Below are positions 1 through 64,000 of a DNA stretch of 64,000 nt, one piece after another; positions within the stretch are counted from its first letter, which is position 1; every line of letters begins with the position of its first letter. The DNA comes from Serpentinicella alkaliphila (GTDB taxonomy: Bacteria > Bacillota > Clostridia > Peptostreptococcales > Natronincolaceae). The notes beneath the pieces are model-generated. The model saw nothing but the letters and a program-made list of their open reading frames with translations. It did not search any database and had not been told where the DNA came from. The DNA is taken from the NCBI RefSeq assembly GCF_018141405.1, contig NZ_CP058648.1, positions 449,001 to 513,000 of the forward strand, given 5' to 3'. The translations under genes were made by a program, and so were the position numbers.

Positions 1-299
1 CTATTATGACTAGCTAATGCTAACTCCAATACTTCTCTTCTAGTTTGTCTTAAGTTTTGTGTATTTGTTCTAACAACCATTCCCTCTTGAACTGGTAGAA
101 CACAAGCAGTTTGAAGGGATTTAAAACCCTGAACTTCCACTAGACAGACACGACAGGCCCCTACCTCATTTATTCCCTTTAAATAGCAAAGAGTTGGAAT
201 ATCTATATTTACAGTTTTTGCGGCTTCTAACACTGTGTAATTCTTCGGCACTTCTGTTTTTACATTATCAATTGTCAATGTTATCATTTCCATTACCAT
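1..299 (-). CDS. N-terminal part of a 2Fe-2S ferredoxin-domain oxidoreductase subunit ([FeFe]-hydrogenase / HndD type), runs off the window
   Basis: The reverse strand from position 299 reads as 99 codons with no stop, so the C-terminus lies outside the window. The protein starts MVMEMITLTIDN and shows the plant-type 2Fe-2S pattern of NuoG, formate dehydrogenase and NAD(P)-linked [FeFe] hydrogenases: Cys38, then GACRVC (Cys49 and Cys52), then Cys66 in TACVLP. A GGGGGG ribosome site at 307-312 lies seven bases before the ATG at 299. The stretch after residue 80 (RREVLELALASHN) corresponds to the segment before the His-ligated cluster in hydrogenases and NuoG-like proteins. Without the rest of the chain I cannot choose between a hydrogenase, a formate dehydrogenase and a NuoG-like subunit. 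The clostridial context makes the bifurcating hydrogenase catalytic subunit most likely. Confidence 0.75.
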   Translation of the reverse strand, partial: MVMEMITLTIDNVKTEVPKNYTVLEAAKTVNIDIPTLCYLKGINEVGACRVCLVEVQGFKSLQTACVLPVQEGMVVRTNTQNLRQTRREVLELALASHN

Positions 300-356
300 A
301 TTAAGTCCCCCCTACTAATATATAATATTATTCAAATTGTAGTTATATACAGAAAA

Positions 357-410
357 ACAACTACCGTACCCAATATATACAAACAGTATATATGTAGACC
401 TAGTAGTTGT
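357..410 (-). terminator. Hairpin terminator downstream of the histidine kinase
   Basis: The arms ACAACTAC (357-364) and GTAGTTGT (403-410) pair, with an inner TATATAC/GTATATA stem at 374-392. On the minus strand the hairpin is followed by TTTTTCTG. It lies between the kinase and the Fe-S subunit gene, so the two genes are probably separate transcripts. Confidence 0.55.
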
Positions 411-500
411 CAATTATTAGTAAATATAGAAGTAAACATCCATATACTTTATAATTCTTACTTTCTAGTTTTACTATATATATTTTAATACGACTATCTC

Positions 501-2804
501 TTATAAGTATATGTCAGAAAATTCTACATTCGTAACATGCACAAGTCGATTATCTAATAAATCTATCATTTGTTTCTCATGTCTTTCCTCTATTACTTGC
601 TTATTAGGTAGTAGCATGGTAAAGGTACTGCCCACACCCAATTTGCTTTTCACAGCTATACTTCCATCTAATGCTTCTACAAAATTTTTAACTAGAGATA
701 ACCCAATACCTGCCCCTTCAGCCTGTCTTGATAAGGAATTGTCTACTTGTCCAAAACGCTCGAAGATTAACTCCAACTTACTTTCTGGAATACCTACTCC
801 CTCATCTTCTATATCAACCTTTATATTGTCTATTGAAGAATGTACACTTACCTTTACTGCCTTTCCCTTAGGTGTAAACTTAATAGCATTAGATAGCAAG
901 TTTAAGATTATTCGCTCATATTTTTCTTCATCTATTCCTATTATCTCCTGATCAACGGATGTTACAAATGTCAATTCTACTCCCTTTTGGTTGGCAAATT
1001 GATATACGGATTCAGTAATTGCTTTTGTAAGAAATACTATATCTATATTGTTTTTATTAATGTTAATAAGCCCTGCATTCGCTCTAGTAATATCAAGAAG
1101 GTTATTTACAAGTCTTAATTGTCTAAAGGTGTTCTGTCTAATTATTCTTATATATTTCTTAACTTTATCAGACATTTCATCGGCGTAGATAGAGTTAAGG
1201 GCCTGAACTGCTGTATTGATTACATTTATAGGAGTTCTTAATTCGTGAGATACTAAGGAAAGAAATTCATCCTTCATATCCATGGCTTTTTCTAGAGCTT
1301 CTCTTTTCTCACTCTCAGCCTGTATTAACATTTCCTGCTGCCTTCTCAACATTTGCTCTGTTCTTATTCGACTCAAAGCAATTGAAACATGCTCAGAAAC
1401 ATCTTTCAATAAAGCTATTTCGTCTTCATTAAAAATACCTTTTAATCTTGTACCAAAGGATAGAGTTCCTATTACTTTATTTCGACACATCAATGGGTGA
1501 CATACTTGAGCCTTTAATCCAAAGGACCTTGCAATATCTAATCTGCTATCGGTGGATATTTGAATGTTTTCTGCAATTATTCTCTTACCAGTGCTTGCAA
1601 CACAACCACAAATAGCAGTTTCAAAGTCAAGCCATTGCATATCTCTAATAGTCTCTTCAGGTATCCCCGAACATGAATTAATAAAAAGTTTTCCATAAAC
1701 CTCGTCGATTAAATAATTAATGTATACATCACACTTAAGGAATTTCATAACCTTTATACAAAGCTCATCAATTATTTCTTGAGGATTAGTGCTTGCAAGA
1801 AGCTTATCTGTAACTTCATAAAGAATTTCTGCTTTGTCTTTTTCCCATTTCATTTTATTTTCAGCTTTCTTTCGTTCCGTAATATCCTGAATAAGGCAGG
1901 CAAATAGCCCTGATTTAGGTGAAAAAACCTTAAATAGAAAATAACTATCAAGCGGTTCAAAGTGCCTCTCGAAAGAAGTTGGAATACCCGTTGTTGCGAC
2001 TAAATTAAAATCTTCAATAACATTAATTCTATTAGAACTCCAAAGTTCGAGGCTACTCTTACCCACAATATCTTCTCGTTTTAATCCAGTGATTGTCTCA
2101 AATGTTGGATTTACTGCTAAGTAACTATAGTCAATAGGTTTGTTCTCTTGATCATAAATAACTTTTCCTAAGAAAAAACCATCACTTGTAAACTCAAATA
2201 GTTCTCTGTACCTTTTTTCACTCTCACGCAATTTTTCCTCAGATTTTTTTTGCTGGATTAAGTCTGCTGCCTGCCTTGCTAGTAAATCAAATAGTCTCAA
2301 TTCACGGTCTGAAGGCTGATGAGGTTTTCTCCAATGAGTAGATATCATGCCTAACATCTTACCGCTGCGTGAATATAATGGTGTGGACTGTACGGAATTA
2401 ATACCCGTGTTAAGGTATATATCTAAATCTTCTGAACCCTTTATAAACTCACATTCATTAACATTTGGTACAATAATACGTCCTCCTCTTCGTAAGGACT
2501 CCCCACAGAAAGATCTAGCATCCTCAATATATACATACTCCCAAAACTTAGCTGCTTTTTCATTAAATCCTCTGAAAGCTAATAGTTCAAGTTTGTCATT
2601 ATCCTCGTGTAGCATATGTATACTGGAAAAATCCGATTTCATTATTTGTATTGCTATATCCATAATTTTTTCAAACAGTATTTGAATATTATTTTCCCAT
2701 ATGAGTTCAGTGCTCATATTTTGTAAAAGTTTAATATAATCCAGCTCCTCCAGAAGCTGTAATTGACTCTCTTCCACCGACTCTTCCATCCTTATATTTC
2801 TCAT
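501..2804 (-). CDS. Orphan sensor histidine kinase, GAF-PAS-GAF-HisKA-HATPase
   Basis: This 767-aa soluble sensor kinase has no predicted membrane segment. Domain order: GAF (about 25-190), PAS (about 197-313), second GAF (about 325-490), a short coiled coil, HisKA with phospho-acceptor His520 in LSLVSHELRTP, and a HATPase_c domain. The ATPase domain has the N box (NLLSNA, 635-640), G1 box (DEGVGIP, 667-673), F box (FERF, 681-684) and G2 box (GAGIGL, 697-702). All catalytic motifs look intact. An AGGAGAG ribosome site lies about six bases before the ATG at 2804. No response regulator is encoded nearby, which makes it an orphan kinase. Orphan cytosolic PAS/GAF kinases in Clostridia often feed Spo0A, but that role here is only inference. 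Confidence 0.9.
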   Translation of the reverse strand: MRNIRMEESVEESQLQLLEELDYIKLLQNMSTELIWENNIQILFEKIMDIAIQIMKSDFSSIHMLHEDNDKLELLAFRGFNEKAAKFWEYVYIEDARSFCGESLRRGGRIIVPNVNECEFIKGSEDLDIYLNTGINSVQSTPLYSRSGKMLGMISTHWRKPHQPSDRELRLFDLLARQAADLIQQKKSEEKLRESEKRYRELFEFTSDGFFLGKVIYDQENKPIDYSYLAVNPTFETITGLKREDIVGKSSLELWSSNRINVIEDFNLVATTGIPTSFERHFEPLDSYFLFKVFSPKSGLFACLIQDITERKKAENKMKWEKDKAEILYEVTDKLLASTNPQEIIDELCIKVMKFLKCDVYINYLIDEVYGKLFINSCSGIPEETIRDMQWLDFETAICGCVASTGKRIIAENIQISTDSRLDIARSFGLKAQVCHPLMCRNKVIGTLSFGTRLKGIFNEDEIALLKDVSEHVSIALSRIRTEQMLRRQQEMLIQAESEKREALEKAMDMKDEFLSLVSHELRTPINVINTAVQALNSIYADEMSDKVKKYIRIIRQNTFRQLRLVNNLLDITRANAGLININKNNIDIVFLTKAITESVYQFANQKGVELTFVTSVDQEIIGIDEEKYERIILNLLSNAIKFTPKGKAVKVSVHSSIDNIKVDIEDEGVGIPESKLELIFERFGQVDNSLSRQAEGAGIGLSLVKNFVEALDGSIAVKSKLGVGSTFTMLLPNKQVIEERHEKQMIDLLDNRLVHVTNVEFSDIYL

Positions 2805-2971
2805 ATCGTCTCTCCTTTTTTATTCATTACTAATTCCATGTACTCATAAAAGAAAGATAATTTGAAAATATAAATACCAACCTTTTTTCAGCACATGGAA
2901 TATACCCCTAAGACATCTTTTTTAAAACCCTCTTAACTACCACTCCATTAGATTTTCTGATTACTTGGCAT

Positions 2972-3009
2972 AAAAATAGGATAGACAGTTTAAATTTAAC
3001 TATCTATCC
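2972..3009 (-). terminator. Rho-independent terminator of ileS
   Basis: The twelve-base arms GGATAGACAGTT (2979-2990) and AACTATCTATCC (2998-3009) form a stem with one mismatch. On the minus strand it is followed by a TATTTTTA tract (2971-2978). It lies about 40 bases past the ileS stop codon. Confidence 0.8.
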
Positions 3010-3048
3010 CTATATTATATCTTTAAAAGTCATGAGTCTATTTTTTAT

Positions 3049-6000
3049 TTATATTTTCTCTACTTTAATGCCAGTCATATGCTCATTTAAGTTTTGTTGT
3101 TCTAGCTCAGCAACTTGAACACTATCTATAGATACGGCTAATGTTTCTTGCATTATATAATCTTTGTATTCATTAACTGCCCTCGTAACCTCTTCATCAC
3201 CATTGAAAGCAATTTTGATTTGGTCGGTTACTTCAAATCCACTACTTTTTCTCATTTGTTGTACTTTAGACACAAACTCCCTAGCAAAGCCTTCGTTTAC
3301 TAATTCCTCTGTTAAAGTAGTATCTAATATAACAAACAGGTTATTTTCCATTTCTACCATAAAGCCTTCCTTAGCAGAAATTGAAATCATTACATAGTCT
3401 TTTTGAACTTGTATTTTCTCACTATCTAATTCAACTTCTATAGTTTCTCCTGCCTCTAGCTTAGGTACTACTTCAGAAGCATCTAGTTGATTTAAAGCAT
3501 TTCCAAGAAGCTTTATTTTACTTCCTAATATAGAACCAGCTACCTTAAAGTTTGGTTTTAAACTGAAATCCATAAAGTCTTTTAAATCTTTTTCGAAGTA
3601 TACTTCTTTAATATTTAATTCCTCTTGAATTAAAGGTACTAAATCTGATATTAACTCCTCATATTTTCCATCAATAAGGATTTTTTTAAGTGGCTGTCTA
3701 ACTTTAATTTTAGACTGAGCTCTAGCGGCCCTTCCTAATCCTACAAGATCCCTTACTAAATCCATTCTTTCCTCTATTTCAGCTTTGATTAACTCCCTAT
3801 TGGCTTCAGGATAATCAGCTAAATGAACTGATTCTTCTCCTGTTAGCTTTTGGAATAAATCATCAGATATAAATGGAGCAAATGGTGCAACTAATTTAGT
3901 AACTCCTACTAGTACTTCATAGGTTGTGTTGTATACAGACTTTTTATCATCCGTTAAATCTGAAGCCCAGAATCTTCTTCTAGCCCTTCTAATATACCAG
4001 TTAGATAAGTCTTCATTAACAAAGTCTTGTATCTTTCTAACTGCCTTTGTTAAATCGAATATATTTAATTCTTTTTCTACTTCAACTAATAAGCTATTGT
4101 ACTTAGATAAAATCCATTGATCAAGCTCTGGTCTTTCATTAAATGGAATAAAGAAGCTATTTGGATCAATATTATCTGTATTTGCGTACATAGTAAAGAA
4201 TGTATATACATTTTGTAGGGTTGTAAAGAACTTACTTTGTACTTCCTTTAATCCCTCTATATCAAATTTTGTAGGTGTCCATGCTGGTGATACGTATAAT
4301 AAATACCATCTTAAAGCATCTGCCCCATATTTATCAAATAACTCAAATGGATCTACAGTGTTTCCTTTAGATTTAGACATTTTTCTTCCGTCTTTATCTA
4401 AAATTAAATCATTCACTAATACGTTTTTGTATGGTGATTTACCCATAACAAATGTTGAAATAGCTAATAAGGAATAGAACCATCCTCTTGTTTGGTCAAT
4501 ACCTTCACAAATAAAATCCGCAGGGAATAATTTATCGAAACTATCCTTATTTTCAAATGGATAATGATGTTGTGCAAAAGGCATTGCCCCACTATCAAAC
4601 CAACAGTCAATAACATCTGTAACTCTTGTCATAACACCTTCACAAGTATCACATTTTATTTTAATATCATCTACATATGGTCTATGCAGCTCTACAGTTT
4701 CATCTAATTTATCAACAGCCTTTTCGATTAATTCTTTTCTAGATCCTACTGATTGGGTATGGCCGCAGTCACATCTCCAAACATTCAATGGAGTTCCCCA
4801 ATATCTACTTCTAGAAATAGCCCAATCGTTTAAGTTGTCTAGCCAGTTTCCAAATCTTTTTTCACCCACATAATCTGGATACCAGTTTACCGTATTGTTG
4901 TTTTCTATAAGCTTGTCTTTAAGTTTAGTCATTTCAATATACCAGCTTGGTTTTCCGTAATATAAAAGTGGAGTAGAACATCTCCAACAATGTGGATAGT
5001 TATGGTCCATTTTTTCCTTTTTAAATAGTTTTCCTTCTCCGTGTAACCATTTGATAATATCTACATCGCTATCAATTACAAAACGACCTTCCCATGGAGT
5101 AGCAGTATATTTTCCTTCTTCATTTACAGGTTGAAGTACTGGTAAGTCATATCTTCTTCCAACTTGGTAATCATCCTCACCAAAGGCTGGGGCCATATGA
5201 ACTATACCCGTACCATCTCCTGTAGTAACAAATTCAGCATTTGTTACAAAGAAGGCTTTTTTATCTGGAGTAACGAATGGCATTAATTGCTCATACTCAA
5301 CATACTCTAAGTCTTTTCCTTTTAATTCCTCTAAAACTTCAAATTCTTCACCAACAACTTTTTTAGCTAAATCTTTTGCTAGAATATATACTTTTCCGTC
5401 TTCTAATTTAACTTTTACATATGTTACTTCCGGATGAACTGCTAAAGCAACGTTCGATGCTAATGTCCAAGGAGTAGTTGTCCAAACTAGGAAATACTCA
5501 TCCGCATCCTTTCTTTTAAAAGGAACAATTACTGTATTGGTCTTAATTTCCTTATATCCTTGAGAAACCTCATGGGATGCTAAACCAGTTCCACATCTAG
5601 GGCAGTAAGGAAGAATTTTATGACCCTCATAAATATATCCTTCTTTAAAGAACTTATCTAATATCCACCAAACTGATTCGATATAGTCGTTATCTAATGT
5701 AATATATGGATTATCTAAATCTATAGAGTAACCCATTCTTTCTGTCATTTCTCTCCATTGCTTTTCATAAGTAAATACAGATTCTCTACATCTGTCATTA
5801 AATGCAGCTATACCGTAGTTTTCGATATCTAACTTGCTTGCCAGCTTTAATTGCTTTTCTACTTCAATTTCAACTGGAAGACCATGAGTATCCCAACCAG
5901 CCTTTCTTTTAACCTGGTACCCCTTCATCGTCTTATAACGGCAAACAGAGTCCTTTAATGTTCTAGAAATAACATGATGAATTCCAGGTCTTCCATTTGC

Positions 6001-6159
6001 TGTAGGAGGTCCTTCATAGAATACAAATTGCTCTTTTCCTTCACGATTTTCAATACTTTTTTCAAGTATATTATTTTTATTCCACTTTTCTCCTATTGCA
6101 TTTTCCCGTTCAGCTACAGGTAAATTTGATAAGGATTTAAATCCATCCATTATATTCAT
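3049..6159 (-). CDS. ileS: Isoleucyl-tRNA synthetase, type 2 (IleRS2) with altered HIGH motif
   Basis: This is a class I aminoacyl-tRNA synthetase of 1036 aa that charges tRNA-Ile with isoleucine. The catalytic motif that is HIGH in most synthetases reads GIHH here (Gly59-Ile-His-His62). KMSKS is intact at 593-597. The CP1 editing domain lies at about 190-400, with WTTTPWT at 226-232. Cysteine pairs at 463-465 (CDC) and 503-506 (CDTC) may bind zinc. The length and the motif GWDTHGLPVEIEVE (88-101) fit the eukaryote-like type 2 enzymes common in Clostridia and associated with mupirocin tolerance. It is transcribed alone behind a T-box leader (6190-6440) and ends in a terminator at 2972-3009. 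The swapped GxHH signature is notable because it has been linked to mupirocin hyper-resistance in a subset of IleRS2 enzymes (recalled from the literature, not checked). Confidence 0.97.
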   Translation of the reverse strand: MNIMDGFKSLSNLPVAERENAIGEKWNKNNILEKSIENREGKEQFVFYEGPPTANGRPGIHHVISRTLKDSVCRYKTMKGYQVKRKAGWDTHGLPVEIEVEKQLKLASKLDIENYGIAAFNDRCRESVFTYEKQWREMTERMGYSIDLDNPYITLDNDYIESVWWILDKFFKEGYIYEGHKILPYCPRCGTGLASHEVSQGYKEIKTNTVIVPFKRKDADEYFLVWTTTPWTLASNVALAVHPEVTYVKVKLEDGKVYILAKDLAKKVVGEEFEVLEELKGKDLEYVEYEQLMPFVTPDKKAFFVTNAEFVTTGDGTGIVHMAPAFGEDDYQVGRRYDLPVLQPVNEEGKYTATPWEGRFVIDSDVDIIKWLHGEGKLFKKEKMDHNYPHCWRCSTPLLYYGKPSWYIEMTKLKDKLIENNNTVNWYPDYVGEKRFGNWLDNLNDWAISRSRYWGTPLNVWRCDCGHTQSVGSRKELIEKAVDKLDETVELHRPYVDDIKIKCDTCEGVMTRVTDVIDCWFDSGAMPFAQHHYPFENKDSFDKLFPADFICEGIDQTRGWFYSLLAISTFVMGKSPYKNVLVNDLILDKDGRKMSKSKGNTVDPFELFDKYGADALRWYLLYVSPAWTPTKFDIEGLKEVQSKFFTTLQNVYTFFTMYANTDNIDPNSFFIPFNERPELDQWILSKYNSLLVEVEKELNIFDLTKAVRKIQDFVNEDLSNWYIRRARRRFWASDLTDDKKSVYNTTYEVLVGVTKLVAPFAPFISDDLFQKLTGEESVHLADYPEANRELIKAEIEERMDLVRDLVGLGRAARAQSKIKVRQPLKKILIDGKYEELISDLVPLIQEELNIKEVYFEKDLKDFMDFSLKPNFKVAGSILGSKIKLLGNALNQLDASEVVPKLEAGETIEVELDSEKIQVQKDYVMISISAKEGFMVEMENNLFVILDTTLTEELVNEGFAREFVSKVQQMRKSSGFEVTDQIKIAFNGDEEVTRAVNEYKDYIMQETLAVSIDSVQVAELEQQNLNEHMTGIKVEKI

Positions 6160-6189
6160 CCTTTCATTTTTTAAATTTTTAAATATAAA

Positions 6190-6440
6190 AAGTCCCTAAA
6201 GCAAATAATTACTTTAGGGACGAAATAATCGCGGTACCACCCTTTTTGCACAAAATGTGCCACTTAAAACAGTTAACGCATGTTATAACGTAAGAACTTA
6301 CTTTTTTTCAGTTCTTAAACTCAAGGGTGATATTCATAAAAAACGTTACAATAATCTCTCAACCTAGGATTATCTCTCTGTAGTCAACGGACTTTTTACT
6401 ACTTTCCCTATCATAGTATTATAGTTAATTTAATTTTTAT
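6190..6440 (-). promoter_or_regulatory. T-box leader (tRNA-Ile-responsive riboswitch) of ileS
   Basis: On the minus strand the T-box sequence GGGTGGTACCGCGA occupies 6229-6242. It is followed by a terminator hairpin with ten-base arms GTCCCTAAAG (6192-6201) and CTTTAGGGAC (6212-6221) and a T tract toward ileS. Upstream, a plausible specifier codon ATC (isoleucine) lies at 6329-6331 in the context GAATATCACC. An AGAGA-type element and a long stem I are present at about 6340-6425. Uncharged tRNA-Ile should stabilise the antiterminator and switch on ileS. The specifier assignment is by eye and was not folded. Confidence 0.93.
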
Positions 6441-6451
6441 TATCAAAGAAA

Positions 6452-6481
6452 ATTATATAATTATATTTTAAACAATGTCAA
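6452..6481 (-). promoter_or_regulatory. Sigma-A-type promoter of the ileS T-box transcript
   Basis: On the minus strand TTGACA (6476-6481) and TATAAT (6452-6457) are separated by 18 bases. The predicted start lies about ten bases before the leader structure. Confidence 0.7.
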
Positions 6482-6512
6482 GTAATTTATTAGTTTCTTA
6501 ACTTGTATTTTC

Positions 6513-6541
6513 TTGACTGACACGAACATAAACAGTATAAT
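6513..6541 (+). promoter_or_regulatory. Sigma-A-type promoter of the aconitase-icd operon
   Basis: TTGACT (6513-6518) and TATAAT (6536-6541) are separated by exactly 17 bases. A second extended -10 (TGGTATAAT, 6563-6571) lies just downstream without a good -35. An imperfect palindrome (CTATTTGTACAATAG, about 6596-6610) follows in the leader and could be an operator, but I do not recognise it. Confidence 0.65.
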
Positions 6542-6685
6542 AATACATAAATGTTTTTGTTATGGTATAATATAAACACGGGTAGCCCCTATCTACTATT
6601 TGTACAATAGCCAAAATCCGTCCGAAATATACTGAATATTTAAATTTATTTTAAAATTAAAAATATATTAAAGGAGCTTGATAAT

Positions 6686-8626
6686 ATGAGTGGAAAAAGC
6701 TTAACCTACAAAATACTTGAAAACCACCTTCTGTCTGGAAATCTTAAAACCGGTGAAGAAATCGAGATTAAAGTTGATCAAACATTAACTCAAGACTCTA
6801 CTGGTACTATGGTTTATCTTCAATTAGAAGCAATGAATATTGATGAGATAAAAACTGATATTTCTGTTGCCTACGTTGACCATAATACGCTTCAAGCAGG
6901 GTTCGAAAATGCTGATGATCATGAATTCATTAAAACTGCTGCTGCAAAATATGGTATCGTTTACTCCAAGCCTGGGAATGGAATTTGTCATCAACTTCAT
7001 TTGGAAAATTTCGGAAAACCCGGAGCTACCCTTATAGGCTCTGATAGTCATACCCCTACCGGCGGTGGTATCGGTATGATTGCCATCGGAACTGGTGGAC
7101 TTGACGTTGCAATTGGTATGGCAAGTGGTAGCTACTTTGTAAAGGTACCTAAAATCGTTAATATTAAATTATCTGGTAAGCTTAACAAATGGGTATCAGC
7201 AAAAGATGTTATCCTTTATGTTCTACAAAAGCTTACAGTAAAGGGCGGAGTAGGCAAAATTATTGAATACTCTGGAGAAGGTGTTGAATCACTTTCTGTT
7301 ACAGATAGAGCTACAATAACTAATATGGGTGCAGAGCTAGGGGCAACTACTTCAATTTTCCCTAGTGACAAATCAACATATGAATTTTTAAAGGCTCAAG
7401 GCCGCGAAGATGCTTGGCAGGAATTAAAGGCAGACAATGATGCAGTATATGATGAAGTAATTGAAATAGATCTATCAGATATTCCACCGCTTTTAGCTAA
7501 ACCTCATAGTCCTGATGCAGTTGATTCAATTGTTCAACTTGAGGGTACTAAAGTAGACCAGGTTTTAATTGGAAGTTGTACTAACTCCTCATATAACGAT
7601 TTAATGAAGGTTGCAGCTATATTAAAAGGTAATAAAGTTCATCCTGATGTAAGTCTAGGAATATCTCCAGGTTCAAGTAATATCCTTCAAATGCTTGCTG
7701 ACAACGGAGCTTTAGGAGACATGATACAAGCCGGAGCAAGAATACTTGAATGTGCCTGTGGTCCTTGTATAGGTATGGGCCAAGCTCCAGCTACTGATGC
7801 AGTTTCCTTAAGAACATTTAATAGAAACTTCTACGGTAGAAGTGGAACTAATAGTGCAAGTGTATATTTAGCTAGTCCAGAGCTTGCTGCTATTGCTGCT
7901 ATTAAAGGTACTATGGTTGACCCAAGAACTTTAGATACTAATATTGATATTAAAATAGAAGAGCCAGAAAAATATTATACTGATAAAAACTACTTTATCT
8001 TCCCTTCTGAAGAAGGTAAAAAATCTGTTGTTAAAATGGGACCAAACATTAAACCATTCCCTATCAATGGACCATTAACAGATACAGTTGAGGGTAAAAT
8101 TGTTTTAAAAACTGGGGATAATATAACTACAGATGATATTATGCCATCAAATGCAGCATTACTACCATTTAGATCAAATATCCCTCATCTTTCTAAGTTC
8201 TGTTTCAGTACTATAGATGAAAACTTCTGGAAAAGATGTGAAGAAAATAATGGTGGTATAATTCTAGGGGCTGACAATTATGGTCAAGGCTCAAGCCGTG
8301 AGCATGCTGCTTTAGCACCACTTCACCTAGGAATTAAAGTAGTTATAACTAAAACCTTTGCAAGAATTCATAAGGCAAACCTAATTAATAGCGGTATTGT
8401 ACCTTTAGAGCTTGTTAATGAGAAGGATTATGACGGACAAGATCAAATGGATGAGTTAGTAATTAATGACTTGGTTACTTCATTAAAAGAAGGTAAAAAT
8501 ATTAAAGTATATAACAAAACTAAAGATATAACTTTTGAAGTTAAATTCAATGGTTCTTCAAGAGACGTTGATATTTTACTTGCAGGTGGTAAATTAAATT
8601 ACACTAAACAAGGATTGGAGGGTTAG
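6686..8626 (+). CDS. acn: Aconitate hydratase (monomeric, short 'Aquifex-type')
   Basis: This 646-aa enzyme interconverts citrate and isocitrate using a [4Fe-4S] cluster. The cluster ligands are visible as GSCTNSS near residue 297 and [10 protein letters not shown] near 356-365. The C-terminal swivel domain carries the SSREHAAL active-site loop near residue 535. The length is well below the roughly 900 aa of AcnA/AcnB and fits the shorter aconitase branch found in Clostridia and Aquifex. Translation starts at an ATG behind AAGGAGC (6670-6676). The gene runs directly into icd: the stop codon is two bases before the icd ATG and the icd ribosome site lies inside the acn end, so the two are co-translated. 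No citrate synthase gene is seen nearby. Confidence 0.95.
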
Positions 8627-8628
8627 TT

Positions 8629-9897
8629 ATGAGTAATCCAGAAAAAATTACTGTAGTAGATGGAAAATTAAATGTTCCTAATCATCCAATAATTCCTTTT
8701 ATTGAAGGTGACGGTACAGGTCCAGATATTTGGGCAGCTTCTGTAAGAGTTATAGATGCAGCTGTGGATAAAGCATACGCTGGAACTAAATCTATAGCAT
8801 GGAAGGAAATACTTGCGGGCGAAAAGGCATTTAACCAAACAGGAGATTGGCTTCCTGAAGAGACTTTAGAAGCAGTTAGAGAAAATATAATTGCTATTAA
8901 AGGGCCTCTTACTACTCCTATCGGAGAGGGTATTAGATCTTTAAATGTTGCATTTAGACAAGAATTAGACCTATACGTATGTTTAAGACCAGTTAGATAT
9001 TTTCCTGGGGTTCCTTCCCCGGTTAGACGTCCTGAATTGACAGATATCGTTGTTTTTAGAGAAAATACTGAAGATATCTATGCAGGAATTGAATATGCTA
9101 AAGGAACTGATGAAGTTAAAAAAGTAATAGGCTTTCTTCAAAATGAAATGGGAGTTAAGAAAATTAGATTCCCAGAAACTTCAGCTATTGGTATTAAACC
9201 AATTTCTGAAGAAGGAAGTAAACGTCTAATTAGAGCTGCCATTGAATATGCAATTACTGAAAATAGAAAAAGTGTTACTCTAGTTCATAAGGGTAATATT
9301 ATGAAGTTTACTGAAGGCGGATTTAAGAAGTGGGGCTATGAATTAGCTGAAACTGAATTTGCCGATAAGACCTTTACTTGGAACCAATATGATCAAATTA
9401 AAGATGCTGAAGGAACAGCTGCAGCAGATGCAGCACAAAAACAAGAGGAGGCTTCTGGGAAAATTATTGTAAAAGACTCTATTGCAGATATATTTTTACA
9501 ACAAATATTAACTAGACCAGATGAATTTGATGTAGTTGCTACTATGAATTTAAATGGTGACTATATATCAGATGCCTTAGCAGCTCAGGTAGGTGGAATT
9601 GGTATAGCACCTGGAGCAAACATTAATTATATGACAGGTCATGCAATTTTTGAAGCTACTCATGGTACCGCTCCTAAATATGCAGGTTTAGATAAGGTTA
9701 ACCCTTCTTCGGTAATATTATCAGCTGAAATGATGCTTAGACATCTTGGCTGGAACGAAGCAGCAGATTTAATAATTAGCTCTATAGAAAAAACTATAGC
9801 TAATAAAACCGTAACTTATGATTTCGCAAGAATGATGGATGGAGCTACAGAACTTAAAACTTCTGAATTCGCAGATGCCTTAATAAAAAACCTATAA
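8629..9897 (+). CDS. icd: Isocitrate dehydrogenase, NADP-dependent
   Basis: This 422-aa enzyme oxidatively decarboxylates isocitrate to 2-oxoglutarate. It resembles the dimeric E. coli-type enzyme throughout: the substrate loop GEGIRSLN contains the serine equivalent to Ser113, and [11 protein letters not shown] and [15 protein letters not shown] follow. Lys-Tyr in APKYAG, the following Val, and Tyr/Arg in YDFARMMDG match the known NADP-specificity residues, so NADP is the likely cofactor. The gene is the second of a two-gene operon with aconitase and is followed immediately by a strong terminator. Together the two make the oxidative branch to 2-oxoglutarate and glutamate, which is common in anaerobes that lack a complete cycle. 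Confidence 0.97.
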
Positions 9898-9904
9898 TCA
9901 AAAC

Positions 9905-9945
9905 AAAGAGAAACCATTTTAGGTTTCTCTTTAGTTTTGTTTTTA
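9905..9945 (+). terminator. Rho-independent terminator of acn-icd
   Basis: The arms AAAGAGAAACC (9905-9915) and GGTTTCTCTTT (9922-9932) form an eleven-base perfect stem, followed by AGTTTTGTTTTTA. Confidence 0.9.
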
Positions 9946-10126
9946 TTTATTTATTTCTATTTAGCCTCCCATTATGAATACTCATCCTATTATCATTAGG
10001 AGAGTATTTCTGTATAAATCAAAATTTCTCTTTCATATTTACCTTTCATATTTATTGGTATGGAAAATATCGATAATAATATAATAATTAATTTAATAAT
10101 AGATATTTATCGTTAATCAATAAATA

Positions 10127-10696
10127 TTATGTTAAAATTGAATTGAAAAAACAAGCGAGGTGGTAGCCATTCTCAATAGCATATAGTAGCACTACAAGGT
10201 GGTAATTTAGACTACCACGCCAAACAAAAGTGTAACGACTAGCATTTGCTTCGATTTTGGTGCCATCTATAAAAAGAGCTTCAAGAGAGACCAAACCTTC
10301 CTTTTGGAGACGTCTCATGAACTGATAATATAAATCCTTAAGAATGTCCTTCGATAGTTTGTTATTGATGAAGTCATAGAAAGTATCGCGCTGTGGCCTT
10401 TCGCCTTGAGCAAGCCAAATGTAGGCAATGTCTCTAGCACACAACTCTACAATTCTATCTACTGCTCTTACACCGCTAAGAGCAGAATAGACTAATACAG
10501 AAAATAACATGATGGGGTTATTATAACCTTTTCGTCCCAATCTGTTGTACTGATTTAACAAACTAGAGAAATCTAGCTCTTTCATAATACGTTTCACTAC
10601 GTGTACAGGATCATCTAATGGAACACCAATTTGGTATAAATTATAATTAATTCGGAGTTGCCCAAATTCAAAAAATTTGTTATAAAAATTATACAT
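10127..10696 (-). pseudogene. IS1182-family transposase, C-terminally truncated remnant
   Basis: The N-terminal part of an IS1182-type DDE transposase is clear: a start at MYNFYNKFFEFG, then YQIGVPLDDPVH, and the first catalytic Asp region LFIDGTKIEANASRYTF. Complete members are about 450-550 aa. Here the similarity ends about 20 codons after the first Asp motif, and the reading frame closes at 10127. The later catalytic Asp and Glu are absent, so the protein cannot be active. An upstream in-frame TTG (10774) would add 26 residues that do not look like part of the family. No terminal repeats could be defined. Confidence 0.8.
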
Positions 10697-10774
10697 GTTT
10701 TTTGTTTTGCACGAATGTTGCAATAGCAAATCGAAATTAAGATGGGGGTCAGATACCATCTTTTTTTCGTGCAA

Positions 10775-10825
10775 AAATCCTCCTACAATGTATATTCGAC
10801 ATTTGCAGGAGGATTTCCTTTTTGA
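10775..10825 (-). terminator. Strong hairpin, probable terminator of the PhaE-like gene or IS end
   Basis: The arms AAATCCTCCT (10775-10784) and AGGAGGATTT (10807-10816) pair perfectly, and inner arms ACAATGT/ACATTTG extend the stem. On the minus strand TTTTTG follows. It may terminate the PhaE-like gene at 10922 or belong to the end of the decayed IS1182 element. Confidence 0.55.
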
Positions 10826-10921
10826 ATTATAATTTTTTTGTTTTTTTAGCTAATTATTTCCCGACAGCCCCATATATTTCTCTTTATTTTTATTGTAAAA
10901 TTTTGATTAAACAGGCTGAAT

Positions 10922-11914
10922 TTATTTCTTTCTAGATTTTCCAATCACTTCTTTAATCCCTTCTAGGTCTTTCTTAGTAGCAAAGGGTTGCATATTCAAT
11001 TGCATATCTATAATATTTTCATAATTTGACTTAAACTCATTTATTGCTTCAGTTACCTTATCAGTTAAATCAATAAATTCACTGGAGTTAAATAATTCTT
11101 TATATGCTTTCTCATTTAGTTTCCACCAGAATGTATAAAAGTCTTCAAAGGTGGTATCCTGTAATCCTTTTTCAATAAGACTTTGATATTTTTCAATAGT
11201 CTCTTCCATACAGTCATATCCAACTTTAAGTAATTTTTCATTAAATTCGATTAAACTATTATTGTAACTAATATAATTGTTTATGCTTTTTATTTGCATG
11301 TCATAAAGTTCATTATTTGTTATTACTTTTGGGAAAGCCATCATAGTTTTAATAGACTTTTTCCAATTCTCATTCCAGTAATTCATATATTTAAAAGCAG
11401 CATCTTTATCCCCGAGCATACTCTTAAATACAATACTTTGTAGTTCTTTACTGTTATTATAAAGTGACTGGTATAATTCTTCTGTACCCTTTATAAAAAT
11501 TCTTTGTATTTGTAATGCCTCAGCAAAAATTTCTTGTATAGGTTTTGGTAAATAAGGTATGAAGTTTATAGATAGATATTTTATATACTCTTCTGTATTC
11601 TCTTGAAACATTTTTATATTTTCCGTACTTATATCTTTATAGCTTACATTTTCTAAAATGTTTTCATAAAATCTCTTTAAATTGCTGTATGCCTTTTCTG
11701 CCGTTACTAGTGTATTATTAATGTCAAAATAATCATTCTTCTCAACAAACTTAGAATAATTCTTCTTATAAATATCACTTACAGATTCGTACCAACTATT
11801 ATACATATCTATATATGACCTAGATAAGCTATTATTTTGGTAGTACTCAACAAGTTTTTTCTGGTTATTAACCCACTGTCCTACAAAACTTTCTTGCATT
11901 TTTTCTTCTTTCAT
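10922..11914 (-). CDS. Orphan PhaE-like protein (PHA synthase subunit E family)
   Basis: This 330-aa, mostly alpha-helical protein is clearly related to the PhaE protein at 30563-31648. Shared landmarks are FIPYLPKPIQE versus YIPLLPEPMKK, the TFEDFYTFWWKLNEKAY versus SFEEFYKYWTKEINNAF segment, and the C-terminal PFATKKDLEGIKE versus PIAKKSEMDSLYK. It lacks the long C-terminal coiled coil of the other copy. PhaE partners PhaC in class III polyhydroxyalkanoate synthase on the granule surface. No phaC lies next to this copy, so it may assist a PhaC encoded elsewhere (for example the one starting beyond the right edge) or coat granules. The start ATG at 11914 is preceded by AGGGGGAA. Membership in the family is inferred from the comparison within this window. 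Confidence 0.7.
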   Translation of the reverse strand: MKEEKMQESFVGQWVNNQKKLVEYYQNNSLSRSYIDMYNSWYESVSDIYKKNYSKFVEKNDYFDINNTLVTAEKAYSNLKRFYENILENVSYKDISTENIKMFQENTEEYIKYLSINFIPYLPKPIQEIFAEALQIQRIFIKGTEELYQSLYNNSKELQSIVFKSMLGDKDAAFKYMNYWNENWKKSIKTMMAFPKVITNNELYDMQIKSINNYISYNNSLIEFNEKLLKVGYDCMEETIEKYQSLIEKGLQDTTFEDFYTFWWKLNEKAYKELFNSSEFIDLTDKVTEAINEFKSNYENIIDMQLNMQPFATKKDLEGIKEVIGKSRKK

Positions 11915-11986
11915 TTTTAATTCCCCCTAAATTGTTTTTCAGCCAACCTCTGTTCCCCATGTTTGAATAACCTAGTTTACAGTTGA

Positions 11987-12035
11987 AAAAATTAAAAATG
12001 CTGAAGTGTATACACCCCAACATTTTAATTTTTGT
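11987..12035 (-). terminator. Terminator of the guanylate-kinase-like gene
   Basis: An AT-rich inverted repeat (arms about 11987-12010 and 12011-12035, with G-U pairs) lies 40 bases after the stop of the minus-strand kinase gene. It ends in a T-rich tract. Confidence 0.5.
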
Positions 12036-12074
12036 TGTTAAATATAATATATGAAATAAAAAACAATTTAGAAC

Positions 12075-12680
12075 CTATTTTTCTGTATATTTTTCTATTA
12101 CGTCACAAAATTCTCCTGAAGCCTTATTCAAATCATCGTTAAGAATTATATAATCGTATTCACCACTTTTAGCCTCCTCGAAGGCAACTCTTTCCATACG
12201 TTTTTCTATTTCTTCAGTTGTTTCTCCACGGTGAATTAATCTTTCCTTTAAGGTTTCTGTATTTGGTACTTTAATAAAAATTAATACAGCATCATCTTTA
12301 AAAATAGATTTAACCTTTGTGGCTCCCTTAACATCTAGATCCGTTATAATATGATATCCGTTTTCAACAGCGTATTGATAAGTCTTTAAATGAGTTCCAT
12401 AGAAATCCCTTCCATGGACCTTTTCATACTCCAAAAATTCATCATTATCTATCATTTTTTGAAATGTTTCAATATCTGTGAAGTAGTATGGATTTCCCAT
12501 ACTTTCACCTGCACGCATTTGTCTTGTTGTGAAAGATGGTATAAATGTTATTTTTAAACCTTTATCTAAAGCTCTTTTAATTAGTGTATTTTTACCAGAT
12601 CCAGCTGAACCAACCACTATAAATGCCTTACCTCGCTGATTAGTCTTTTTATCCTGGTCAAAATTTACAATAGTGCTCAT
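12075..12680 (-). CDS. Guanylate kinase family protein
   Basis: This 201-aa P-loop kinase probably phosphorylates GMP to GDP. The Walker A motif reads GSAGSGKNT (about 22-30), whereas the usual guanylate kinase is GPSGAGKGT. The GMP-binding segment is TTRQMRAGESMGNPYYF (about 52-68), followed by the YGTH motif and DLDVKGA. A C-terminal lid-like Arg-rich helix is present (ERLIHRGETTEEIEKRMER). Canonical gmk usually sits in a cluster with rpoZ, dfp or priA, so a solitary location and unusual P-loop suggest either a relocated gmk or a paralogue with another nucleotide substrate. The start ATG is preceded by GGAGAG. Confidence 0.8.
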   Translation of the reverse strand: MSTIVNFDQDKKTNQRGKAFIVVGSAGSGKNTLIKRALDKGLKITFIPSFTTRQMRAGESMGNPYYFTDIETFQKMIDNDEFLEYEKVHGRDFYGTHLKTYQYAVENGYHIITDLDVKGATKVKSIFKDDAVLIFIKVPNTETLKERLIHRGETTEEIEKRMERVAFEEAKSGEYDYIILNDDLNKASGEFCDVIEKYTEK

Positions 12681-12799
12681 CCAAAATCTCTCCTTTTATT
12701 TCACCAAAAAGTCTATGTCCTTTATTATAAGTATTCTAACACATATTGTAAACACATATATAGCCCTCTCATACTTTTTCTTTTATTTTTCTACATTTT

Positions 12800-13477
12800 T
12801 TATTCTTCTACTGACTCTAACTGAATTATTACCTCATAGTTTTCTCCAGTAAAAATGCTTTTTATTAAACCATATCTTACTGCGTAATAATTAACTGACT
12901 CACTTTCACCATCTATATTTCTTTCCCTAACCCTTATAGTTTCAAATGTTCCATAGGGCACTGTTAAGGGTTCATCTACAGCCTCTATTTCATAGGTCAT
13001 CTCATCGTCTTCCCATGTATTACCTACTTCTATAGGGCTTCTTAAAATTGATTTACTTCTATTTCTCTGACCTACTTCCGTATAGTCTTCCTCGTCATAA
13101 ACCTCTTCCTGAGCAAATATTAAAACAATTTCTGTATCGCTTATATCATAAACCTTAGCTATTGTTGTAGCTGCTGATTGTTCCATATGCTGAACTATAT
13201 TATTATTTGTGTGAGCTACCCATGTTATTCTATCCGCATGGGCATAACCTTCCCCACTAAAACTTAAGCGTAAGCCAGGTTCCGTTAAAAAATAGTTACT
13301 TAGAGATAACCTCTCCTCTCCGTTAACATCCGGCTCCTCTGTATCACCATCTTGTACTTGTCCTGGACCTGGTTGCTCTCCAACCTGATCTCGTCCTCTA
13401 ATGCCCCTATTATAAAAGAAAATACCCCCAACAATTAAAGCAATTATTAATAATATAATCCAATGCTGTCTTTTCAT
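12800..13477 (-). CDS. Membrane-anchored protein of unknown function next to the germination locus
   Basis: I do not recognise this 225-aa protein. Residues 5-22 form a single N-terminal membrane segment (WIILLIIALIVGGIFF). A Gly/Pro/Asp/Glu-rich linker follows (about 28-58), then a beta-rich extracytoplasmic domain of about 165 residues ending LESVEE. There is no lipobox and no catalytic motif. It is on the same strand as the GerB-type permease, 30 bases downstream of it, and so is probably in its transcript. That location suggests a cell-envelope or spore role, but nothing in the sequence proves it. Confidence 0.65.
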   Translation of the reverse strand: MKRQHWIILLIIALIVGGIFFYNRGIRGRDQVGEQPGPGQVQDGDTEEPDVNGEERLSLSNYFLTEPGLRLSFSGEGYAHADRITWVAHTNNNIVQHMEQSAATTIAKVYDISDTEIVLIFAQEEVYDEEDYTEVGQRNRSKSILRSPIEVGNTWEDDEMTYEIEAVDEPLTVPYGTFETIRVRERNIDGESESVNYYAVRYGLIKSIFTGENYEVIIQLESVEE

Positions 13478-13507
13478 GTAAATACTCCCTTCATTTAATA
13501 AAAATAA

Positions 13508-14593
13508 TTAATAGCTCTTACTAGTTTTACCCTTAATTTTAATCGAAAACACAATAAACGAAATTAAAGGTATAACAAAGAAGTTTGCAAAGCTTATATA
13601 TGTATAGTAATTAAGAAAATCAAATAAAAGGTCTAAATCGGATACTAACCAAAATCCAATTGCATAAATTATTACACTTAATAAATATATTCTATACTTA
13701 TGAGTTATACCCAAGTGCTTCAAGGTTAAAAGCAAAGCATAAAAGGTTATAACATATTTTAAAAACCATCCTCCTACTATTTGCAGCATAACAAACAACT
13801 CACCAAATTCATAAAATCTGGCATAGCTTATCATTTGTGTTTGGAGAAGTTTAGGGTATGGCATTTCGTATAGCCTAGTTATTTCAAAGGTTGAAATAGC
13901 ACCTGTAATAGATACTATTTGCATTTGAATGACATAGATTAAACCTATTGCCCCATGTAGTACTAACTTACTTTTATCTTTTACTTGTGTTAAAAAAGGA
14001 AAAACAATAGCTACACTGCCATATAATCCTAATATCTTTATCATAGTTACAAAAAAGCCTAGGGTTAAACCATCATCAAAAACCGGAAGTAGTAGCCTCG
14101 CTGATTTATATCTTGTAGTTAAAAATGCTAAGTGTATACCAGCTATAGTAATCAAAGTAATTCCTACCAAGGCTACAGTTACTACTGCAACCAAATCTTT
14201 TCTTATAGTATAAATAGCTGGAAATACTAAAAAAATCATAAAGTACCAAGATGGTGTTTCAAGTAGCATATTTATTTGCATTGCATTTGCTTCAACTGAA
14301 GCGCTTTCTACTAATGTTATAAATAATGTTAAAGCATATAAGACTATTAAAAATCTTCCTAATTTTTCTCCGTATACATCTTCGTAAATTTTAAAAATAT
14401 TAAATTCTTGTCCTTTTTTATTAGTTCTGAATATAAATTGTGTGAAAGCCAAAATTATAAGAGAACAAACTATCATAGCTACCCAGGAGTCTCTACCACT
14501 ATTTCGTATAAACACCTCTGGATACGTTTTAAGCGAAACTATACATGTAGCAGCTATTAAAAATGCCAAATGTTTAGTATTAAATTTGTCCAT
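13508..14593 (-). CDS. Germinant receptor B subunit (GerAB/GerKB spore permease family)
   Basis: This 361-aa integral membrane protein has about ten hydrophobic segments and matches the spore-permease branch of the APC superfamily (start MDKFNTKHLAFLIAAT, internal ETPSWYFMIFLVFPAIYTIRKD). In spores the B subunit sits in the inner membrane with A and C subunits and is thought to bind the germinant, usually an amino acid. It is transcribed away from the A and C genes at 14692-17235, with only 98 bases between them. A single operon in A-B-C or A-C-B order is more usual. The start ATG is preceded by GGGGG at 14598-14602. Confidence 0.9.
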   Translation of the reverse strand: MDKFNTKHLAFLIAATCIVSLKTYPEVFIRNSGRDSWVAMIVCSLIILAFTQFIFRTNKKGQEFNIFKIYEDVYGEKLGRFLIVLYALTLFITLVESASVEANAMQINMLLETPSWYFMIFLVFPAIYTIRKDLVAVVTVALVGITLITIAGIHLAFLTTRYKSARLLLPVFDDGLTLGFFVTMIKILGLYGSVAIVFPFLTQVKDKSKLVLHGAIGLIYVIQMQIVSITGAISTFEITRLYEMPYPKLLQTQMISYARFYEFGELFVMLQIVGGWFLKYVITFYALLLTLKHLGITHKYRIYLLSVIIYAIGFWLVSDLDLLFDFLNYYTYISFANFFVIPLISFIVFSIKIKGKTSKSY

Positions 14594-14691
14594 GGACTAA
14601 CCCCCTTACTGTTAAAATCATATATTTCATTATTTGCCATAAAAATGCATATTATTCTTTCTACGTAAAACAATATACATGGGGTGATTGT
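14594..14691. promoter_or_regulatory. Divergent germination-gene control region with sigma-G-like elements
   Basis: On the minus strand TGTATA (14675-14680) and an AATAATA element 17 bases away resemble the sigma-G promoter pattern (-35 about TGAATA, -10 about CATAMTA). On the plus strand TGCATA (14646-14651) and CAATATA (14671-14677) give a weaker match. Germinant receptor genes are typically sigma-G dependent. The assignment is by eye only. Confidence 0.35.
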
Positions 14692-16122
14692 ATGAGTCGA
14701 AAACATATTTTAGTAAATCAGTATGAAAATAATATAAATACAATTAAGGAAAAACTTAAAAATGCGTATGATGTGAAATATAGGGAAATTACTACCTCTA
14801 AAGGATTTGTCTGTGCAATTTTTATAGATAATATGGTTGACCATGCTTTTTTAAGTGATAATATTCTTGCTCCACTTTTAGATTCTGAAACTCTGCCTGA
14901 AAATATTGAACAACTAAAAAAAGAAGTTATTGAATCCAATGTTACGGATACGGTACAAACTATAGACGAAGCAATTCTTAATATTCTTTCAGGTAATGTA
15001 ATTCTTTTCTTTAGCTTTTGCGAAGGAATACTTTACTGTGAAGTTAAAGGAATGAATCGTAGAGCAATTGAACAACCTATAACAGAAACGACAATCAAAG
15101 GACCTAGGGAAGGATTTGTAGAGGATTTAGCTATAAATATTTCTTTAATTAGAAGGAGAATTATGAATCCAGGTTTAAAAATAGAAGATTTTCGTTTAGG
15201 TGGGCACTCTCAAATAGGGGTTGCTCTGATTTATCTTGAGCAGCATGCCCCAGAAAAGCTTGTAACCTTTATAAGAACTAAAATTAAAATGATGCAAAAT
15301 AGACACTTCGTCTTTGCAATAAACAATATTGAAGAGGAACTAAGAAGTAAAAATACCTTTTTTAATACAATTGGATATAGTGAGCGTCCGGATATAATAG
15401 CATCAAATCTATCTGAGGGTAGAGTTTGTGTTATGGTCAATGGTACACCCTTTGTTTTAATTGCCCCATATTTTTTTATAGATCACTTTATGTCTCCGGA
15501 TGACTATTATAACAATATGTTCATTGGTAGCTTCGATAGAATTTTAAGATGGTTAGCATTTTCTATAGCAATGATTCTACCAGCACTATATTTAGCCCTA
15601 ACTACATATCATTTCAAGCTAATACCAACGGTACTTGTGTTTAGGGTAGCTGTATTAAGGTCTGGTGTACCATTCAATACAGTTATAGAAATATTTATTA
15701 TGTATTTTTTCTTCCTTATTTTACGGGAGGCAGGGATTAGACTTCCATCCCCAATCGGACAAGCAATAAGTATATTCGGAGCACTTATATTAGGTGATGC
15801 CGCTATTGGCGCTGGCCTAACGTCACAAATAACCGTATTAGTTGTTGCATTATCATCTATTTGTACATTTTTAATTCCGACTTTATTTAATGCTACGGTT
15901 GTATGGACTAGCGTTCTTTTATTATTTACTGCCTTATCAGGGCTTCCTGGCTTTTATATTGCCTTTATAATGTTTATATCTCATATAGCTGGTCTAACTA
16001 CTTGTGGTTACCCATTTTTATATCCCCTAGGCACACTCACAACCTTTAAATTCAGAGATATATTTTACAGAAAAAAACTCAAGGACATTTCAAATAATAT
16101 TCTTCATGGAGATGAAAAATAG
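14692..16122 (+). CDS. Germinant receptor A subunit (GerA/SpoVAF family)
   Basis: This 476-aa protein has a large hydrophilic N-terminal half (1-280) and four to six membrane segments in the C-terminal half, as in GerAA/GerKA. Typical family features are the central PGLKIEDFRLG region after a conserved RRRIMNPGL, FFIDHFMSPDDYY, the segment AVLRSGVPFNTVIEIF, and the loop EAGIRLPSPIGQAISIFGAL. It should act in the spore inner membrane together with the C lipoprotein and the divergently encoded B permease. A GGGGTGAT ribosome site at 14681-14688 sets the start. The stop TAG is directly followed by the ATG of the C subunit. Confidence 0.93.
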   Translation: MSRKHILVNQYENNINTIKEKLKNAYDVKYREITTSKGFVCAIFIDNMVDHAFLSDNILAPLLDSETLPENIEQLKKEVIESNVTDTVQTIDEAILNILSGNVILFFSFCEGILYCEVKGMNRRAIEQPITETTIKGPREGFVEDLAINISLIRRRIMNPGLKIEDFRLGGHSQIGVALIYLEQHAPEKLVTFIRTKIKMMQNRHFVFAINNIEEELRSKNTFFNTIGYSERPDIIASNLSEGRVCVMVNGTPFVLIAPYFFIDHFMSPDDYYNNMFIGSFDRILRWLAFSIAMILPALYLALTTYHFKLIPTVLVFRVAVLRSGVPFNTVIEIFIMYFFFLILREAGIRLPSPIGQAISIFGALILGDAAIGAGLTSQITVLVVALSSICTFLIPTLFNATVVWTSVLLLFTALSGLPGFYIAFIMFISHIAGLTTCGYPFLYPLGTLTTFKFRDIFYRKKLKDISNNILHGDEK

Positions 16123-17235
16123 ATGTTAAAAGTACGTTTAACTATATTACTAATTATTGTAACAATAATTTTAACAGGTTGTTTTAATTACAGGGACTTA
16201 AATAGAGCAATTTTTGTTACAATGCTCGTTATAGATATAGATGATCAGGATAATATAGTAGTATATGCTGAAGCCTTCCATTCCTATAGAAGTAATAAAA
16301 ACAATACGGAGCAAGGCCAAAGGCTTGTTTTTCATGCAACTGGTCCCTCATTATTTGGTACGATACGTAAGCTAAATGTTGCCTCTAGATACAAAATAGA
16401 TTATAGCCAGTGTAAGATGTACGTTTTTACAGAGAAGGCAGCAAAAAATGGTATAGCTGATTTCCTTGATTTTCTTATAAGAGATCAGGAATTTTTAATA
16501 AGAGCCTTTTTAGCAGTATATTTAGGTCCACCTGAAGAATTGTTAACAGCTGAAATTAAGCAGGATGAATATATTGGAATATACTTATATGAGCTGTTCC
16601 AAGATAGTCTTCTATCTTCTATTCTTGTTAATTATAGGTTTAGCGATAATGTAAATACTAGATTAATGGGTAAACATATAGATAAAATGAATGCAATCAA
16701 AATTGAACAGGAAACTGTTGACCAATTTGTATCTGCACAAGGGGCGGCGGTATTTGAGAATGACATTATGGTAGATATGTTAACATTAGATGAGACAATT
16801 TATTGTAATTTTTTATATGATAGAATACAATCCGGTGCTATAGAAATACAACATCCGCAACACGAGGATAAAACCCTTACATTAGAAATCCGTAAAAGTA
16901 AAACAAAATCTAAAATGGATTATGATGGACGAAGAATCCTGATGAAGGTGAATATTGATACAGATGTTGTTATTGCAGATGCACAAAGTGGTTTAGACTG
17001 GAATAAGGAGACAATAGAGAAGATCGAGCATTTAGCTGCAGTTAAAATTAAGGATGGTACAGAGGCTCTATTTGCTAAATTTAAAGAAAAGGGTATAGAT
17101 CTTCTAGATGTTAAACATGATGTAGATATAAGGTATCCAAAGTCAAATGTTGAAAATCCAATTATGATAACAAATCTGACTTCAGAAGTTAAAGTACATA
17201 TTAAGGGCAGTACATATATTAGAGGATCTAGATAG
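16123..17235 (+). CDS. Germinant receptor C subunit, Ger(x)C lipoprotein
   Basis: This 370-aa lipoprotein has a signal sequence with lipobox LTGC (Cys20) and an immediately following FNYRDLNRA, a hallmark of Ger(x)C proteins. The remainder is the three-domain GerC fold, with the C-terminal DVKHDVDIRYP segment near 325-335. It is anchored to the outer face of the spore inner membrane. Its start codon abuts the stop codon of the A subunit, so the two are translationally coupled. A bidirectional terminator follows at once. Confidence 0.9.
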   Translation: MLKVRLTILLIIVTIILTGCFNYRDLNRAIFVTMLVIDIDDQDNIVVYAEAFHSYRSNKNNTEQGQRLVFHATGPSLFGTIRKLNVASRYKIDYSQCKMYVFTEKAAKNGIADFLDFLIRDQEFLIRAFLAVYLGPPEELLTAEIKQDEYIGIYLYELFQDSLLSSILVNYRFSDNVNTRLMGKHIDKMNAIKIEQETVDQFVSAQGAAVFENDIMVDMLTLDETIYCNFLYDRIQSGAIEIQHPQHEDKTLTLEIRKSKTKSKMDYDGRRILMKVNIDTDVVIADAQSGLDWNKETIEKIEHLAAVKIKDGTEALFAKFKEKGIDLLDVKHDVDIRYPKSNVENPIMITNLTSEVKVHIKGSTYIRGSR

Positions 17236-17266
17236 AAAAAACGGACGCTATAAGCATCCGTTTTTC
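17236..17266. terminator. Bidirectional terminator between gerC and the cupin gene
   Basis: The arms AAAAACGGACGC (about 17236-17248) and GCATCCGTTTTT (17253-17266) form a stem with one G-U type mismatch. A runs on one side and T runs on the other serve both converging genes. Confidence 0.85.
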
Positions 17267-17278
17267 TCTTTTGACCCT

Positions 17279-17620
17279 TTATTCTAAACTAAATACTACA
17301 GTTAATAGCATTTTAAATTGCTCTACTGCAAGCAGGGCATGTGGTACTCCCGCTGGCATTACTACTGTTTCTCCTTTTGTTAGTACTAGTTTTTCCTCAC
17401 CTATAGTTATCTCTGCTGTCCCATCTAAAATAACTACCATTGCATCCCCGGATGCCGTATGCGAGCTTATTTCCTCGTCCTTATCAAAGGCGAATACAGT
17501 TAAGCTTAATGGTCTTCCCTGGGCTAATGTTCTACTTATCACTTTACCCTCTTGATAATCCACCAATGAAGCTAATTCATACTTTTTTGATAAATCAATA
17601 TTCTTAATTAATTTCTTCAT
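17279..17620 (-). CDS. Small cupin-domain protein (paralogue of 62111-62449)
   Basis: This 113-aa single-domain cupin (cupin_2 type) shows GDAMVVILDG and the second motif PAGVPHALLA, with His in EEISSH and PHALLA as probable metal ligands. It is strongly similar to the cupin at 62111, sharing ISRTLAQG, LSLT.FAFDK, EEISSH, GDAMV, ITIG, KGET.VMPAG and EQFKMLL. The track-style GTG start at 17629 lies three codons upstream, but the GAGGAG ribosome site is eight bases before the ATG at 17620, so I use that. Function is unknown. Such stand-alone cupins often bind a metal or small ligand. The hemerythrin gene lies just upstream on the same strand. Confidence 0.8.
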   Translation of the reverse strand: MKKLIKNIDLSKKYELASLVDYQEGKVISRTLAQGRPLSLTVFAFDKDEEISSHTASGDAMVVILDGTAEITIGEEKLVLTKGETVVMPAGVPHALLAVEQFKMLLTVVFSLE

Positions 17621-17646
17621 ACTTAACACTCCTCATATAATTTTAT

Positions 17647-18051
17647 TTATTCAGAACATAATTGATATAGCTCATTGTCCTCTTTAATAATTCTCTTTCT
17701 TAAGAGAGAAAAAACTTTTTCTGATTCTTTTTCAAAATCCTTAATACCTAGAGCTAGCTTACTAGGTGTATTGAATTTTGTTTTAAATGAATTATACTCA
17801 TTTACTAAGTTACCCATTTCATCCATGTATTTAAAGGCAATTTCTCGATATTTCGTACTATTTAATAGTTCTGGATATAAATGTTTATCCTCTATACTAA
17901 GATGAACCTTTAGTTTTCCTGAAAGGGAATTTATTAGCTTTACAATATTCTCATTTTGATTATTACTTTTATCTTTTATACTACTTTCTATTTCATTTAT
18001 TAAATCCATTATTTCTGTATGCTGTCTTTTTAATAGCTCCGACTGTTTCAT
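17647..18051 (-). CDS. Hemerythrin-like HHE domain protein
   Basis: This 134-aa four-helix protein shows His11 in LKRQHTEIM and the motif HLSIEDKHLYPEL (about 53-65), which is the metal-binding HxxxE/H pattern of the HHE cation-binding domain. The C-terminal His expected in oxygen-carrying hemerythrins is replaced by an acidic stretch (KEDNELYQ), so di-iron binding may be altered. Members act in oxygen or nitric-oxide sensing and iron handling. The gene is upstream of, and on the same strand as, the small cupin 17 bases away, so the two are likely co-transcribed. Confidence 0.75.
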   Translation of the reverse strand: MKQSELLKRQHTEIMDLINEIESSIKDKSNNQNENIVKLINSLSGKLKVHLSIEDKHLYPELLNSTKYREIAFKYMDEMGNLVNEYNSFKTKFNTPSKLALGIKDFEKESEKVFSLLRKRIIKEDNELYQLCSE

Positions 18052-18144
18052 TATTATGCCCCCTTTATTCTTTAAGTTAATTGTAAAGAAAAAAAGGATA
18101 TATTTCCGTGATTACAGTCACAAAACACCATATTTCTATAAAAA

Positions 18145-18161
18145 AATCCCCTGACGGGGAC
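18145..18161 (-). terminator. Short hairpin with T tract downstream of the IS91-type unit
   Basis: TCCCC and GGGGA (about 18148-18161) form a five-base stem with loop GTCA, followed on the minus strand by seven T residues. It is either the terminator of the zinc-ribbon ORF or part of the element's terminus, since IS91-type elements end in a hairpin. Confidence 0.5.
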
Positions 18162-18166
18162 TGTGT

Positions 18167-18445
18167 TTAAAAAGGAATACACTCATCATCTTCTTCTAGG
18201 TATGAGTGTTTTTCTTCTTTTTGTTCACCAAAATAATAAAAATCCTCATTACAATTAGGGCATACCATAATCGGCATACCTTTTCTATTTTTATTTTGTT
18301 CTTCGTCGTACTCTTCGTCACAGTAGGTATCCAAATCTGCAAACTCATCCACAATATCTGCGGGAGCCCACTCCAAATACTTACACTTCAAACAATGATA
18401 TTTGTACAACTTTTCTTTGTAATGGCGCTCTACTAATGGGCTCAT
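18167..18445 (-). CDS. Small zinc-ribbon protein overlapping the IS91-type transposase end (passenger ORF)
   Basis: This 92-aa acidic protein has one CLKC pair near residue 18 and a CPNC pair near 62, a likely zinc ribbon, and an acidic tail ending CIPF. Its first 64 bases lie inside the 3' end of the transposase frame in another reading frame. A good ribosome site (GGAGG, about 18456-18460) sits nine bases before its ATG, also inside the transposase gene. That arrangement implies real translation coupled to the transposase. I do not recognise a family. It could be an accessory or regulatory protein of the element. Confidence 0.6.
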   Translation of the reverse strand: MSPLVERHYKEKLYKYHCLKCKYLEWAPADIVDEFADLDTYCDEEYDEEQNKNRKGMPIMVCPNCNEDFYYFGEQKEEKHSYLEEDDECIPF

Positions 18446-19645
18446 ATAATATTTCCTCCATATCCCTAGATTCTCTTATATCATATATCACCCCATAGTC
18501 TTTATGCCATATTCTCCATAAAATTTTTTCAGTGGTACATTTTACACATAAAAGTGGATTTCTTCCGAAATTCTCTATAATCCTCTCTTTCCAGGTCTTT
18601 TTCTTTTCAAAACTTTTTCTCTTATCCCTAAGCAATTTTTCTATAGACTTTTCCTTCATAAAATTATATAGATGCACTATATCCTTGGATATCTTATTTC
18701 TTCTCCTTGAATACAGTCCATATCTTCTTACTGTCTTGAATCCTTTAGGTACTATATGTTGTGTTATTTTTCCTATAAATTCTAACACATCCATAGTTAT
18801 CTTTACTTTTTTTCCATCGTTATGATCTTCATACCAAAACGTAACCTTTTCTCCATCATATTCCTCTATTCTATATTCTGCTATAGCTGCTCTAGCAAGA
18901 TATCTTCCTATGTACTTTACTGCTTGTCTTGTATCATTCAGTTTTCTCTTTGCATTAACATAAAACCCATTTGGATATCTTTTATACATCTCACTTATTA
19001 GCTGCCTGGTTTCATAACTATTAAAATATTTCTTAATTATTTCTAGTAGCACCTTCTGCCATGCTTTCTTCAAAAATGGATATGGTATATATTCAACACT
19101 CTTCCACCAATTATTATTTCTATCTATTGCTCCCTCTGTTACTAATGCATGTATATGTGGTTCCATTTCAAATCTCTTCCAAAGGTGTGCACTACGGCTA
19201 TTATACCTACTTCATAATCACATTTCCTATTATTTTTATACCAATATGAAATTACGTTGTATACTGCATCCTGCAATTCTTTTAATAATTCTCTCCTTGC
19301 ATAAAAGAAGTTTCTCAGTTCCTTAGGCATTGTAAATACACTATGTCTATGCCCTACCCTTAACATGTTCTGTTCTTTGCTTTTCACCCATTTTAGTGTA
19401 TATACTCTTCCGCATTTATTGCAAAACTTGCTTTTACATGTAAATGGTACTTTCGTTACACTAAAACAATCCTCACATATATATTCGGCATATCCATTTT
19501 TAACATCGCTACAATTTATAGCCTTATTTACTAGATCATCTATATGTTCTCTCATAACCTTAGGAACTCTAGACCAGTATGTGTTTTTAAAGTCCTCATA
19601 TCTATCTACCAATATCTCTTTAACTGTTATCTTTTTTCTATTCAT
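18381..19645 (-). pseudogene. IS91/IS801-type (HUH, Y2) transposase, interrupted by one frameshift
   Basis: The N-terminal frame (19142-19645) has the zinc-binding domain with CEDC and CKSKFCNKCG, followed by HRHSVFTMPKELR. The C-terminal frame (18381-19166) continues with PHIHALVTEGA, the HUH metal-binding motif, and KYIGRYLARAAIA with the catalytic Tyr region. The two frames join at TGGAACCACAT (about 19159-19163). Adding one base there restores the family sequence FGRDLKWNPHIHALV. The site is not a long homopolymer. Together the parts would make about 420 residues. Ends were not defined, because this family has no inverted repeats. Confidence 0.85.
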
Positions 19646-19731
19646 ATCTCAATCATACCATATGTTATCCACAGATTTTTAATTTTATAATTTCCTATAG
19701 AAGAAAAAAATGGCCAATTGGCCATCTTAAT

Positions 19732-19923
19732 CTAGTTATTTTTCTCTGCTAAATCCTTTTCTGCCATTTCTACTAATCTTCGAGTCATTGTGCCGCCCAG
19801 ACTTCCACCAATAAAACCATTTTTTCTAGAAGGTAAATCTGCCATATCCTTTGAAATCTCATAATTTGAGTTTTTAACTCTTTCTTTTACTTCATCTGGA
19901 ATAAAACTATTGTTCAAAGTCAT
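19732..19923 (-). CDS. Alpha/beta-type small acid-soluble spore protein
   Basis: This 63-aa protein carries the SASP signature RKNGFIGGSLGG followed by MTRRLVEMAEKDL, which matches the DNA-binding C-terminal half of the alpha/beta family. These proteins coat and protect spore DNA. The N-terminal half is short and lacks an obvious GPR protease site, so it is a minor or divergent member. Several starts are possible: GTG at 19926, ATG at 19923, or TTG at 19917. The near-perfect AGAGGTGAT ribosome site (19922-19930) is best spaced for the TTG, so the true protein may be two residues shorter. It supports the organism being a spore former. Confidence 0.85.
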   Translation of the reverse strand: MTLNNSFIPDEVKERVKNSNYEISKDMADLPSRKNGFIGGSLGGTMTRRLVEMAEKDLAEKNN

Positions 19924-19944
19924 CACCTCTGTTTCTTTTTTTTA

Positions 19945-21405
19945 TCAAGTACCACAGAAAGTCCTATAGTCACAACTATTTTCTGTAGGTAAACTTGTAT
20001 ATTCCTCCTGCTCAGTTGTATATGCAAAGGGGTTCGACAAAACACTTAATAGCCTTTTCATTACATCATAATTACCATTCGATGCAGCCTCTAAAGCAGC
20101 TTCTACCCTATGGTTTCTAGGAATAACTGAAGGATTACTATTTCTCATTAACTCATATACTTTTTCTTTAGACTCCTGCTGTCTATCTAATCTAGACTGC
20201 CATAGTTCATTCCACTCTTTAAATCCACTACTTTCAAAAATTTCAGCGCCTTCAAGTTCTTGTAATGTTAAGGCTCTAAAAGTGTTTGTAAAATCAGCCT
20301 TATACTTATGCATTAAGCTAAAAAGATTTTCAATTAGAGGTTCATCCTGACCTTCTTCATTAATTATTCCTAGCTTATTTCTCATTCCTCTCATCCAATG
20401 ACCGTGATATATTTCTGTAAAGTTAGAAACTGCTTCTTGAGCCATTTCAATTCCTTTATCCCGATCCTCATGTAATATTGGTAATAGAGCGTCCGCTAAT
20501 CTAGCAAGATTCCATCCAGCTACATAGGGTTGGTTTACATAAGCATAACGTCCAAATCTATCAATGGAGCTGAATACCGTTTTAGGGTCGTAAATATCCA
20601 TAAATGCACATGGTCCATAATCAATGGTTTCACCACTTATTGTCATATTATCAGTATTCATTACACCATGAATAAATCCAACTAGCTGCCATTTAGCAAT
20701 TAACTTTGCCTGACGATTTATAACTTCTTTTAATAAATATAAGTACGGATTACTCTGTGATTTGTACTCTGGAAAATGTCTTTCTAATGTATAGTCTGCC
20801 AAAGCTTTAAGATTATCAGCAGCAAATTCAGCAGCAAATTGAAATGTTCCAACTCTTATATGACTACTGGCCACTCTCGTTAAAATTGCTCCTAGTTGTT
20901 TAGTTTGTCTATATAAGGTTTCTCCAGTAGTCACTACAGCTAAACTTCTTGTTGTTGGTATGCCTAAGCTATGCATGGCTTCACTAATAATATATTCTCT
21001 TAACATTGGACCAATTGCAGCACGTCCGTCCCCAGCCCGAGAGTATGGAGTTTCACCGGGCCCTTTAAGCTGAATGTCGAATCGTTCCCCCTTTGGAGTA
21101 ATTTGTTCACCTAAAAGTATTGCTCTACCGTCACCTAACATAGTAAAACCACCATACTGATGACCAGCATAGGCCTGGGCTATTGGAGTTGTATCTTCAA
21201 TTACATGATTTCCGCCTAGTACATTTATACCTTCTTTTTTTTCCAGAAACTCTGGATTTAATCCTAAGGACAAGGCTAGAGGAATATTAAGAATAACAAG
21301 TTCAGGGGATTTTACTGGCGTAGGATTTACTTTTGAATAAAACTGTTTTGGTAAACTAGTATAACTATCGTCTAAATTCCACCCACTATGATTTTTATTT
21401 ATCAT
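19945..21405 (-). CDS. selO: SelO/YdiU pseudokinase-fold protein AMPylase
   Basis: This 486-aa SelO-family protein (formerly UPF0061) transfers AMP from ATP to protein hydroxyl groups. Hallmarks are [37 protein letters not shown], the catalytic HGVMNTDNM, and the metal-binding DYGPCAF. The C-terminus ends YRTFCGT, with the conserved penultimate-region Cys that is selenocysteine in animal homologues. The sequence here is an ordinary Cys codon. The start is preceded by AAAGGAGAA. In other bacteria SelO responds to oxidative stress, and hemerythrin and KatG elsewhere in this window fit an oxygen-protection theme. The SASP gene follows on the same strand. Confidence 0.95.
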
Positions 21406-21576
21406 ATATTCCTTTTCTCCTTTAAATTTTTTATTTAATTAATATCCATAAAAATACAATATACTCAAATTTAAATTAATATACTTAACTTTATTATCTG
21501 CTCAAGCAACTTAACTATACAGTATACATAATGAATGAGAATATTTCATATATTTACAAATTTTTATAAAAAAAAG

Positions 21577-21620
21577 ACTATTGTAGTCAATTATTAATCA
21601 AATTGGCACAATAGTTTTTT
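21577..21620. terminator. Hairpin with A and T tracts
   Basis: The arms ACTATTGT (21577-21584) and ACAATAGT (21608-21615) pair. There are A residues before and T residues after, so it could act in either direction. The loop is long (23 bases). Confidence 0.45.
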
Positions 21621-21641
21621 AAAACTATTTTGTTACTTTAA

Positions 21642-22011
21642 TTATTCAGAAATAATATTTATTTTATTAGCTACACTCTCTATTATATTATTAACGTCTT
21701 CATGACCTAGATATATTACTCCATTACGCTCTTCCCTTTTAATGCACCTACAATCTTGAATTCTTCTGTATCATAAACCATTAAGTTATCAAAATTTCCG
21801 TATATTCAAGTTTAAGAAATTCACTTTCATAAAACTTTGCTAGATTTTCAGTTAGCCCTTTAACCATAAATGAAAACCTTAACTGATAGATTCTATTAGA
21901 TATACTTGGTACAAAAACAATTGATATAATATAGGCTGCAGATCCTAAGGCAAATGCTCTATTGGTTTTTCTCCTTTTTACAAGCCTTCTGATGCCATAG
22001 CTGACAACCAT
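21642..22011 (-). pseudogene. Decayed gene of unknown function with at least two frameshifts
   Basis: The first frame (21781-22011) has a hydrophobic stretch (FALGSAAYIISIVFVP) and then FSFMVKGLTENLAKFYESEF. Reading on in other frames gives DNLMVYDTEEFKIVGALKG, then RNGVIYLGHEDVNNIIES, ending NKINIISE at 21642. The pieces read naturally as one protein of about 120 residues broken twice. I do not recognise the family. Confidence 0.45.
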
Positions 22012-22317
22012 ATTTCATGCTCACGGATATCCCAATAGTTATTTGGACGAAGTCTATACTGTATTTTTCATCTAATCACCTTTCTATAAGCTACTCCTAA
22101 CATTTAAAAAGATATTGTGCAACCTAGTATCACATAGTATCATATTAATATTTAACCTGAATTATTCATGAGAAAAATTTAATACAACTTCTAATTCAAA
22201 AATGACTTGTTTGTTAATGTAAAAGGTCTCTACATTTATAAGAGACTTAAAAATGGGCAGACTTATCCCCGAATAGTCAATTATGATTTTTGAAGTTGTA
22301 AAGAACTTTATTTTTTA
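22012..22317. other. Gene-free stretch beside two decayed elements
   Basis: I see no credible ORF here. A hairpin AGGTCTCT...AGAGACTT lies at about 22226-22250 and may be the edge of the IS1380 element. Confidence 0.4.
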
Positions 22318-23181
22318 TTACTCTAGCTTAGGGATTTTCATTATGTTATCAAATATCTCATTAAACTCCTTTTGATACGGGCAGCTACTACACAGTTTAA
22401 ATGTAAGGTATCTTGCTGATTTAACGATTTTCGAAGCTATCTTAATAAGTTTTAAACGTATGGTATTTATCTGCATTTTTCTCATATGCTTAGGAAGTAC
22501 CAGCCGTCTAAACAAATTAAAAAGATTGTAAGCTAATACATGTAATTGCAGTCGATTAGCGTTAACTATTTTACTCTGACTACTGGTAGAGCAGAAATCA
22601 AAACCGTTTTTACACTCTTTAATAAAATTCTCCATGTTCCCCCTGTTTGAGTAAAAAGCGAAAAGTTTTGTTGGAGATAGACTCATGTTGGTTACTATAA
22701 AGGTATGCTGATATATAAATTGATTAGCTGGTTTTTCTACTTTTACTACAACTCGTCTAGGATAATTCCAGCTAGCTGCTTTATATAAAAATTCATCATA
22801 TACTACAGCATAATCAAGTTTATTTTGAGCTGTAATTTCGTCTAATAAAGTAGTAGCATATCGTGATAGTTTATAGAGATTCTGATTTGCCTTTAGACGA
22901 ATTGCATATGACACCGAGCTTGTTTCACATTGTTTAAATAATTCAGGTACATCAAAACCGCTATCACCTCGTAAATACGAGCTAGCATCGGGATAATTAA
23001 TTTCGTATTCATCTAGTAAAGGCTGCATAAAATCAACAACACCATTGGATGTGTATACTGTACCATCTCGCAGTTGAGCTTTTAGAAAATCTCCAGTTAA
23101 ACCGTCATAACAAAGTAATGGATGATAGCCATTAGCACTATAATGGAAATTAAATCCTTTACCTTCTTGGACTCCAATGGT
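22318..23181 (-). pseudogene. IS1380-family transposase, N-terminally truncated
   Basis: The frame from 23181 reads TIGVQEGKGFNFHYSANGYH, LLCYDGLTGDFLKAQL and SNGVVDFMQPLLDEY, all characteristic of the IS1380 DDE domain, and continues to a normal C-terminus. The later motifs LRGDSGFDVPEL and FYSNRGNMENFIKECKNGFDF contain the second Asp and the Glu region. Upstream of 23181 the frame meets a stop codon and unrelated sequence, so about the first 130 residues, with the first catalytic Asp region, are missing. The copy is inactive. Confidence 0.85.
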
Positions 23182-23433
23182 TTAATTTTACTATAATACT
23201 AAATTTATTAAGGTGGTGAAAGCAAGTAAATGAGGTTGTTAAAAAACTATGGAAAAATGCTTTTTTGTTAGAAACGGTGTATCCTATATGGATATTAATG
23301 CTTTAAGTTATATTTTTGAAGAAAACCCCGATGATTAGAATATAAAAATAATAAAGTAAATGCCAGTCTGTTAAGAAAATAGATTGTCATTTTTAATACT
23401 ATTTATTAAAAAGTTTTTCAAAATGGAACTTAA
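23182..23433. other. Short gene-free stretch with a possible 29-codon relic ORF
   Basis: On the plus strand 23249-23338 encodes MEKCFFVRNGVSYMD, then about 14 more residues ending ENPDD. It is preceded by AGGTGGTGA and a five-codon frame. It has no convincing ribosome site and looks like a gene relic. Confidence 0.3.
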
Positions 23434-24060
23434 TTAATTAGTTATTTTTATAGTACCAATAACCTTTTTGTATAGTTTATCCCTGTCCATAATATTTGAA
23501 TGTATTACATCAAATACAGATTTTATCGACCTTTCGATAGTTTCCCTTTGTAAATTTTTATTTTCAGACAAATACATAAGATACATTGGAAATCCACCTT
23601 CTAATGTTGGCAGTTCATATTCTAATGATAAAATTTGCGCGCCTTTTCTTTTGTAAAACTCTAGCCTTCTTTCTTGGTTAGAATCTAAGCCATTTGGTAT
23701 CTCAGCTTCTATAAACATACCCTGGTATGCACTTCCAAAATATGAAATGATCTGGTCCATAATTAATGATCCTAATCCCTTAGACCTAAATCTTTTTTCT
23801 ATAGCAAAAAAATCTAACCATAGTGTCCTCTCATGTTCAATTGTATATATAAACGCATATCCTATTCTTTCACTTTCACCATAATTTTTAATTAATAATA
23901 GTCTGTATTTTCCTGTTTCCATAAGTGTTTTTAAATATTCAAAGCTCTTCCTTTCATTTTCAGGAAAATCAGAACAATAGCTTTTATATAGATTATTTAG
24001 GTCTTCTATTGTACCTCGCTCAATTATAGTATCATTAGTTTTTTTATGGTCTTCGTTCAT
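23434..24060 (-). CDS. GNAT-family N-acetyltransferase
   Basis: This 208-aa protein has the GNAT acetyl-CoA loop RFRSKGLGSLIMDQI (about 99-113) after the beta4 strand WLDFFAIEKR. The FYKRKGAQIL motif near residue 140 closes the fold. About 35 extra residues follow, ending KKVIGTIKITN. The acceptor substrate cannot be told from sequence. It stands alone between the IS1380 remnant and the divergent transpeptidase gene. Confidence 0.85.
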   Translation of the reverse strand: MNEDHKKTNDTIIERGTIEDLNNLYKSYCSDFPENERKSFEYLKTLMETGKYRLLLIKNYGESERIGYAFIYTIEHERTLWLDFFAIEKRFRSKGLGSLIMDQIISYFGSAYQGMFIEAEIPNGLDSNQERRLEFYKRKGAQILSLEYELPTLEGGFPMYLMYLSENKNLQRETIERSIKSVFDVIHSNIMDRDKLYKKVIGTIKITN

Positions 24061-24264
24061 TTTATGATTATCAACTCCTTATCACCTTTGTTTCTATTGT
24101 TATTATTCCTTGTAGTATTTTCAATATATAAATTCTTTTACTAATGAATAATTAATCCTACTATTTTCCTATTTTACATATTAGAAGTAATAAGTAAAGG
24201 TGTTTCTAAAATATTGTCGAATTATACAAGCTTAAATTATTTGCAGAATGGAGCGACATAATTA

Positions 24265-25638
24265 ATGAGTAGTGTGACAGAAAATGAATTAACACGTTTT
24301 AGAAAGTATAGAAATCTCAAGAAAAAAATGCGTAATAAATTATGTATCCTTCTACTTATAACTGCATTGTCTCTTCTAAGTTTTATATTTATCTTTACTA
24401 AAGATACTACGTTAGTATGTATAACCTCAGCTTCAACCAACTCATACCCTCAAACAGAGAACTTTACCCCTAATTTAGAGGAAGAAAGTCTAGTTAATAC
24501 ACATAGTGAGCAAGCTGAAAATATTAAGGAATATAGTAATAGTAATGCTGTTAATACAACAGCATTTAACAACTCAGTACCTGTTGTTACCACTAAAATA
24601 GAGTCCAAGGTAGAACAGATAGAGGAAAAACTTATTGATGAGGAAAGAATAGGCATTTCAACAATTGATGTTTTAAATAAACAAATTATTGTTTATCACC
24701 AATTAACTCCGGGAGATACAATATTTAGTCTATCTAAAAAACATTATAACTCCGCGAAGTTTGTTAATAAATTAGAAGTTGATAATAACATTAAAAACTC
24801 TAGTGTAGATTTAAAGGCAGGAAGTACACTAAATATATTAAATCCTAAAATTTTAGATGTGTACACAGTTAAAACTGGAGATACGATTTTTAGTATAACT
24901 AAGCATTACTTTAGCCGAGCATTGTACACTAATTTCATACAGAGTACAAATGGGATAAACAATCCAAATACAGACATAAAAGCGGGAATGAAATTAAAAT
25001 TGCCCTTGATTAACAATACTTTAGAGTATATTGTTCAGCCTGGAGAAACTCTATATAGTATCATTTCAAAACACTTTGAACTCTCAAGTTTTCAGGAATA
25101 TATTGTAAAACATAATAATATAACTGCCCCAGATCTATTAAAATCTGGGACTGTGTTAGAGATTCCAAACCCCTTTTTTGTTGAAGATACTATTATAAAA
25201 AAAAGACCAATTAAAATAAATACAATCACAGCAAATACTCTTAATCAACAAAAAGAATCGTATATTGTTGAAATAAGTATCTCTAATAATTCTCTATCTA
25301 TTTTAAGTGATAATAAAATAGTTCGTACTTTTAAAGTCGCCACTGGTAAAAATAATTCAACACCAACTGGCACCTTTAAAATAGTAAACAAAATACAGAA
25401 TCCATGGTATTCTCCAAAGGGCATACCCGGTGGTTCACCTGAAAATCCCCTAGGTACAAGGTGGTTAGGTTTAGATGTTGCGGATTCCAATGGAACCATT
25501 TACGGTATACATGGAACAAACGAGCCTTACTCAATAGGAAAATATGTAAGCCAAGGATGTATCAGAATGCACAATAAAGATGTAGAATGGTTATTTACAA
25601 ACCTTCCAATCGGAACTGTAGTAGCTATAAAAAAATAG
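24265..25638 (+). CDS. LysM-repeat L,D-transpeptidase (YkuD domain)
   Basis: This 457-aa cell-wall enzyme cross-links or anchors peptidoglycan. Residues 25-44 form a membrane anchor. Three LysM repeats follow at about 147-193, 200-247 and 254-301, each with a PGDT or TGDT or PGET motif. The catalytic YkuD domain spans 333-457, with His416 in IHGTNEP and the nucleophile Cys432 in SQGCIRMHN. All active-site motifs are intact. A GGAG site lies 12 bases before the ATG, a slightly long spacing. The protein should sit outside the membrane and bind glycan through the LysM units. Confidence 0.95.
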   Translation: MSSVTENELTRFRKYRNLKKKMRNKLCILLLITALSLLSFIFIFTKDTTLVCITSASTNSYPQTENFTPNLEEESLVNTHSEQAENIKEYSNSNAVNTTAFNNSVPVVTTKIESKVEQIEEKLIDEERIGISTIDVLNKQIIVYHQLTPGDTIFSLSKKHYNSAKFVNKLEVDNNIKNSSVDLKAGSTLNILNPKILDVYTVKTGDTIFSITKHYFSRALYTNFIQSTNGINNPNTDIKAGMKLKLPLINNTLEYIVQPGETLYSIISKHFELSSFQEYIVKHNNITAPDLLKSGTVLEIPNPFFVEDTIIKKRPIKINTITANTLNQQKESYIVEISISNNSLSILSDNKIVRTFKVATGKNNSTPTGTFKIVNKIQNPWYSPKGIPGGSPENPLGTRWLGLDVADSNGTIYGIHGTNEPYSIGKYVSQGCIRMHNKDVEWLFTNLPIGTVVAIKK

Positions 25639-25701
25639 CATTTTTTATAGAAATAAATCCATCATAAAAACACAAATACTAACTAGTAAGCTTCAGATAC
25701 T

Positions 25702-26082
25702 TTAATCTATAATAAAAAATTCTTTACGGTTAAAGTCTTCTATATCAGTTATCTCTTTTCCAAACCAACTAGGTTTCTGAAAATTTCTCGATTCCTCAAG
25801 GTTTTTGAAATTTACACAAATAACCATTAAACTCTTTTCACACTGGTAAATATCAACTTCATAGGTATAAGGTTCACATAGAGCTTTATACCTATATCTT
25901 ACTATTGAATTTTTTAAAATTTCATCAAAAATACCGTCATACTCATTAGTATCATGATATTTCTTTAAGACTACTCTATTATTAAGTGGTCTGTAAATTA
26001 TAGTAAACTCAGAAAATTCCGTACAACATAACAGTCTATATATTAAAAATTTTCTTTTTATAATAGCCGCTCGCCCCTTCAA
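25702..26082 (-). CDS. Degenerate CYTH-like protein (triphosphatase fold), catalytic motif lost
   Basis: This 126-aa protein looks like a shortened CYTH domain (adenylate cyclase IV / thiamine triphosphatase superfamily). The C-terminal half fits well: IVRYRYKALCEPYTYEVDIY, then a strand, then FQKPSWFGKEIT, which corresponds to the FxxPxWFGxEVT signature. The N-terminal ExExK catalytic motif, expected as EIERKFLI, reads IIKRKFLI, so both glutamates are gone, and the middle tunnel strands are shortened. It is probably not a working triphosphatase. It could be a decaying gene or a binding-only relative. Confidence 0.5.
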   Translation of the reverse strand: MKGRAAIIKRKFLIYRLLCCTEFSEFTIIYRPLNNRVVLKKYHDTNEYDGIFDEILKNSIVRYRYKALCEPYTYEVDIYQCEKSLMVICVNFKNLEESRNFQKPSWFGKEITDIEDFNRKEFFIID

Positions 26083-26434
26083 TTTATATTGTTTAAGAGT
26101 ATTTGATATTATAGATCTCCATTATTTACTCTATCTTTAGCTATATTAGTATCTCACCCAAAATATTATTGATTGAGCACCACTGGTTTTACCCACTTAA
26201 TTTATATGAATATTCCACATAATAAATTAAACCTATCAAACCTATTCTCTCCTTAGTTTCTTATCTAATTTACTGATATTTAGTTCAAAATATTACTCAA
26301 TACTTGCTATTTTTCAAAATTTTGAGAGCTTGGATTAGATTAGTAAACTTAATTTGTCTAGCTCTTTTTAAGCTTTCTCTATTGCTCTTATACGTTTTTT
26401 ACTTAAATTTTAAAACAAGGGCTAATAAAATAGC
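26083..26434. other. Gene-free stretch between the CYTH-like gene and the katG terminator
   Basis: I see no ORF, RNA or repeat of note. The sequence is very AT-rich. It holds the promoter side of the CYTH-like gene and ends at the katG terminator. Confidence 0.4.
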
Positions 26435-26466
26435 GCCTTCTCAAACTATTATTAGTTAGAGAAGGC
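26435..26466 (-). terminator. Rho-independent terminator of katG
   Basis: The arms GCCTTCTCAAACTA (26435-26448) and TAGTTAGAGAAGGC (26453-26466) pair with one mismatch. On the minus strand GCTATTTTATT follows. Confidence 0.85.
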
Positions 26467-26497
26467 ATAAAAGTCTTGCCACTAAAAACTTATGCTT

Positions 26498-28705
<2,208 letters not shown>

Positions 28706-28714
28706 TTAAAATTT

Positions 28715-29257
28715 TTATTCATTTCCCGATTGCAATATATTTATGCGCTTTAAAACAGATTTCGAAAGATTTACGGCTACTATACCTAGTCCTGCACTAA
28801 GCAGGCCTACAACTAATATCCACCAATTTGGTAAAATATCAGCTCTACTATTAGTAAACAATCTAGTTATCGCTAAAGCACATACACCCATATACCCAGA
28901 AAACATTACACTTCCCTAAAATACCTTTATTTCATTGCTCTTTATACCAATTATTGAAAACTGTGCAAGAAAAGCGGTTAATAATATAGCTCCTCCCATA
29001 AATAAACTTATCATAGTCATGGTTATTGCAAAAACAACTCCAAACTTGAGTAGTATTAATTTTGATTTAGCTTTTAATTGGATAACATAGGTCACCATAG
29101 ATAAGTACGGAGACAAAAGTATATACTTAACACCAGGCATCGGAATTATAGAACTAGCTACAAAAATAGCTATTCCACCACCAATTATTGTAGCTACACC
29201 AACTGCAATAATTGCCATTTCTTTGATTTTCCTATGATCTTCATCCAAATGCACCAC
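28715..29257 (-). pseudogene. Small multi-pass membrane protein interrupted by an in-frame TAG (or two adjacent ORFs)
   Basis: One reading frame runs from the ATG at 29257 to 28715 except for a single TAG at about 28919-28921. The upstream part (113 aa) has three or four membrane segments (for example MAIIAVGVATIIGGGIAIFV). The downstream part (63 aa from an ATG at 28906) has two more (WWILVVGLLSAGLGIVAV). Read through, the product is about 180 residues with five or six helices, a size seen in ECF-type substrate components, but I cannot assign a family. An AGGGAAG site before the second ATG would also permit two separate proteins. It is upstream of katG on the same strand. Confidence 0.5.
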
Positions 29258-29382
29258 ATCCCTATATCATTCATAAGATAATTCATTTTTTGTATATACC
29301 CAAATTATTCAATGTATAACTTATAGAATACTTATTTAATTACCCCTTCTATGATAGTAAATTGATAAAGAATACCCAAACA

Positions 29383-29412
29383 AAAAAGCACCTATCTTTA
29401 TTAATAGATGCC
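29383..29412 (-). terminator. Terminator downstream of the broken phaC
   Basis: On the minus strand GGCATCTAT and ATAGGTGCT form a stem with G-U pairs, followed by TTTTTTG. Confidence 0.6.
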
Positions 29413-29431
29413 TTGTAATATAAATTCTTTT

Positions 29432-30506
29432 CTAGTTCTTACTTCTATCTAATAGCCATTTTGCTACTTTCGGGGCAATCTCCTTTTGTGAACGGGAGCT
29501 TGCTACTATTCCAGCATGACCTACTGGATATGTTACTAATTCTTTATCTTTACTTCCTACTGCATCATTTAATGGTTTTGATGCAGCTGGTACAATTAAA
29601 TTATCTTTATCTCCTACTACATTTAATAGGGGCATTGTTACATTTTTAAGGTCTACTTTTTTGCCTCCTAATGTAAATTCCCCTTTTATTAATTTGTTAT
29701 CCTGCCATAGATCCTTCATATATTTTCTATAGGCTTCTCCTGCTTGACCTGGACTATCAAATAACCATTTTTCCATACCTAAAAAGTCTGATAAGAAGTT
29801 TTTATCGTCTAATCCATCTATTAATCCTATATACTTATCTACTAGTAGGCTATATGGCTTTAAGGATACAAAACATGAATTTAAAAATGTTCCTGGTACT
29901 ATTCCGTATGCATCCACAAGCCCATCTACATTCATATCCTTTGCCCATTTAAATAGTAGTCCGTCATCTGTACTAAAATCAAAGGGCGCTGCTATTGTTA
30001 CTAGGTTTTTTATTTTCTCTGGGTATAGGGCTGAGTAAATTGTACAGAAGGTTACCCTGGCATTTGGATATTATGTTTATTTTATCTAGGTTGTGTGTCT
30101 TTCTTATATAGTCTATTGCATTTCCTAGATATCCCTCTATATAGTCCTCCATAGTTATGTATCTATCCTCTGCTGTCGGATATCCCCAATCTACTATATA
30201 TAGGTCTAGACCTTCATCTAGCAGCTTCTTTATAAAGCTTTTGTCTCTTTGTATATCCATTATATAGGATCTATTCATTAGGGCGTAAACTACTAATGTT
30301 GGTATTTTGGTTTTAGGTTTTGTTGTTGAAATATAGCGGTATAGCTTCATTTTATCTTCTTGATACACTAGTTCCTTCGGTGTCTTATCATGGTCCTCAT
30401 ACTCTATATTCATTAAAACATCTATTCCATCTATTAACTTTTGTTGTTTTTGTAATACCTTTGACATTGCCTCAGCATAGATGTCTGTGTTAGAAGCTTG
30501 ATTCAA
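29432..30506 (-). pseudogene. phaC: Class III PHA synthase PhaC, frameshifted at the active-site box
   Basis: PhaC polymerises 3-hydroxyacyl-CoA into polyhydroxyalkanoate. The N-terminal frame (29979-30506) ends normally through YIVDWGYPTAEDRY and DKINIISKCQG. The next codons are out of frame. From about 30050 a second frame gives TFCTIYSALYPEKIKNLVTI, DDGLLFKWAKD and the rest to DRSKN. Total span is 1075 bases, two short of 359 codons, so a net loss of two bases at about 30050-30056 breaks the GxCxGG nucleophile box directly after the catalytic Cys. The first Gly of the box also reads Ser-Lys-Cys. The expected length (358 aa), the Asp region VVGDKDNLIVP and the His region YPVGHAGIV fit class III. 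phaE lies 56 bases upstream. Confidence 0.88.
29442..29758. repeat. 317-bp direct repeat, copy 1 (phaC 3' end)
   Basis: It is identical to 63684-64000 except at 29498 (G here, A at 63740), a synonymous change of AGC to AGT in a Ser codon. The copies lie in the same orientation. The match starts near the end of the gene and is cut by the window edge, so the true repeat may be longer. Confidence 0.97.
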
Positions 30507-30562
30507 AATTCTCCACCTCTTTTAATTTGTTGTTATAGTCTTTTTTATCTATTTTTTTCTAA

Positions 30563-31648
30563 TTACTTTTTACTTTTTTCTTTTTCGCTATTTACTTCTT
30601 TTAATGCTTTAAATTCATCTAACTCTTTTCTTAGGCTTTTTATTTCTTTTTTCATTTCGTATACTGTTTTATATAAACTGTCCATCTCTGATTTTTTTGC
30701 TATTGGCATAAATGTTAAGTACTCTTCCCATAACTTATCTACTTCTATTTTAAAACTTGTCATTGCATCTAATGTATGGCCTACTAACTTACTAAAGTCA
30801 TCTGAAAAAAATAATCTATCAAAGGCATTATTTATTTCTTTAGTCCAATATTTATAAAACTCTTCAAAGGATTTTGGTTGCATTCCTTCTTTATACATTG
30901 CTGCATAATCATTTAATGTCTTTTTCATTGTTTCTTGACCTAATTTATATATATTTGCTAAGTATTCATTTAAATGTACATTAAATCTAATGTATTTATC
31001 TAGACTATCAAATTGTTTTTCTAATAGCTCTCTGTTTATTCCCATCATTGGTGTGTTTAGGAATTTACTAAAGGAGTTATCATAGTTTTCTTTCCATAGC
31101 TTTAAGTATTCTAAGTATGCTGAAGGATCGTTTAATAGTCCTCTAAAAAATGCATCACTTAATTCTTTTTCATTTCCTATCCATGGTTCCCAGAACTTAT
31201 TTGTTGCTGATCTATATGATTCCATTACTGACATGGATTGCTCTAGTACTTTTTTCATTGGCTCTGGTAACAGTGGTATATAGTGTTTATTCATGTATTC
31301 TGAATATTGCTCTCTCCACTCTTCAAAAGCTACCTTCATAGCTTCTGCTGTTGGCTCAAATGTATCTTCTTTTAGCTTCTGCCAGATTTTAAATACACTA
31401 TAGTACGCATCTGTGCTTTCATTCATTTTCTTTAATACTTGGTATGGATCACCCATATAGTTGCTATTTAGTTTATTAGTTAGTTCCATTATATCCTTTA
31501 AAAAACTTAAAGGTTTATTATTTATGTCTTTACTAGCTTCCAATACCTCTTCACTAATTGGATTAAACATTTTTTGCCACACTTCAAACATATTTTTTTG
31601 TGCCTCCATCGACTGACTGAACATATTAATACCTGTACTTGTTTTCAT
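30563..31648 (-). CDS. phaE: PHA synthase subunit PhaE
   Basis: This 361-aa helical partner of PhaC forms the class III PHA synthase on granules. It contains MNKHYIPLLPEPMKK near residue 130, SFEEFYKYWTKEIN near 270, and the C-terminal motif MPIAKKSEMDSLYKTVYEM followed by a charged coiled coil (about 320-361). The ATG at 31648 is preceded by GGGAGGAAAAGG. It is upstream of the frameshifted phaC in the same transcript. An IS4-type element lies 162 bases upstream of the start, and could have displaced the original promoter. The gene itself looks intact. Confidence 0.9.
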   Translation of the reverse strand: MKTSTGINMFSQSMEAQKNMFEVWQKMFNPISEEVLEASKDINNKPLSFLKDIMELTNKLNSNYMGDPYQVLKKMNESTDAYYSVFKIWQKLKEDTFEPTAEAMKVAFEEWREQYSEYMNKHYIPLLPEPMKKVLEQSMSVMESYRSATNKFWEPWIGNEKELSDAFFRGLLNDPSAYLEYLKLWKENYDNSFSKFLNTPMMGINRELLEKQFDSLDKYIRFNVHLNEYLANIYKLGQETMKKTLNDYAAMYKEGMQPKSFEEFYKYWTKEINNAFDRLFFSDDFSKLVGHTLDAMTSFKIEVDKLWEEYLTFMPIAKKSEMDSLYKTVYEMKKEIKSLRKELDEFKALKEVNSEKEKSKK

Positions 31649-31803
31649 ACCTTTTCCTCCCGGTTATTTGTATTTTTTTATTGTTTTTAAACTTCTCACA
31701 GTTCTTATCTTCTGTTAATTATCTCTTATGTAAGTATAAAATAGCAGTATTAACTCCCTTTTAAATCCATGTAATGTTTATGTAAAATTTTGTATATATA
31801 GTT

Positions 31804-31810
31804 AAATTTT
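31804..31810. repeat. Target-site duplication, left copy (AAATTTT)
   Basis: AAATTTT abuts the left terminal repeat of the IS element and is repeated exactly at 33493-33499. Such a short duplication marks the original insertion site. Confidence 0.85.
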
Positions 31811-33492
31811 CATGAGTTATGCAGTTGACTCCATATACTGGGAATTTTGCACAGTAAACCAACCTAACAATAAATTCTTCGGCCAAAATTTATCAATAAG
31901 TCTTGCAAATTGCCTAACTTCTGTGTCAAAATGTACTTGTATAGTTTGAAAGCATTGCTGTGCTTTTATAACGATACGGTATGTGGCGTTGAAAAAGTTT
32001 CGGACCATTTCGCCGTGGGTGAAGCCTTCTTCAGCGCCTTTATTATTGAGTTCCCATCTTGCATAGACAAGTAAAGTTTCTGCTGTAAAAATGAGCTCAA
32101 TATGGGCGTAATGATGACTTTCCGACGTTGAGTGGCAAGAATTCAACCCCAGTTCTTGTTTTGCAGTTCTAAAAAAAACCTCAATGCTCCAACGCTTAAT
32201 ATATGCATCTAAAGCTTCTTCAGGATTATCGACCCTATTACTAATCAAAAGGTAAGCCCCACGATATGTAGCTGCAACCTCTTTGTTTTTCTCAAATTCA
32301 TCCTTCATCATTTCAGTATCTTCTTTGAGTCTTGTAGCTACAACTGCTGCAATAGGCGTATAACGATACTTAGTTACTACTTTACCCTGCTTTCCAACTA
32401 AACGGTAGGGTAACTTGATATAAATATTAGGTATGGATATAGCACTTACTTTATCTTTAGACCACTAATAAGAAGTTTGAAAAAAACTTCTTTAATAAGC
32501 ATTGAAGGCTTTACAGGGATAAAGCGTTCTCGGCCTGTAATATTCTCAATTTCTTTTCGATAAAGTGCTGTATTACGTTTTGCCTTAGTAACCCAATCAT
32601 ATTGATGATCTGTGAGCCAATTAAAAAGTCTTTGCATAAAAACCGGCGGTCCATGGCAACCCATAGTACCCCTGTGTAAATCCGGCGAATATCCATTAGC
32701 ATTTCTTTTGAAAGATCTATTTTTGTCTGTTTTTCATCGCTATTTTCTACCTTACGCCAAATACGCCAAAACAATGGATATTTAAGTCCGTTCTTTAATA
32801 CAACAGTTGTAGCAACTATATTCATACACCAGATATTTATTTTAATGGAGCTATCATATAACCAACAAAGGAAAGGGATTTTCTTTCCATGGGCATGAGC
32901 CACCTTTGTATCATCAAGTACAATAACATCTCCTTCAGTAAATGCAGTTTCTTCTTCTTGTTGTAGTCTTTGTACTCTTTTAAAACTAAATAAACCCCAA
33001 TTATAATCAGTTGTAAAAAAGCGGCTAAAGGTATATTGAGCCATTTTAAGATTCCGAAACATCTGTTGTAATAAGCTATCCTTAGTAGCATAATCAGAAA
33101 TACGTGAGACAGAATTTTTATTAGCAATAAGTCCTACCACATAAGCAAAAGCAATAAGCCAAGTGGGTACACCATTACGTTTTACAATACCCGATTGCGT
33201 AAGCAGAAGTGAAAAATCAAATTTATCCCAAATTGCTTTTAAAACTGGCGTTCCGCCCCCATTTCCTTGTTGTAAATTTCTATATTTCGGTTTCCCAAGA
33301 GTCATATTTATCACCCATTCATCAAGAGTAATGGCTATTAATACCATTCACTTTGATTATTGGGGCGGGTTTAAAAAGTCAAGTCTTTTTTGCTATTTCA
33401 AGACATATAAAACAAAAATATTTTTTAGTATATTATAATATACGATACATCAGTCTTATTTACATTTATTTACACGAACTGCATAACTCATG
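31811..33492 (-). mobile_element. Defective IS4-family insertion sequence, exact ends
   Basis: The element is 1682 bp. Its ends are perfect 16-bp inverted repeats CATGAGTTATGCAGTT (31811-31826 and, reversed, 33477-33492). It is flanked by the direct repeat AAATTTT. It carries one transposase gene, which is frameshifted at least twice. It sits between phaE and a GNAT-like gene. Confidence 0.9.
31817..33305 (-). pseudogene. IS4-type DDE transposase with at least two frameshifts
   Basis: Three frames together make one transposase. The first (from the ATG at 33305 behind GGGTGAT) holds VIVLDDTKVAHAHGKK with the first Asp and GVLWVAMDRRFLCKD with the second Asp. The frame shifts in an A5 tract at 32623-32627, and the next frame carries NWLTDHQYDWVTKAKRN. 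A second shift near 32455-32465 leads to the last frame with YIKRWSIEVFFRTAKQELGL, the Y(2)R(3)E(6)K signature of the IS4 family. The stop codon lies inside the terminal repeat. As written the protein is non-functional. One lesion is in a homopolymer and could be a sequencing error. Confidence 0.88.
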
Positions 33493-33499
33493 AAATTTT
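33493..33499. repeat. Target-site duplication, right copy (AAATTTT)
   Basis: It is an exact copy of 31804-31810, directly next to the right terminal repeat. Confidence 0.85.
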
Positions 33500-33593
33500 A
33501 TTACATACTTGTCCAATGTGCAAACTAATTAAATAAATATTAATAAAAAAGAAATAAAAAAAGCTCCTTAAAATAAGCGATTACAGATTTACT

Positions 33594-34235
33594 CTATAAA
33601 GTTATATAGTTTAATATCGCAATTCCATCGCTACTTAATAAATAAAACTTTTTAATTATCCAGATTAAAACAAGGATAATAGATGCAATTACACATGTTC
33701 TTTTTATTACTTTATTAATTCTATTATCATTACCTTCAGTTTTTTTATCATATGTTTTTTGATCAATCATTACATTTTTAAACCCTGATAAATTAGAATA
33801 ACTTCTAAGGTATATAATTTCATCATCACATTCTATTTTACTAAACTCCATTTTAATCCAAAAATTTACTGCTTTATCACAAGCCCTTAATATAATATAT
33901 TGAAAGCCGTATTTATAGCAAAACTCTTTAAACCATGTAACACAAAATGTACCCAGTCCTTTTCTTTTAAGGTAGTCAGGTAGTATTAGAAATAACAACT
34001 CTATTCCTCTATAATTATTGCAAAATCTAAAAGAAAATTGTACCCACTCATCTAATTGGGGATCATATGTCGATAAAACCGTTTCTGGGCCATCACATAT
34101 AATATTGAGACATATGTTAGAATTTTCCCAAAATAATAATTGAAAGCTACGTATATCGTTAAGCATATTTTGACTATCTCTTGTGAAATCAACTTTTTTA
34201 CTATTTTCACAATTATAAATATAGAAACAGGTCAT
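33594..34235 (-). CDS. GNAT-like protein with a C-terminal membrane tail
   Basis: This 213-aa protein has the GNAT pattern LLFLILPDYLKRKGLGTFC (about 81-99), where KRKGLG resembles the acetyl-CoA loop, then AVNFWIKMEFSKI, the usual C-terminal motif with a Trp in place of Tyr. Residues about 176-197 (CVIASIILVLIWIIKK) form one hydrophobic helix, leaving a short tail. A GNAT domain anchored by a C-terminal helix is unusual. The acceptor is unknown. The gene stands alone beside the IS element. Confidence 0.65.
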   Translation of the reverse strand: MTCFYIYNCENSKKVDFTRDSQNMLNDIRSFQLLFWENSNICLNIICDGPETVLSTYDPQLDEWVQFSFRFCNNYRGIELLFLILPDYLKRKGLGTFCVTWFKEFCYKYGFQYIILRACDKAVNFWIKMEFSKIECDDEIIYLRSYSNLSGFKNVMIDQKTYDKKTEGNDNRINKVIKRTCVIASIILVLIWIIKKFYLLSSDGIAILNYITL

Positions 34236-34332
34236 AGCTATACCACCTTACTTAAGTTGATATTAAATACTTATGACCTGTTACATTTTTTTATGATTTA
34301 ATATTAAATACCTATACTAAATACTACATCTC

Positions 34333-35466
34333 CTAATTAGTAGAAGGAACTTCTTGAACATTTCTTTTTCTTGTAATGCCCTTATAAATTATTGGAATTA
34401 CAACTACTGGCAATGCTATATATGATATATAACTATATCCCTTTGCAATTAGTGGTATTAAACCAAATAATGCTATCCCCCATGTTATTAGTACATAAAT
34501 AGAAGAGGCGATAATGTCTTTTTTCCTATTATCCTCCTTTACTCCATCTTTAGTATATACACTTAATATTCTCTTAGTACCCCCGTAAATTAAATTCACA
34601 CCTGTTGAAATTACACCTAGAAAAATTAAAAGTGAAACAAGCATTTCTCCAATACTACCACCTATACCATTATTTAAAACATAAATAACTGGTACTGCTT
34701 CGGTCAAAATAGTTGGGTAATGACTTAATATTACAGCCGAGGCTAAGGTAATAATAACTGCATTTAGTAAAAATCCTGTTATGGCTGCTTTTTTAATATC
34801 ACTTTTATTTTTCAATACATCTGCTACTGCAATATATGTCCCTACTACTGCTGCTTGTAAACTGGTATATTTAATAGCTTCCCATAATGCTGGTAAAAAT
34901 CCATAAGGGGCCGGAGGAGCACTAAGTACATCCTTTAAATTTGGAAGTACGACAAAAAAGTTTGTTCCATAAATGATTAAAAGTCCTAGTATTATAACAA
35001 TCGCAACCCAAGATGCAACGGATCTAATGACGTCCGCCCCGAATATTGTAAGGACTAACATAATAATAGCAATAATAGCGGTATTTACAATATATGGTGT
35101 CCCAAGGACTTTAGTCATTGTAGCCCCACCAGTAGCAAATGCTACAGCAGTAGCAGTAACTAGTGTTAGATTAAAAACTAGTTCATATAAATTTGAAAAA
35201 ATTTTCTCGTGGGGCCTATAGAAAGAGTCACACCAACTTTTATATTGGAACTTTTTATGTTCTACACTATATTCCCATGCATAATAAAATACGATTGCAT
35301 TTAGAAGAATTGCAATAACTGGAGTAAACAATGCATACCAACCATATCTCACAAAAAACTGAATTAATTGTCGCCCTGAGGCAAACCCACCTCCAAAATG
35401 TGTTGTAAACCATACGAACGCGACTGCAAAAAATGCTGGTATCCCCGATACTTCACCTTTTTTCAT
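34333..35466 (-). CDS. YkvI-type membrane transporter (amino-acid permease-like)
   Basis: This 377-aa protein has about ten membrane helices and begins with the APC-like TM1 AVAFVWFTTHFGGGFASGRQ, which contains the unwound Gly-rich segment. It matches the uncharacterised YkvI family of Firmicutes. It is the last gene of the EtfB-EtfA-dehydrogenase operon, 22 bases after the dehydrogenase gene. That placement suggests it brings in the 2-hydroxyacid or related substrate, or exports a product. The substrate is not evident from sequence. Confidence 0.8.
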   Translation of the reverse strand: MKKGEVSGIPAFFAVAFVWFTTHFGGGFASGRQLIQFFVRYGWYALFTPVIAILLNAIVFYYAWEYSVEHKKFQYKSWCDSFYRPHEKIFSNLYELVFNLTLVTATAVAFATGGATMTKVLGTPYIVNTAIIAIIMLVLTIFGADVIRSVASWVAIVIILGLLIIYGTNFFVVLPNLKDVLSAPPAPYGFLPALWEAIKYTSLQAAVVGTYIAVADVLKNKSDIKKAAITGFLLNAVIITLASAVILSHYPTILTEAVPVIYVLNNGIGGSIGEMLVSLLIFLGVISTGVNLIYGGTKRILSVYTKDGVKEDNRKKDIIASSIYVLITWGIALFGLIPLIAKGYSYISYIALPVVVIPIIYKGITRKRNVQEVPSTN

Positions 35467-35488
35467 AAATCCCCCACCCTTTTATTAA

Positions 35489-36877
35489 TTATTCTATATT
35501 TACAACAGTACCAGGATTTAAAATACCATTAGGGTCAAAGGCCTTCTTTATAGCTTTAATTAGCTCTATCTCCTTATGGCTTAGCTGTAAAGCTAGATTT
35601 GGTACTCTTGTTTTACCTATTCCGTGCTCTGCAGTTATTGTACCCCCATACTTAACGGCAGTTTTATACATTTCTTCTTTTAATTCTTCATAATATGGCG
35701 GAATTTCTCCATTTTCTCTCATAATAAAATTATGAATATTTCCGTCACCAGCATGACCAACTGAAGGAGTTTTAGCCCCATATCTATCAGCTAATCTAAA
35801 TATTTCTCTCATAAAATCTGGTATTGAACCTATAGGAACTGCCATATCTAACCCATCAACAGCATTATGCTTAACAGCTGTATAAACATTACTTCTTACT
35901 GCTAAAATCGTATTTTGCTCCCTTGCAGACTCAGCTATAGATGTATATACTGCATTGTTACTGTCGCATATTTCTACTATCTCCTCACTTTTTTCATATA
36001 AGGTATCCTCTTTATCTTCAGAAAGAATAATAATTACATCAACAGATCCATCCACTGCAGGCCATTTTGCGCCTATATGCTCCGCTGATTCTAATGCTAC
36101 ATCCCGTTCCATATACTCTATTGCCAAGGGAATGATACCCCGTTGAAGAATTTGCGGTACTACTGCAATTGCATCCTCTCTGTTATTAAATGATACTAAT
36201 AATGTTCCACTATACTTTGGCTCTGGATATAGCTTTAATATAACTTTTGTAACTATACCTAATATACCTTCACTGCCGATCATCAAATGCAGTAAGTCTA
36301 ATCCAGAATTATTTTTTATAAGTTTACCGCCTAAATTTGTAATTTCTCCTGTTGGAAATACAACTTCTAGGCCTTTAATATGATTTCTCATAATCCCATG
36401 TCTAACAGCCTTAGCACCCCCAGCATTTTGTACTACCATTCCACCTATATGTGCTCCCTCATCTCCCGGGTGTACAGGAAAAAATAGATTATCGTATTCC
36501 TTTAATTTCTCTAGAAGAGCTGCTAATGTCACCCCAGCATCACATGTCACCATTAAATTTAGCTCATCAACCTCAATAGTTTTGTTTAACCTTTCATCGG
36601 AGAGTATAATACTACTTTTTGTAGGTATTGCAGCTCCACAAAGCCCTGTACCACCACCTCTAGGTACAATTGGTATCTTTACTTCATTTGCATACTTTAG
36701 TATTTCTGATACTTCTTTTGTATTACCTGGTTTTACAACTATTGAATCCTCCGCAGCCCTTGGCCGTATTAACTCTTCAGTTTGGTCATATAAATATCCC
36801 TTTGTCTGCTCCAGATTATCTAACACCCAATCCTCACCAATTAGTTTCCTTAAAGTTCCAACTACACCTGCATTCAT
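35489..36877 (-). CDS. FAD-linked 2-hydroxyacid (lactate/glycolate) dehydrogenase, GlcD/LctD-like
   Basis: This 462-aa FAD-binding PCMH-type oxidoreductase shows PIVPRGGGTGLCGAA (FAD pyrophosphate loop), PVHPGDEGAHIGGMVVQNAGG, and the C-terminal GHAGDGNIHNF and GGTITAEHGIGKTR motifs of the GlcD/D-lactate dehydrogenase family. A GGGGGGAT site favours the ATG at 36877 (MNAGVVG) over one five codons upstream. With EtfA and EtfB directly upstream it probably forms a flavin-based electron-bifurcating lactate dehydrogenase like LctBCD of Acetobacterium, oxidising lactate with NAD at the expense of reduced ferredoxin. Other 2-hydroxyacids are possible. Confidence 0.9.
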   Translation of the reverse strand: MNAGVVGTLRKLIGEDWVLDNLEQTKGYLYDQTEELIRPRAAEDSIVVKPGNTKEVSEILKYANEVKIPIVPRGGGTGLCGAAIPTKSSIILSDERLNKTIEVDELNLMVTCDAGVTLAALLEKLKEYDNLFFPVHPGDEGAHIGGMVVQNAGGAKAVRHGIMRNHIKGLEVVFPTGEITNLGGKLIKNNSGLDLLHLMIGSEGILGIVTKVILKLYPEPKYSGTLLVSFNNREDAIAVVPQILQRGIIPLAIEYMERDVALESAEHIGAKWPAVDGSVDVIIILSEDKEDTLYEKSEEIVEICDSNNAVYTSIAESAREQNTILAVRSNVYTAVKHNAVDGLDMAVPIGSIPDFMREIFRLADRYGAKTPSVGHAGDGNIHNFIMRENGEIPPYYEELKEEMYKTAVKYGGTITAEHGIGKTRVPNLALQLSHKEIELIKAIKKAFDPNGILNPGTVVNIE

Positions 36878-36921
36878 TGTATATCCCCCCATAAATACCT
36901 TTAATAATATCTCTTATACTT

Positions 36922-37914
36922 TTAAGCTTCACATACTCGACTACTTAATTTTTTAATTAGCTTTGGTAAAATTTCATAAATATCTCCTACAATCCCAACA
37001 TTAGCAATATTAAATATAGGTGCTGAAGGATCAGTATTAATAGCAACTATATTTAAGGACTCCTTCATTCCTGCTATGTGCTGTGGAGCCCCAGAAATTC
37101 CACAGGCTATATATAATTTGGGTTTAACTCGATTGCCACTATAGCCTACTTGCTGGCTACTTGATATATATCCTTCTTCAACAACAGTCCTACTAGCCCC
37201 AACTACACCCCCTAATAATCGTGCTAACTCTTCTAACATGTTAAACCCTTCTGTTGTATTTACTCCTCTTCCCCCAGCCACTACAACTTCAGCTTCAGTA
37301 ATATCAGTAGTATCACTTTTTATTTCTTTAATAACTTTAATAAGATTATTTTTATAGTCAACAGATTCTATTTTTGTTACCTTTCCTATAGCCCCTATAT
37401 TTCTCTCTGCCTCTTCAAATTCTTTATATCTAATAGTTGCCATTTGCGGATAAGTCTTGGTTTTTATATGTGCTAAAATATTATCACTAAAGGCAGGCCT
37501 TATCTGTACTAATTTACGATCACTATCTATTATCAAATCCGTACAATCTGCAGTTAATCCAGTTCCTAATCCACTAGCTATTCTAGGTGCCAAGGACCTT
37601 CCAAATGAGGTAGCACCAAATAAACATATTTCAGGTTTTAATTTTTTTATAAAAGCTACTATATTTTCTTTGTAAAGGAGCTCCTGAGGCTCGTTAAATT
37701 CATCCCCTTCTACATAAAAAACCTCCTGTGCGCCCCTGTAGATAAGCTCATCTACTTTCATGTTATTAGGTCCAAGCACTATACTATATATTGGTGCCTT
37801 TAGTTCCTTAGATAATTGGGACGCTTTGTTTAATAGCTCGTAGCTTACCTTATGTATAATCCCATCCTTCTGTTCTGCAAATACTAAAATCCCTTTATAC
37901 TCGCTAATGTTCAT
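36922..37914 (-). CDS. etfA: Electron transfer flavoprotein alpha subunit
   Basis: This 330-aa EtfA has the FAD-binding C-terminal signature GGRGVNTTEGF, GASRTVVEEGYI, QVGYSGNRVKPKLYIACGIS, QHIAGMKES and AINTDPSAPIF. Unlike LctC of Acetobacterium (as I recall it), there is no N-terminal ferredoxin-type Cys cluster, so electrons to ferredoxin must take another route. It lies between EtfB and the dehydrogenase in one operon, with gaps of 15 and about 44 bases. The start ATG follows GGTGGTGAG. Confidence 0.95.
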   Translation of the reverse strand: MNISEYKGILVFAEQKDGIIHKVSYELLNKASQLSKELKAPIYSIVLGPNNMKVDELIYRGAQEVFYVEGDEFNEPQELLYKENIVAFIKKLKPEICLFGATSFGRSLAPRIASGLGTGLTADCTDLIIDSDRKLVQIRPAFSDNILAHIKTKTYPQMATIRYKEFEEAERNIGAIGKVTKIESVDYKNNLIKVIKEIKSDTTDITEAEVVVAGGRGVNTTEGFNMLEELARLLGGVVGASRTVVEEGYISSSQQVGYSGNRVKPKLYIACGISGAPQHIAGMKESLNIVAINTDPSAPIFNIANVGIVGDIYEILPKLIKKLSSRVCEA

Positions 37915-37929
37915 CTTCTCACCACCAAT

Positions 37930-38721
37930 TTAAATTCTTTCTTCTGCAATAATATGTAATATAGTTTCCAAACCAGCGTCTATGTCATCTCTATAAATCT
38001 TACCCTCCCTTTTAATCACTTCTGGCACCTCAATTTTACTTACCCATGTAGGAGAACCCTTTATACCGACCTCATCTGATGAGAAGTACTCCTTTAGATC
38101 CTCATAACTAAGCCTTATAATTTCAGCTTTACGTGAAGCCATTTTCTGTTTAAATGAAGGTAATCTAGGAGTATTTATATCTTTAGTTACAGTTATAAGC
38201 CCAGGTAATTTCATTTCTTTTAAATACTCTCCGCCCCATATTTCCGAAACTGATCTAATGACACTTTCACTAACTTCTTCTATTCGACTTACATATGTAA
38301 TATAAGGTATATCTAAATAGTCTGATACTTGAGCTCCAACCTGACCTGTATCCCCATCAACAGTTTTTTCACCTGCGATAATTAGATGAAAATTCCCTAA
38401 TCTCTTTATTCCTGAGGAAATCACATGAGATGTGGCTTTTGTATCTGATCCTCCAAAATATTTATCACTAATTAATACGGCTTTATCAGCACCCCTAGCT
38501 ATAGCTTCCCTTAGCGCTTCCTCTGCTTTGGGTGGTCCCATAGTTAAGGCAACAACCTCTGCACCAATGATTTCCTTAATAACTAAAGCCGCTTCTAAGG
38601 CATTTAAATCAAATGGATTTATCTCCGTACCAGCCGAAGCCCTATCAACAATACCTTTTTCACTATTGAACTTTACTTTCTCCATGTCCGGAACTTGTTT
38701 GATCAAAACAACAATCCTCAT
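37930..38721 (-). CDS. etfB: Electron transfer flavoprotein beta subunit
   Basis: This 263-aa EtfB begins MRIVVLIKQVPDMEKVKF. It contains NPFDLNALEAAL, ALTMGPPKAEEALREAIARGAD, HLIIAGEKTVDGDTGQVGAQV and DINTPRLPSF, all typical of the family, with an AMP/FAD-binding site between the last two. Longer starts exist (TTG 38736, ATG 38727), but the GAGGGGG site is best spaced for the ATG at 38721. As the first gene of the operon it pairs with EtfA and the GlcD-like dehydrogenase. The family's bifurcating members bind FAD here instead of AMP, which cannot be settled by eye. Confidence 0.95.
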   Translation of the reverse strand: MRIVVLIKQVPDMEKVKFNSEKGIVDRASAGTEINPFDLNALEAALVIKEIIGAEVVALTMGPPKAEEALREAIARGADKAVLISDKYFGGSDTKATSHVISSGIKRLGNFHLIIAGEKTVDGDTGQVGAQVSDYLDIPYITYVSRIEEVSESVIRSVSEIWGGEYLKEMKLPGLITVTKDINTPRLPSFKQKMASRKAEIIRLSYEDLKEYFSSDEVGIKGSPTWVSKIEVPEVIKREGKIYRDDIDAGLETILHIIAEERI

Positions 38722-38986
38722 CTCCATCCCCCTCAAGCTTAATTGTTAACCCAATTCATTTTAAATACTATTTTTAATAGATATTTTCAATATATTCTAA
38801 ATATTCTTAAATTTCTAACATTTTATCATATTTTGGTATTTTAGTCAAAATATAGTTATAGTCACGTATTTGTATTAATCGACAAACACCTTTTATAGTG
38901 ATAAATATTCAATATCAAAAACATTTAAATATTATGGTATTCTATATATAGTTAATAAAAATTAATGGTATAAGTTAGGTGATTAA

Positions 38987-41098
38987 ATGAATGATTTTAA
39001 TAGCTTTAAAACTAAATATGGTTTGAAATTAAATGCACAACAAGAACAAGTAGTAAATCATATTAATGGCCCTGCTGTTGTATTAGCCGTTGCTGGAGCA
39101 GGAAAAACTACGAGTATTGTGTCTCGAATTGGTAATTTAATTTTTAACTATGGAATAGCTCCTGAGACTATCCTAACAATGACTTTTTCCAAAGCTTCAG
39201 CTAAGGATATGAAAAATAGATTTAATGAACTCTTTGGAAATGATATAGGATCCAATAATGTTGAGTTTTCAACTATACACTCCTTTACATACAGAATCCT
39301 GTACATATATTCTAAAAGAACCGGTCGAAGTTTCTCTCTAATAGAGGACGAAAAAGATAAGAATAAAGAGAATGATACTCTAAATAAATATAGGATTCTT
39401 AGGCAAATAGCCTTTAAATATCTAAATGAATATATTACTGAAGATCAATTAGAAGAGTTAATAAATAATATCGGTTACGTTAAAAATATGATGATTAAAG
39501 AAACTGATTTTATAAATCATGATATTACCTTTACATCTTTTAAAGAAATATATTTGGAATATGAACAATTTAAAAGCCAAAACAATTTGATTGATTATGA
39601 CGATATGCTAACTATATCCTATGAAATATTGTTAAATAATCCGAAGTTATTAGATTATCTTAGAAATAAGTATAGCTATATACAAGTTGATGAAGCTCAA
39701 GATACTAGCCCTATTCAATTCGAAATAATCAAGCTACTAGCCTACCCTAAAAACAACATAGTTTTTGTAGGTGATGATGATCAATCAATTTACAGGTTTA
39801 GAGGAACAAAACCTGAGATAATGTTAAACTTCCCTAAACAATTTAATAATACTAAATCATATTTTATGGAGCAAAATTTCAGAAGTACAGAAAATATTAT
39901 AAACCTTGCTAACTCTTTTATTAAACAAAATGAAAAACGATACAAAAAAACTATTTTTACAGAAAAAAGTGAATTAGTAAATCCAGAGGTTATATATAGT
40001 GAGGATGAAGTTAAACAAATAGAGTTTATTATAGATAAATTAAAATCAACTTCGGTAAATGATTCTACCGCCATATTATTTAGAAACAATCAATCAGCTA
40101 TATATTTAATGGATCAACTAAATAAAAATGGTTTCAATTTTTATATAAAGGACTTTAAAAATAAATTTTTTAAGCATTGGATAATACAAGATATATTAAA
40201 TTTCATAAATGTAGCCATAGACCCCTCAGACATTAACAGTTTCTTTAATATTTACTATAAGACAAACAGCTATCTCTCTAAAGAAATTTTGACCTATGCT
40301 AAAAATAACTCATATCCACAGAAAAACATATTTAATATAATGCTTTCTTATCCTAATTTAACTGATTTGCAAAAAATTAATATTATTAAAGTAAAATCTA
40401 ATTTTAATGCCCTTAAAATTTCCGACGGTGAACGATTTATTAAAATAATTGAAAACCAACTTGGCTATGAAAATTACCTTAAAAGGCATTCTAAAAATAA
40501 TAGCAACTCCTTGGGGAATTTTAAAAATATATTAGGTACTTTTAAATTAATAACAGTAGATGTAGAAAATATAAGAGAAGTAAAAACTAAACTAAATGAA
40601 TTAGAGCTTCTTCTTAAAAGATCAAGCTATAATAAAGATGCTAATATAACACTCTCAACAGTACATTCAGCCAAAGGATTAGAATTTGATAATGTATATG
40701 TAGTTGATATAGTAGAAGATATTTTTCCAAACTATAGTAGTATAAAAAAAGCTAAAGATGAAAAAAGCTTTGATGAGCTAGAGGAAGAAAGAAGATTAAT
40801 GTACGTCGCTATAACAAGAGCCAAAGAAAAATTGTTTTTCCTCTCTTTATTATATAAAAACTCTAATATGGCTAATAAATCCCTGTTTGTAAAAGAAATC
40901 GAAGGTATATTAAATATAAATGACAGTTCAAAGCTAAAAACCATTTATGAAAATGCTAAAATAGATCATAAAAAGTTTGGGATTGGAAAAATAAAGAGTA
41001 TAGATAAGCATATTGCTACTATAGTTTTTCCAACAGGCGAAAAAATTATAGATTTAGATATTTGCACACAAAATAATCTAATAAAAAGACTAAACTAG
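38987..41098 (+). CDS. UvrD/PcrA-like superfamily 1A DNA helicase
   Basis: This 703-aa helicase has motif I AVAGAGKTTS (about 33-42), motif Ia TFSKASAKDM, motif II VDEAQDTSPIQ, motif III GDDDQSIYRFRG, motif V LSTVHSAKGLEF and motif VI MYVAITRAKEKLF. The C-terminal segment KFGIGKIKSID matches the PcrA tail. At 703 residues it is slightly short of PcrA (about 730) and diverged in the 1B/2B insertions, so it is more likely a paralogue than the main pcrA. It is a single-gene unit ending in a strong terminator. Confidence 0.92.
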   Translation: MNDFNSFKTKYGLKLNAQQEQVVNHINGPAVVLAVAGAGKTTSIVSRIGNLIFNYGIAPETILTMTFSKASAKDMKNRFNELFGNDIGSNNVEFSTIHSFTYRILYIYSKRTGRSFSLIEDEKDKNKENDTLNKYRILRQIAFKYLNEYITEDQLEELINNIGYVKNMMIKETDFINHDITFTSFKEIYLEYEQFKSQNNLIDYDDMLTISYEILLNNPKLLDYLRNKYSYIQVDEAQDTSPIQFEIIKLLAYPKNNIVFVGDDDQSIYRFRGTKPEIMLNFPKQFNNTKSYFMEQNFRSTENIINLANSFIKQNEKRYKKTIFTEKSELVNPEVIYSEDEVKQIEFIIDKLKSTSVNDSTAILFRNNQSAIYLMDQLNKNGFNFYIKDFKNKFFKHWIIQDILNFINVAIDPSDINSFFNIYYKTNSYLSKEILTYAKNNSYPQKNIFNIMLSYPNLTDLQKINIIKVKSNFNALKISDGERFIKIIENQLGYENYLKRHSKNNSNSLGNFKNILGTFKLITVDVENIREVKTKLNELELLLKRSSYNKDANITLSTVHSAKGLEFDNVYVVDIVEDIFPNYSSIKKAKDEKSFDELEEERRLMYVAITRAKEKLFFLSLLYKNSNMANKSLFVKEIEGILNINDSSKLKTIYENAKIDHKKFGIGKIKSIDKHIATIVFPTGEKIIDLDICTQNNLIKRLN

Positions 41099-41121
41099 CA
41101 TGTTTACTAATGCTATAATAT

Positions 41122-41150
41122 AAAATAGAGAGCCCAGGGCTCTCTATTTT
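41122..41150. terminator. Bidirectional terminator, perfect 14-bp arms
   Basis: The arms AAAATAGAGAGCCC (41122-41135) and GGGCTCTCTATTTT (41137-41150) are exact reverse complements. The element lies between the convergent helicase and flavin-protein genes. Confidence 0.92.
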
Positions 41151-41182
41151 ATATTAATATTTTAAGTATTTATAGTTAATTA

Positions 41183-41635
41183 TTATAGGGCTGCCAATTC
41201 ATCATAAAGTACTCTGAATAACTGAGGTGTTTTTTGTGATCTCTGTGTTACTTGTATACCCTGCTCAATTTTCACTAGAGCAGTTGTATCATTTTTAACT
41301 TCTAATACATTTATTTTTATACCAGCCATAAATTCATTACCTTCCATTTTTTCCTTCACTATAAATCCTTCCCCTTTAATACTTATAGCTATATCCCCTG
41401 CGCCTAGTAAGGAAATCATTGCTCTTTTATCCTTTTTAATATTTTCATAGTCCTGATGCCCAGTTGCTATACATGCATTTAAAGTTGATGGAGTTGTAGA
41501 TTTAACTAAATTTATAGGTGTAGTATGTGGAAATCCAGTTTCACTATTTATTGTTGCCAAAATATAAAACGCTTCCTCATTATTTATAAATTCTATAACT
41601 TCCTGTGGAACTTCGTTTCCTAATATTTTTGACAT
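41183..41635 (-). CDS. FMN-binding split-barrel protein (pyridoxamine 5'-phosphate oxidase family)
   Basis: This 150-aa protein has the split-barrel pattern: EAFYILATINSETGFPHTTP near the start, then ACIATGHQDYENIKKDKRAMISL, where the conserved basic and aromatic positions of flavin-binding members sit. A GGGAGG site before the ATG at 41635 (MSKILGNE) is better than the upstream Met five codons earlier, which falls inside the ribosome site. Such small proteins often bind FMN, heme or F420. The substrate is unknown. Confidence 0.8.
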   Translation of the reverse strand: MSKILGNEVPQEVIEFINNEEAFYILATINSETGFPHTTPINLVKSTTPSTLNACIATGHQDYENIKKDKRAMISLLGAGDIAISIKGEGFIVKEKMEGNEFMAGIKINVLEVKNDTTALVKIEQGIQVTQRSQKTPQLFRVLYDELAAL

Positions 41636-41806
41636 TTTTATTCCTCCCATATTTGTTTTATTTATCCTGCCAATGATAATTTAAATATAACACTCAAATA
41701 TATATAGTTATATGATATATATCACAATTTTATAAACAAGTATAAATTGAAACTGTTGTTTTTTACCTATATTTCAAATATAATTTCCTTATAAACCTTG
41801 TAGAGG

Positions 41807-42925
41807 ATGTGTATAATTTTGACTGTTTTGAAAAAGAGATCTACAATTTTAACAGTTGTTCTTTTTTGCTTACTTATACTAATCGGCAGTAATGGATTAT
41901 ACACTATGTATATAACACATACAATTAAAGCTGATGCAGAAATAATAAACAAATTAGGAATAATTAGAGGTTCTATTCAACGTTCTACTCAACTGGAACT
42001 AAATGGTATTCAGGATGATCTATTAATTGGTAATATTAACACTATCATTAGTGATTTTCAAAATAATAAATATAGAGTCTATGATAAAAATGATGAACTT
42101 TTATTATACTTAACTCAACTTGAAGAAACCTGGATTTCCCTAAGTGAAGCAATGTATACATATAGGACTAACCCAACATCAACTAATTCAAGTATTATAA
42201 TTGAGTTGAGCGAATTAGCTTGGGTTAGATCAAACAATCTTGTTTATATATATCAACAAACTTCACAAAACAAAGTCGCAAAACTTGATAATAGTTTTTT
42301 TATGTTAACCATAAATTTGATATTTGGCATCTTTATAATTTATTTAATTAAGAAGTATGTCAAAGATACCCTGGAATATTTAGTGAATTATGATGATCTA
42401 ACAGGAATATTTAACAGGCGCTTTTTTAATGAATATTTGTTAAAGGAAATAGAAAAATTCAATAGGTACCCCTCTAAGCTATCTCTAGTTATACTAGATA
42501 TTGATCGGTTTAAAAACGTTAATGATACCTATGGTCATGATGTAGGGGATATTATACTAAAAGACTTGGCTAAATTAGTTAACTCAAACATTAGAAAAAG
42601 TGATATTTTAGCTAGAATTGGTGGCGAAGAATTTGCAATAGTATTAACTAATTGTGACATTAATGATGGTTTTAGTTTTGCAGAAAAGATTAGAAATATT
42701 GTATCTCAACACAATTTTCACCAGGTTGGACAAATAACTATTAGTCTCGGGGTAACCCAATTACATGAAAATGATACAACAGATACGATATATAAACGAG
42801 CTGATAACGCCTTATATATAGCAAAGAAGAATGGAAGAAATAGAAGTGAAATTGAGATTAAAAATGGCTTTATAATGACCCATCCAAATAAAGATATTAA
42901 AATAAAACAAAACTTACCTTCTTAA
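41807..42925 (+). CDS. Membrane-bound diguanylate cyclase (GGDEF domain)
   Basis: This 372-aa protein makes cyclic-di-GMP. It has a membrane helix at about 15-35, an extracytoplasmic helical sensor region of about 130 residues, a second helix at about 165-180, and a GGDEF domain from about 195 to 350. The domain has DDLTGIFNRRFF, DIDRFKNVNDTYGHDVGD and the active site RIGGEEFAIVL (GGEEF). No RxxD inhibitory site is clear. The start is uncertain: AGAGG (41801-41805) is too close to the ATG at 41807, and a TTG at 41819 is possible. It lies opposite an HD-GYP phosphodiesterase gene. Confidence 0.9.
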   Translation: MCIILTVLKKRSTILTVVLFCLLILIGSNGLYTMYITHTIKADAEIINKLGIIRGSIQRSTQLELNGIQDDLLIGNINTIISDFQNNKYRVYDKNDELLLYLTQLEETWISLSEAMYTYRTNPTSTNSSIIIELSELAWVRSNNLVYIYQQTSQNKVAKLDNSFFMLTINLIFGIFIIYLIKKYVKDTLEYLVNYDDLTGIFNRRFFNEYLLKEIEKFNRYPSKLSLVILDIDRFKNVNDTYGHDVGDIILKDLAKLVNSNIRKSDILARIGGEEFAIVLTNCDINDGFSFAEKIRNIVSQHNFHQVGQITISLGVTQLHENDTTDTIYKRADNALYIAKKNGRNRSEIEIKNGFIMTHPNKDIKIKQNLPS

Positions 42926-42943
42926 GCGGTGTTTTATAAAAAC

Positions 42944-42982
42944 AAGCGACATTAAACCTATATTCTAAGTTCACTGTCGCTT
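42944..42982 (+). terminator. Terminator of the diguanylate cyclase gene
   Basis: AAGCGAC (42944-42950) and GTCGCTT (42976-42982) form the stem, followed by TTAATATT. The loop is long (25 bases). Confidence 0.5.
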
Positions 42983-43075
42983 TTAATATTGTAACCACTA
43001 TCTATAAACAAAAAAGGGGGGAGTATAGTTTAGTGGTTTATACTTATATTAACTATGTAAAACCTCTTATAAGTT

Positions 43076-43192
43076 CTAGTTACTACAGCCACAACCTCCG
43101 GACTGATGGCAACTACAATCAGTACAGCTACAATTATTCTCTGTTATTTCTTCGTTTATATCTACACATAAATTAATATTTACCAATTTCAT
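43076..43192 (-). CDS. 38-aa cysteine-rich peptide behind a Fur-like box
   Basis: This short gene is preceded by a perfect AAAGGAG ribosome site and starts MKLVNINLCVDINEE. The C-terminal half holds seven Cys in all with the patterns CSCTDCSCH and GGCGC. No family was recognised. The Cys-rich tail looks suited to bind a metal, a cluster or thiol ligand. It is transcribed away from a Fur-like box at 43214-43232, which fits a role in metal or iron response. The composition resembles small metal-binding proteins, but without a maturase gene nearby it does not look like a modified peptide precursor. Translation is inferred from the ribosome site and operator only. Confidence 0.6.
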   Translation of the reverse strand: MKLVNINLCVDINEEITENNCSCTDCSCHQSGGCGCSN

Positions 43193-43213
43193 AGAATTAC
43201 TCCTTTATCTAAT

Positions 43214-43232
43214 GATATTAGTTTTCATTATC
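43214..43232 (-). promoter_or_regulatory. Fur-like box upstream of the Cys-rich peptide
   Basis: On the minus strand GATAATGAAAACTAATATC matches the Fur consensus GATAATGATAATCATTATC at 15 of 19 positions. It is 22 bases before the peptide start. Confidence 0.65.
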
Positions 43233-43329
43233 ATTAATTAAATGGTATCACCCTGTTCCTAAAATGTCAATATGTTATTTTTATTTTCTATAAACTTAGG
43301 GACTTCTCCTTCCTAATACTTAAATGTAA

Positions 43330-43357
43330 AAAAACACTATTCAGTCTTAGTGTTTTT
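43330..43357 (-). terminator. Terminator downstream of the HD-GYP gene
   Basis: AAAAACACTA (43330-43339) and TAGTGTTTTT (43348-43357) pair perfectly and are followed by a T tract on the minus strand. Confidence 0.85.
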
Positions 43358-43399
43358 AGCTAAATATTTTCATATGTTTATATGTAACCTTTTCAACTC

Positions 43400-44554
43400 T
43401 TAATATAATGGATTTTTATATAATAGTTTTAAAAACTCATCTACTAAATGTGGATCAAATTGCGTTCCTTTACATTTTATTAATTCACCTATAGCCTCTT
43501 CCTTTAATAAACCTTTTCTATAAGCTCTACTACTTGTCATTGCATCCCATGCATCCACTATACTAACAATTCTAGCAGTTAGAGGGATTTCCTCTCCTTT
43601 TAACCTATCTGGATAGCCATTTCCATCATATCTTTCATGATGATATTTGATTACATCTACAATGCCTTTATTCAGATCCATAGGTTTTAATATGTTAACA
43701 CCTTTTATTGGATGTTCTTTTATTATCCCATATTCCTCATCAGTTAAAGCAGTATTTTTGTTTAAAATTACATCAGAAATACCTATTTTTCCAACATCGT
43801 GTAGAATTGCCCCATAATGAATTAGTTCAACCATTTCTTCTGTAAAATCAAGAAACTTTGCGAATTCAACAGTTATCATTGCTACTCTAGAGGAGTGATT
43901 TTGAGTATATATATCCTTTGCATCTATAGCTGCTACTAAACTGCTAATTGTTTTTAAATATAATTCCTTTTTTTTACGCTCTATATTCTTTCGAATATTA
44001 TCTAGTAACAATGCTGCCTGATGAGAGAATATTTTTAGATTTATTTGATCTCTGACAGAATAGCTACTAGAATGGTTATCATTATCCTCATGTCTATGCA
44101 TTACAACTGCGTATCCTATAGGGTCGGTTTCAACTACCAATGGTAGAAAAATAAATGATTCTAGTTTTTCATCTAACTTATAAAACCTGTGAAAATACTC
44201 ATTTTTTTTATTCACTTCAACAATTCTATTTAATTGCTGCTTAGATAATATGTTATTTAGTTTACTGAAAGCCTTAACTAGTTCCTCAGATATTTGCCCG
44301 TTAATTTCCACAGCTTTTACTTTATAACTACTAGTTTCTATCATAAATAGACAACCAGCCTCACTATTAGTAATTTCCATAGCAAGCTGTAATGTGCTTT
44401 TAATAGTAGTGTTCAAATCTCCATCTCGCATTAATAAATTTGTCATATTTACAAGAAAGGACTGCTCACTTAGTTTATCTTCTAATTCTTTAATTTTATT
44501 ATTTAATCTATGTACTTCTTTATTTTGCATATGATAATTTAGAATAATAATCAC
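43400..44554 (-). CDS. GAF-domain HD-GYP cyclic-di-GMP phosphodiesterase
   Basis: This 384-aa soluble protein has a coiled-coil start, a GAF sensor domain (about 35-195) and an HD-GYP domain (about 205-375). The HD-GYP motifs are GAILHDVGKIGI (the HD pair), then HPIKGVNIL, then HHERYDGNGYPDRLKG and DAWDAMTSSRAYR. It should degrade cyclic-di-GMP to linear or GMP products. The start at 44554 is GTG. The GGAGTGAT site actually lies over it, and an ATT codon three to four positions downstream or the Met at codon 9 are alternatives. It faces the diguanylate cyclase at 41807. Confidence 0.92.
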   Translation of the reverse strand: MIIILNYHMQNKEVHRLNNKIKELEDKLSEQSFLVNMTNLLMRDGDLNTTIKSTLQLAMEITNSEAGCLFMIETSSYKVKAVEINGQISEELVKAFSKLNNILSKQQLNRIVEVNKKNEYFHRFYKLDEKLESFIFLPLVVETDPIGYAVVMHRHEDNDNHSSSYSVRDQINLKIFSHQAALLLDNIRKNIERKKKELYLKTISSLVAAIDAKDIYTQNHSSRVAMITVEFAKFLDFTEEMVELIHYGAILHDVGKIGISDVILNKNTALTDEEYGIIKEHPIKGVNILKPMDLNKGIVDVIKYHHERYDGNGYPDRLKGEEIPLTARIVSIVDAWDAMTSSRAYRKGLLKEEAIGELIKCKGTQFDPHLVDEFLKLLYKNPLY

Positions 44555-44661
44555 TCCAAGCTTACTTATGTTTTAATGAGAATATTTATTATTGTATATT
44601 ACATTTTAGTTATAGAGCTGTCAATATTATATAGCAAATTTTGTTAATGTTATAATTCAAG

Positions 44662-45360
44662 TTACACTAATAATAGTCGATATTTATTCATTGTATTCAC
44701 ATCATCCCTATCATTATGAGGAATGTCTATAGTAAATTGTTTTTGTATCTTTAGTGGTATACCAGATAACACATGTATGTGATTTGCCATATACAAAACC
44801 TCATCAATGTCATGGGTTATATAAATAACTACATTTTTTTTCTCGTACCAATAGTCTATAATATAATCTATTAATACTTTCTTAATATCAAAGTGTAAAC
44901 CCTTAAAAGGCTCATCCATTATCAAAATATCACCATCATATGCGAATGCTCTAGCGATTGAAACCCGTTGCCTCATTCCACCACTTAATTCATTGGGATA
45001 ACATTTTTTAAAATCAATTAAATCCACAAGGGATAAATACTTATCCACTATTTCATCTATTTTTCTCTTTTCTATATTCTCTAACACAAACTTAATATTT
45101 TCTTCTATAGTAGCCCAAGGTAATAATCTGTCTTCTTGAAAAATATATGAAATCCTTTTATCCTTAAACCCAATAATATTACCTTTTTCATATGAGCAAA
45201 GCCCAACTAGGGTATTTATTAATGTTGTTTTTCCACAACCTGAGGGACCAAATAGACAATGGATTCCGTCAGATGAAAAATCTATATTAAAATTAGAAAT
45301 AACTTGAAGGTTCCCATAACTCTTATGCAGATTCTTTACTTGTAGCTTCACTATAATCAT
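44662..45360 (-). CDS. ABC importer ATPase, NitT/TauT-type (importer 1)
   Basis: This 232-aa nucleotide-binding subunit shows Walker A GPSGCGKTT (about 38-46), Q-loop YIFQEDRLLPW, signature LSGGMRQRVSIARA, Walker B ILIMDEPFKGL and H-loop THDIDE. Its sequence is closest to the SsuB/TauB class. It is the last gene of the importer-1 operon and its first 38 bases overlap the permease gene. A paralogue is at 55624-56340. Substrate preference is set by the binding protein and is not known. Confidence 0.93.
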   Translation of the reverse strand: MIIVKLQVKNLHKSYGNLQVISNFNIDFSSDGIHCLFGPSGCGKTTLINTLVGLCSYEKGNIIGFKDKRISYIFQEDRLLPWATIEENIKFVLENIEKRKIDEIVDKYLSLVDLIDFKKCYPNELSGGMRQRVSIARAFAYDGDILIMDEPFKGLHFDIKKVLIDYIIDYWYEKKNVVIYITHDIDEVLYMANHIHVLSGIPLKIQKQFTIDIPHNDRDDVNTMNKYRLLLV

Positions 45361-46147
45361 CCCTTTTATAAGAATTATTAACCGTACAAAAGCCGTTAGA
45401 AGTGGACTTTTTGATTAGTTTATTTAACATAATTTCAAATACAACACTTAGTATTATTACTACGGATGTCCAGGCAAATAATTCATTAGTGTCTAAATAA
45501 ACCTTAGCACTATGGACGTAACTACCTATTCCATTTCTGGGGAGACTTAGGACCTCTGCTGCTACACTTGCCTTCCACCCTAACCCCACTGCCGTTAAAC
45601 AGGCAGCAGATACATATGGAATGATTGATGGAAGATAGATCTTTCTTATTACAGTTAATCTTTTAATACCGTACATCTTAGCCATCTCTAAAAGTTTTAT
45701 ATCTACATTCCTTATTCCCGTAACTACATTAGTCCAAATTATTGGAAAACACAACAGGAAACATATAAATATAGGTACATTTGAGGAGCTAAGCCATATT
45801 ACAGCAAGGATAATAAAGGATATAACTGGAGTTGATTTTATAACAATAATAAGTGGATTTATTATGTCATGCACATGTTCATTCATAGCAGAGATTATTC
45901 CAATAGTAATTCCTAAAAGAATTGACCAAGCGAGTCCACTTAATACTCTATATATGGAGAAAGTAATAGATCTCCAAAAGTAAGGCTGCAAAACTAATTG
46001 TCTCAAGCTTAAAAATACGTTAAATGGAGAAGGGACATAAATGTCCCTTCCAATAATCACATGAGTTATCTGCCAAATTAGAACCCAAAATATAAAAATG
46101 CATATATTTTTAATTGATTTCTTATTTTTTGTAGTAATACCCTTCAT
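45323..46147 (-). CDS. ABC importer permease, NitT/TauT-type (importer 1)
   Basis: This 274-aa membrane protein has six predicted helices and the permease EAA loop EMAKMYGIKRLTVIRKIYLPS (about 160-180, near the end of the fourth helix), plus the family block VGLGWKASVAAEVLSLPRNG. The best start is the ATG at 46147 inside the GATGAAGG sequence that encodes the end of the binding protein, giving a 26-base overlap. The longer frame starting at 46186 lacks a ribosome site. The same overlap occurs in importer 2 (54585-54610), which supports this start and a common duplication origin. The paralogue lies at 53852-54610. Confidence 0.92.
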   Translation of the reverse strand: MKGITTKNKKSIKNICIFIFWVLIWQITHVIIGRDIYVPSPFNVFLSLRQLVLQPYFWRSITFSIYRVLSGLAWSILLGITIGIISAMNEHVHDIINPLIIVIKSTPVISFIILAVIWLSSSNVPIFICFLLCFPIIWTNVVTGIRNVDIKLLEMAKMYGIKRLTVIRKIYLPSIIPYVSAACLTAVGLGWKASVAAEVLSLPRNGIGSYVHSAKVYLDTNELFAWTSVVIILSVVFEIMLNKLIKKSTSNGFCTVNNSYKRDDYSEATSKESA

Positions 46148-47144
46148 CTGGTAATTTACCCCCAATTGATTTTTGATCAAAATCAAATAGTACCTGATAA
46201 AATTCCTCTAAATATGCTTTAGCATCCTGTGCATCTATGTATACAATATTGCTTAATGGAATTGCTTTTTTAGCTATGGCTGCCTTAGGTAGTATTTCAA
46301 ATTTTTCAATTAATTCCGAAGCTTCTTCATTATTCTCATTTACAAAACTAACTGACTGTTTATATTCATCCAAAAATATATTAAGAGCCTCTTTATTATT
46401 CTGAGCAAATTCCTTTTGAACAATTATTGACCCCATGGGTAATTGTCTATCTCCTGTTAACTTATTCCATTCAGCCGTAATATCTAAAGCTATTCTTAGG
46501 TTTGGATTTTGCATTAATGCTGTAGTCACATGGGGCTGAGGAAGTAGTCCCATTTTAACATCCCCTGCTACCAATGCTGCTGCTAACTCTGAATGCTGTA
46601 ATTTATAATCAATTATAACATCTTTATCAGGTGTTAGGTTATTCCCGTTTAAAATATAATTAAATACAAAATCCGGCGTTGCACCTTTTCCGCTAGAATA
46701 TATAGACTGACCTCTTAAATCTTCTACAGAATTAATGCTAGCCCCATTTTCTACTACATAAAGTACCCCAAGAGTATTAACAGCTGCTAATTGAATAGCT
46801 CCTTGAGTCCTGTTATATAATACTAAAGCTAAATTAGTTGGAACTGCGGCTACATCTACCTCACCACTTAAAATTTTACCTACTAAATCATCTGGGCTTC
46901 CCAGTAAAGTAAACTCATAATCTAAATCAGTTTCTCCAAGCTCGTTTTTTTCCATTAATTCTGCCATACCCATCCCTGTAGGACCTTTAAGAGTTGTAAC
47001 TTTTATTTTTACTTTCTCTATGTTCTCATTACCTGTTGTTTGTTGACCAATTTCATTTTTGGGGCTACAGCCCACTACAGTACCTAACGTCAAAACTATA
47101 ACAATCATTAAAATCAACACTTTTTTAAACCCATATTTTGTCAA
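46122..47144 (-). CDS. Lipoprotein substrate-binding subunit, SsuA/NMT1-like (importer 1)
   Basis: This 340-aa lipoprotein has a signal peptide with lipobox LGTVVGC (Cys26). The mature part fits the type II binding-protein fold with ILSGEVDVAAVPTNLALVLY, LRGQSIYSSGKGATPD and GGKLPDEGYYYKK at the end. It shares all of these blocks with the paralogue at 54585-55586. The family includes sulfonate, taurine, thiamine-precursor and nitrate binders, so the ligand is open. A Fur-like box (47164-47182) lies 20 bases upstream of the start, implying iron-regulated expression. Confidence 0.92.
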   Translation of the reverse strand: MTKYGFKKVLILMIVIVLTLGTVVGCSPKNEIGQQTTGNENIEKVKIKVTTLKGPTGMGMAELMEKNELGETDLDYEFTLLGSPDDLVGKILSGEVDVAAVPTNLALVLYNRTQGAIQLAAVNTLGVLYVVENGASINSVEDLRGQSIYSSGKGATPDFVFNYILNGNNLTPDKDVIIDYKLQHSELAAALVAGDVKMGLLPQPHVTTALMQNPNLRIALDITAEWNKLTGDRQLPMGSIIVQKEFAQNNKEALNIFLDEYKQSVSFVNENNEEASELIEKFEILPKAAIAKKAIPLSNIVYIDAQDAKAYLEEFYQVLFDFDQKSIGGKLPDEGYYYKK

Positions 47145-47163
47145 TTTAAAACCTCCCGATAGT

Positions 47164-47182
47164 ATTAGTGATAATCATTTTC
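47164..47182 (-). promoter_or_regulatory. Fur-like box upstream of importer 1
   Basis: The 19-mer contains the central TGATAATCATT exactly and matches the Fur consensus at about 15 of 19 positions. It lies in the short gap between the binding-protein gene and the Crp-type regulator gene. Confidence 0.6.
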
Positions 47183-47208
47183 ATATTAGCACCAACATTG
47201 TTTCTCTG

Positions 47209-47844
47209 TCAATCATATAATATAATTTTATTTGCCTCAAGTATTAAATATTTATCTTCTTCCAATTTTTTTAATATTCTATATAAAGAAGGTCTGCTAA
47301 TACCCAAGTAGTCCGCTAACTCACTTTTACTGAGGTTTAAGGTCACTTGTTTTTTATTATTTTGCTGTACTTTTAATTGTTTTATATAATTAATAATTCT
47401 CTCTTCAATATTATCTTGCGTAAAACACTCTACCCTTTGATTTAAAAAGTGTATTCTCCCACTTATATATCCTAAATAATTTCTTTGAATGTTCTCATCT
47501 AATTGAAATAATTTTAATAAACCTTCTTCATTAATAAACATAACAACCGATTCACTCTTTACATATAAAGACGTTACATTACTAACACTTTCCTGAAAAA
47601 GATTGGCTAAGCCAAAAACATCCCCACCTTTTATTTTATTCATAATAATTTTTTTACCTGTTATAAGGTTTTTCTGTATTTCAATTTTACCACTAAGAAC
47701 TATACCAATTTCTCTATCACAGTTTTCTATATAAGAACCCTTTGCATATATTACAGTTCTATAATTAATCGCTTTAAAAATATTAGTCAGTTTATCAATA
47801 TGTAGATGCTTAAAAAGAAAGGATTTTTGTAATTGATTGCTCAT
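47209..47844 (-). CDS. Crp/Fnr-family transcription regulator (regulator 1)
   Basis: This 211-aa protein has an N-terminal cNMP-binding-type beta barrel (about 20-120, with GIVLSGKIEIQK and GGDVFGLANLF) and a C-terminal winged helix whose recognition helix is LADYLGISRPSLYRILKKL. There are no N-terminal Cys residues of the Fnr type, so it is not an Fe-S sensor of that class. It sits between importer 1 (downstream, same strand) and the triad operon (divergent), and a second Crp-type gene (60538) is placed in the same way by the activase operon. The effector is unknown. Confidence 0.9.
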   Translation of the reverse strand: MSNQLQKSFLFKHLHIDKLTNIFKAINYRTVIYAKGSYIENCDREIGIVLSGKIEIQKNLITGKKIIMNKIKGGDVFGLANLFQESVSNVTSLYVKSESVVMFINEEGLLKLFQLDENIQRNYLGYISGRIHFLNQRVECFTQDNIEERIINYIKQLKVQQNNKKQVTLNLSKSELADYLGISRPSLYRILKKLEEDKYLILEANKIILYD

Positions 47845-47944
47845 TTCTATCCCCCTCGTCTAGAAAAATATAAATATATTTATTTTATAAATGTCTTATA
47901 TAATACATTTTTTATAATTTGATTGTATTATAATAACAACAGAT

Positions 47945-47971
47945 AAACAATAATGAATTTCATTATTGTTT
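47945..47971. promoter_or_regulatory. Perfect 13-bp-arm palindrome in front of the cytosolic triad operon
   Basis: The arms AAACAATAATGAA (47945-47957) and TTCATTATTGTTT (47959-47971) flank a single T. The core 47949-47967 matches the Fur consensus at 14 of 19 positions. It could bind a Fur-family protein or the neighbouring Crp-type regulator. A second palindrome (TATAATACA and TGTATTATA, 47899-47907 and 47924-47932) lies upstream, between the divergent genes. Confidence 0.6.
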
Positions 47972-47988
47972 CAAAGGAGGAGTATACT

Positions 47989-48702
47989 ATGGTAACAATT
48001 ATTATTGGTGGAGCCCCTGCTGTTGGAAAAACAAGTGTAGTAAAACATATTGTACAGTTTTTACAGCTTCAGAATGATTATCCTGCAGTATGTAAGATCG
48101 ATTGTATTGAAAGTAATGATGAACAAAACTATAAATTATTAAATATTCCTGTCATTCAAGGATTAAGTCAAAATATATGCCCAGATCATTTTTTAGCTAC
48201 TAATATTATTGATATTTTTGAGTGGGGTATAAAGAAAAAATCAAGTCATTTGTTTATTGAAACAGCAGGCCTGTGTAATCGTTGTGCTCCATTCATAAAT
48301 AGGGCCTTAAATATATGCGTTATAGATTGTATGGGCAGTATAAAAGGACCAGAAAAGCTTGGTCCCCTTGTTACAACAGCAGATATTCTAGTTCTAACTA
48401 AATCTGATTTAGTCTCTCAAGCTGAACGTGAAGTATTATCATATCATCTATCTAGCTTAAATTCCAAAGCAATAATCCTGGAAGTTAACGGTCTTTCTGG
48501 CTTTGGAGTACAAAGACTAGTTCAATTAATCGCGAAAAAAGGTCAATCCACTCATACTTTAGAGGAAGACCAGCTTAGATACTCTATGCCTGCAGCCAAC
48601 TGCTCTTATTGTGTTGGGGAAATACGTATTGGCCGTAGTTATCAACAAGGTATAGTTAATAAAATGGCTTTTAATGAGGAAGTTGAGGAAAATATATGCT
48701 AA
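47989..48702 (+). CDS. G3E-like P-loop GTPase with Cys motifs (metallochaperone-like)
   Basis: This 237-aa protein starts MVTIIIGGAPAVGKTSVV behind an AAAGGAGG site. A longer frame from 47953 would begin inside the palindrome and is unlikely. The P-loop is GGAPAVGKTS, the G4-like motif is LTKSD, and a central Cys motif ETAGLCNRCAPF occurs near residue 88. A second CxxC is near the C-terminus (ANCSYCVGEIRIG). This pattern of an NTPase with Cys pairs resembles HypB, UreG and other G3E metal-delivery GTPases, though it is not clearly any of them. It starts a three-gene operon with a soluble ABC ATPase and a binding-protein-like protein. Confidence 0.6.
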   Translation: MVTIIIGGAPAVGKTSVVKHIVQFLQLQNDYPAVCKIDCIESNDEQNYKLLNIPVIQGLSQNICPDHFLATNIIDIFEWGIKKKSSHLFIETAGLCNRCAPFINRALNICVIDCMGSIKGPEKLGPLVTTADILVLTKSDLVSQAEREVLSYHLSSLNSKAIILEVNGLSGFGVQRLVQLIAKKGQSTHTLEEDQLRYSMPAANCSYCVGEIRIGRSYQQGIVNKMAFNEEVEENIC

Positions 48703-49472
48703 ATAAACTTGAAATAATAGCTGGCTATGACAAAAAAGGTATTAAAGAATCTGTTGAGTCTGTCGTATTTGAAAGAGGCCAAATTTATACCATTGTTGGT
48801 AAAACTGGTTCAGGTAAAACATTGTTAATGGAAGATATTGAATGCCTTAACGATGGTGAAGGAATAACTAAGAGGACAATTCTTATTGATGGTGAAAAGC
48901 CTGGTGATTCGTTCTATGTAGGATACAGAAGTAGATTAATAGCACACCTTTCTCAAAATATGAACTATATTCTAGATATGCCAGTACTAGAATTTCTAAA
49001 TTTACGAAATCAACTTCATACTTCTAAAGAATTTAATGTAAACCCTATTAAAACCCTTGAAACAGCTAATTTATTAAGTGGAGAAGAGATACAACCCCAG
49101 CAGCTCCTCACTAAATTAAGTGGTGGACAATCAAGGGCATTGATGATAACTGATGTGGCACTAAACAGTTCAGCTCCAGTTATACTAATAGATGAGGTTG
49201 AAAATGCTGGTATAGATAGAATTAAGGCAATGTCTTTATTAATAAAGCATGAGAAGATTGTTTTAGTAGCTACCCATGACCCACTATTAGCTCTATACGG
49301 TAATAAAAGAATTGTACTAAGCAACGGTGGTATGAGTAAAATAATTGAACGCTCATCTGAAGAAGAAGCCATATTGGAACAACTAATTGCAGTAAATGAT
49401 AAAATGGAAAAAATGCGTCTACAAATTCGTAATGGAGAATCATTAAAAGGAGTGAATGACCTTGTCTTATAA
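48696..49472 (+). CDS. Soluble ABC-type ATPase without a permease partner
   Basis: This 258-aa ATPase has Walker A VGKTGSGKT (about 35-43), signature KLSGGQSRALMI, Walker B VILIDEVENAG and H-loop ATHDP. No membrane segment is visible and no permease gene lies beside it. It overlaps the GTPase gene by 7 bases and the next gene by 17. The tight overlap indicates a stable complex with both. ABC ATPases without membrane partners act in processes such as SufC-type Fe-S assembly or methyl-coenzyme M reductase activation. The role here is unknown. Confidence 0.75.
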   Translation: MLNKLEIIAGYDKKGIKESVESVVFERGQIYTIVGKTGSGKTLLMEDIECLNDGEGITKRTILIDGEKPGDSFYVGYRSRLIAHLSQNMNYILDMPVLEFLNLRNQLHTSKEFNVNPIKTLETANLLSGEEIQPQQLLTKLSGGQSRALMITDVALNSSAPVILIDEVENAGIDRIKAMSLLIKHEKIVLVATHDPLLALYGNKRIVLSNGGMSKIIERSSEEEAILEQLIAVNDKMEKMRLQIRNGESLKGVNDLVL

Positions 49473-50412
49473 AGTTTATTGGAATAATATATGTTTATTA
49501 AGCAATATGGAAGAGGCTTTTATTAACACCCAACAAAAAATACAGAAGCATTTTCCGTTCACCTTTGAGTACTATGGTTTAGGAAAACCTTCATCAATGA
49601 CTGTAAAAATTAAAGAGGATATACAAGCCGGAAACATAGGTGGAGATATTATAGTTTCAACGGATTTAGATATATATCAAGATGTAACGATTGCTAAATA
49701 TTTACAGAATGAATTTAAAAAAAGTTCTTCCCTTTTACCTATTAATGAGCATCTATTTAACACTACTATACCTCATCCTGAACAATACTTTCACCCCTTT
49801 GTAGTTATTCCTCTAGTTATGGTCGTTAACAGTAATTTAGTCAAAGAATCTGAAATGCCAAAAGCGTTTGAAGACTTAATAAGCCCTAACTTTAAATACA
49901 GATATGCATTTGGTGGAATACATAACTCTGCAGGTAGATCCTTATTGAAATCACTCTGGTATATGTATGGAAAAAAAACTGTAGAGAAATTTCTATCTGG
50001 GGCTACTATTACTACTATGCCAGCTCAGGCATTTCAACAGGTTATGACTGGTCAAGTAGAAGTCGCTATAGTGCCAACAATTTTTGCCCTTAGAAAGGGG
50101 GTTAATGGAATAAAAGCAATCTGGCCAAAAGAAGGTGCAATTCCTATACCCTCCTATGTTGCATGCAAAAACAATGTCTCTGAAGAGGATTTTAGTTTAT
50201 TTGTTGATAATATACTAGGTAAAGAATTTCAATTACAGTTAAAAAATGCTGGTGATATAATTCCATCTCACCCAGAACTATCTATATCATCCTTTGCAAT
50301 GGAAAATGATTGTAAGTTGCTTTATCCAGAATGGGAATTTTTTAAAACATTTGATCATGAAGAGTTCTATAATCAATGCAATAGCTTCTATCATCTTTTA
50401 AAAGCACAATAG
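49456..50412 (+). CDS. Substrate-binding-protein-like protein lacking a signal peptide
   Basis: This 318-aa protein resembles type II periplasmic binding proteins: GGDIIVSTDLDIYQDV, HPFVVIPLVMVVNSNLVKES, FGGIHNSAGRSLLKSLWYM and VTGQ-like VMTGQVEVAIVPTIFAL. There is no signal peptide, lipobox or membrane helix at the N-terminus, so it should stay in the cytosol, which is unusual for the fold. The start is an ATG after AAAAGGAGTGA, or a TTG two codons later with better spacing. As the last gene of the triad it probably binds a small molecule or metal complex handed on by the GTPase and ATPase. Confidence 0.7.
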   Translation: MTLSYKVYWNNICLLSNMEEAFINTQQKIQKHFPFTFEYYGLGKPSSMTVKIKEDIQAGNIGGDIIVSTDLDIYQDVTIAKYLQNEFKKSSSLLPINEHLFNTTIPHPEQYFHPFVVIPLVMVVNSNLVKESEMPKAFEDLISPNFKYRYAFGGIHNSAGRSLLKSLWYMYGKKTVEKFLSGATITTMPAQAFQQVMTGQVEVAIVPTIFALRKGVNGIKAIWPKEGAIPIPSYVACKNNVSEEDFSLFVDNILGKEFQLQLKNAGDIIPSHPELSISSFAMENDCKLLYPEWEFFKTFDHEEFYNQCNSFYHLLKAQ

Positions 50413-50440
50413 TTATTGTTCTTTATATATAACGAATCTT

Positions 50441-50475
50441 ATAAAACTCCTCTTCTGTACTTAGAGGAGTTTTAT
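50441..50475. terminator. Bidirectional terminator between the triad operon and the chemoreceptor gene
   Basis: ATAAAACTCCTCT (50441-50453) and AGAGGAGTTTTAT (50463-50475) are perfect reverse complements, with T and A tracts on either side. Confidence 0.92.
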
Positions 50476-50499
50476 ATCTTTTCATAAATATATCGATAA

Positions 50500-51765
50500 T
50501 TATATTTTAAACTTTGGTATTAGTTGTTGGAGTTCATCTGACATCTTTGCTAGGTTTTCTGAAGAGCTTTTTATTCCTAAAATAAATGTCTGCTCCTCTT
50601 TAGAGGATTCCTCTATATTCTGCATTAAAGTTGAAAATTCTTTAGCTATAGTTTCTAATTCATTTATTGAGCTGCTAACTTCATTTACCCCTATAGTCAT
50701 CTTCTCTGCTACTGTGGCTAACTCTTTAATCTCTAAGGTTGTACTTTTAATTGAATGAGAGATGCCAGTAAAAGTTTCATTAACCACTCCGATAATATCC
50801 CTTCCCTTTTCAACGCTATTTGTATTTAAAGTAATTGACTGTACAGCATTCTCTGAATTCCTTTCAATTTTTTCTACTATCAAATTGATTTTCTCAGTTG
50901 CTTTCAAGGTTTGTTCAGAAAGTTTCCGTATTTCATCTGCAACTATAGCGAAACCTCTGCCAGCTTCACCTGCCCTAGCGGCTTCTATTGCAGCATTAAG
51001 TGCTAATAAATTTGTTTGATCTGATATATTAGAAATTAGCCTCAACACTTCACTTATTTTTTCTGAGTCTTTCTTAAGTTCCTGAATTACACCCCCTGTT
51101 AAATTAGTACTTAAATGAATATTGTTCATTTGTTCAATTGCAATATCTACAGCTTTTCTCCCTTCTTCGGTCTTGTCAATTATAGTATTAGTAGATTTTA
51201 ATATACTAGTTGAAGTATGAGCAACTTTACTAACATCCTTTACCATGTTTTCTAAGTTTCGAGAGCTTACTTCTGTTCTAAACAACTGATTATCCGCCCC
51301 TGAGGCTGCTTCCTTTATAGCTTGCGTTACTGAATTTACTAGTTCACTGGTTTCATCTGAGCTCTTAAATAATTTTTCAGATGAACTCTCTAGGTCTCTA
51401 CTTGCATCAGTAATCTTTATAAAGATACTTTTCATGGCTTTTTGCATTGTATCTATTCCTCTAGACATTACCCCTAGTTCATCTTTCATATCTAGATATT
51501 CATTAGGTAAATCTATACTAAAATCACCATTAGAAATAAGCTTTGTATGTAAAGTTATTGTTTCCATTCCATTTGTTATTTCTTTTGATAAATATATTCC
51601 ACTAATCATTCCGTACAATGGAAAGATTGTAATTACACTAAATATAATATTTTCTAAATTATTTATTTTTATATATGTTAAAAAACCTATTAGTAGTAAT
51701 GGCAATAAGCTTGTAACAACAAAAATTACTAGTATTTTATTTCTTACCTTATAGTTTCTCATCAT
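50500..51765 (-). CDS. Methyl-accepting chemotaxis protein without an extracellular sensor domain
   Basis: This 421-aa protein has two membrane helices close together (about 11-28 and 38-58), a HAMP-like segment, and a long cytosolic signalling coil. The hairpin tip is [20 protein letters not shown] followed by [17 protein letters not shown], as in MCPs. With only about ten residues between the two helices there is no periplasmic sensor domain, so it may sense the membrane or internal signals. It lies between the iron-regulated triad and feoB operons but is not obviously part of them. Confidence 0.93.
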
Positions 51766-51856
51766 TATCTATTACACTCCTTTTGAAATTATAAGTAATG
51801 TAGCTTCTGATATAAAACCTTTCTAATGGCCTTATACCGTACGGATTATTGCATAT

Positions 51857-53629
51857 TTAATGGAGGAGAGCATTAATTAAACTTACACTTTGATTTATAA
51901 TTCCTCCCACTAAAATAGCTGTGAAAATTGTAAAAATACTAATCTGAATCGCTACCTTTATACTAAATTCCTTAACTAAAATTCCAAAAACTGAAAGGCA
52001 AGGAAGATAAAACAATGCGACTACAGAGCCTACAACCATCTGTAATGTGCTTAAATTTAATTGTAATAATGGTAGAACTGCCATTTCTCTTCTAACAATT
52101 CCTAAGATTAAAGCTATACTTGCTTCAGCAGGTAGTCCAAGCCACTGGACAACCAATGGTTGAATTAATACACCTACAGAATTTAGTAATCCTGTCTCAG
52201 CGACTAATGCAGCTATACCTACGGCTAATACCATTGGAAGTTCTGCTTCAATCATAAAGCTTCTTACTCTAAACCAAATCTTTTTTAATAATGCCTGTGC
52301 ATTTGGTACAAGCAAGTACGGTATTTCTAAAAGCATTGGGTTTACAAACCCATCTAACATTTTGTTTAGTACGATACCGCCTAATAGAATAAAACAAAAG
52401 GAAATTAAATAAACAAATATAATTGCTAACATTGAGTGGTTCCCTAGAAGGGCAATAAAAGCTCCAGTTTGGGCAATACAAGGAACAGCTAATGTTACGA
52501 GAGTAGAAATTATCAATCGTTCTTTTTGAGATGTAGCTACCCTAGATCCCAAAATCGCTGGGATTGCGCACCCATAACCCATAATAAAAGGGACTATACT
52601 ACTCCCTTGAATACCAATACGCCTTAATATACCATCCACTATGACACCTAAATGTGGCAAATATCCAGTATCCTCTAATACAGATAATACTCCATAGAAT
52701 AAGGCTACATAAGGTAGAATTAGTGCAAAGGGCCATTCAACTCCTTTGATTAGCATGCCATACTCTCCAATAAGAATATTTAAAATTATACCTTCCGAGA
52801 TAATACTTTCAATAAGCTTAGAAATTAAAGGAACATACCAGTTATTCAATATAGGAAGTAGTATTAGAGTCCTTAAAGCCTTACCTCCACCTACAACTAT
52901 AGCTAGACAAAATAGTAAAACAACTATTGCAATAGGTAATCCAGTATAAAAATTAATACATAAATCACTAAATTTATCTAATTTGGATACTCTCGATTCA
53001 ACTGAATTTAAATGAACTTTTTTAACAATCGCCTTTGATTTATCCCATATTTCTTCTTTACTTAAGCCTTCTTCCCTTCGTGCATAATAATCATTTTGCC
53101 CTAGCTCCCATGTTTTTTGTAAAACTTCTTTAATTCCAATGTTTCTTGTTGCAATTGTTGATATTACAGGCGCACCTAATTCTGTTTCCAATGATTTAAT
53201 ATCTATTTTAATCCCTTTGGAATCAGCTATATCTAGTAAGTTTAAAACAAATACAACTGGAATTTCATATTCCATAACCTGAAATGCTAAATTAATGCTT
53301 CTTTCTAAGAATGTTGCATCTAACACACATATTATAACATCAGGCCGGCCTTCCTCTAAAAACTTTATTGCAACTTCTTCAGCACTTGAGGTAGCCTCTA
53401 ATGAATATATACCTGGAACATCTGTTATAATGCCGGTTTTACCTAAATGCTTTATTTTGCCCTGTGAATAGTCAACAGTGGTGCCTGGATAATTAGAAAT
53501 CATAACTTGCATACCTGTTAGTTTTGAAAATATAACACTTTTACCCACATTAGGGTTCCCGATTAATAGAATTCGTATTTCTTCCTTTTCCGTATTACTT
53601 ATATTATTAATAACACTATGGCAGCCCAA
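51857..53629 (-). CDS. feoB: FeoB-family ferrous iron transporter, short form
   Basis: This 590-aa protein has an N-terminal GTPase domain (G1 GNPNVGKS at 24-31, G3 TDVPGIYSLE, G4 NLLD) followed by about eight membrane helices. The GYGCAIPAILGSR segment corresponds to the FeoB gate motif around the conserved GxGC..P. The chain is shorter than most FeoBs (about 650-770 aa), and no FeoA gene is nearby. The start is a TTG overlapping GAGGAG, and its exact position is uncertain because the frame is open upstream. A near-perfect Fur box (53662-53680) lies just upstream. It should import Fe(II) or a similar metal. Confidence 0.88.
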   Translation of the reverse strand: MGCHSVINNISNTEKEEIRILLIGNPNVGKSVIFSKLTGMQVMISNYPGTTVDYSQGKIKHLGKTGIITDVPGIYSLEATSSAEEVAIKFLEEGRPDVIICVLDATFLERSINLAFQVMEYEIPVVFVLNLLDIADSKGIKIDIKSLETELGAPVISTIATRNIGIKEVLQKTWELGQNDYYARREEGLSKEEIWDKSKAIVKKVHLNSVESRVSKLDKFSDLCINFYTGLPIAIVVLLFCLAIVVGGGKALRTLILLPILNNWYVPLISKLIESIISEGIILNILIGEYGMLIKGVEWPFALILPYVALFYGVLSVLEDTGYLPHLGVIVDGILRRIGIQGSSIVPFIMGYGCAIPAILGSRVATSQKERLIISTLVTLAVPCIAQTGAFIALLGNHSMLAIIFVYLISFCFILLGGIVLNKMLDGFVNPMLLEIPYLLVPNAQALLKKIWFRVRSFMIEAELPMVLAVGIAALVAETGLLNSVGVLIQPLVVQWLGLPAEASIALILGIVRREMAVLPLLQLNLSTLQMVVGSVVALFYLPCLSVFGILVKEFSIKVAIQISIFTIFTAILVGGIINQSVSLINALLH

Positions 53630-53661
53630 CTCCTCATCACTCTCCGTTCTTATTTAGTAGT

Positions 53662-53680
53662 AATAATGATAATCATTATC
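53662..53680 (-). promoter_or_regulatory. Fur box of feoB
   Basis: AATAATGATAATCATTATC matches the Fur consensus at 18 of 19 positions and lies 32 bases upstream of the feoB start. Confidence 0.9.
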
Positions 53681-53754
53681 GTTAACAGAGTATAATATAC
53701 CACTTATACCACATATAGTCAACAAATAATTCAGAGGGCATTTTAAAACAAAAA

Positions 53755-53796
53755 ACAACGCCTTTCAACCACGATCTAAAATGTGGATGAAAAGCG
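53755..53796 (-). terminator. Rho-independent terminator of the activase-importer 2 operon
   Basis: The arms CGCCTTTCAACCAC (53759-53772) and GTGGATGAAAAGCG (53783-53796) pair with a single mismatch. On the minus strand the hairpin is followed by TTGTTTTTTG. Confidence 0.9.
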
Positions 53797-53851
53797 AATT
53801 TATTGTGTATTACAGTTTGTTCACTATGTTTCTTTAATAAATATTATTTAT

Positions 53852-54610
53852 TCAATCTTTATGTTTTTTTGCTACTTCTATTATTTGTTCTAACATTGCC
53901 GCTAATACAATTGTTATTAGAGACCATGCAAATACTCCAGCAGTATTAAGACTAGCCCTTTCGATTTGAAAATTTGTACCCATAGAGATTCTGGGTTGAC
54001 TTAAAACCTCTGCGGCTATTATTATTTTAAGATTCAATCCCATAGCAGAAGACATTGCACCGTATAAATATGAACTTATAGATGGTATATATAAATCCAT
54101 AAACTTATCTATTATACCAATATGATATATATCCATCATTTCAACAATCTTTATATCAACATTTCTAATCCCTTGTACAACACTCTCATATATAACAGGG
54201 AATATAACTACAAACCCTACTAAAATTGGTGCCTTTTCTGACTGTAGCCAGATAAGTGCAAGTAAAATCATAGCCATTGTCGGCACAGCTTTATTTACTA
54301 AGATAATAGGTCTTAATAGGTAATAAATCGGTCTTGAGAAACCACCCATCATCCCTAAGCTAACCCCTGCCCCTAAGGCAAATACAAATCCTATTAATGC
54401 CCTTTTCAAAGTATTAATTAAGGAGGTAATAAAGTTAGGAGAGCTGATAATCCTAATTAATTCTTTTAAAGTACTTGCTGGAGATGGAATTAATATTTCT
54501 CTATCTACTATATTAGCTGCTATATTCCAAATAATTATTAGTACAATTACTGACAATAGAGTATATAAAGGTTCCTTCGGTTCTTTATTTTTGGAAATAG
54601 AAGCCTTCAT
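53852..54610 (-). CDS. ABC importer permease, NitT/TauT-type (importer 2)
   Basis: This 252-aa permease begins MKASISKNKEPKEP, with five to six membrane helices and the EAA-loop region EMMDIYHIGIIDKFMDLYIPS. It shares the family block VDIKIVEM and the AAEVLSQPRISMG motif. Its ATG overlaps the 3' end of the binding-protein gene by 26 bases, exactly as in importer 1. It is the last gene of a four-gene operon that starts with the giant activase. The paralogue is at 45323. Confidence 0.93.
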   Translation of the reverse strand: MKASISKNKEPKEPLYTLLSVIVLIIIWNIAANIVDREILIPSPASTLKELIRIISSPNFITSLINTLKRALIGFVFALGAGVSLGMMGGFSRPIYYLLRPIILVNKAVPTMAMILLALIWLQSEKAPILVGFVVIFPVIYESVVQGIRNVDIKIVEMMDIYHIGIIDKFMDLYIPSISSYLYGAMSSAMGLNLKIIIAAEVLSQPRISMGTNFQIERASLNTAGVFAWSLITIVLAAMLEQIIEVAKKHKD

Positions 54611-55586
54611 CAGGAAGCTTCCCTCCTATTGTTTCTGGTGCATATTCAAATAGCACGTTTAAATATTTCTCTATAGATTCCTTAGCGCTCTTAATATCTC
54701 TATACTCTATGTTTGATCTTCCTAAGCCATTTACTACAGCTCCTTTTGATAATCCTGTTTCAAGTTCTTCACTGTATTCTCCTGCCTTAGGAGCATTTGA
54801 ATGTAACCATTTAATGCTGTTTTCATATTCCATTAAAAAGTTTTGTACAAACTCTGGATCTTTCTCAATAATCTCGCTTTTAATTATTAATGATGCTTGA
54901 GGATAACTTGAATTGATTTTGTTTAGTTTAGCCCACTCCTCTTGTAAATCAAATAGTATATTAGTACCCTCTTTTTTCATCATTACATTTGAAAGTGCTG
55001 GTTCTGGTATAACGGATATGGCACTTTTCCCTGCTATAAATGTTGAAGCAAGCTCCGCAGCCTCACCCACATAAGTTAAAGTCACATCTTTTTCTGGATC
55101 TAAACCATTACTAGTTAATAGGTATCTTAAAACTACATCCGGAGTAAGACCTCTACCCATAGTATGTATTTCTTTTCCCCTTAAATCATCCCATCCATTA
55201 ATTTCTTCATTTCCAACTAAATAAAGAACACCCCATACACTTGATGCTGCAATTTTATAGTCTACACCTCTATTATATAGAGTTGCGGCTAAATTTGTTG
55301 GTACTACAGCAATATCGATTTCACCTGAAATTATTCTAGAAGCTAATAAATCTGGTGACTTTATAGTTTCATAGTTTATTTCTATATGATCTCCAAAGGA
55401 AGGGTTTTCTTTAAACATTTTAATCATACTTAAATTTGGAGCTCCAGTTGGGGCAGCAACATTTAAACTTAAGTTCTCTAGTTCTTTAACTTCTTCTACC
55501 TTTGGATTGTCAACCTTTGAAGAACATCCAACTAAAAACATTACTGCTAAACCTAAAATTAAAATAAGACTAATCACCTTTTTCAT
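54585..55586 (-). CDS. Lipoprotein substrate-binding subunit, SsuA/NMT1-like (importer 2)
   Basis: This 333-aa lipoprotein starts MKKVISLILILG behind an AGGAG site. A longer frame from 55631 lacks that. The lipobox FLVGC places Cys21 as the lipidated residue. Shared blocks with importer 1 are VVPTNLAATLYNRG, LRGKEIHTMGRGLTPD and the terminal GGKLPDEGFYFQK. The two binding proteins are clear paralogues that have diverged in the middle, so they may bind related but different ligands. It lies between the ATPase and permease genes of the same operon. Confidence 0.92.
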   Translation of the reverse strand: MKKVISLILILGLAVMFLVGCSSKVDNPKVEEVKELENLSLNVAAPTGAPNLSMIKMFKENPSFGDHIEINYETIKSPDLLASRIISGEIDIAVVPTNLAATLYNRGVDYKIAASSVWGVLYLVGNEEINGWDDLRGKEIHTMGRGLTPDVVLRYLLTSNGLDPEKDVTLTYVGEAAELASTFIAGKSAISVIPEPALSNVMMKKEGTNILFDLQEEWAKLNKINSSYPQASLIIKSEIIEKDPEFVQNFLMEYENSIKWLHSNAPKAGEYSEELETGLSKGAVVNGLGRSNIEYRDIKSAKESIEKYLNVLFEYAPETIGGKLPDEGFYFQK

Positions 55587-55623
55587 TATTGTTTTACACT
55601 CCTTATATTTTATATTTTTATTT

Positions 55624-56340
55624 TTAAGCACTTTTATAGGTGCCTTTATCCTGTTGTTTAGAAAGAGTTTTTATTAACTTACTCCTTACTTCAAATAACT
55701 CCCTATCATCTAGGCTCCTTAAATTTTGTGGGGTATTTATTTTTATAACAGTCTCAACAGTACAAGGGTTTTTCGTAAGTACTACAACTCTATTCCCTAA
55801 TAGTAACGCCTCATCAATTTCATGAGTAACAAACACAATCGAATTCTTCCATTTATGCCATATATCAATTAAGCTTTTTACCATATTTATTCTTAAATCA
55901 TAATCCAAAGATTTAAATGGCTCATCCATTAAAAGCATTTGGCATTCATAGTTAAAAGCTCTGGCTATGGAACATCTCTGTCTCATGCCACCACTTAATT
56001 GATTAGGGTATTTGTTTTCAAAATTGCTCAGACCTACAATATCGATTAAGTTTTGGATTTTATTATCCGAAGCAATTTTGTTAACAATTTTAATATTTTC
56101 AAATACAGTTTTCCATGGCAGTAATCTATCCTCCTGAAAAACATATCCGATTTTCTTATGATTATTTTTTATACTACCTTTATCTGGATTAATAATCCCC
56201 GCCATTACATTAAGTAAGGTAGACTTACCACAACCTGAAGGACCTAAAATACAGGTTATTTCATTATCTTTGATTTCCATATTAAAGTTGTGCAGTACAT
56301 TTATTTCATCATAACTTTTATAAATACCATCTAGAAACAT
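55624..56340 (-). CDS. ABC importer ATPase, NitT/TauT-type (importer 2)
   Basis: This 238-aa ATPase has Walker A GPSGCGKST, Q-loop YVFQEDRLLPWKTV, signature LSGGMRQRCSIARA, Walker B LLMDEPFKSLD and H-loop THEIDE. It closely resembles the importer 1 ATPase. It is the second gene of the operon, 35 bases after the activase gene. It should drive uptake of whatever the binding protein at 54585 captures. Confidence 0.93.
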   Translation of the reverse strand: MFLDGIYKSYDEINVLHNFNMEIKDNEITCILGPSGCGKSTLLNVMAGIINPDKGSIKNNHKKIGYVFQEDRLLPWKTVFENIKIVNKIASDNKIQNLIDIVGLSNFENKYPNQLSGGMRQRCSIARAFNYECQMLLMDEPFKSLDYDLRINMVKSLIDIWHKWKNSIVFVTHEIDEALLLGNRVVVLTKNPCTVETVIKINTPQNLRSLDDRELFEVRSKLIKTLSKQQDKGTYKSA

Positions 56341-56375
56341 AGAATCACCCCTTCCTGACTTTGACTATTTAGACT

Positions 56376-59300
56376 TCACTTCATTGCATAGTATATAAAT
56401 GAATCTATTTTTGAGTTATCTATTTCATTTTCATTTCCATCAAAGGTCATATTTAATATCGGTAGCTTTGATAACCTTTTCTGATCTTGAGTAAATATAT
56501 TCAAGATAGTGTTTGTATTTTCATACATCGAAGAAACAGAAATAACTCCGTTTACAAAATCTAAATTACCTAAAGTTTTTGCATATCTATATCTACCATT
56601 TCCTCCAGTATATAAGCCTAATCCCTCATCAGCTCTTCTAACAAGGTCATTCATATCCTTTTCAAATATGTTTATAGGCTCGACTATATTAGATATTACT
56701 TTCATATAATTAGAAAGCGTTGTTAAATTGTTCAGTAGTTCATCCGCTTTTTGAGTCTTGTTATGTGCTAAGTAATCTCTCCATAAAAACCACATATACT
56801 CGCTAAGAGGTGCAAATAAAAGGTTTATACCCTTTTCCTCTAAGGCTTTAAATCTATTGTTATTTAAGAAATCGTTAAAAATAATACTTGCTTCTCCTAT
56901 AACAAATAGCTTACTTGTATGTGCATTACTTTTTAGCTCTTTACTAATTTCCATGGCTATATCCTGCAAACTATCAATAGATAATTTATTATTTTTAATT
57001 AAACAAATAATTTTATTTACGTACTCTTCTCTTCTATTTCTTCGTAAGAGATTTACTAAATCTCCCCCCAGAAGTAATAGAAATATCTGTTCAGACAATT
57101 GCCTATCTTTTATTACATCCTCAATGAAAGGAGCTACTATTTCTGCATTCTGCATATTTCCATTATCTAACTTATCTCGTAATAATCTATTGTATTGTCC
57201 ACCTATTTCCGCGCCCTCACAGGTAGGTATTATAAAACCAATATTCTGGTTTTGCTCATTACTCTCTAGACCTTTGGACAAAATATCCCCTAAAATGCTA
57301 GTAAAGGATAGGTACTCTTTAGTTAATGTATTTTTACGTCCTACATCAAGTGTTTTACCTGAAGTCATAGGAAGTACATGTACATCATAGGCTTTTCCTT
57401 GAAGCGAAGCTGCTAATAGCTCAGAGTAAGGATATAAAAATGGCAAATATAGTATAGTGTTCTTATCTACTTCATCCAAGTTATTTTTTATATAAGTTGG
57501 TTTGTGAGTAACCTTATTTGAGTAATCTTTTAAAGTTAAATCATTAGCCACTTCAACCTTATCGGATTTAATGCTATTTACAAAGGCCTCTACTCTTGTC
57601 AATACTCCTACACTTGAAAAATGCTCATCTACTTCAATATTTAAGTAAGGCTTTCCACTCATTTCTTCCTTAAAATAATGAACTAAGGCAGTATCAGGTC
57701 CACAACCATGATTTGTTATATAAATTGGATATAGATTAGGATGCTGCTTAATTATTTGAGCTCCAGATAAAATATGCTGCCCGAAGGGCCAATACATATT
57801 AGGATGTTCCTTAGATGTATCATGATCATGAGCTGGCAAATTAGATAGTGTTAACACTTTATAACCTAACTTTTCTAGCTTTTCAGGTATACCCATATTC
57901 AATATTGGATCTACTATGCCATAACCCCTAGTCACTATCACAAAGACTTTTTCATCCTTCCCTAAGCTACTAACAACTTCTTCCCCTTGTTTTTCAACCT
58001 TTAATTCAAAGCGTCTTAGGCTTTTCATTCCTTTCGTTAAGGCTGAGCCTGTTCGAATTGGATTCTTACCTAACTGTTTCCCTAACTCCATTAAGGTCTT
58101 CATCAAATATTTCTTGCCAAACTTAAAGGAAAGCTCTGGTGATAATAATTTTATTCCTTTTCTATCAAGGTCCATGGTTATATCTATAAGCTTTGGAACA
58201 CATTGCATATAAACACATCCATAATCTTGTCTAGTTGTTGAAACTGAATGGGACATAGTGTATAAGCTTGGTAAAAAAATGTAATCTACTTTCTTTTCAA
58301 TTAATTCAGCTATATGGCCATTTATAAGTTTAATTGGATAGCAAGTTTCATCCATTGAATACTCTTGACTTAGCTCTACAGTTTTCTCACTACTGTTATC
58401 AGATAATATGACATTAAAACCTAGCTCTTTAAAATAAGTATTAAATAGCGGAAATAGTTTGTGTAGGAAAAGCACTCTTGGTATCCCAACTGTCTTTTTA
58501 GAAGGATCTAACTTACGGTCATATCCTGCTAAATAGAGTCTTTCAATCTCTTCAAATATTTCTGTTCTTTTAGCTTCTTTTACAATTTCATGCTTACGTT
58601 CTTTTTCATATACTACATTTTCATCTAAATTAAAGCCTCTAAATGAAGACTGGCCTTTCATATCTTCCTTTGCTAAAATTGCTGCGCCATATGCTCCTGT
58701 TACGCTAAAAAACTTAGGTATTTCTAATTTTTCGCCTAATATGGCCTTAAAAGCATTTATTACTGCCTGATTGTATGCCACTCCACCTTGGAACAATATT
58801 TTATTTCCAACTACTTTGTTTCCAACTACTTTATTAAGATAATTCTTTGCAATTGAATAAGCTAATCCGGCGGCTATATCTTCTAATTTTGCTTCGTTAC
58901 TCAAACTTGCTGCTATATTTGTTTCTATAAAAACTGTACATCTATCCCCTAAATCTATAGGGCTTTTGGACTTCATTGCTAAATCCCCAAAATCATTTAT
59001 AGGAATATTTAATTTTAATGCCTGCTCTTCTATAAATGATCCAGTCCCTGCTGCACAAATTTTATTCATCTCAAAATCTGAAACAACACCATTCTCTAAT
59101 TTTATAAATTTTGAGTCCTGACCACCGATTTCTATTATCGTATCTACTTCAGGGTCGATAAAATTTGCGGCCTTTGCTTGTGCAGTTATTTCATCTATGA
59201 TTACATCTGCACCTACAAACTTACCTATCATATACCTACCAGAGCCAGTAGTTCCTACCCCTAGTACATTTATTTTTTTTCCAAGATCATTTTGTATTTC

Positions 59301-60383
59301 CTGTAGGCCTTGGGTTACTACCTTTATTGGATTACCCCGGGTTCTTAAATATTTAAAACTAATAACATCATTATTTTCATCCATAAATACAACATTTGTA
59401 CTTGTTGAACCGATATCAATACCTATATATCCACTAACAGCCCCTTCGGAGCCTATTGCTTTACAGTTGTGTTTGTTGCTACTATCATTGCTTCCATACT
59501 GGGATAAAGAGGATAAAATAACTGTATTATCAAAGGATGCTAGTAACCTTTCGTTTTCTAAACTTAGATTAACAAAACTAGTTAGATCAATGGATAGATT
59601 ATCCTTTAGTCCTATAATTGCTGCCCCAAGAGCTGAAATATTGCCACAATCCTTAGGTATTATTACATCCTCATTATTTAGTTTTAATACATCGATTAAA
59701 GCCTTTACAATCGATTCATTATATATAACTCCTCCAGTAAGTAATAGAGGTGTTCGTATTGGATATTTCTTTACAACATTAGCTCTGTAGTTTTTAACAA
59801 GCGCATATGCTAAACCTAATAAAATATCCTTTGAGTCTACCCCCTCTTGCTGATGATGTATAATATCTGTTTTAGCAAATACACTACATCTTCCAGCTAT
59901 ACGGGGTATGAAGGTTGCATTTTGAGTAAGATTTGAGTAACTCTCTAAATTAACTCCTAATCTAGATACCTGTTCCTCTATAAACGAACCTGTACCTGCA
60001 GAACAATTAGAATTAATAGATATTAATATATTTGAATTGTCCGAATCACTTATATTAGTTAGAAACTTTGAGCTTTGACCACCAATCTCTACAATAGAAC
60101 CTATATCACAATTAACTTGTTTACTACCCTCTACCAAAGAAGTAACTTCGTTTATCCATGACAGTCCATATTTTTCTGATATATATTTACTGCCCTGACC
60201 TGTTGCAGCTCCATATCTTATGCTATTTCCGTATTTACTAGTTAATTGTTTTATATTTTTATCTATTTCTTCCTTAACTCTACCTTTATGTAAAACATAG
60301 GTACTATACTGTACTTCCATCTTTTCATCTATTAGTAAGAATTTTATGGAAGAATATCCGATATCAATTCCTAAGCTATGCAA
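56376..60383 (-). CDS. Giant tandem 2-hydroxyacyl-CoA dehydratase activase fused to DUF2229 and HgdB-like domains
   Basis: This 1335-aa cytosolic protein joins two ASKHA ATPase domains of the BadF/HgdC type (about 1-265 and 320-575), a DUF2229 domain (about 632-870) and a further HgdB-like region to about 1335. Both ATPase domains keep the two cluster-ligand cysteines, Cys127 and Cys166 (NCSAGTGSF, GRCSVF) and Cys443 and Cys482 (ICAAGTGSF, DRCTVF). Activases normally dimerise and share one [4Fe-4S] cluster held by four such Cys, so one chain could form its own pseudo-dimer. ATP hydrolysis would drive a very low-potential electron to a partner. It is the first gene of an operon with ABC importer 2 and has a Fur-like box upstream (60428-60446). 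The acceptor is unknown. Confidence 0.9.
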   Translation of the reverse strand: MHSLGIDIGYSSIKFLLIDEKMEVQYSTYVLHKGRVKEEIDKNIKQLTSKYGNSIRYGAATGQGSKYISEKYGLSWINEVTSLVEGSKQVNCDIGSIVEIGGQSSKFLTNISDSDNSNILISINSNCSAGTGSFIEEQVSRLGVNLESYSNLTQNATFIPRIAGRCSVFAKTDIIHHQQEGVDSKDILLGLAYALVKNYRANVVKKYPIRTPLLLTGGVIYNESIVKALIDVLKLNNEDVIIPKDCGNISALGAAIIGLKDNLSIDLTSFVNLSLENERLLASFDNTVILSSLSQYGSNDSSNKHNCKAIGSEGAVSGYIGIDIGSTSTNVVFMDENNDVISFKYLRTRGNPIKVVTQGLQEIQNDLGKKINVLGVGTTGSGRYMIGKFVGADVIIDEITAQAKAANFIDPEVDTIIEIGGQDSKFIKLENGVVSDFEMNKICAAGTGSFIEEQALKLNIPINDFGDLAMKSKSPIDLGDRCTVFIETNIAASLSNEAKLEDIAAGLAYSIAKNYLNKVVGNKVVGNKILFQGGVAYNQAVINAFKAILGEKLEIPKFFSVTGAYGAAILAKEDMKGQSSFRGFNLDENVVYEKERKHEIVKEAKRTEIFEEIERLYLAGYDRKLDPSKKTVGIPRVLFLHKLFPLFNTYFKELGFNVILSDNSSEKTVELSQEYSMDETCYPIKLINGHIAELIEKKVDYIFLPSLYTMSHSVSTTRQDYGCVYMQCVPKLIDITMDLDRKGIKLLSPELSFKFGKKYLMKTLMELGKQLGKNPIRTGSALTKGMKSLRRFELKVEKQGEEVVSSLGKDEKVFVIVTRGYGIVDPILNMGIPEKLEKLGYKVLTLSNLPAHDHDTSKEHPNMYWPFGQHILSGAQIIKQHPNLYPIYITNHGCGPDTALVHYFKEEMSGKPYLNIEVDEHFSSVGVLTRVEAFVNSIKSDKVEVANDLTLKDYSNKVTHKPTYIKNNLDEVDKNTILYLPFLYPYSELLAASLQGKAYDVHVLPMTSGKTLDVGRKNTLTKEYLSFTSILGDILSKGLESNEQNQNIGFIIPTCEGAEIGGQYNRLLRDKLDNGNMQNAEIVAPFIEDVIKDRQLSEQIFLLLLGGDLVNLLRRNRREEYVNKIICLIKNNKLSIDSLQDIAMEISKELKSNAHTSKLFVIGEASIIFNDFLNNNRFKALEEKGINLLFAPLSEYMWFLWRDYLAHNKTQKADELLNNLTTLSNYMKVISNIVEPINIFEKDMNDLVRRADEGLGLYTGGNGRYRYAKTLGNLDFVNGVISVSSMYENTNTILNIFTQDQKRLSKLPILNMTFDGNENEIDNSKIDSFIYYAMK
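58804..58833. repeat. In-frame 15-bp tandem duplication inside the activase gene
   Basis: TTTCCAACTACTTT plus G or A is repeated side by side (58804-58818 and 58819-58833). It adds the five residues VVGNK in the second ATPase domain (NKVVGNKVVGNK). It is a recent in-frame expansion. Confidence 0.9.
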
Positions 60384-60427
60384 TTCAATACCTCCATTTT
60401 TAGTTACATTGATAACAGTATTTTTGT

Positions 60428-60446
60428 GACTATGATTATCATTTTC
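60428..60446 (-). promoter_or_regulatory. Fur-like box upstream of the activase operon
   Basis: On the minus strand GAAAATGATAATCATAGTC matches the Fur consensus at 16 of 19 positions. It is 45 bases before the activase start. Confidence 0.7.
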
Positions 60447-60488
60447 AATATGCTATAATAAATTATACTATTAACTATCAATTAAAAA

Positions 60489-60504
60489 TGTATCTCACGA
60501 TACA
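60489..60504. promoter_or_regulatory. TGTATC-N4-GATACA palindrome, possible operator of the Crp-type regulator
   Basis: TGTATC (60489-60494) and GATACA (60499-60504) are exact reverse complements with spacer TCAC. A TATAAT box at 60512-60517 follows, so the site would lie near the -35 of regulator 2. It resembles the symmetric TGT-type half-sites of Crp-family operators. Autoregulation is plausible but not shown. Confidence 0.5.
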
Positions 60505-60537
60505 CTTTTTATATAATTTTTAAATGGAGAGGTATAT

Positions 60538-61218
60538 ATGAATGAAAATATAAATGTACTTACTAACTGTATATTATTTAACCACCTATCATTTGAAGAG
60601 CTAAAATCTTTTTTGTCTAATATTAGCTATACTGTTAAATCATATAAAAAAAATGAAATGGTTTTTTCTCCTAACAGGTCCTCCGATACTTTAGGAATAA
60701 TTTTAACTGGAAGCGTTGATGTTCAAAAAATATTCGCTTCAGGAAAAGCCGTTACTGTAAGTAGAAGGTATCAACAGGATCTAATTGCAGAGGCGTCTAT
60801 ATTTGCAAACATAGACTGCTATCCTTCTACAGTTGTTTCAACTGAAAATAGTAATATTTTATTAATAGAAAAAAGTAATCTTCTAAAATTATTTACTATG
60901 GATGAACGCATTATGACTAAATTTTTAGAATCTGTTTCAAATAGAATCCTGGCTCTCAATAGTACAATTGAAATACTTTCTTTAAATTCTGTTCCTGCAA
61001 AAATATCTTATTTTTTATTATTAGAACAGAAAAAGCAAAATAGTAATACGATTCAATTAAAATTCACAAAGAAAACTTTAGCGGAGCATATTAATGTTTC
61101 AAGACCTACCTTATCAAGAGAGCTTAAAAATATGCAACTAAAAGGTATGCTCTCTTTTACTAAAAAGACTATTGAGATTCATTCTTCCGAAAGACTTGAA
61201 GATATTTGTGCAGAATAA
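60538..61218 (+). CDS. Crp/Fnr-family transcription regulator (regulator 2)
   Basis: This 226-aa protein has the effector-binding barrel (LGIILTGSVDVQKIF, about 58-72) and a winged helix with recognition helix LAEHINVSRPTLSRELKNM. It has a single Cys close to the N-terminus but no Fnr-type cluster. GGAGAGG precedes the ATG. It is divergent from the activase operon, with a Fur-like box and the TGTATC palindrome in the 154-base gap. It is distantly similar to regulator 1 (47209), which suggests two parallel regulator-importer modules. Confidence 0.9.
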   Translation: MNENINVLTNCILFNHLSFEELKSFLSNISYTVKSYKKNEMVFSPNRSSDTLGIILTGSVDVQKIFASGKAVTVSRRYQQDLIAEASIFANIDCYPSTVVSTENSNILLIEKSNLLKLFTMDERIMTKFLESVSNRILALNSTIEILSLNSVPAKISYFLLLEQKKQNSNTIQLKFTKKTLAEHINVSRPTLSRELKNMQLKGMLSFTKKTIEIHSSERLEDICAE

Positions 61219-61233
61219 GTAATTAGTCTAAAT

Positions 61234-61272
61234 AATAAAGCTAAAAGTGAAGTGATTTACTTTTAGCTTTAT
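61234..61272. terminator. Bidirectional terminator between regulator 2 and the flavodoxin
   Basis: ATAAAGCTAAAAGT (61234-61247) and ACTTTTAGCTTTAT (61259-61272) are perfect reverse complements, serving both converging genes. Confidence 0.9.
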
Positions 61273-61282
61273 TTACATATTA

Positions 61283-61708
61283 CTATTTAACTAACTTTGC
61301 CCCTAATTCTTTACATTGTTTTAAACCTTCGTCATCAGGAGTTAAATGTAAAATTAACCCTTCAGCAACTAAGCTAGCACCGTAATCTTCCATTCTTTTT
61401 TCCCAATCCTTCATCCATTCACCATTACCCCAATCGTAAGACCCAAATAGTGCAACAGATTTTCCTGTAATAACACTTTGTAATGACTCTACGAAAGGTT
61501 CCATTTCTACCTCTTCTAACACCTCAGCCCCCATAGAAGGACAACCTAGTGCAACATAATCTGCCTTATTTACATCCTCTAAAGTAGCTTGATCGACACT
61601 TAAAAGTTTAACTTCATTACCGCCCTCTTGTGCCCCTTCAACAATTGATTTAGCCATCATTTCTGTATTTCCTGTTCCACTCCAATAAATAACCACAACT
61701 TTTTTCAT
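61283..61708 (-). CDS. Flavodoxin (iron-limitation electron carrier)
   Basis: This 141-aa flavodoxin starts MKKVVVIYWSGTGNTE, with the FMN phosphate loop SGTGNTE, then LGCPSMGAE and FGSYDWGNGEWM around the flavin ring. The longer frame to 61804 is a read-through into the promoter. A GGAGGT site seven bases before the ATG at 61708 is decisive. A strong Fur box (61784-61802) lies upstream, typical of flavodoxins that replace ferredoxin when iron is short. Flavodoxin hydroquinone is a known electron donor to 2-hydroxyacyl-CoA dehydratase activases, which links it to the giant activase 1.3 kb away. Confidence 0.95.
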   Translation of the reverse strand: MKKVVVIYWSGTGNTEMMAKSIVEGAQEGGNEVKLLSVDQATLEDVNKADYVALGCPSMGAEVLEEVEMEPFVESLQSVITGKSVALFGSYDWGNGEWMKDWEKRMEDYGASLVAEGLILHLTPDDEGLKQCKELGAKLVK

Positions 61709-61783
61709 TTTATGTACCTCCATTAATTTATTGTTATTGCAACTACAAATTCTGTTTTCATTGATATATGACAACTCACTTTT

Positions 61784-61802
61784 GATAATAGTTATCATTA
61801 TC
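61784..61802 (-). promoter_or_regulatory. Fur box of the flavodoxin gene
   Basis: On the minus strand GATAATGATAACTATTATC matches the Fur consensus at 17 of 19 positions. It is followed by a further TATCAT half-site at 61815-61820. Confidence 0.88.
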
Positions 61803-62060
61803 ATTAGTTAAAGGTTATCATGTGTTATTTTGTTTGTCAATATAATTTTTTTAATTCAAAAAAAATAAAATGGCATAAGTCTTAGGACCTATACCTTTTA
61901 TTCCACTGGTTAATACGGGGTGTGGGGATCAGATCAGTGGTTTATCAAAATTTAGAAATTAACAATTATATTGATACTAATTTTCATAAAGCAAATATTA
62001 TCAATTGTCAAGCTAATTGTCAACATTATTTTTTATTTTAAATAGTTTGAATGGAAAATA
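61803..62060. other. Gene-free stretch upstream of the flavodoxin promoter
   Basis: I see no credible ORF. An inverted repeat CCACTG/CAGTGG brackets a G-rich run at about 61911-61941 (GGGGTGTGGGG). Its role is unclear. Confidence 0.4.
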
Positions 62061-62084
62061 GCCCTACAAAATGTAAGGCTACTA
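62061..62084 (-). terminator. Terminator of the second cupin gene
   Basis: AGCCCTACA (62061-62069) and TGTAAGGCT (62073-62081) pair with G-U. ATTTTCC follows on the minus strand. Confidence 0.65.
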
Positions 62085-62110
62085 CTTTAATATAGATTTT
62101 ATTTACAATT

Positions 62111-62449
62111 TTATGGTTTAAACACAACCACAAGAAGCATTTTGAATTGTTCCGTTGCTAATAATGCATGGGGTATACCAGCTGGCATAACAATGGTTTC
62201 ACCCTTCTTTACATTAAAAACTTCATCACCTATGGTTATATCTGCTTCCCCATCCAGTAGATAAACCATTGCATCTCCTCTAGATGAATGAGAGCTAATT
62301 TCTTCCCCTTTGTCAAAGGCAAATAAAGTTAAACTTAAATTTTGCCCCTGGGCTAAGGTTCTGCTAATTACCTGTCCCTTTTGATATTCAACTAATGACT
62401 CCATATTTAGAACTTTTGAAAGTTCTACATTTTTTATAATGTGCTCCAT
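62111..62449 (-). CDS. Small cupin-domain protein (paralogue of 17279-17620)
   Basis: This 112-aa cupin shows GDAMVYLLDGEADITIG and the second motif VMPAGIPHALLA, with His in EEISSHSSRGD and PHALLA as likely metal ligands. It is closely related to the cupin at 17279. AAGGAGG precedes the ATG at 62449. It is next to the iron-regulated cluster but has no clear Fur box of its own. Function is unknown. Confidence 0.8.
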   Translation of the reverse strand: MEHIIKNVELSKVLNMESLVEYQKGQVISRTLAQGQNLSLTLFAFDKGEEISSHSSRGDAMVYLLDGEADITIGDEVFNVKKGETIVMPAGIPHALLATEQFKMLLVVVFKP

Positions 62450-62592
62450 TTGATTTCCTCCTTGCTATTTTGTAATAATAATATCATTTAGAGAACATTT
62501 TAATCTGTATCCAATGTTACTTATATATAAATTTAATTTTCTATTTCAGACTTTGTTTACTTTTTATATATTTTTATTAATAATTTTGAGTG

Positions 62593-63115
62593 TTAAATTA
62601 TTTGCCAAATACCAAGTGTAATAAGTAGAATCCCAGATACTATGTCAGATTTATCTTTTATTAATGTAAATGTAATCCGATTTGCAAAGTTTGAACCAGT
62701 CCATATAAATAAAAAACTTGTTATTCCAGCAAAAAAACTAGTTAATAGAATCGGATAATGTGCAAACCCAGCAGAAACACCTAGGGAAATAGAATCTATC
62801 CCTAAAGCTAATCCAAGCATAATAGCACTTTTGTAAGTCCAATTTGTAGCTTTGGTAGTTTCTTCTTCCTTATCTTCTGATTTATAGCTGATTTATAGCC
62901 TAAAAATTAAGGCACTAATATATGATGCAGTTGTGTCAGTAATATAACTAGATACCTTCTGTCCAAATATTAAACCCACCAGCATAGTAATTGCTGATAT
63001 TAAAGCTATAATTAAAATGTATCTATTATATATACGTTGTTTTAATCCTAGATAAAAACCTAGTCCTAAATCATCTAAATTTGAAGATGGCTAATAGAAT
63101 TATTTGTACTTTATT
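62593..63115 (-). pseudogene. YtaF/MntP-like sporulation membrane protein, decayed
   Basis: Fragments in several frames read as one YtaF-like membrane protein: IILLAI and SNLDDLGLGFYLGLKQRIYN at the start, IALISAITMLVGLIFGQKV, then GYKSEDKEEETTKATNW, and the C-terminal frame MLGLALGIDSISLGVSAGFA to WQII. Both halves contain the repeated DLDxLGLG/GIDSISLG-type motif. At least one frameshift lies near 63084-63090 and another at an 11-bp tandem duplication near 62877-62898, with a TAA there. The predicted start follows AGAGGTGAAGG but would be a CTG. It would have six helices if repaired. Confidence 0.75.
62877..62898. repeat. 11-bp tandem duplication inside ytaF
   Basis: CTGATTTATAG is repeated directly at 62877-62887 and 62888-62898. 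It contributes a stop codon in the ytaF frame and looks like a recent slippage event. Confidence 0.88.
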
Positions 63116-63207
63116 CAGTGTCCTTCACCTCTTTAAATTAAGTTGTTTATTAACTAATTGTATATTAAATGTATAAAATTTTCATATTTTTATTTTTGTA
63201 AAAGTAA

Positions 63208-63233
63208 TCCCCGCCTAATAATTTAAGCGGGGA
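63208..63233 (-). terminator. Terminator of the DUF1540 gene
   Basis: TCCCCGC (63208-63214) and GCGGGGA (63227-63233) form a GC-rich stem followed by TTACTTTT on the minus strand. Confidence 0.8.
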
Positions 63234-63238
63234 CTAAC

Positions 63239-63400
63239 TTATTTCTTAGATTCGAAACTTCCACAATCTGTTGCTTCTTGGCTTGTTGCCTTATTTTCAT
63301 GTTTTACTACATTAATATGATCTAAACTACAATAAGATTCATTTTTAGCATGATATTTACACTCATCAATTGTACAGCCTATACTTTTATTGATTTTCAT
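63239..63400 (-). CDS. DUF1540 small Cys-rich protein
   Basis: This 53-aa protein reads MKINKSIGCTIDECKYHAKN then YCSLDHINVVKH and ends TDCGSFESKK. The spacing of Cys9, Cys14, His17, Cys23 and the terminal TDCxSFE is the DUF1540 signature of clostridia. A GGGGGA site precedes the ATG. The domain probably binds a metal. The function is not known. Confidence 0.88.
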   Translation of the reverse strand: MKINKSIGCTIDECKYHAKNESYCSLDHINVVKHENKATSQEATDCGSFESKK

Positions 63401-63608
63401 AAAAATCCCCCTACCATAGTTATTTGAAGATTAAATCTTCCTATATATTGTTTGTAATTATTTTGTTTTTATAATAGCAATGATTTCTATAGACACTTGC
63501 TATTTTCCATACGTAAAACTATGCTTATATGCTAATAATATAATTGTACTAAAGGTTAAGTAATATAAAAACTCTATTATATCGTTCATAAATTTTGATT
63601 AAAATAGA

Positions 63609-63634
63609 AAAATGGAGAAACAAGTCTCCATTTT
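63609..63634 (-). terminator. Terminator of the second phaC copy
   Basis: AAAATGGAGA (63609-63618) and TCTCCATTTT (63625-63634) pair perfectly, followed by a T tract on the minus strand. Confidence 0.9.
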
Positions 63635-63676
63635 CATAGCAGTTATTTTTTATTTTTTATTAAAATGCTTTAGTTA

Positions 63677-64000
63677 TTATTTGCTTCTATCTAATAGCCA
63701 TTTTGCTACTTTCGGGGCAATCTCCTTTTGTGAACGGGAACTTGCTACTATTCCAGCATGACCTACTGGATATGTTACTAATTCTTTATCTTTACTTCCT
63801 ACTGCATCATTTAATGGTTTTGATGCAGCTGGTACAATTAAATTATCTTTATCTCCTACTACATTTAATAGGGGCATTGTTACATTTTTAAGGTCTACTT
63901 TTTTGCCTCCTAATGTAAATTCCCCTTTTATTAATTTGTTATCCTGCCATAGATCCTTCATATATTTTCTATAGGCTTCTCCTGCTTGACCTGGACTATC
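63677..64000 (-). CDS. phaC: PHA synthase PhaC, second copy, C-terminal end only
   Basis: 108 codons in one frame run from the window edge to a TAA at 63677, encoding DSPGQAGEAYRKYMKDLW, then VVGDKDNLIVP and YPVGHAGIVAS with the catalytic Asp and His. The sequence matches the broken phaC at 29432 with one synonymous difference over 317 bases. This copy may be the functional one, since its start and active-site box lie outside the window. It has its own terminator. Confidence 0.93.
   Translation of the reverse strand, partial: DSPGQAGEAYRKYMKDLWQDNKLIKGEFTLGGKKVDLKNVTMPLLNVVGDKDNLIVPAASKPLNDAVGSKDKELVTYPVGHAGIVASSRSQKEIAPKVAKWLLDRSK
63684..64000. repeat. 317-bp direct repeat, copy 2 (phaC 3' end)
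   Basis: It is identical to 29442-29758 except at 63740. It is cut by the window edge, so the duplicated segment may extend further. Confidence 0.97.

Follow-up and report, generated by a model that had tools for sequence, protein, structure and literature searches.

In Clostridioides difficile, the SsuABC-type importer encoded by ssuA2B2C2-CD2992 is upregulated at low iron and in a fur mutant, and no Fur box was found before ssu (PMC6311696). Among clostridia, feoB and flavodoxin belong to the standard set of Fur-controlled genes (PMC6311696, PMC5050335). DCCP/DCCP-R (6eno, 7yyl) and HgdBC/BcrABCD combine an acceptor of HgdB fold with activases of the HgdC type that carry cluster cysteines. 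Metallochaperones of the G3E type, such as UreG, HypB and the COG0523 proteins (PMC2770081), share a P-loop G3E domain and a CPxH-type motif. Ferric-binding proteins are represented by FbpA, SfuA and FutA.

A locus of Serpentinicella alkaliphila (genome 3.26 Mb) resembles all of these systems and departs from each. It lies at positions 43076–61802 of a 64 kb window, the whole stretch of DNA that was analysed, and was compared with relatives inside and outside its order. The initial annotation had pointed to a Fur-controlled ssuABC-like locus in C. difficile. Such a low-iron-induced locus does exist (PMC6311696), but its counterpart here is neither of the two SsuABC-type importers of the region; it is a separate, third operon located near genome position 180 kb, encoding an FeFe-hydrogenase-like 225-aa protein together with permease, ATPase and substrate-binding protein (SBP), and, in contrast to C. 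difficile, it has a 16/19 Fur-like site before its ssu genes. Like DCCP/DCCP-R and HgdBC/BcrABCD, the activase of the region has the cluster cysteines together with an acceptor part of HgdB fold in which three cysteines are invariant, but here two activases and the acceptor form one chain of 1335 residues, Fur-like sites stand in front, and the operon contains an importer instead of a catabolic pathway. The GTPase of the cytosolic triad has the G3E domain and the CPxH-type motif of the metallochaperones but seven invariant cysteines, no urease or hydrogenase partner, scores under the HypB and UreG equivalog cut-offs, and a soluble ABC ATPase always at its side. The triad SBP has the fold of the ferric-binding proteins but no visible signal peptide, and their Tyr-Tyr ligands are replaced. 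The features are as follows.

43076–43192, minus strand: 38-aa Cys-rich peptide (MKLVNINLCVDINEEITENNCSCTDCSCHQSGGCGCSN), homologues in 3 of 40 related genomes
43214–43232: Fur-like site, 15/19, before the Cys-rich peptide; kept before homologues
44662–45360, minus strand: importer 1 ATPase, SsuB/TauB/SaoA-like by domain searches
45323–46138, minus strand: importer 1 permease, SsuC/TauC/SaoP-like by domain searches
46122–47144, minus strand: importer 1 substrate-binding lipoprotein, SsuA/NMT1 superfamily; nearest solved structure 3hn0
47164–47182: Fur-like site, 15/19, before importer 1; poorly conserved
47209–47844, minus strand: CRP1, CRP-family regulator divergent from the triad; position conserved
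47892–47907: palindrome TGTCTTATATAATACA, probable CRP1 operator; exact genome match, kept in relatives
47949–47967: Fur-like site, 15/19, before the triad
47989–48702, plus strand: triad 1, UreG/HypB-like G3E GTPase with seven invariant cysteines and a CPDH motif; listed ORF from 47953
48696–49472, plus strand: triad 2, soluble ABC ATPase without membrane partner, next to the GTPase throughout the loci sampled in the order
49456–50412, plus strand: triad 3, SBP_bac_6 protein with ferric-binding-protein fold
51857–53629, minus strand: FeoB, ferrous iron transporter; TIGR00437 over cut-off
53662–53680: Fur-like site, 18/19, before feoB
53852–54610, minus strand: importer 2 permease, by domain search
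54585–55631, minus strand: importer 2 substrate-binding lipoprotein; nearest solved structure 3hn0
55624–56340, minus strand: importer 2 ATPase, by Blast label and gene order
56376–60383, minus strand: 1335-aa activase, with two HgdC-type ATPases (~1–300, 320–571), a DUF2229/HgdB-like domain (~601–940) and a further C-terminal region
60428–60446: Fur-like site, 16/19, before the activase operon
60489–60504: palindrome TGTATCTCACGATACA, probable CRP2 operator; exact genome match, conserved
60538–61218, plus strand: CRP2, CRP-family regulator divergent from the activase; position conserved
61283–61708, minus strand: short-chain flavodoxin; TIGR01753 and PRK05568 over cut-off; listed ORF to 61804, domain from its residue 33 and start at ~61708
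61784–61802: Fur-like site, 17/19, before the flavodoxin
62111–62449, minus strand: small cupin, whose homologues in relatives lie within the activase-importer operon

The gene assignments of the initial annotation held up: FeoB, two SsuABC-type importers, a CobW-family GTPase, a soluble ABC ATPase, an SBP-like protein, the 1335-aa activase, two CRP-family regulators and flavodoxin. So did its Fur-consensus sites before six units, which a scan with the 19-bp consensus GATAATGATAATCATTATC recovered at the six unit starts with 15–18 of 19 matches. Scores of at least 15/19 occur at nine positions of the 64 kb window, two of which overlap at feoB, far above chance: permuted palindromes of the same composition gave a mean of 1.4 such sites and reached nine in 0 of 300 cases, and the reversed consensus gave none in the window. 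Single sites are no proof, since a 16/19 site at 44068 sits within the coding gene of an HD-GYP protein and a 15/19 site at 28297 is beyond the studied region. Genome-wide, with three mismatches or fewer, there are 19 sites against 13 for the reversed control, a small excess, and the argument therefore rests on clustering and conservation. Two Fur-family proteins are encoded in the genome, and other good sites precede a siderophore-type importer, a DUF2325 gene and the third SsuABC-type importer.

Conservation separates the units. Of 22 non-redundant relatives, 17 have a Fur-like site ahead of the activase operon, and 9 of 12 CRP1/triad loci have one ahead of the triad, in both cases in other families too, compared with 31 of 435 control genes (7%) and 0 of 23 loci of the sister triads, which in relatives are linked to the hybrid-cluster protein. 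The relatives support the view that the activase operon and the triad would be under real Fur control; for importer 1, which the initial annotation had also placed there, the site recurs in only 3 of 23 relatives, and conservation does not support this part of the proposal. In the four activase loci examined outside the order, Fur sites are weak (14/19). Homologues and a ribosome-binding site put the start of the triad GTPase at ~47989, and the box at 47949 is therefore just upstream of the gene and not within it.

Both promoters have a second signal in common, the palindrome TGTMTY-N4-RAKACA, which both CRP-type regulators probably use as their operator. Across the 3.26 Mb genome it has three exact matches, of which the CRP1/triad and CRP2/activase promoters contain one each; the third, between secA and prfB, looks like chance. 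Upstream of activase genes the palindrome is present in 19 of 25 cases and upstream of CRP1 genes in 15 of 36, versus 2 of 1062 control genes (a few genomes are counted twice), and is kept in three of the four activase loci outside the order.

Gene order is conserved as CRP<>activase-(cupin)-importer 2 and as importer-CRP<>triad, the latter in Clostridioides, Clostridium, Erysipelotrichaceae, Coriobacteria and spirochaetes. Where visible, an importer adjoins the activase in 20 of 22 relatives, and a divergent CRP gene lies by the activase in 20 of 22. The neighbourhood survey suggested with the initial annotation thus finds importer with triad and importer with activase to be non-random neighbours across families. 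The stronger proposal, that importers, triad and activase form one system, stands in part. The activase is present in 8 of 13 triad genomes versus 14 of 135 others (p ~5e-5, a statistic that ignores kinship), and triad and activase are side by side in several genomes, but the association is not obligatory: this form of triad is missing from 14 of the 22 genomes with an activase, the activase is missing from 5 of the 13 genomes with the triad, the modules are apart in many genomes, and importer 1 is mostly alone. The shared Fur sites and CRP palindrome, with the conserved gene order, argue that the region is, as far as its sequence can be read, one regulon of two linked but separable modules. 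Two adjoining conserved iron-starvation gene sets with the same two kinds of regulator point to an undescribed response to iron lack.

The activase is by its domains a predicted fusion of two HgdC-type activases with an HgdB/double-cubane-type acceptor. It scores 292 bits against TIGR00241 (cut-off 125.4), and the cluster cysteines 127/166 and 443/482 are kept in 21 of 21 homologues, as are acceptor cysteines 681, 723 and 894, which may be cluster ligands. The acceptor has the HgdB fold (Z ~15 to HgdB, BzdO and DCCP; 3o3n, 8s02, 6eno); PF06050 reaches 19.1 against a gathering score of 28.4, and DUF2229 (PF09989) is far over its own cut-off. The profile of the C-terminal part found no PDB sequence match, although a fold search does match.

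The triad GTPase belongs to the G3E/CobW superfamily (PF02492, 40.4 bits against a cut-off of 20.7), and the GCPH motif of UreG/HypB aligns onto its invariant CPDH. As a HypB or UreG equivalog it was rejected (32.9 against 121.2 bits for TIGR00073, 19.7 against 204.2 for TIGR00101). The triad SBP is nearest in fold to SfuA, KfuA, YfuA and FbpA (Z 24–25), with Z 23–25 over the FbpA/SfuA/FutA-type ferric-binding proteins. The tyrosine pair that binds iron in FbpA is absent, NTYYIG of C. jejuni FbpA aligning with PTIFAL, and FbpA-style iron binding is unsupported. Other triads of the same form lie beside nitrogenase-like genes and a Fec-type importer (loci L039, L320 and L126).

The importer lipoproteins score 70.6 and 48.7 bits against the SsuA subfamily model TIGR01728 (cut-off 163.5) and by this measure are to be classed as relatives, not members, of the SsuABC sulfonate importer. 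SsuA-type proteins usually bind small organic anions, and the ligand therefore need not hold metal. A quick-method tree places the SBPs joined to the activase in no fewer than two distinct clades, a pattern that speaks for a functional need.

Sites, gene order, their conservation and domain make-up are read from the sequence; the ligand and the roles of triad and activase we infer. Module 1 would comprise an SsuABC-type importer, a CRP-family regulator and the triad of GTPase, soluble ABC ATPase and ferric-binding-protein-fold protein; module 2 would comprise a CRP-family regulator, the second SsuABC-type importer, often a cupin, and the single-chain ATP-driven reductase. A drop in iron would take Fur off both module promoters, and the CRP-type proteins at the common palindrome would respond to a further signal, probably the compound taken up or an effect of it. 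The importers would carry in a small ligand, either metal-bearing or an iron-sparing organic compound; the metallochaperone-like triad would load, unload or hand on its metal; and the giant activase, supplied by the Fur-controlled flavodoxin, would make low-potential electrons for reducing it. For this whole account, an iron-starvation regulon of two separately mobile, linked modules in which importers, triad and activase handle a ligand reductively, we put the chances a little short of even. Against it count the loss of the FbpA-type tyrosine pair from the triad SBP, the rarity of Fur sites at importer 1, the separation of the modules in many genomes, the weak Fur sites of activase loci outside the order and the usual preference of SsuA-type proteins for organic anions. 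If it is true, strict anaerobes would meet iron starvation with a reductive intake route beyond FeoB and flavodoxin, made up of importers, a trio of soluble metal chaperones and a reductase driven by ATP. Functions would follow for several widespread, misleadingly named families (sulfonate importer, CoA activase, HypB-like GTPase), as would a concrete prediction for the Clostridioides locus of identical gene order.

A bolder extension, which we consider unlikely, makes the triad an undescribed soluble machine: SBP and ABC ATPase without a membrane part, coupled to a Cys-rich UreG/HypB-like GTPase, would accept, in the cytosol, a metal complex that has been imported. Super-reductases driven by ATP, here the fused activase and in other genomes nitrogenase-like proteins, would then strip or reduce the complex, and the Hcp/HypA-like-linked sister triads would be the same machine for another metal centre.

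Iron-sparing metabolism is a possible alternative, although on the doubtful side. In this reading the substrate of the importers would be an organic acid, an aromatic or an organosulfur compound. On failure of ferredoxin-dependent pathways the activase would reduce it, either to dispose of electrons or to obtain sulfur, and the triad would be a co-regulated but separate metal-insertion system. HgdB/BcrC-type acceptors do act reductively on CoA esters or small molecules, the acceptor fold is matched not by DCCP alone but also by hydroxyacyl-CoA dehydratase and benzoyl-CoA reductase, the importers are closest to SsuA/Tau/nitrate/THI5-type proteins, and activase and triad are frequently apart; C. 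difficile, moreover, swaps fermentation routes and induces its ssu operon at low iron (PMC6311696). Yet the only recurring genes recognised in the activase operon were those for importer, cupin and CRP, with no CoA ligase, CoA transferase or other catabolic function among them, and like importers also pair with the triad, which itself shows metal-chaperone features. It is improbable that the region is an ordinary Fur regulon in which unrelated iron-response genes (feoB, flavodoxin, several importers, a reductase) came together by chance without a joint pathway: the standing of feoB and flavodoxin as clostridial Fur targets (PMC6311696, PMC5050335), the separable modules and the mostly solitary importer 1 would fit, but conservation of the importer-activase and importer-triad neighbourhoods extends across families, and the activase and triad promoters have a rare second operator in common. 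Very improbable is an organometal-handling relative of the SAO (Sec-assisted organometallic) importer: SaoA, SaoP and SaoX are among the top NCBIfam hits of the importers, but at 149/360, 105/295 and 19/300 bits, all far under the curated cut-offs, and NCBIfam scans of the region's genes reported no SaoL, SaoC, SaoB or SaoT.

The homologues of the Cys-rich peptide each have a 16–17/19 Fur-like site upstream; in one relative (G098) the peptide gene lies beside CRP2/activase, and in another (G127) it is directly followed by a flavodoxin gene.

We conclude that the triad and the giant activase belong to one regulon as two linked but separable modules; promoter sites, gene order and domains are directly observed. 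The loci concerned are as follows.

Window 44662-47144, minus strand: importer 1, SsuABC-type
Window 47989-50412, plus strand: triad (GTPase, soluble ABC ATPase and cytosolic substrate-binding protein, SBP), with CRP1 divergent
Window 53852-56340, minus strand: importer 2, SsuABC-type
Window 56376-60383, minus strand: activase, in an operon with importer 2, with CRP2 divergent
L286, genome ~175-181 kb: third SsuABC-type importer, FeFe-hydrogenase-like 225-aa protein and Fur site; counterpart of C. difficile CD2989-2992
L058:6438-11402 (similar: L056, L057, L061, L063, L113, L114, L124, L137): form B sister triad, without Fur sites

The initial annotation placed Fur-like sites before the Cys-rich peptide, importer 1, the triad, feoB, the activase operon and the flavodoxin, and a consensus scan recovers all six, with 15 to 18 of 19 positions matched. 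Nine window positions score at least 15/19, whereas permuted palindromes yielded 1.4 on average and, in 300 permutations, never as many as nine. A lone Fur-like site is weak evidence, because one 16/19 site falls inside the HD-GYP coding region (window 44068-44086), where it is either chance or an internal site. Across the whole genome, allowing up to three mismatches gives 19 counts, barely above the reversed control (13); the sites occupy 13 distinct places, several within this 19 kb. Elsewhere, L005 has a site upstream of a siderophore-type importer, L003 one upstream of a DUF2325 gene and L006 one upstream of a third importer of the SsuABC type. The genome has two Fur-family genes.

Among relatives, a Fur-like site scoring at least 15 between -250 and +20 is found at 18/23 activases (17/22 without a repeated genome) and 9/12 CRP1 genes, compared with 31 of the 435 control first genes. 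It is kept at only 3/23 importer 1 genes and at none of 23 form B first genes, and four activase loci outside the order have weak sites only. Relatives of the Cys-rich peptide occur in 3/40 genomes, all three with a 16-17/19 site; flavodoxin follows one, and another adjoins CRP2/activase. A small Cys-rich protein (MKINKSIGCTIDECKYHAKNES...) is encoded at window 63239-63400 and again at L357:339-560, near the peptide-flavodoxin operon of genome G127.

The neighbourhood survey covered 148 genomes of the order. The GTPase is present in 42, adjoins the ABC ATPase in every fetched locus, and occurs in two main locus forms. Form A has a downstream SBP, CRP1 in divergent orientation and often also an importer of the SsuABC type. 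It occurs in the window, G080, G029, G048, Fusibacter sp. 3D3 and 3/7 Clostridioides genomes, and also in Clostridium cadaveris, Erysipelotrichaceae, Coriobacteria and spirochaetes; in three lineages (L039:1-8000, L320, L126) nitrogenase-like nifHDK and a Fec-type importer adjoin it. Form B has an upstream DUF1858-SBP, a HypA-like 80-aa protein and a hybrid-cluster protein; at L058 and similar loci the ABC ATPase is longer and the HypA-like protein begins MHE. The make-up of this sister triad suggests metal or cluster service for Hcp.

Activase relatives at clear similarity occur in 22 genomes. Where visible, an SsuABC-type importer flanks the activase in 20/22 loci, often with a cupin in between, and a divergent CRP gene is present in 20/22. 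The adjacent SBPs fall into at least two separate clades of the tree, so the importer-activase association arose more than once. The activase is found in 8/13 genomes with form A versus 14/135 without it (p ~5e-5, uncorrected). Triad and activase are direct neighbours in the window and at L038 and L040; the same is probable for G098, where the contigs are broken (L037, L243). The proposal that importer, triad and activase are one system is supported in part, as to a shared regulon, linked modules and co-occurrence, but triad and activase are each also found without the other. In G080 and G002 (L038, L252) the activase gene lies in two frames; these genes may be broken or truly split, or the sequence may contain errors.

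Both importers are SsuABC/Tau/nitrate group members scoring under the SsuA and Sao cut-offs; feoB and the flavodoxin score over their curated cut-offs. The triad comprises a CobW-family GTPase, an ABC ATPase that lacks a membrane partner, and an SBP_bac_6 protein in which no signal peptide is visible. The GTPase, with seven invariant cysteines (51, 76, 108, 111, 122, 217, 220), is alignable with UreG and HypB and has CPDH at the position of the UreG GCPH motif; G3E GTPases serve metal centres (PMC2770081). The 1335-aa activase has two complete activase domains, each with both cluster cysteines. In the model of its C-terminal part (pLDDT 84.8), the first half resembles HgdB, BzdO and DCCP at Z ~15 and has three invariant cysteines, and the last 360 residues gave no clear match in the fold search. 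Iron-bound Fur is a repressor, and HgdC-type activases can be fed by flavodoxin. A metal-bearing or iron-sparing ligand may be imported and handled in the cytosol by the triad, and the activase would carry out a low-potential reduction. The main rival is an organic substrate used in iron-sparing metabolism. The closest folds to the triad SBP model (pLDDT 91.6) are ferric-binding proteins, the tyrosine pair of which is not present in it; the fold is uninformative on the ligand, because sugar-phosphate binders likewise exceed Z 22.

The ssu-like locus that the initial annotation describes as Fur-controlled in C. difficile exists, ssuA2B2C2-CD2992 being induced at low iron and in a fur mutant (PMC6311696), but its counterpart here lies at ~180 kb, outside the region. 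The C. acetobutylicum benzoyl-CoA reductase listed as Fur-controlled (PMC6311696) might be a giant activase. A search of mostly non-subscription literature found no publication on the triad or a Fur-controlled giant activase.

A second element is conserved in the spacers: upstream of the activase it reads TGTATC-N4-GATACA, and upstream of the triad TGTCTY-N4-RAKACA. The joint palindrome TGTMTY-N4-RAKACA is rare: the genome contains three exact copies, of which two lie in CRP-gene promoters (window 47892-47907 and 60489-60504). In relatives, with some genomes present twice, it precedes 19/25 activases, 15/36 CRP1 genes and 13/38 form A GTPases, and 2/1062 controls; outside the order it is kept at the activase in 3/4 loci. 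Its position beside the two divergent CRP-family genes, one at the triad and one at the activase, suggests that their products bind it as an operator. Another sequence, TGTATCATCAAGTACA, is present in many places in the genome (G000) in both orientations, for example at window 32907-32922, and is likely part of a repeated element.

Follow-up and report, generated by a model that had tools for sequence, protein, structure and literature searches.

The GTPases HypB and UreG bind nickel through a Cys-His and a Cys-Pro-His motif, respectively. COG0523/CobW proteins are likewise G3E GTPases with a metal-trafficking context, and their hallmark is the motif CxCC (PMC9164220). The fate of iron and other metal chelates inside the cytosol of anaerobes is poorly known. 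Here, we analysed three overlapping genes of Serpentinicella alkaliphila in a stretch of 64,000 nucleotides, called the window, which a first-pass annotation had read as a permease-less set of a Cys-rich GTPase, a soluble ABC ATPase and a signal-less binding-protein-like protein.

The triad occupies 47989-50412 (Table 1), and the overlaps given by the first-pass annotation, 7 bases between the GTPase and ATPase genes and 17 bases between the ATPase gene and the third gene, are correct. The GTPase starts with the ATG at 47989, preceded by the ribosome-binding site GGAGGAG. A longer start proposed by the ORF finder (47953) is not credible, since it lies within a palindrome and has no ribosome-binding site; residues are therefore numbered from 47989, and the longer start would add 12. 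The third gene is present in one copy in the genome, as is the GTPase family. None of the triad proteins reached an NCBIfam equivalog cut-off, and AlphaFold models, built from two to three sequences, gave mean pLDDT values of 37 and 34. Elsewhere in the window, a 20-bp inverted repeat without mismatches around a single central base (41116-41156) lies directly after the gene 38987-41098 and is probably a terminator.

Table 1. Features of the triad locus and its surroundings, in positions of the window (GTPase motifs in residues).
Feature	Position	Strand	Family or remark
Importer 1, NitT/SsuABC type	44662..47144	-	lipoprotein SBP 46122-47144, permease 45323-46186, ATPase 44662-45360
Fur box 5′ of importer 1	47169..47183	.	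exact match to C. difficile consensus (PMC6311696)
Divergent Crp/Fnr-family regulator	47209..47844	-	PF00027 + PF13545
Perfect 13+1+13 palindrome	47945..47971	.	directly 5′ of triad ribosome-binding site
Putative Fur-like box of triad	47949-47967	.	15/19 match, inside palindrome
Cys-rich G3E GTPase, HypB/UreG branch	47989..48702	+	PF02492
GTPase anatomy			G8-T15 P-loop; C64-P-D-H67; E91-TAGLC96-x-R-C99; C110; TKxD 137-140; C205-x-x-C208
Soluble ABC ATPase	48696..49472	+	PF00005
Signal-less binding-protein fold, SBP_bac_6	49456..50412	+	PF13343
FeoB-like ferrous iron transporter	51857..53629	-	TIGR00437 over cut-off
Fur box 5′ of FeoB-like gene	53662..53680	.	18/19
Importer 2, NitT/SsuABC type	53852..56340	-	permease 53852-54610, SBP 54585-55631, ATPase 55624-56340
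BadF/BcrA-type activase + DUF2229 protein	56376..60383	-	PF01869, PF09989, TIGR00241; head of importer-2 operon
Fur box 5′ of BadF/importer-2 operon	60428..60446	.	motif match
Flavodoxin	61283..61804	-	PF00258
Fur box at flavodoxin	61784-61802	.	overlaps called start

Genomes of the phylum were searched for the third gene, and 28 of 398 were positive, with the GTPase and ATPase genes adjoining in most of them. Profile scores of the GTPase were bimodal, separating the family of the window (F1, 335–408 bits) from a sister family (195–221 bits). F1 was found in 20 of 391 genomes of the class and is thus patchily distributed. All retrieved stretches together gave 52 F1 loci, from Bacillota and one Fusobacterium, and the ATPase gene adjoins the GTPase gene in every one of them (52/52). 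A record of Fusobacterium vincentii also holds the trio. Scanning a plasmid collection yielded one Fusobacterium record and a distant UreG, scanning genome contigs with the single GTPase sequence only two close relatives, and scans of viral contigs no matches. Evolutionary distances across 25 complete trios were correlated (r = 0.95 for GTPase and ATPase, 0.89 for GTPase and third protein, 0.88 for ATPase and third protein; permutation p = 0.0005), part of which reflects common ancestry. Based on the invariable adjacency and these correlations, we conclude that the trio belongs together beyond chance; the observation stands and reaches further than the reading of a single window could show.

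The GTPase scores 40.6 bits against PF02492 (cut-off 20.7) and is thus a G3E P-loop GTPase, with GxxxxGKT, ETAG and TKxD conserved in the family alignment. The motif ETAGLCNRCAP and the C-terminal CxxC noticed before are both present, the latter as CSYC. Six cysteines and one histidine (C64, H67, C96, C99, C110, C205, C208) are invariant in 52/52 F1 GTPases, C39 is kept in 49/52, and CPDH, CxxC and the C-terminal CxxC recur in all eight sister-family GTPases as well. The full-length nearest solved structures are HypB and UreG (2HF8, 3e-10; 5XKT, 3e-9), and in the alignment to them C64-P65-D66-H67 coincides with Cys-Pro-His in UreG and with Cys-His in HypB. However, the protein reaches 31.7 bits for HypB (TIGR00073, equivalog cut-off 121.2) and 19.9 bits for UreG (TIGR00101, equivalog cut-off 204.2), and CxCC is absent from both its sequence and the family alignment. 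Failing the tests for HypB, UreG and COG0523, it counts as a G3E GTPase that is close to HypB/UreG but belongs to neither.

The ABC ATPase is complete in Walker A, Q-loop, LSGGQ, Walker B (E167) and H194. It had been described as lacking a membrane partner, and indeed the operon contains no permease gene, dedicated to this ATPase or otherwise, while each adjacent importer brings its own ATPase. The third protein matches SBP_bac_6 (PF13343, 7.5e-25). As a measure of signal peptides, the best 15-residue hydropathy within the first 45 residues was taken; it is 0.57 for the window protein, in agreement with the signal-less product seen earlier, and does not exceed 1.49 in any of the 44 homologues, whereas true importer SBPs of the same loci reach at least 2.2. 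No signal peptide was therefore found in any of the 44 homologues (0/44), all of which look cytosolic by this measure. Homologues with signal peptides next to a permease, which the first-pass annotation had named as evidence against its reading, were not seen, and the permeases nearby are parts of complete importers, each of which has an SBP of its own. The annotations PF13343 and ABC_tran, together with the adjacent importers, could suggest a normal ABC importer that has lost its permease or signal peptide, or in which these were overlooked, the GTPase being a chance neighbour. We strongly disfavour this explanation and give it hardly any credence: besides the missing signal peptides and the self-sufficient importers, the GTPase-ATPase pair persists where the SBP-like gene is absent, and the triad ATPases group away from those of transporters. 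In the tree, F1 and sister-family ATPases are each monophyletic and jointly distinct from 16 further ABC ATPases encoded at these loci (support 0.75–0.99). The candidate was rejected on the hydropathy of the third proteins, the ATPase tree and the survey of 52 loci.

Hints of a link to iron came from putative Fur boxes. A classical Fur box with at most three mismatches gave 7 strand-hits in the window (0.05 expected; none of 100 shuffles exceeded one), and the C. difficile consensus TGATAATVAWHWTCA (PMC6311696) gave 11 matches against 1.4 expected; one Fur-motif match (44068) falls inside a gene. The true start of the flavodoxin gene probably lies further in, since a box overlaps the called one. 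Further matches in the genome, which speak for the motif, lie between genes for a FecB-type SBP and an ABC ATPase, and 5′ of an iron-hydrogenase-like gene. Low iron induces an SsuABC importer, an iron-hydrogenase-like gene and a flavodoxin in C. difficile, the first two indirectly in the opinion of the authors, and the same paper reports Fur control of flavodoxin and a benzoyl-CoA reductase in C. acetobutylicum (PMC6311696). Across the whole genome, the motif with at most three mismatches has 19 matches compared to 13 for the reversed control, so that single sites are weak evidence; the argument rests on promoter positions and on clustering, since 2% of the genome holds 4 of the 12 distinct sites. 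The box of the triad is the weakest of the window set, and its 15/19 match was reached by 1 of 60 shuffles of the region. Nevertheless, the promoter box is conserved in relatives, as expected for a Fur regulon: boxes of at least 15/19 precede the triad in 9/13 loci sharing the architecture of the window versus 1/39 others (p = 1.8e-6; loci not fully independent). In Alkaliphilus peptidifermentans (L031), Fur boxes lie 5′ of BadF, the triad and the flavodoxin. We predict that the triad is under iron (Fur) control in the clade of the window, a link added by the present analysis. Hardly any loci of other architectures carry a Fur box, so that the role of iron may be confined to this branch.

The other regulator at the locus is of the Crp/Fnr family, and its gene is divergent in 11/13 loci of this architecture. 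The binding-protein subunit might thus sense imported ligand in the cytosol and the NTPases signal to this regulator, which would fit the poor conservation of the third subunit (median identity 21%), as this could reflect varied ligands. However, the regulator adjoins only 4/39 loci of other architectures, and two conserved catalytic NTPases with an invariant Cys/His set exceed the needs of a sensor; we regard such a role as very improbable.

The GTPase-ATPase pair is constant and its third partner is exchangeable. Because the third protein is so weakly conserved, its ligands may differ; several Fe(3+)-binding proteins are among its nearest solved relatives. Fusion to DUF1858 is frequent and marks one branch, whose ATPase carries an N-terminal extension of its own. 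At other loci, the genes that come after the pair encode a DUF4213/DUF364 protein, a methyltransferase and a THEP1-type NTPase. DUF4213/DUF364 is annotated as 'putative heavy-metal chelation', and DUF364 has been tied to metal transport through genome context (PMC2954201). The sister family has the order ATPase, GTPase and PF04060 Fe-S protein in 7/8 mapped loci (L093, L095, L097-L100, L102), where the Fe-S protein carries PPGKNCGLCG...CPYY. This sister triad, present in about 23/398 genomes of the phylum, is a second permease-less machine on the same NTPase pair, for which we found no family name. In a single genome (L042:8438-17417), two complete triads of different types flank one methyltransferase-FecB-FecCD importer cluster.

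With Fe-S proteins as third partner in the sister family, the machine could, instead of handling imported metal, serve the maturation or repair of unusual Fe-S enzymes, such as Hcp or the local BadF/DUF2229 activase, the NTPases opening the client and the third subunit recognising it. Hcp is encoded within 8 kb in 10/52 F1 loci and genome-wide in 26/28 F1 genomes compared to 19/29 controls, the DUF1858 branch is the Hcp-linked one, and BadF/DUF2229 shares the Fur-boxed island in two genomes. On the other hand, these two genomes are the only ones with BadF near the trio, most loci have no Hcp nearby, and a binding-protein fold would be unusual as a client adaptor. We consider this explanation unlikely, though worth some weight. 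Hcp as a universal client is ruled out at the window locus, as its gene is distant from the triad in this genome; it is possible in the DUF1858 branch. A second hybrid-cluster-protein gene (G000:C1:175026-176645) contains one in-frame TGA, which may be a selenocysteine codon, a sign of a pseudogene or an error. The BadF/BcrA-DUF2229 protein of the window comprises 1335 aa, is split into 767 and 566 aa in A. peptidifermentans, there also behind a Fur box, and is possibly an ATP-driven reductase in the response to iron starvation.

Importer parts lie within 8 kb at 28/52 F1 loci versus 0/8 sister loci, counts that stand without a random-position background, and belong to FecB/FecCD, NitT/SsuABC or Znu-like types; about half of the F1 loci have no listed importer nearby. 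At one further locus (L086:10303-18306), the GTPase-ATPase pair lacks the SBP, and the genes after it encode a small exported protein and a NikBCA-type nickel importer, whose permease scores over the NCBIfam cut-off. Given also that HypB and UreG are the nearest families and structures, the triad might insert nickel (or cobalt) into an uncharacterised enzyme as a third branch beside these two, with Fur control as local fine-tuning. However, the nickel importer is seen at 1/52 loci only, the predicted regulator at the locus is Fur rather than a nickel regulator, and 12/28 F1 genomes have neither CODH (10/28 F1 genomes, 6/29 controls) nor [NiFe]-hydrogenase (13/28 and 11/29), the two nickel enzymes counted. 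A nickel machine is decidedly unlikely in our judgement. Neither enzyme can be an obligatory client, as genome co-occurrence rules this out.

Taken together, a fixed unit that recurs in many anaerobes, a predicted iron-starvation switch and importers alongside suggest that the triad is probably an undescribed handler of imported iron or another metal. Our preferred reading, to which we assign a little under an even chance, is a cytosolic two-NTPase metal-handling machine, i.e., a metallochaperone or metal-mobilising device, which in the clade of the window would most likely handle iron during iron starvation. This metal role is favoured by the invariant Cys/His set, the partner swaps, the importer linkage, the Fur-like boxes and the Fe(3+)-binding structural relatives. 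Against it speak the weak box of the triad, the near absence of Fur boxes from other architectures, the nickel importer beside one F1 pair, the nickel-handling relatives of the GTPase, the poor conservation of the third protein and the many loci with no listed importer close by. We infer complex formation, the identity of the metal, the direction of its transfer and the client in the following scheme. Fur-controlled importers would take up a metal chelate or a small metal ligand, which the signal-less binding-protein subunit would capture and hold in the cytosol, setting substrate specificity. The Cys/His sites of the UreG/HypB-like GTPase (CPDH, LCxRC, CxxC) would then accept the metal, the soluble ABC ATPase would drive a conformational, mechanical step, and GTP hydrolysis would release the bound metal to a pool or a client enzyme.

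The permease-less cytosolic triad near importers and its metal-binding signatures, as first described, thus hold up and extend to a conserved set (52/52 pairs, 44/44 signal-less), and the suggested metal or cofactor role finds support at the level of sequence motifs and genome context. The first-pass annotation had overlooked the Fur boxes, with their hint of iron, as well as the exchange of the third partner and the existence of a sister triad. In more general terms, the triad may represent an undescribed class of anaerobe cofactor-handling machines, in which an obligate pair of Cys-rich G3E GTPase and soluble ABC ATPase is joined by an exchangeable third subunit (cytosolic SBP, DUF1858-SBP, DUF4213/DUF364 or the sister-family Fe-S protein) that fixes the imported metal or cofactor, the version in the window being a Fur-controlled iron-mobilising unit; this generalisation is plausible but tentative. 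If true, the permanent pairing of a nickel-chaperone-type GTPase with a soluble ABC ATPase, steered by swappable ligand-binding subunits, would be a new metallochaperone design, and genes that family-only annotation labels as stray ABC transporter parts would be explained. This reading can be tested directly, thanks to the Fur boxes and the invariant Cys set.

No description of the trio was found in the literature searched, and each of the known systems resembles it in part. FbpA, FutA and PotD, binding proteins for Fe(3+), phosphonate or polyamines, share the fold family of the third protein and are its nearest solved structures, whereas the latter is cytosolic, signal-less, without a cognate permease and little conserved across the family. 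Selenocysteine-assisted organometal (SAO) transport is similar in that it combines a NitT-type importer with a metal association, and the importer permeases of the window score best against SaoP; however, none of the family cut-offs for SaoA, SaoP, SaoB or SaoX was reached (best SaoP 104 bits versus 295), all scores are far below them, and no selenocysteine or SaoL was seen. DUF364 proteins such as Dhaf4260 can take the place of the third protein beside the same NTPase pair and have a reported metal-transport context (PMC2954201), but are absent from the window. COG0523/CobW proteins share the G3E GTPase and the metal-trafficking context, while the triad GTPase has neither CxCC nor the C-terminal CobW domain and works with other partners. 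HypB and UreG are of the same superfamily, and the Cys of CPDH aligns with their metal-binding Cys; in contrast to them, the triad GTPase scores far under their family cut-offs, has extra invariant CxxC motifs, is paired with an ABC ATPase and often occurs in genomes without hydrogenase. The triad appears to work like a G3E metallochaperone system, yet by the tests made it lies outside HypB, UreG and COG0523.

Follow-up and report, generated by a model that had tools for sequence, protein, structure and literature searches.

A fused double-activase and acceptor protein associated with Fur boxes and an ABC importer in Serpentinicella alkaliphila, a candidate ATP-dependent reductase for iron starvation

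Why should a protein with two activase domains and acceptor-like regions in one chain stand behind a Fur-like box and in front of an ABC importer? The question is raised by a gene in a 64,000-nt stretch of the Serpentinicella alkaliphila genome (contig NZ_CP058648.1, positions 449,001 to 513,000; hereafter the window), whose features are collected in Table 1. Its reading frame is open over 1335 codons and begins with TTG, with GGAGG directly upstream, and the orthologues begin at the identical residue. Pfam assigns two BcrAD_BadFG domains and DUF2229 (residues 631–847) to the protein, and the chain runs from two activase domains through DUF2229 to a second, HgdB-like half, as a preliminary description made from the sequence had read it. 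That description also suggested that electron source and acceptor may lie within a single molecule, an arrangement supported by a predicted AlphaFold model of residues 318–1335 (pLDDT 88.8, pTM 0.88).

Table 1 Features of the locus, in window coordinates.
Feature	Position	Strand	Basis
Fused double-activase/acceptor protein, 1335 aa	56376–60383	-	ORF, Pfam, homologue alignment
Activase domain 1, residues 1–262; cluster Cys127/Cys166 kept, phosphate-1 Ser and phosphate-2 Asp gone (Y10, S104)	59598–60383	-	Alignment, model, fold search
Activase domain 2, residues 318–580; Cys443/Cys482, intact ATP motifs	58644–59432	-	Alignment, fold search
Acceptor half 1, residues 628–944, DUF2229/COG3580-like; predicted three-Cys [4Fe-4S] site Cys681/Cys723/Cys894	57552–58502	-	Pfam, alignment
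Acceptor half 2, residues 972–1335, COG3581/HgdB-like; Tyr1024/Glu1059/Glu1288 at the three-Cys positions of relatives	56379–57470	-	Alignment
Fur box GAAAATGATAATCATAGTC, 16/19, centre ~54 bp before the start codon of the 1335-aa gene	60428–60446	-	Motif search
CRP/FNR-type regulator, divergent; conserved beside group A genes	60538–61218	+	Pfam, homologue loci
ABC ATPase, Ssu/Tau/Sao-like	55624–56340	-	Profiles, homologue loci
Substrate-binding protein, NMT1/SsuA-like, lipobox-like signal (by inspection); closest solved structure 3hn0	54585–55631	-	Profiles
ABC permease, SsuC/SaoP-like	53852–54610	-	Profiles
FeoB ferrous iron transporter; Fur boxes 53662–53686	51857–53629	-	Pfam, motif search
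Flavodoxin; probable true start near 61708 (by inspection); Fur box 61784–61802	61283–61804	-	Pfam, motif search
Small cupin; orthologues inside the operon in several relatives	62111–62449	-	Homologue loci
Second ABC importer: MqnA/phosphonate-type binding protein, permease, ATPase; Fur-like box 47169–47183	44662–47144	-	Homologue loci, motif search

Two activases in one chain had at first seemed unusual, a view that does not survive comparison with related genomes. Some part of the protein is matched in 59 of the 60 searched, fused relatives of ~1420–1460 aa occur in many of them and in the majority of related genera, and about a dozen contain close orthologues of about equal length (48–71% identity). 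An alignment of 48 sequences divides the family without exception into two groups, A and B (n = 28 for group B). The window protein belongs to group A. When 59 sequences were placed in a tree, the 31 of group A lay together on one side of a branch whose SH-aLRT support is 100%. After activase 2 and before DUF2229, all 28 group B sequences carry a linker with four Cys, which is absent from group A. Strong full-family matches were obtained in 10 of 398 sampled genomes of the phylum, the window's own counted, and named members come from Bacillota, Bacteroidota, Thermodesulfobacteriota, Spirochaetota, Actinomycetota and the archaeon Methanolobus vulcani. This range of phyla, which extends to an archaeon, suggests horizontal spread. 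Group A itself is patchily distributed.

Activase profiles match the protein over two stretches each (Pfam, 234.7 bits; TIGR00241, 292 bits), and the best structural matches of domain 2 are HadI, HgdC and MbdQ (Z 31–33, ~2 Å). The proposed cluster cysteines, C127 and C166 in one ATPase domain and C443 and C482 in the other, proved invariant in 48 of 48 aligned homologues. The preliminary description had both activase domains complete. This is true of domain 2, whose ATP motifs (phosphate-1 S326; phosphate-2 GGQD, 421–423 region) are invariant across groups A and B, but domain 1 is degenerate in group A, where the phosphate-2 Asp is lost in 20 of 20 sequences and the phosphate-1 Ser is retained in just two of the 20. 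Group B keeps both residues. The predicted AlphaFold model of residues 1–600, comprising both activase domains, reached a pLDDT of 90 and a pTM of 0.82, and structure searches matched both halves to activase or ASKHA folds. By our estimate, a pTM of only about 0.5 would be expected of two 260-residue domains in no fixed arrangement; the prediction is therefore of a fixed one, and the model favours the intramolecular pseudo-dimer that had been suggested. Because domain 1 is degenerate and domain 2 intact, this pseudo-dimer probably lacks symmetry and has a single good ATP site.

The surprising feature of the protein is a ligand replacement in its acceptor region, combined with an iron-linked operon, rather than the double activase. 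In the first acceptor half, C681, C723 and C894 are invariant across groups A and B in the 48-sequence alignment. Cys681, Cys723 and Cys728 had been put forward as ligands; the first two are conserved, but position 728 is not conserved among orthologues, which speaks against Cys728, and the third cysteine is C894. In the second half, all 31 group A members replace the cysteine triad by Tyr, Glu and Glu (one Asp among them), leaving no conserved Cys as Fe–S ligand in the group A alignment and Y1024, E1059 and E1288 in their place. The three cysteines are retained in fused relatives and in standalone COG3581 proteins: the 28 group B sequences show them in the motifs KEC-P, GPCRFGQY and PFTCMPG, and the separate COG3581 proteins of S. 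alkaliphila itself carry the same three. About 35 and 229 residues separate the positions of the triad in the Cys and Tyr/Glu/Glu versions alike. A six-Cys [8Fe-9S] double-cubane set is absent from the aligned acceptor region, which has just the three invariant cysteines. Kinship of the region with known acceptors is suggested by Pfam HGD-D and DUF2229 matches of homologous proteins and by weak profile matches to HadC and DCCP, the only ones that profile searches returned; when the acceptor half was included in the fold search, activase matches filled the lists.

The Fur-like box described ahead of the gene is present (16/19), and boxes of such quality are far more numerous in the window than in shuffled sequence (7 matches, 0.05 expected). 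Strong overlapping boxes also precede FeoB, and another precedes the flavodoxin, a plausible electron carrier in low iron. Among firmicute group A genes, 17 of 27 are preceded by a Fur box of at least 15/19, compared with 30 among the 308 remaining genes of these loci (p ~6e-10). Several of these 30 are themselves iron genes. A recognisable box is absent from several group A members, mostly non-Firmicutes, and a short 7-1-7 Fur pattern allowing three mismatches was uninformative (24 matches, 20 expected). With a promoter box that is also conserved in firmicute orthologues, the gene is a putative member of the Fur regulon. A parallel, by likeness, is offered by C. difficile, where low iron induces the Ssu-type operon ssuA2B2C2 and its redox protein, which has been described as a case of sulfur/iron co-regulation (PMC6311696). 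No paper linking the fused double-activase family to Fur or iron was found in the literature searched, which is not proof of novelty.

Downstream, the ABC importer operon is present as described (53852–56340) and may be co-transcribed with the fusion gene. Its components score below curated cut-offs (SaoA, 171 of 360 bits; SaoP, 102 of 295 bits; SsuA family, 49 of 163.5 bits) and are therefore related to the Sao and Ssu systems, not members of them. Nearly all close orthologues keep the order regulator, activase fusion, ABC ATPase, binding protein and permease, often with a cupin. In a comparison whose p-values overstate the independent evidence, since the loci are related by descent and the group B controls, which also have slightly shorter flanks, have other taxonomy, the CRP-type regulator occurs in 32 of 41 group A loci and 3 of 58 group B loci, the ArsM-like methyltransferase in 11 and 2, and iron or FeS genes overall in 16 and 2, while eight features are confined to group A (0 of 58 group B loci for each): the NMT1-type binding protein (25 of 41), Ssu-like permease and ATPase together (23), cupin (19), FecCD (6), Peripla_BP_2 (6), Fur (5), SufB/D (5) and TonB receptor (4). 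In seven of the 41 group A loci, no importer and no iron gene lies close by. An ABC importer and, in Firmicutes, a Fur box beside the gene are a conserved group A pattern. Two further ideas about these neighbours were set aside: FNR-type oxygen sensing, because the divergent regulator has no conserved Cys set as in FNR, and a link to selenium or methyl-selenium clusters (PMC10418091, PMC5322559), because no such genes were recognised beside group A in the loci examined. The binding protein of the second importer in the window is of a type that stands beside group A genes in some genomes.

Could the protein serve fermentation, as an ordinary 2-hydroxyacyl-CoA dehydratase activator or dehydratase, or as a benzoyl-CoA reductase? 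Its domains are homologous to HadI, HgdC and BcrD-type proteins. The preliminary description saw no dehydratase A/B subunits nearby, which is correct for the inspected part of the window (44–64 kb), where no CoA enzymes lie beside the gene either, but a search for partner genes elsewhere in the genome revealed a CoA-transferase/activase/HadBC-like operon with its own activase. It also revealed two activase/DUF2229/HGD-D-like triads, at 208 kb and 397 kb. Since the HadBC-like operon has its own activase, ordinary dehydratase activation is disfavoured and acyl-CoA dehydration by the 1335-aa protein is unlikely; the lost second cluster site and the Fur box likewise speak against a fermentation enzyme. 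We consider such a function highly improbable, and the earlier suggestion of a role outside acyl-CoA dehydration is strengthened.

We propose instead, with a probability of about one half, that the protein is a BCR/HAD-superfamily reductase, contained in one chain, driven by ATP and working at very low potential, that serves in iron starvation and probably acts on an imported iron or metal compound. Members of the superfamily use ATP to move an electron off a bridging [4Fe-4S] cluster and onto acceptor clusters, theoretically to about -1 V (PMC11971306). In our model, the electron would come from flavodoxin or ferredoxin and enter a [4Fe-4S] cluster bound by four cysteines, two per activase domain, which would sit as the bridging cluster in the intramolecular asymmetric pseudo-dimer. 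Binding and hydrolysis of ATP, chiefly at domain 2, would then drive the electron on to a [4Fe-4S] cluster at C681, C723 and C894, and the second acceptor half, having no cluster, would hold the substrate, or a hard metal such as Fe(III), with its invariant Tyr/Glu/Glu. The downstream ABC system would import the substrate, most likely an iron or metal compound (a ferric chelate or tetrapyrrole-type molecule), and reduction of this compound would free its metal. It is the combination of the parts of one electron path in one chain, hard oxygen ligands in place of a cluster site, Fur boxes and uptake genes that makes an imported iron or metal compound, in our judgement, the most likely target of reduction. 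More tentatively, the protein may be an ATP-driven iron-liberating reductase that spends a nitrogenase-like energy input on imported ferric chelates or metal tetrapyrroles whose stability defeats ordinary reductases, its Tyr/Glu/Glu hard-ligand metal site having evolved in place of a [4Fe-4S] cluster. Against the proposal stand the seven loci and the members without a recognisable box noted above. In addition, Ssu/Tau-type importers usually move small organic anions, not ferric complexes, and ATP is not needed for the reduction of many ferric chelates.

Other readings were weighed as well. An imported sulfonate, or a similar small organosulfur or organic compound, might be cleaved or reduced to supply sulfur, for example for Fe–S assembly, with Fur control coupling iron and sulfur metabolism. 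The importer is closest to Ssu/Tau/Sao-type models, the low-iron induction of C. difficile ssuA2B2C2 has been described as sulfur/iron co-regulation (PMC6311696), and SufB/D genes occur in the five group A loci counted above; however, FecCD/Peripla_BP_2, TonB receptor and Fur genes also adjoin group A, and some members have no Ssu-like importer, so we regard this reading as unlikely. The same five loci, with SufC/SufBD-like pairs, the Fur boxes and the flavodoxin in the local regulon would also suit a reductive factor for assembly or repair of Fe–S or other metallocofactors in iron starvation, in place of a catabolic reductase of an imported substrate. This is quite unlikely in our view, as the most constant partner, with the CRP-type regulator, is the importer, which points to an external substrate. 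Reduction of an imported organometallic or metalloid species (methylated As or Se, for instance), for detoxification or salvage and not for iron, would fit the ArsM-like methyltransferases, the ArsP-type permease in two Bacteroidales loci, and an ATPase and permease nearest to the Sao models, which are described as organometallic-linked. The Fur boxes and iron genes argue against it, the methyltransferase matches lie far under family cut-offs, and we think it very unlikely.

Little is understood of how strict anaerobes release iron that is held in tight complexes. A group A protein may help them to extract iron from imported compounds; if our reading is true, a reductase that works with ATP in one chain, in association with Fur boxes and importers, would answer the question in a new way, and metal acquisition would join the functions of the benzoyl-CoA reductase/dehydratase superfamily. 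In the replacement of a cluster by Tyr/Glu/Glu, evolution has turned an electron-transfer site into something else, a change that lends itself to sharp tests, and the covalent activase–acceptor fusion offers a handy model for ATP-gated electron transfer.

The closest known relatives are the group B proteins, annotated as 'acyl-CoA dehydratase activase-related', which share the domain order, the activase Cys pairs and the first three-Cys acceptor site. The linker cysteines and the second three-Cys site of group B are both missing from group A, which carries Tyr/Glu/Glu instead and, unlike group B, sits in Fur/ABC/CRP/cupin loci. The standalone triads of activase, COG3580 and COG3581 in the S. 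alkaliphila genome comprise the same three parts as separate proteins, with a single activase gene (presumably a homodimer) and a three-Cys set on both acceptor subunits. HadI/HadBC and HgdC/HgdAB have the activase fold and three-Cys acceptor logic in common with the window protein but differ in their separate subunits, two acceptor clusters and CoA substrates. In class I benzoyl-CoA reductases (BcrABCD, MbdONPQ, BzdNOPQ), an ATP-driven activase dimer similarly feeds a heterodimeric acceptor; BzdO holds a three-Cys [4Fe-4S] cluster (PMC11971306), like the one predicted for acceptor half 1, whereas BzdN has a six-Cys double cubane where the second half of the window protein has no conserved Cys. 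DCCP/DCCP-R belongs to the same superfamily and has an activase (7yyl_E match), although its acceptor is homodimeric with a double cubane and is unfused. Finally, C. difficile ssuA2B2C2-CD2992 resembles the window operon in pairing a Ssu-type importer with a redox protein under iron limitation (PMC6311696), a likeness by parallel only, as its redox partner, CD2992, is described as iron hydrogenase-like.

Group A is the clade of the window's fused double-activase/acceptor protein. Next to the window's second importer, another CRP-type regulator is found together with a CobW-like protein, an ABC ATPase and a binding protein that lacks an obvious signal peptide; such a set also adjoins the group A gene of locus L044. 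Small SufC and SufB/D-like pairs sit close to group A genes at five loci (L053, L064, L071, L073 and L144), several of which also carry heterodimeric ABC transporters with an exporter fold. In Desulfobacterales (L070 and L078), FmdE-type proteins adjoin the group A genes, and one of these two loci also encodes a TonB receptor and a cytochrome-like protein. Orthologues of the window protein are broken in L044, L052 and L150, by an in-frame TAG in one genome and into two and three ORFs in the others; these genes may be decaying or truly split, or the breaks may be sequencing errors.

Loci in the window and elsewhere in the S. alkaliphila genome
Feature	Location	Remark
CRP-type regulator, CobW-like protein, ABC ATPase, binding protein	window 44662-50412	adjoin second Fur-boxed importer
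CoA transferase/activase/HadBC-like operon	~1.815-1.823 Mb (L062)	
Activase (255 aa) and HGD-D protein (333 aa)	~185-189 kb (L061:5158-9305)	

The HadBC-like operon holds a partial second copy of HadB (L062 5230-6475) and a second HadC, suggesting tandem duplication. At L061, look-alikes of queC, folE, queE and queD, named by eye, directly adjoin the activase and HGD-D genes, and the HGD-D protein weakly matches double-cubane reductase. Similar genes lie next to a QueD-like gene at another locus (L048:919-3083). The S. alkaliphila genome contains tgt and queA, and a search of it for the preQ0 reductase QueF found none. The L061 pair is a candidate alternative, ATP-dependent preQ0 reductase.
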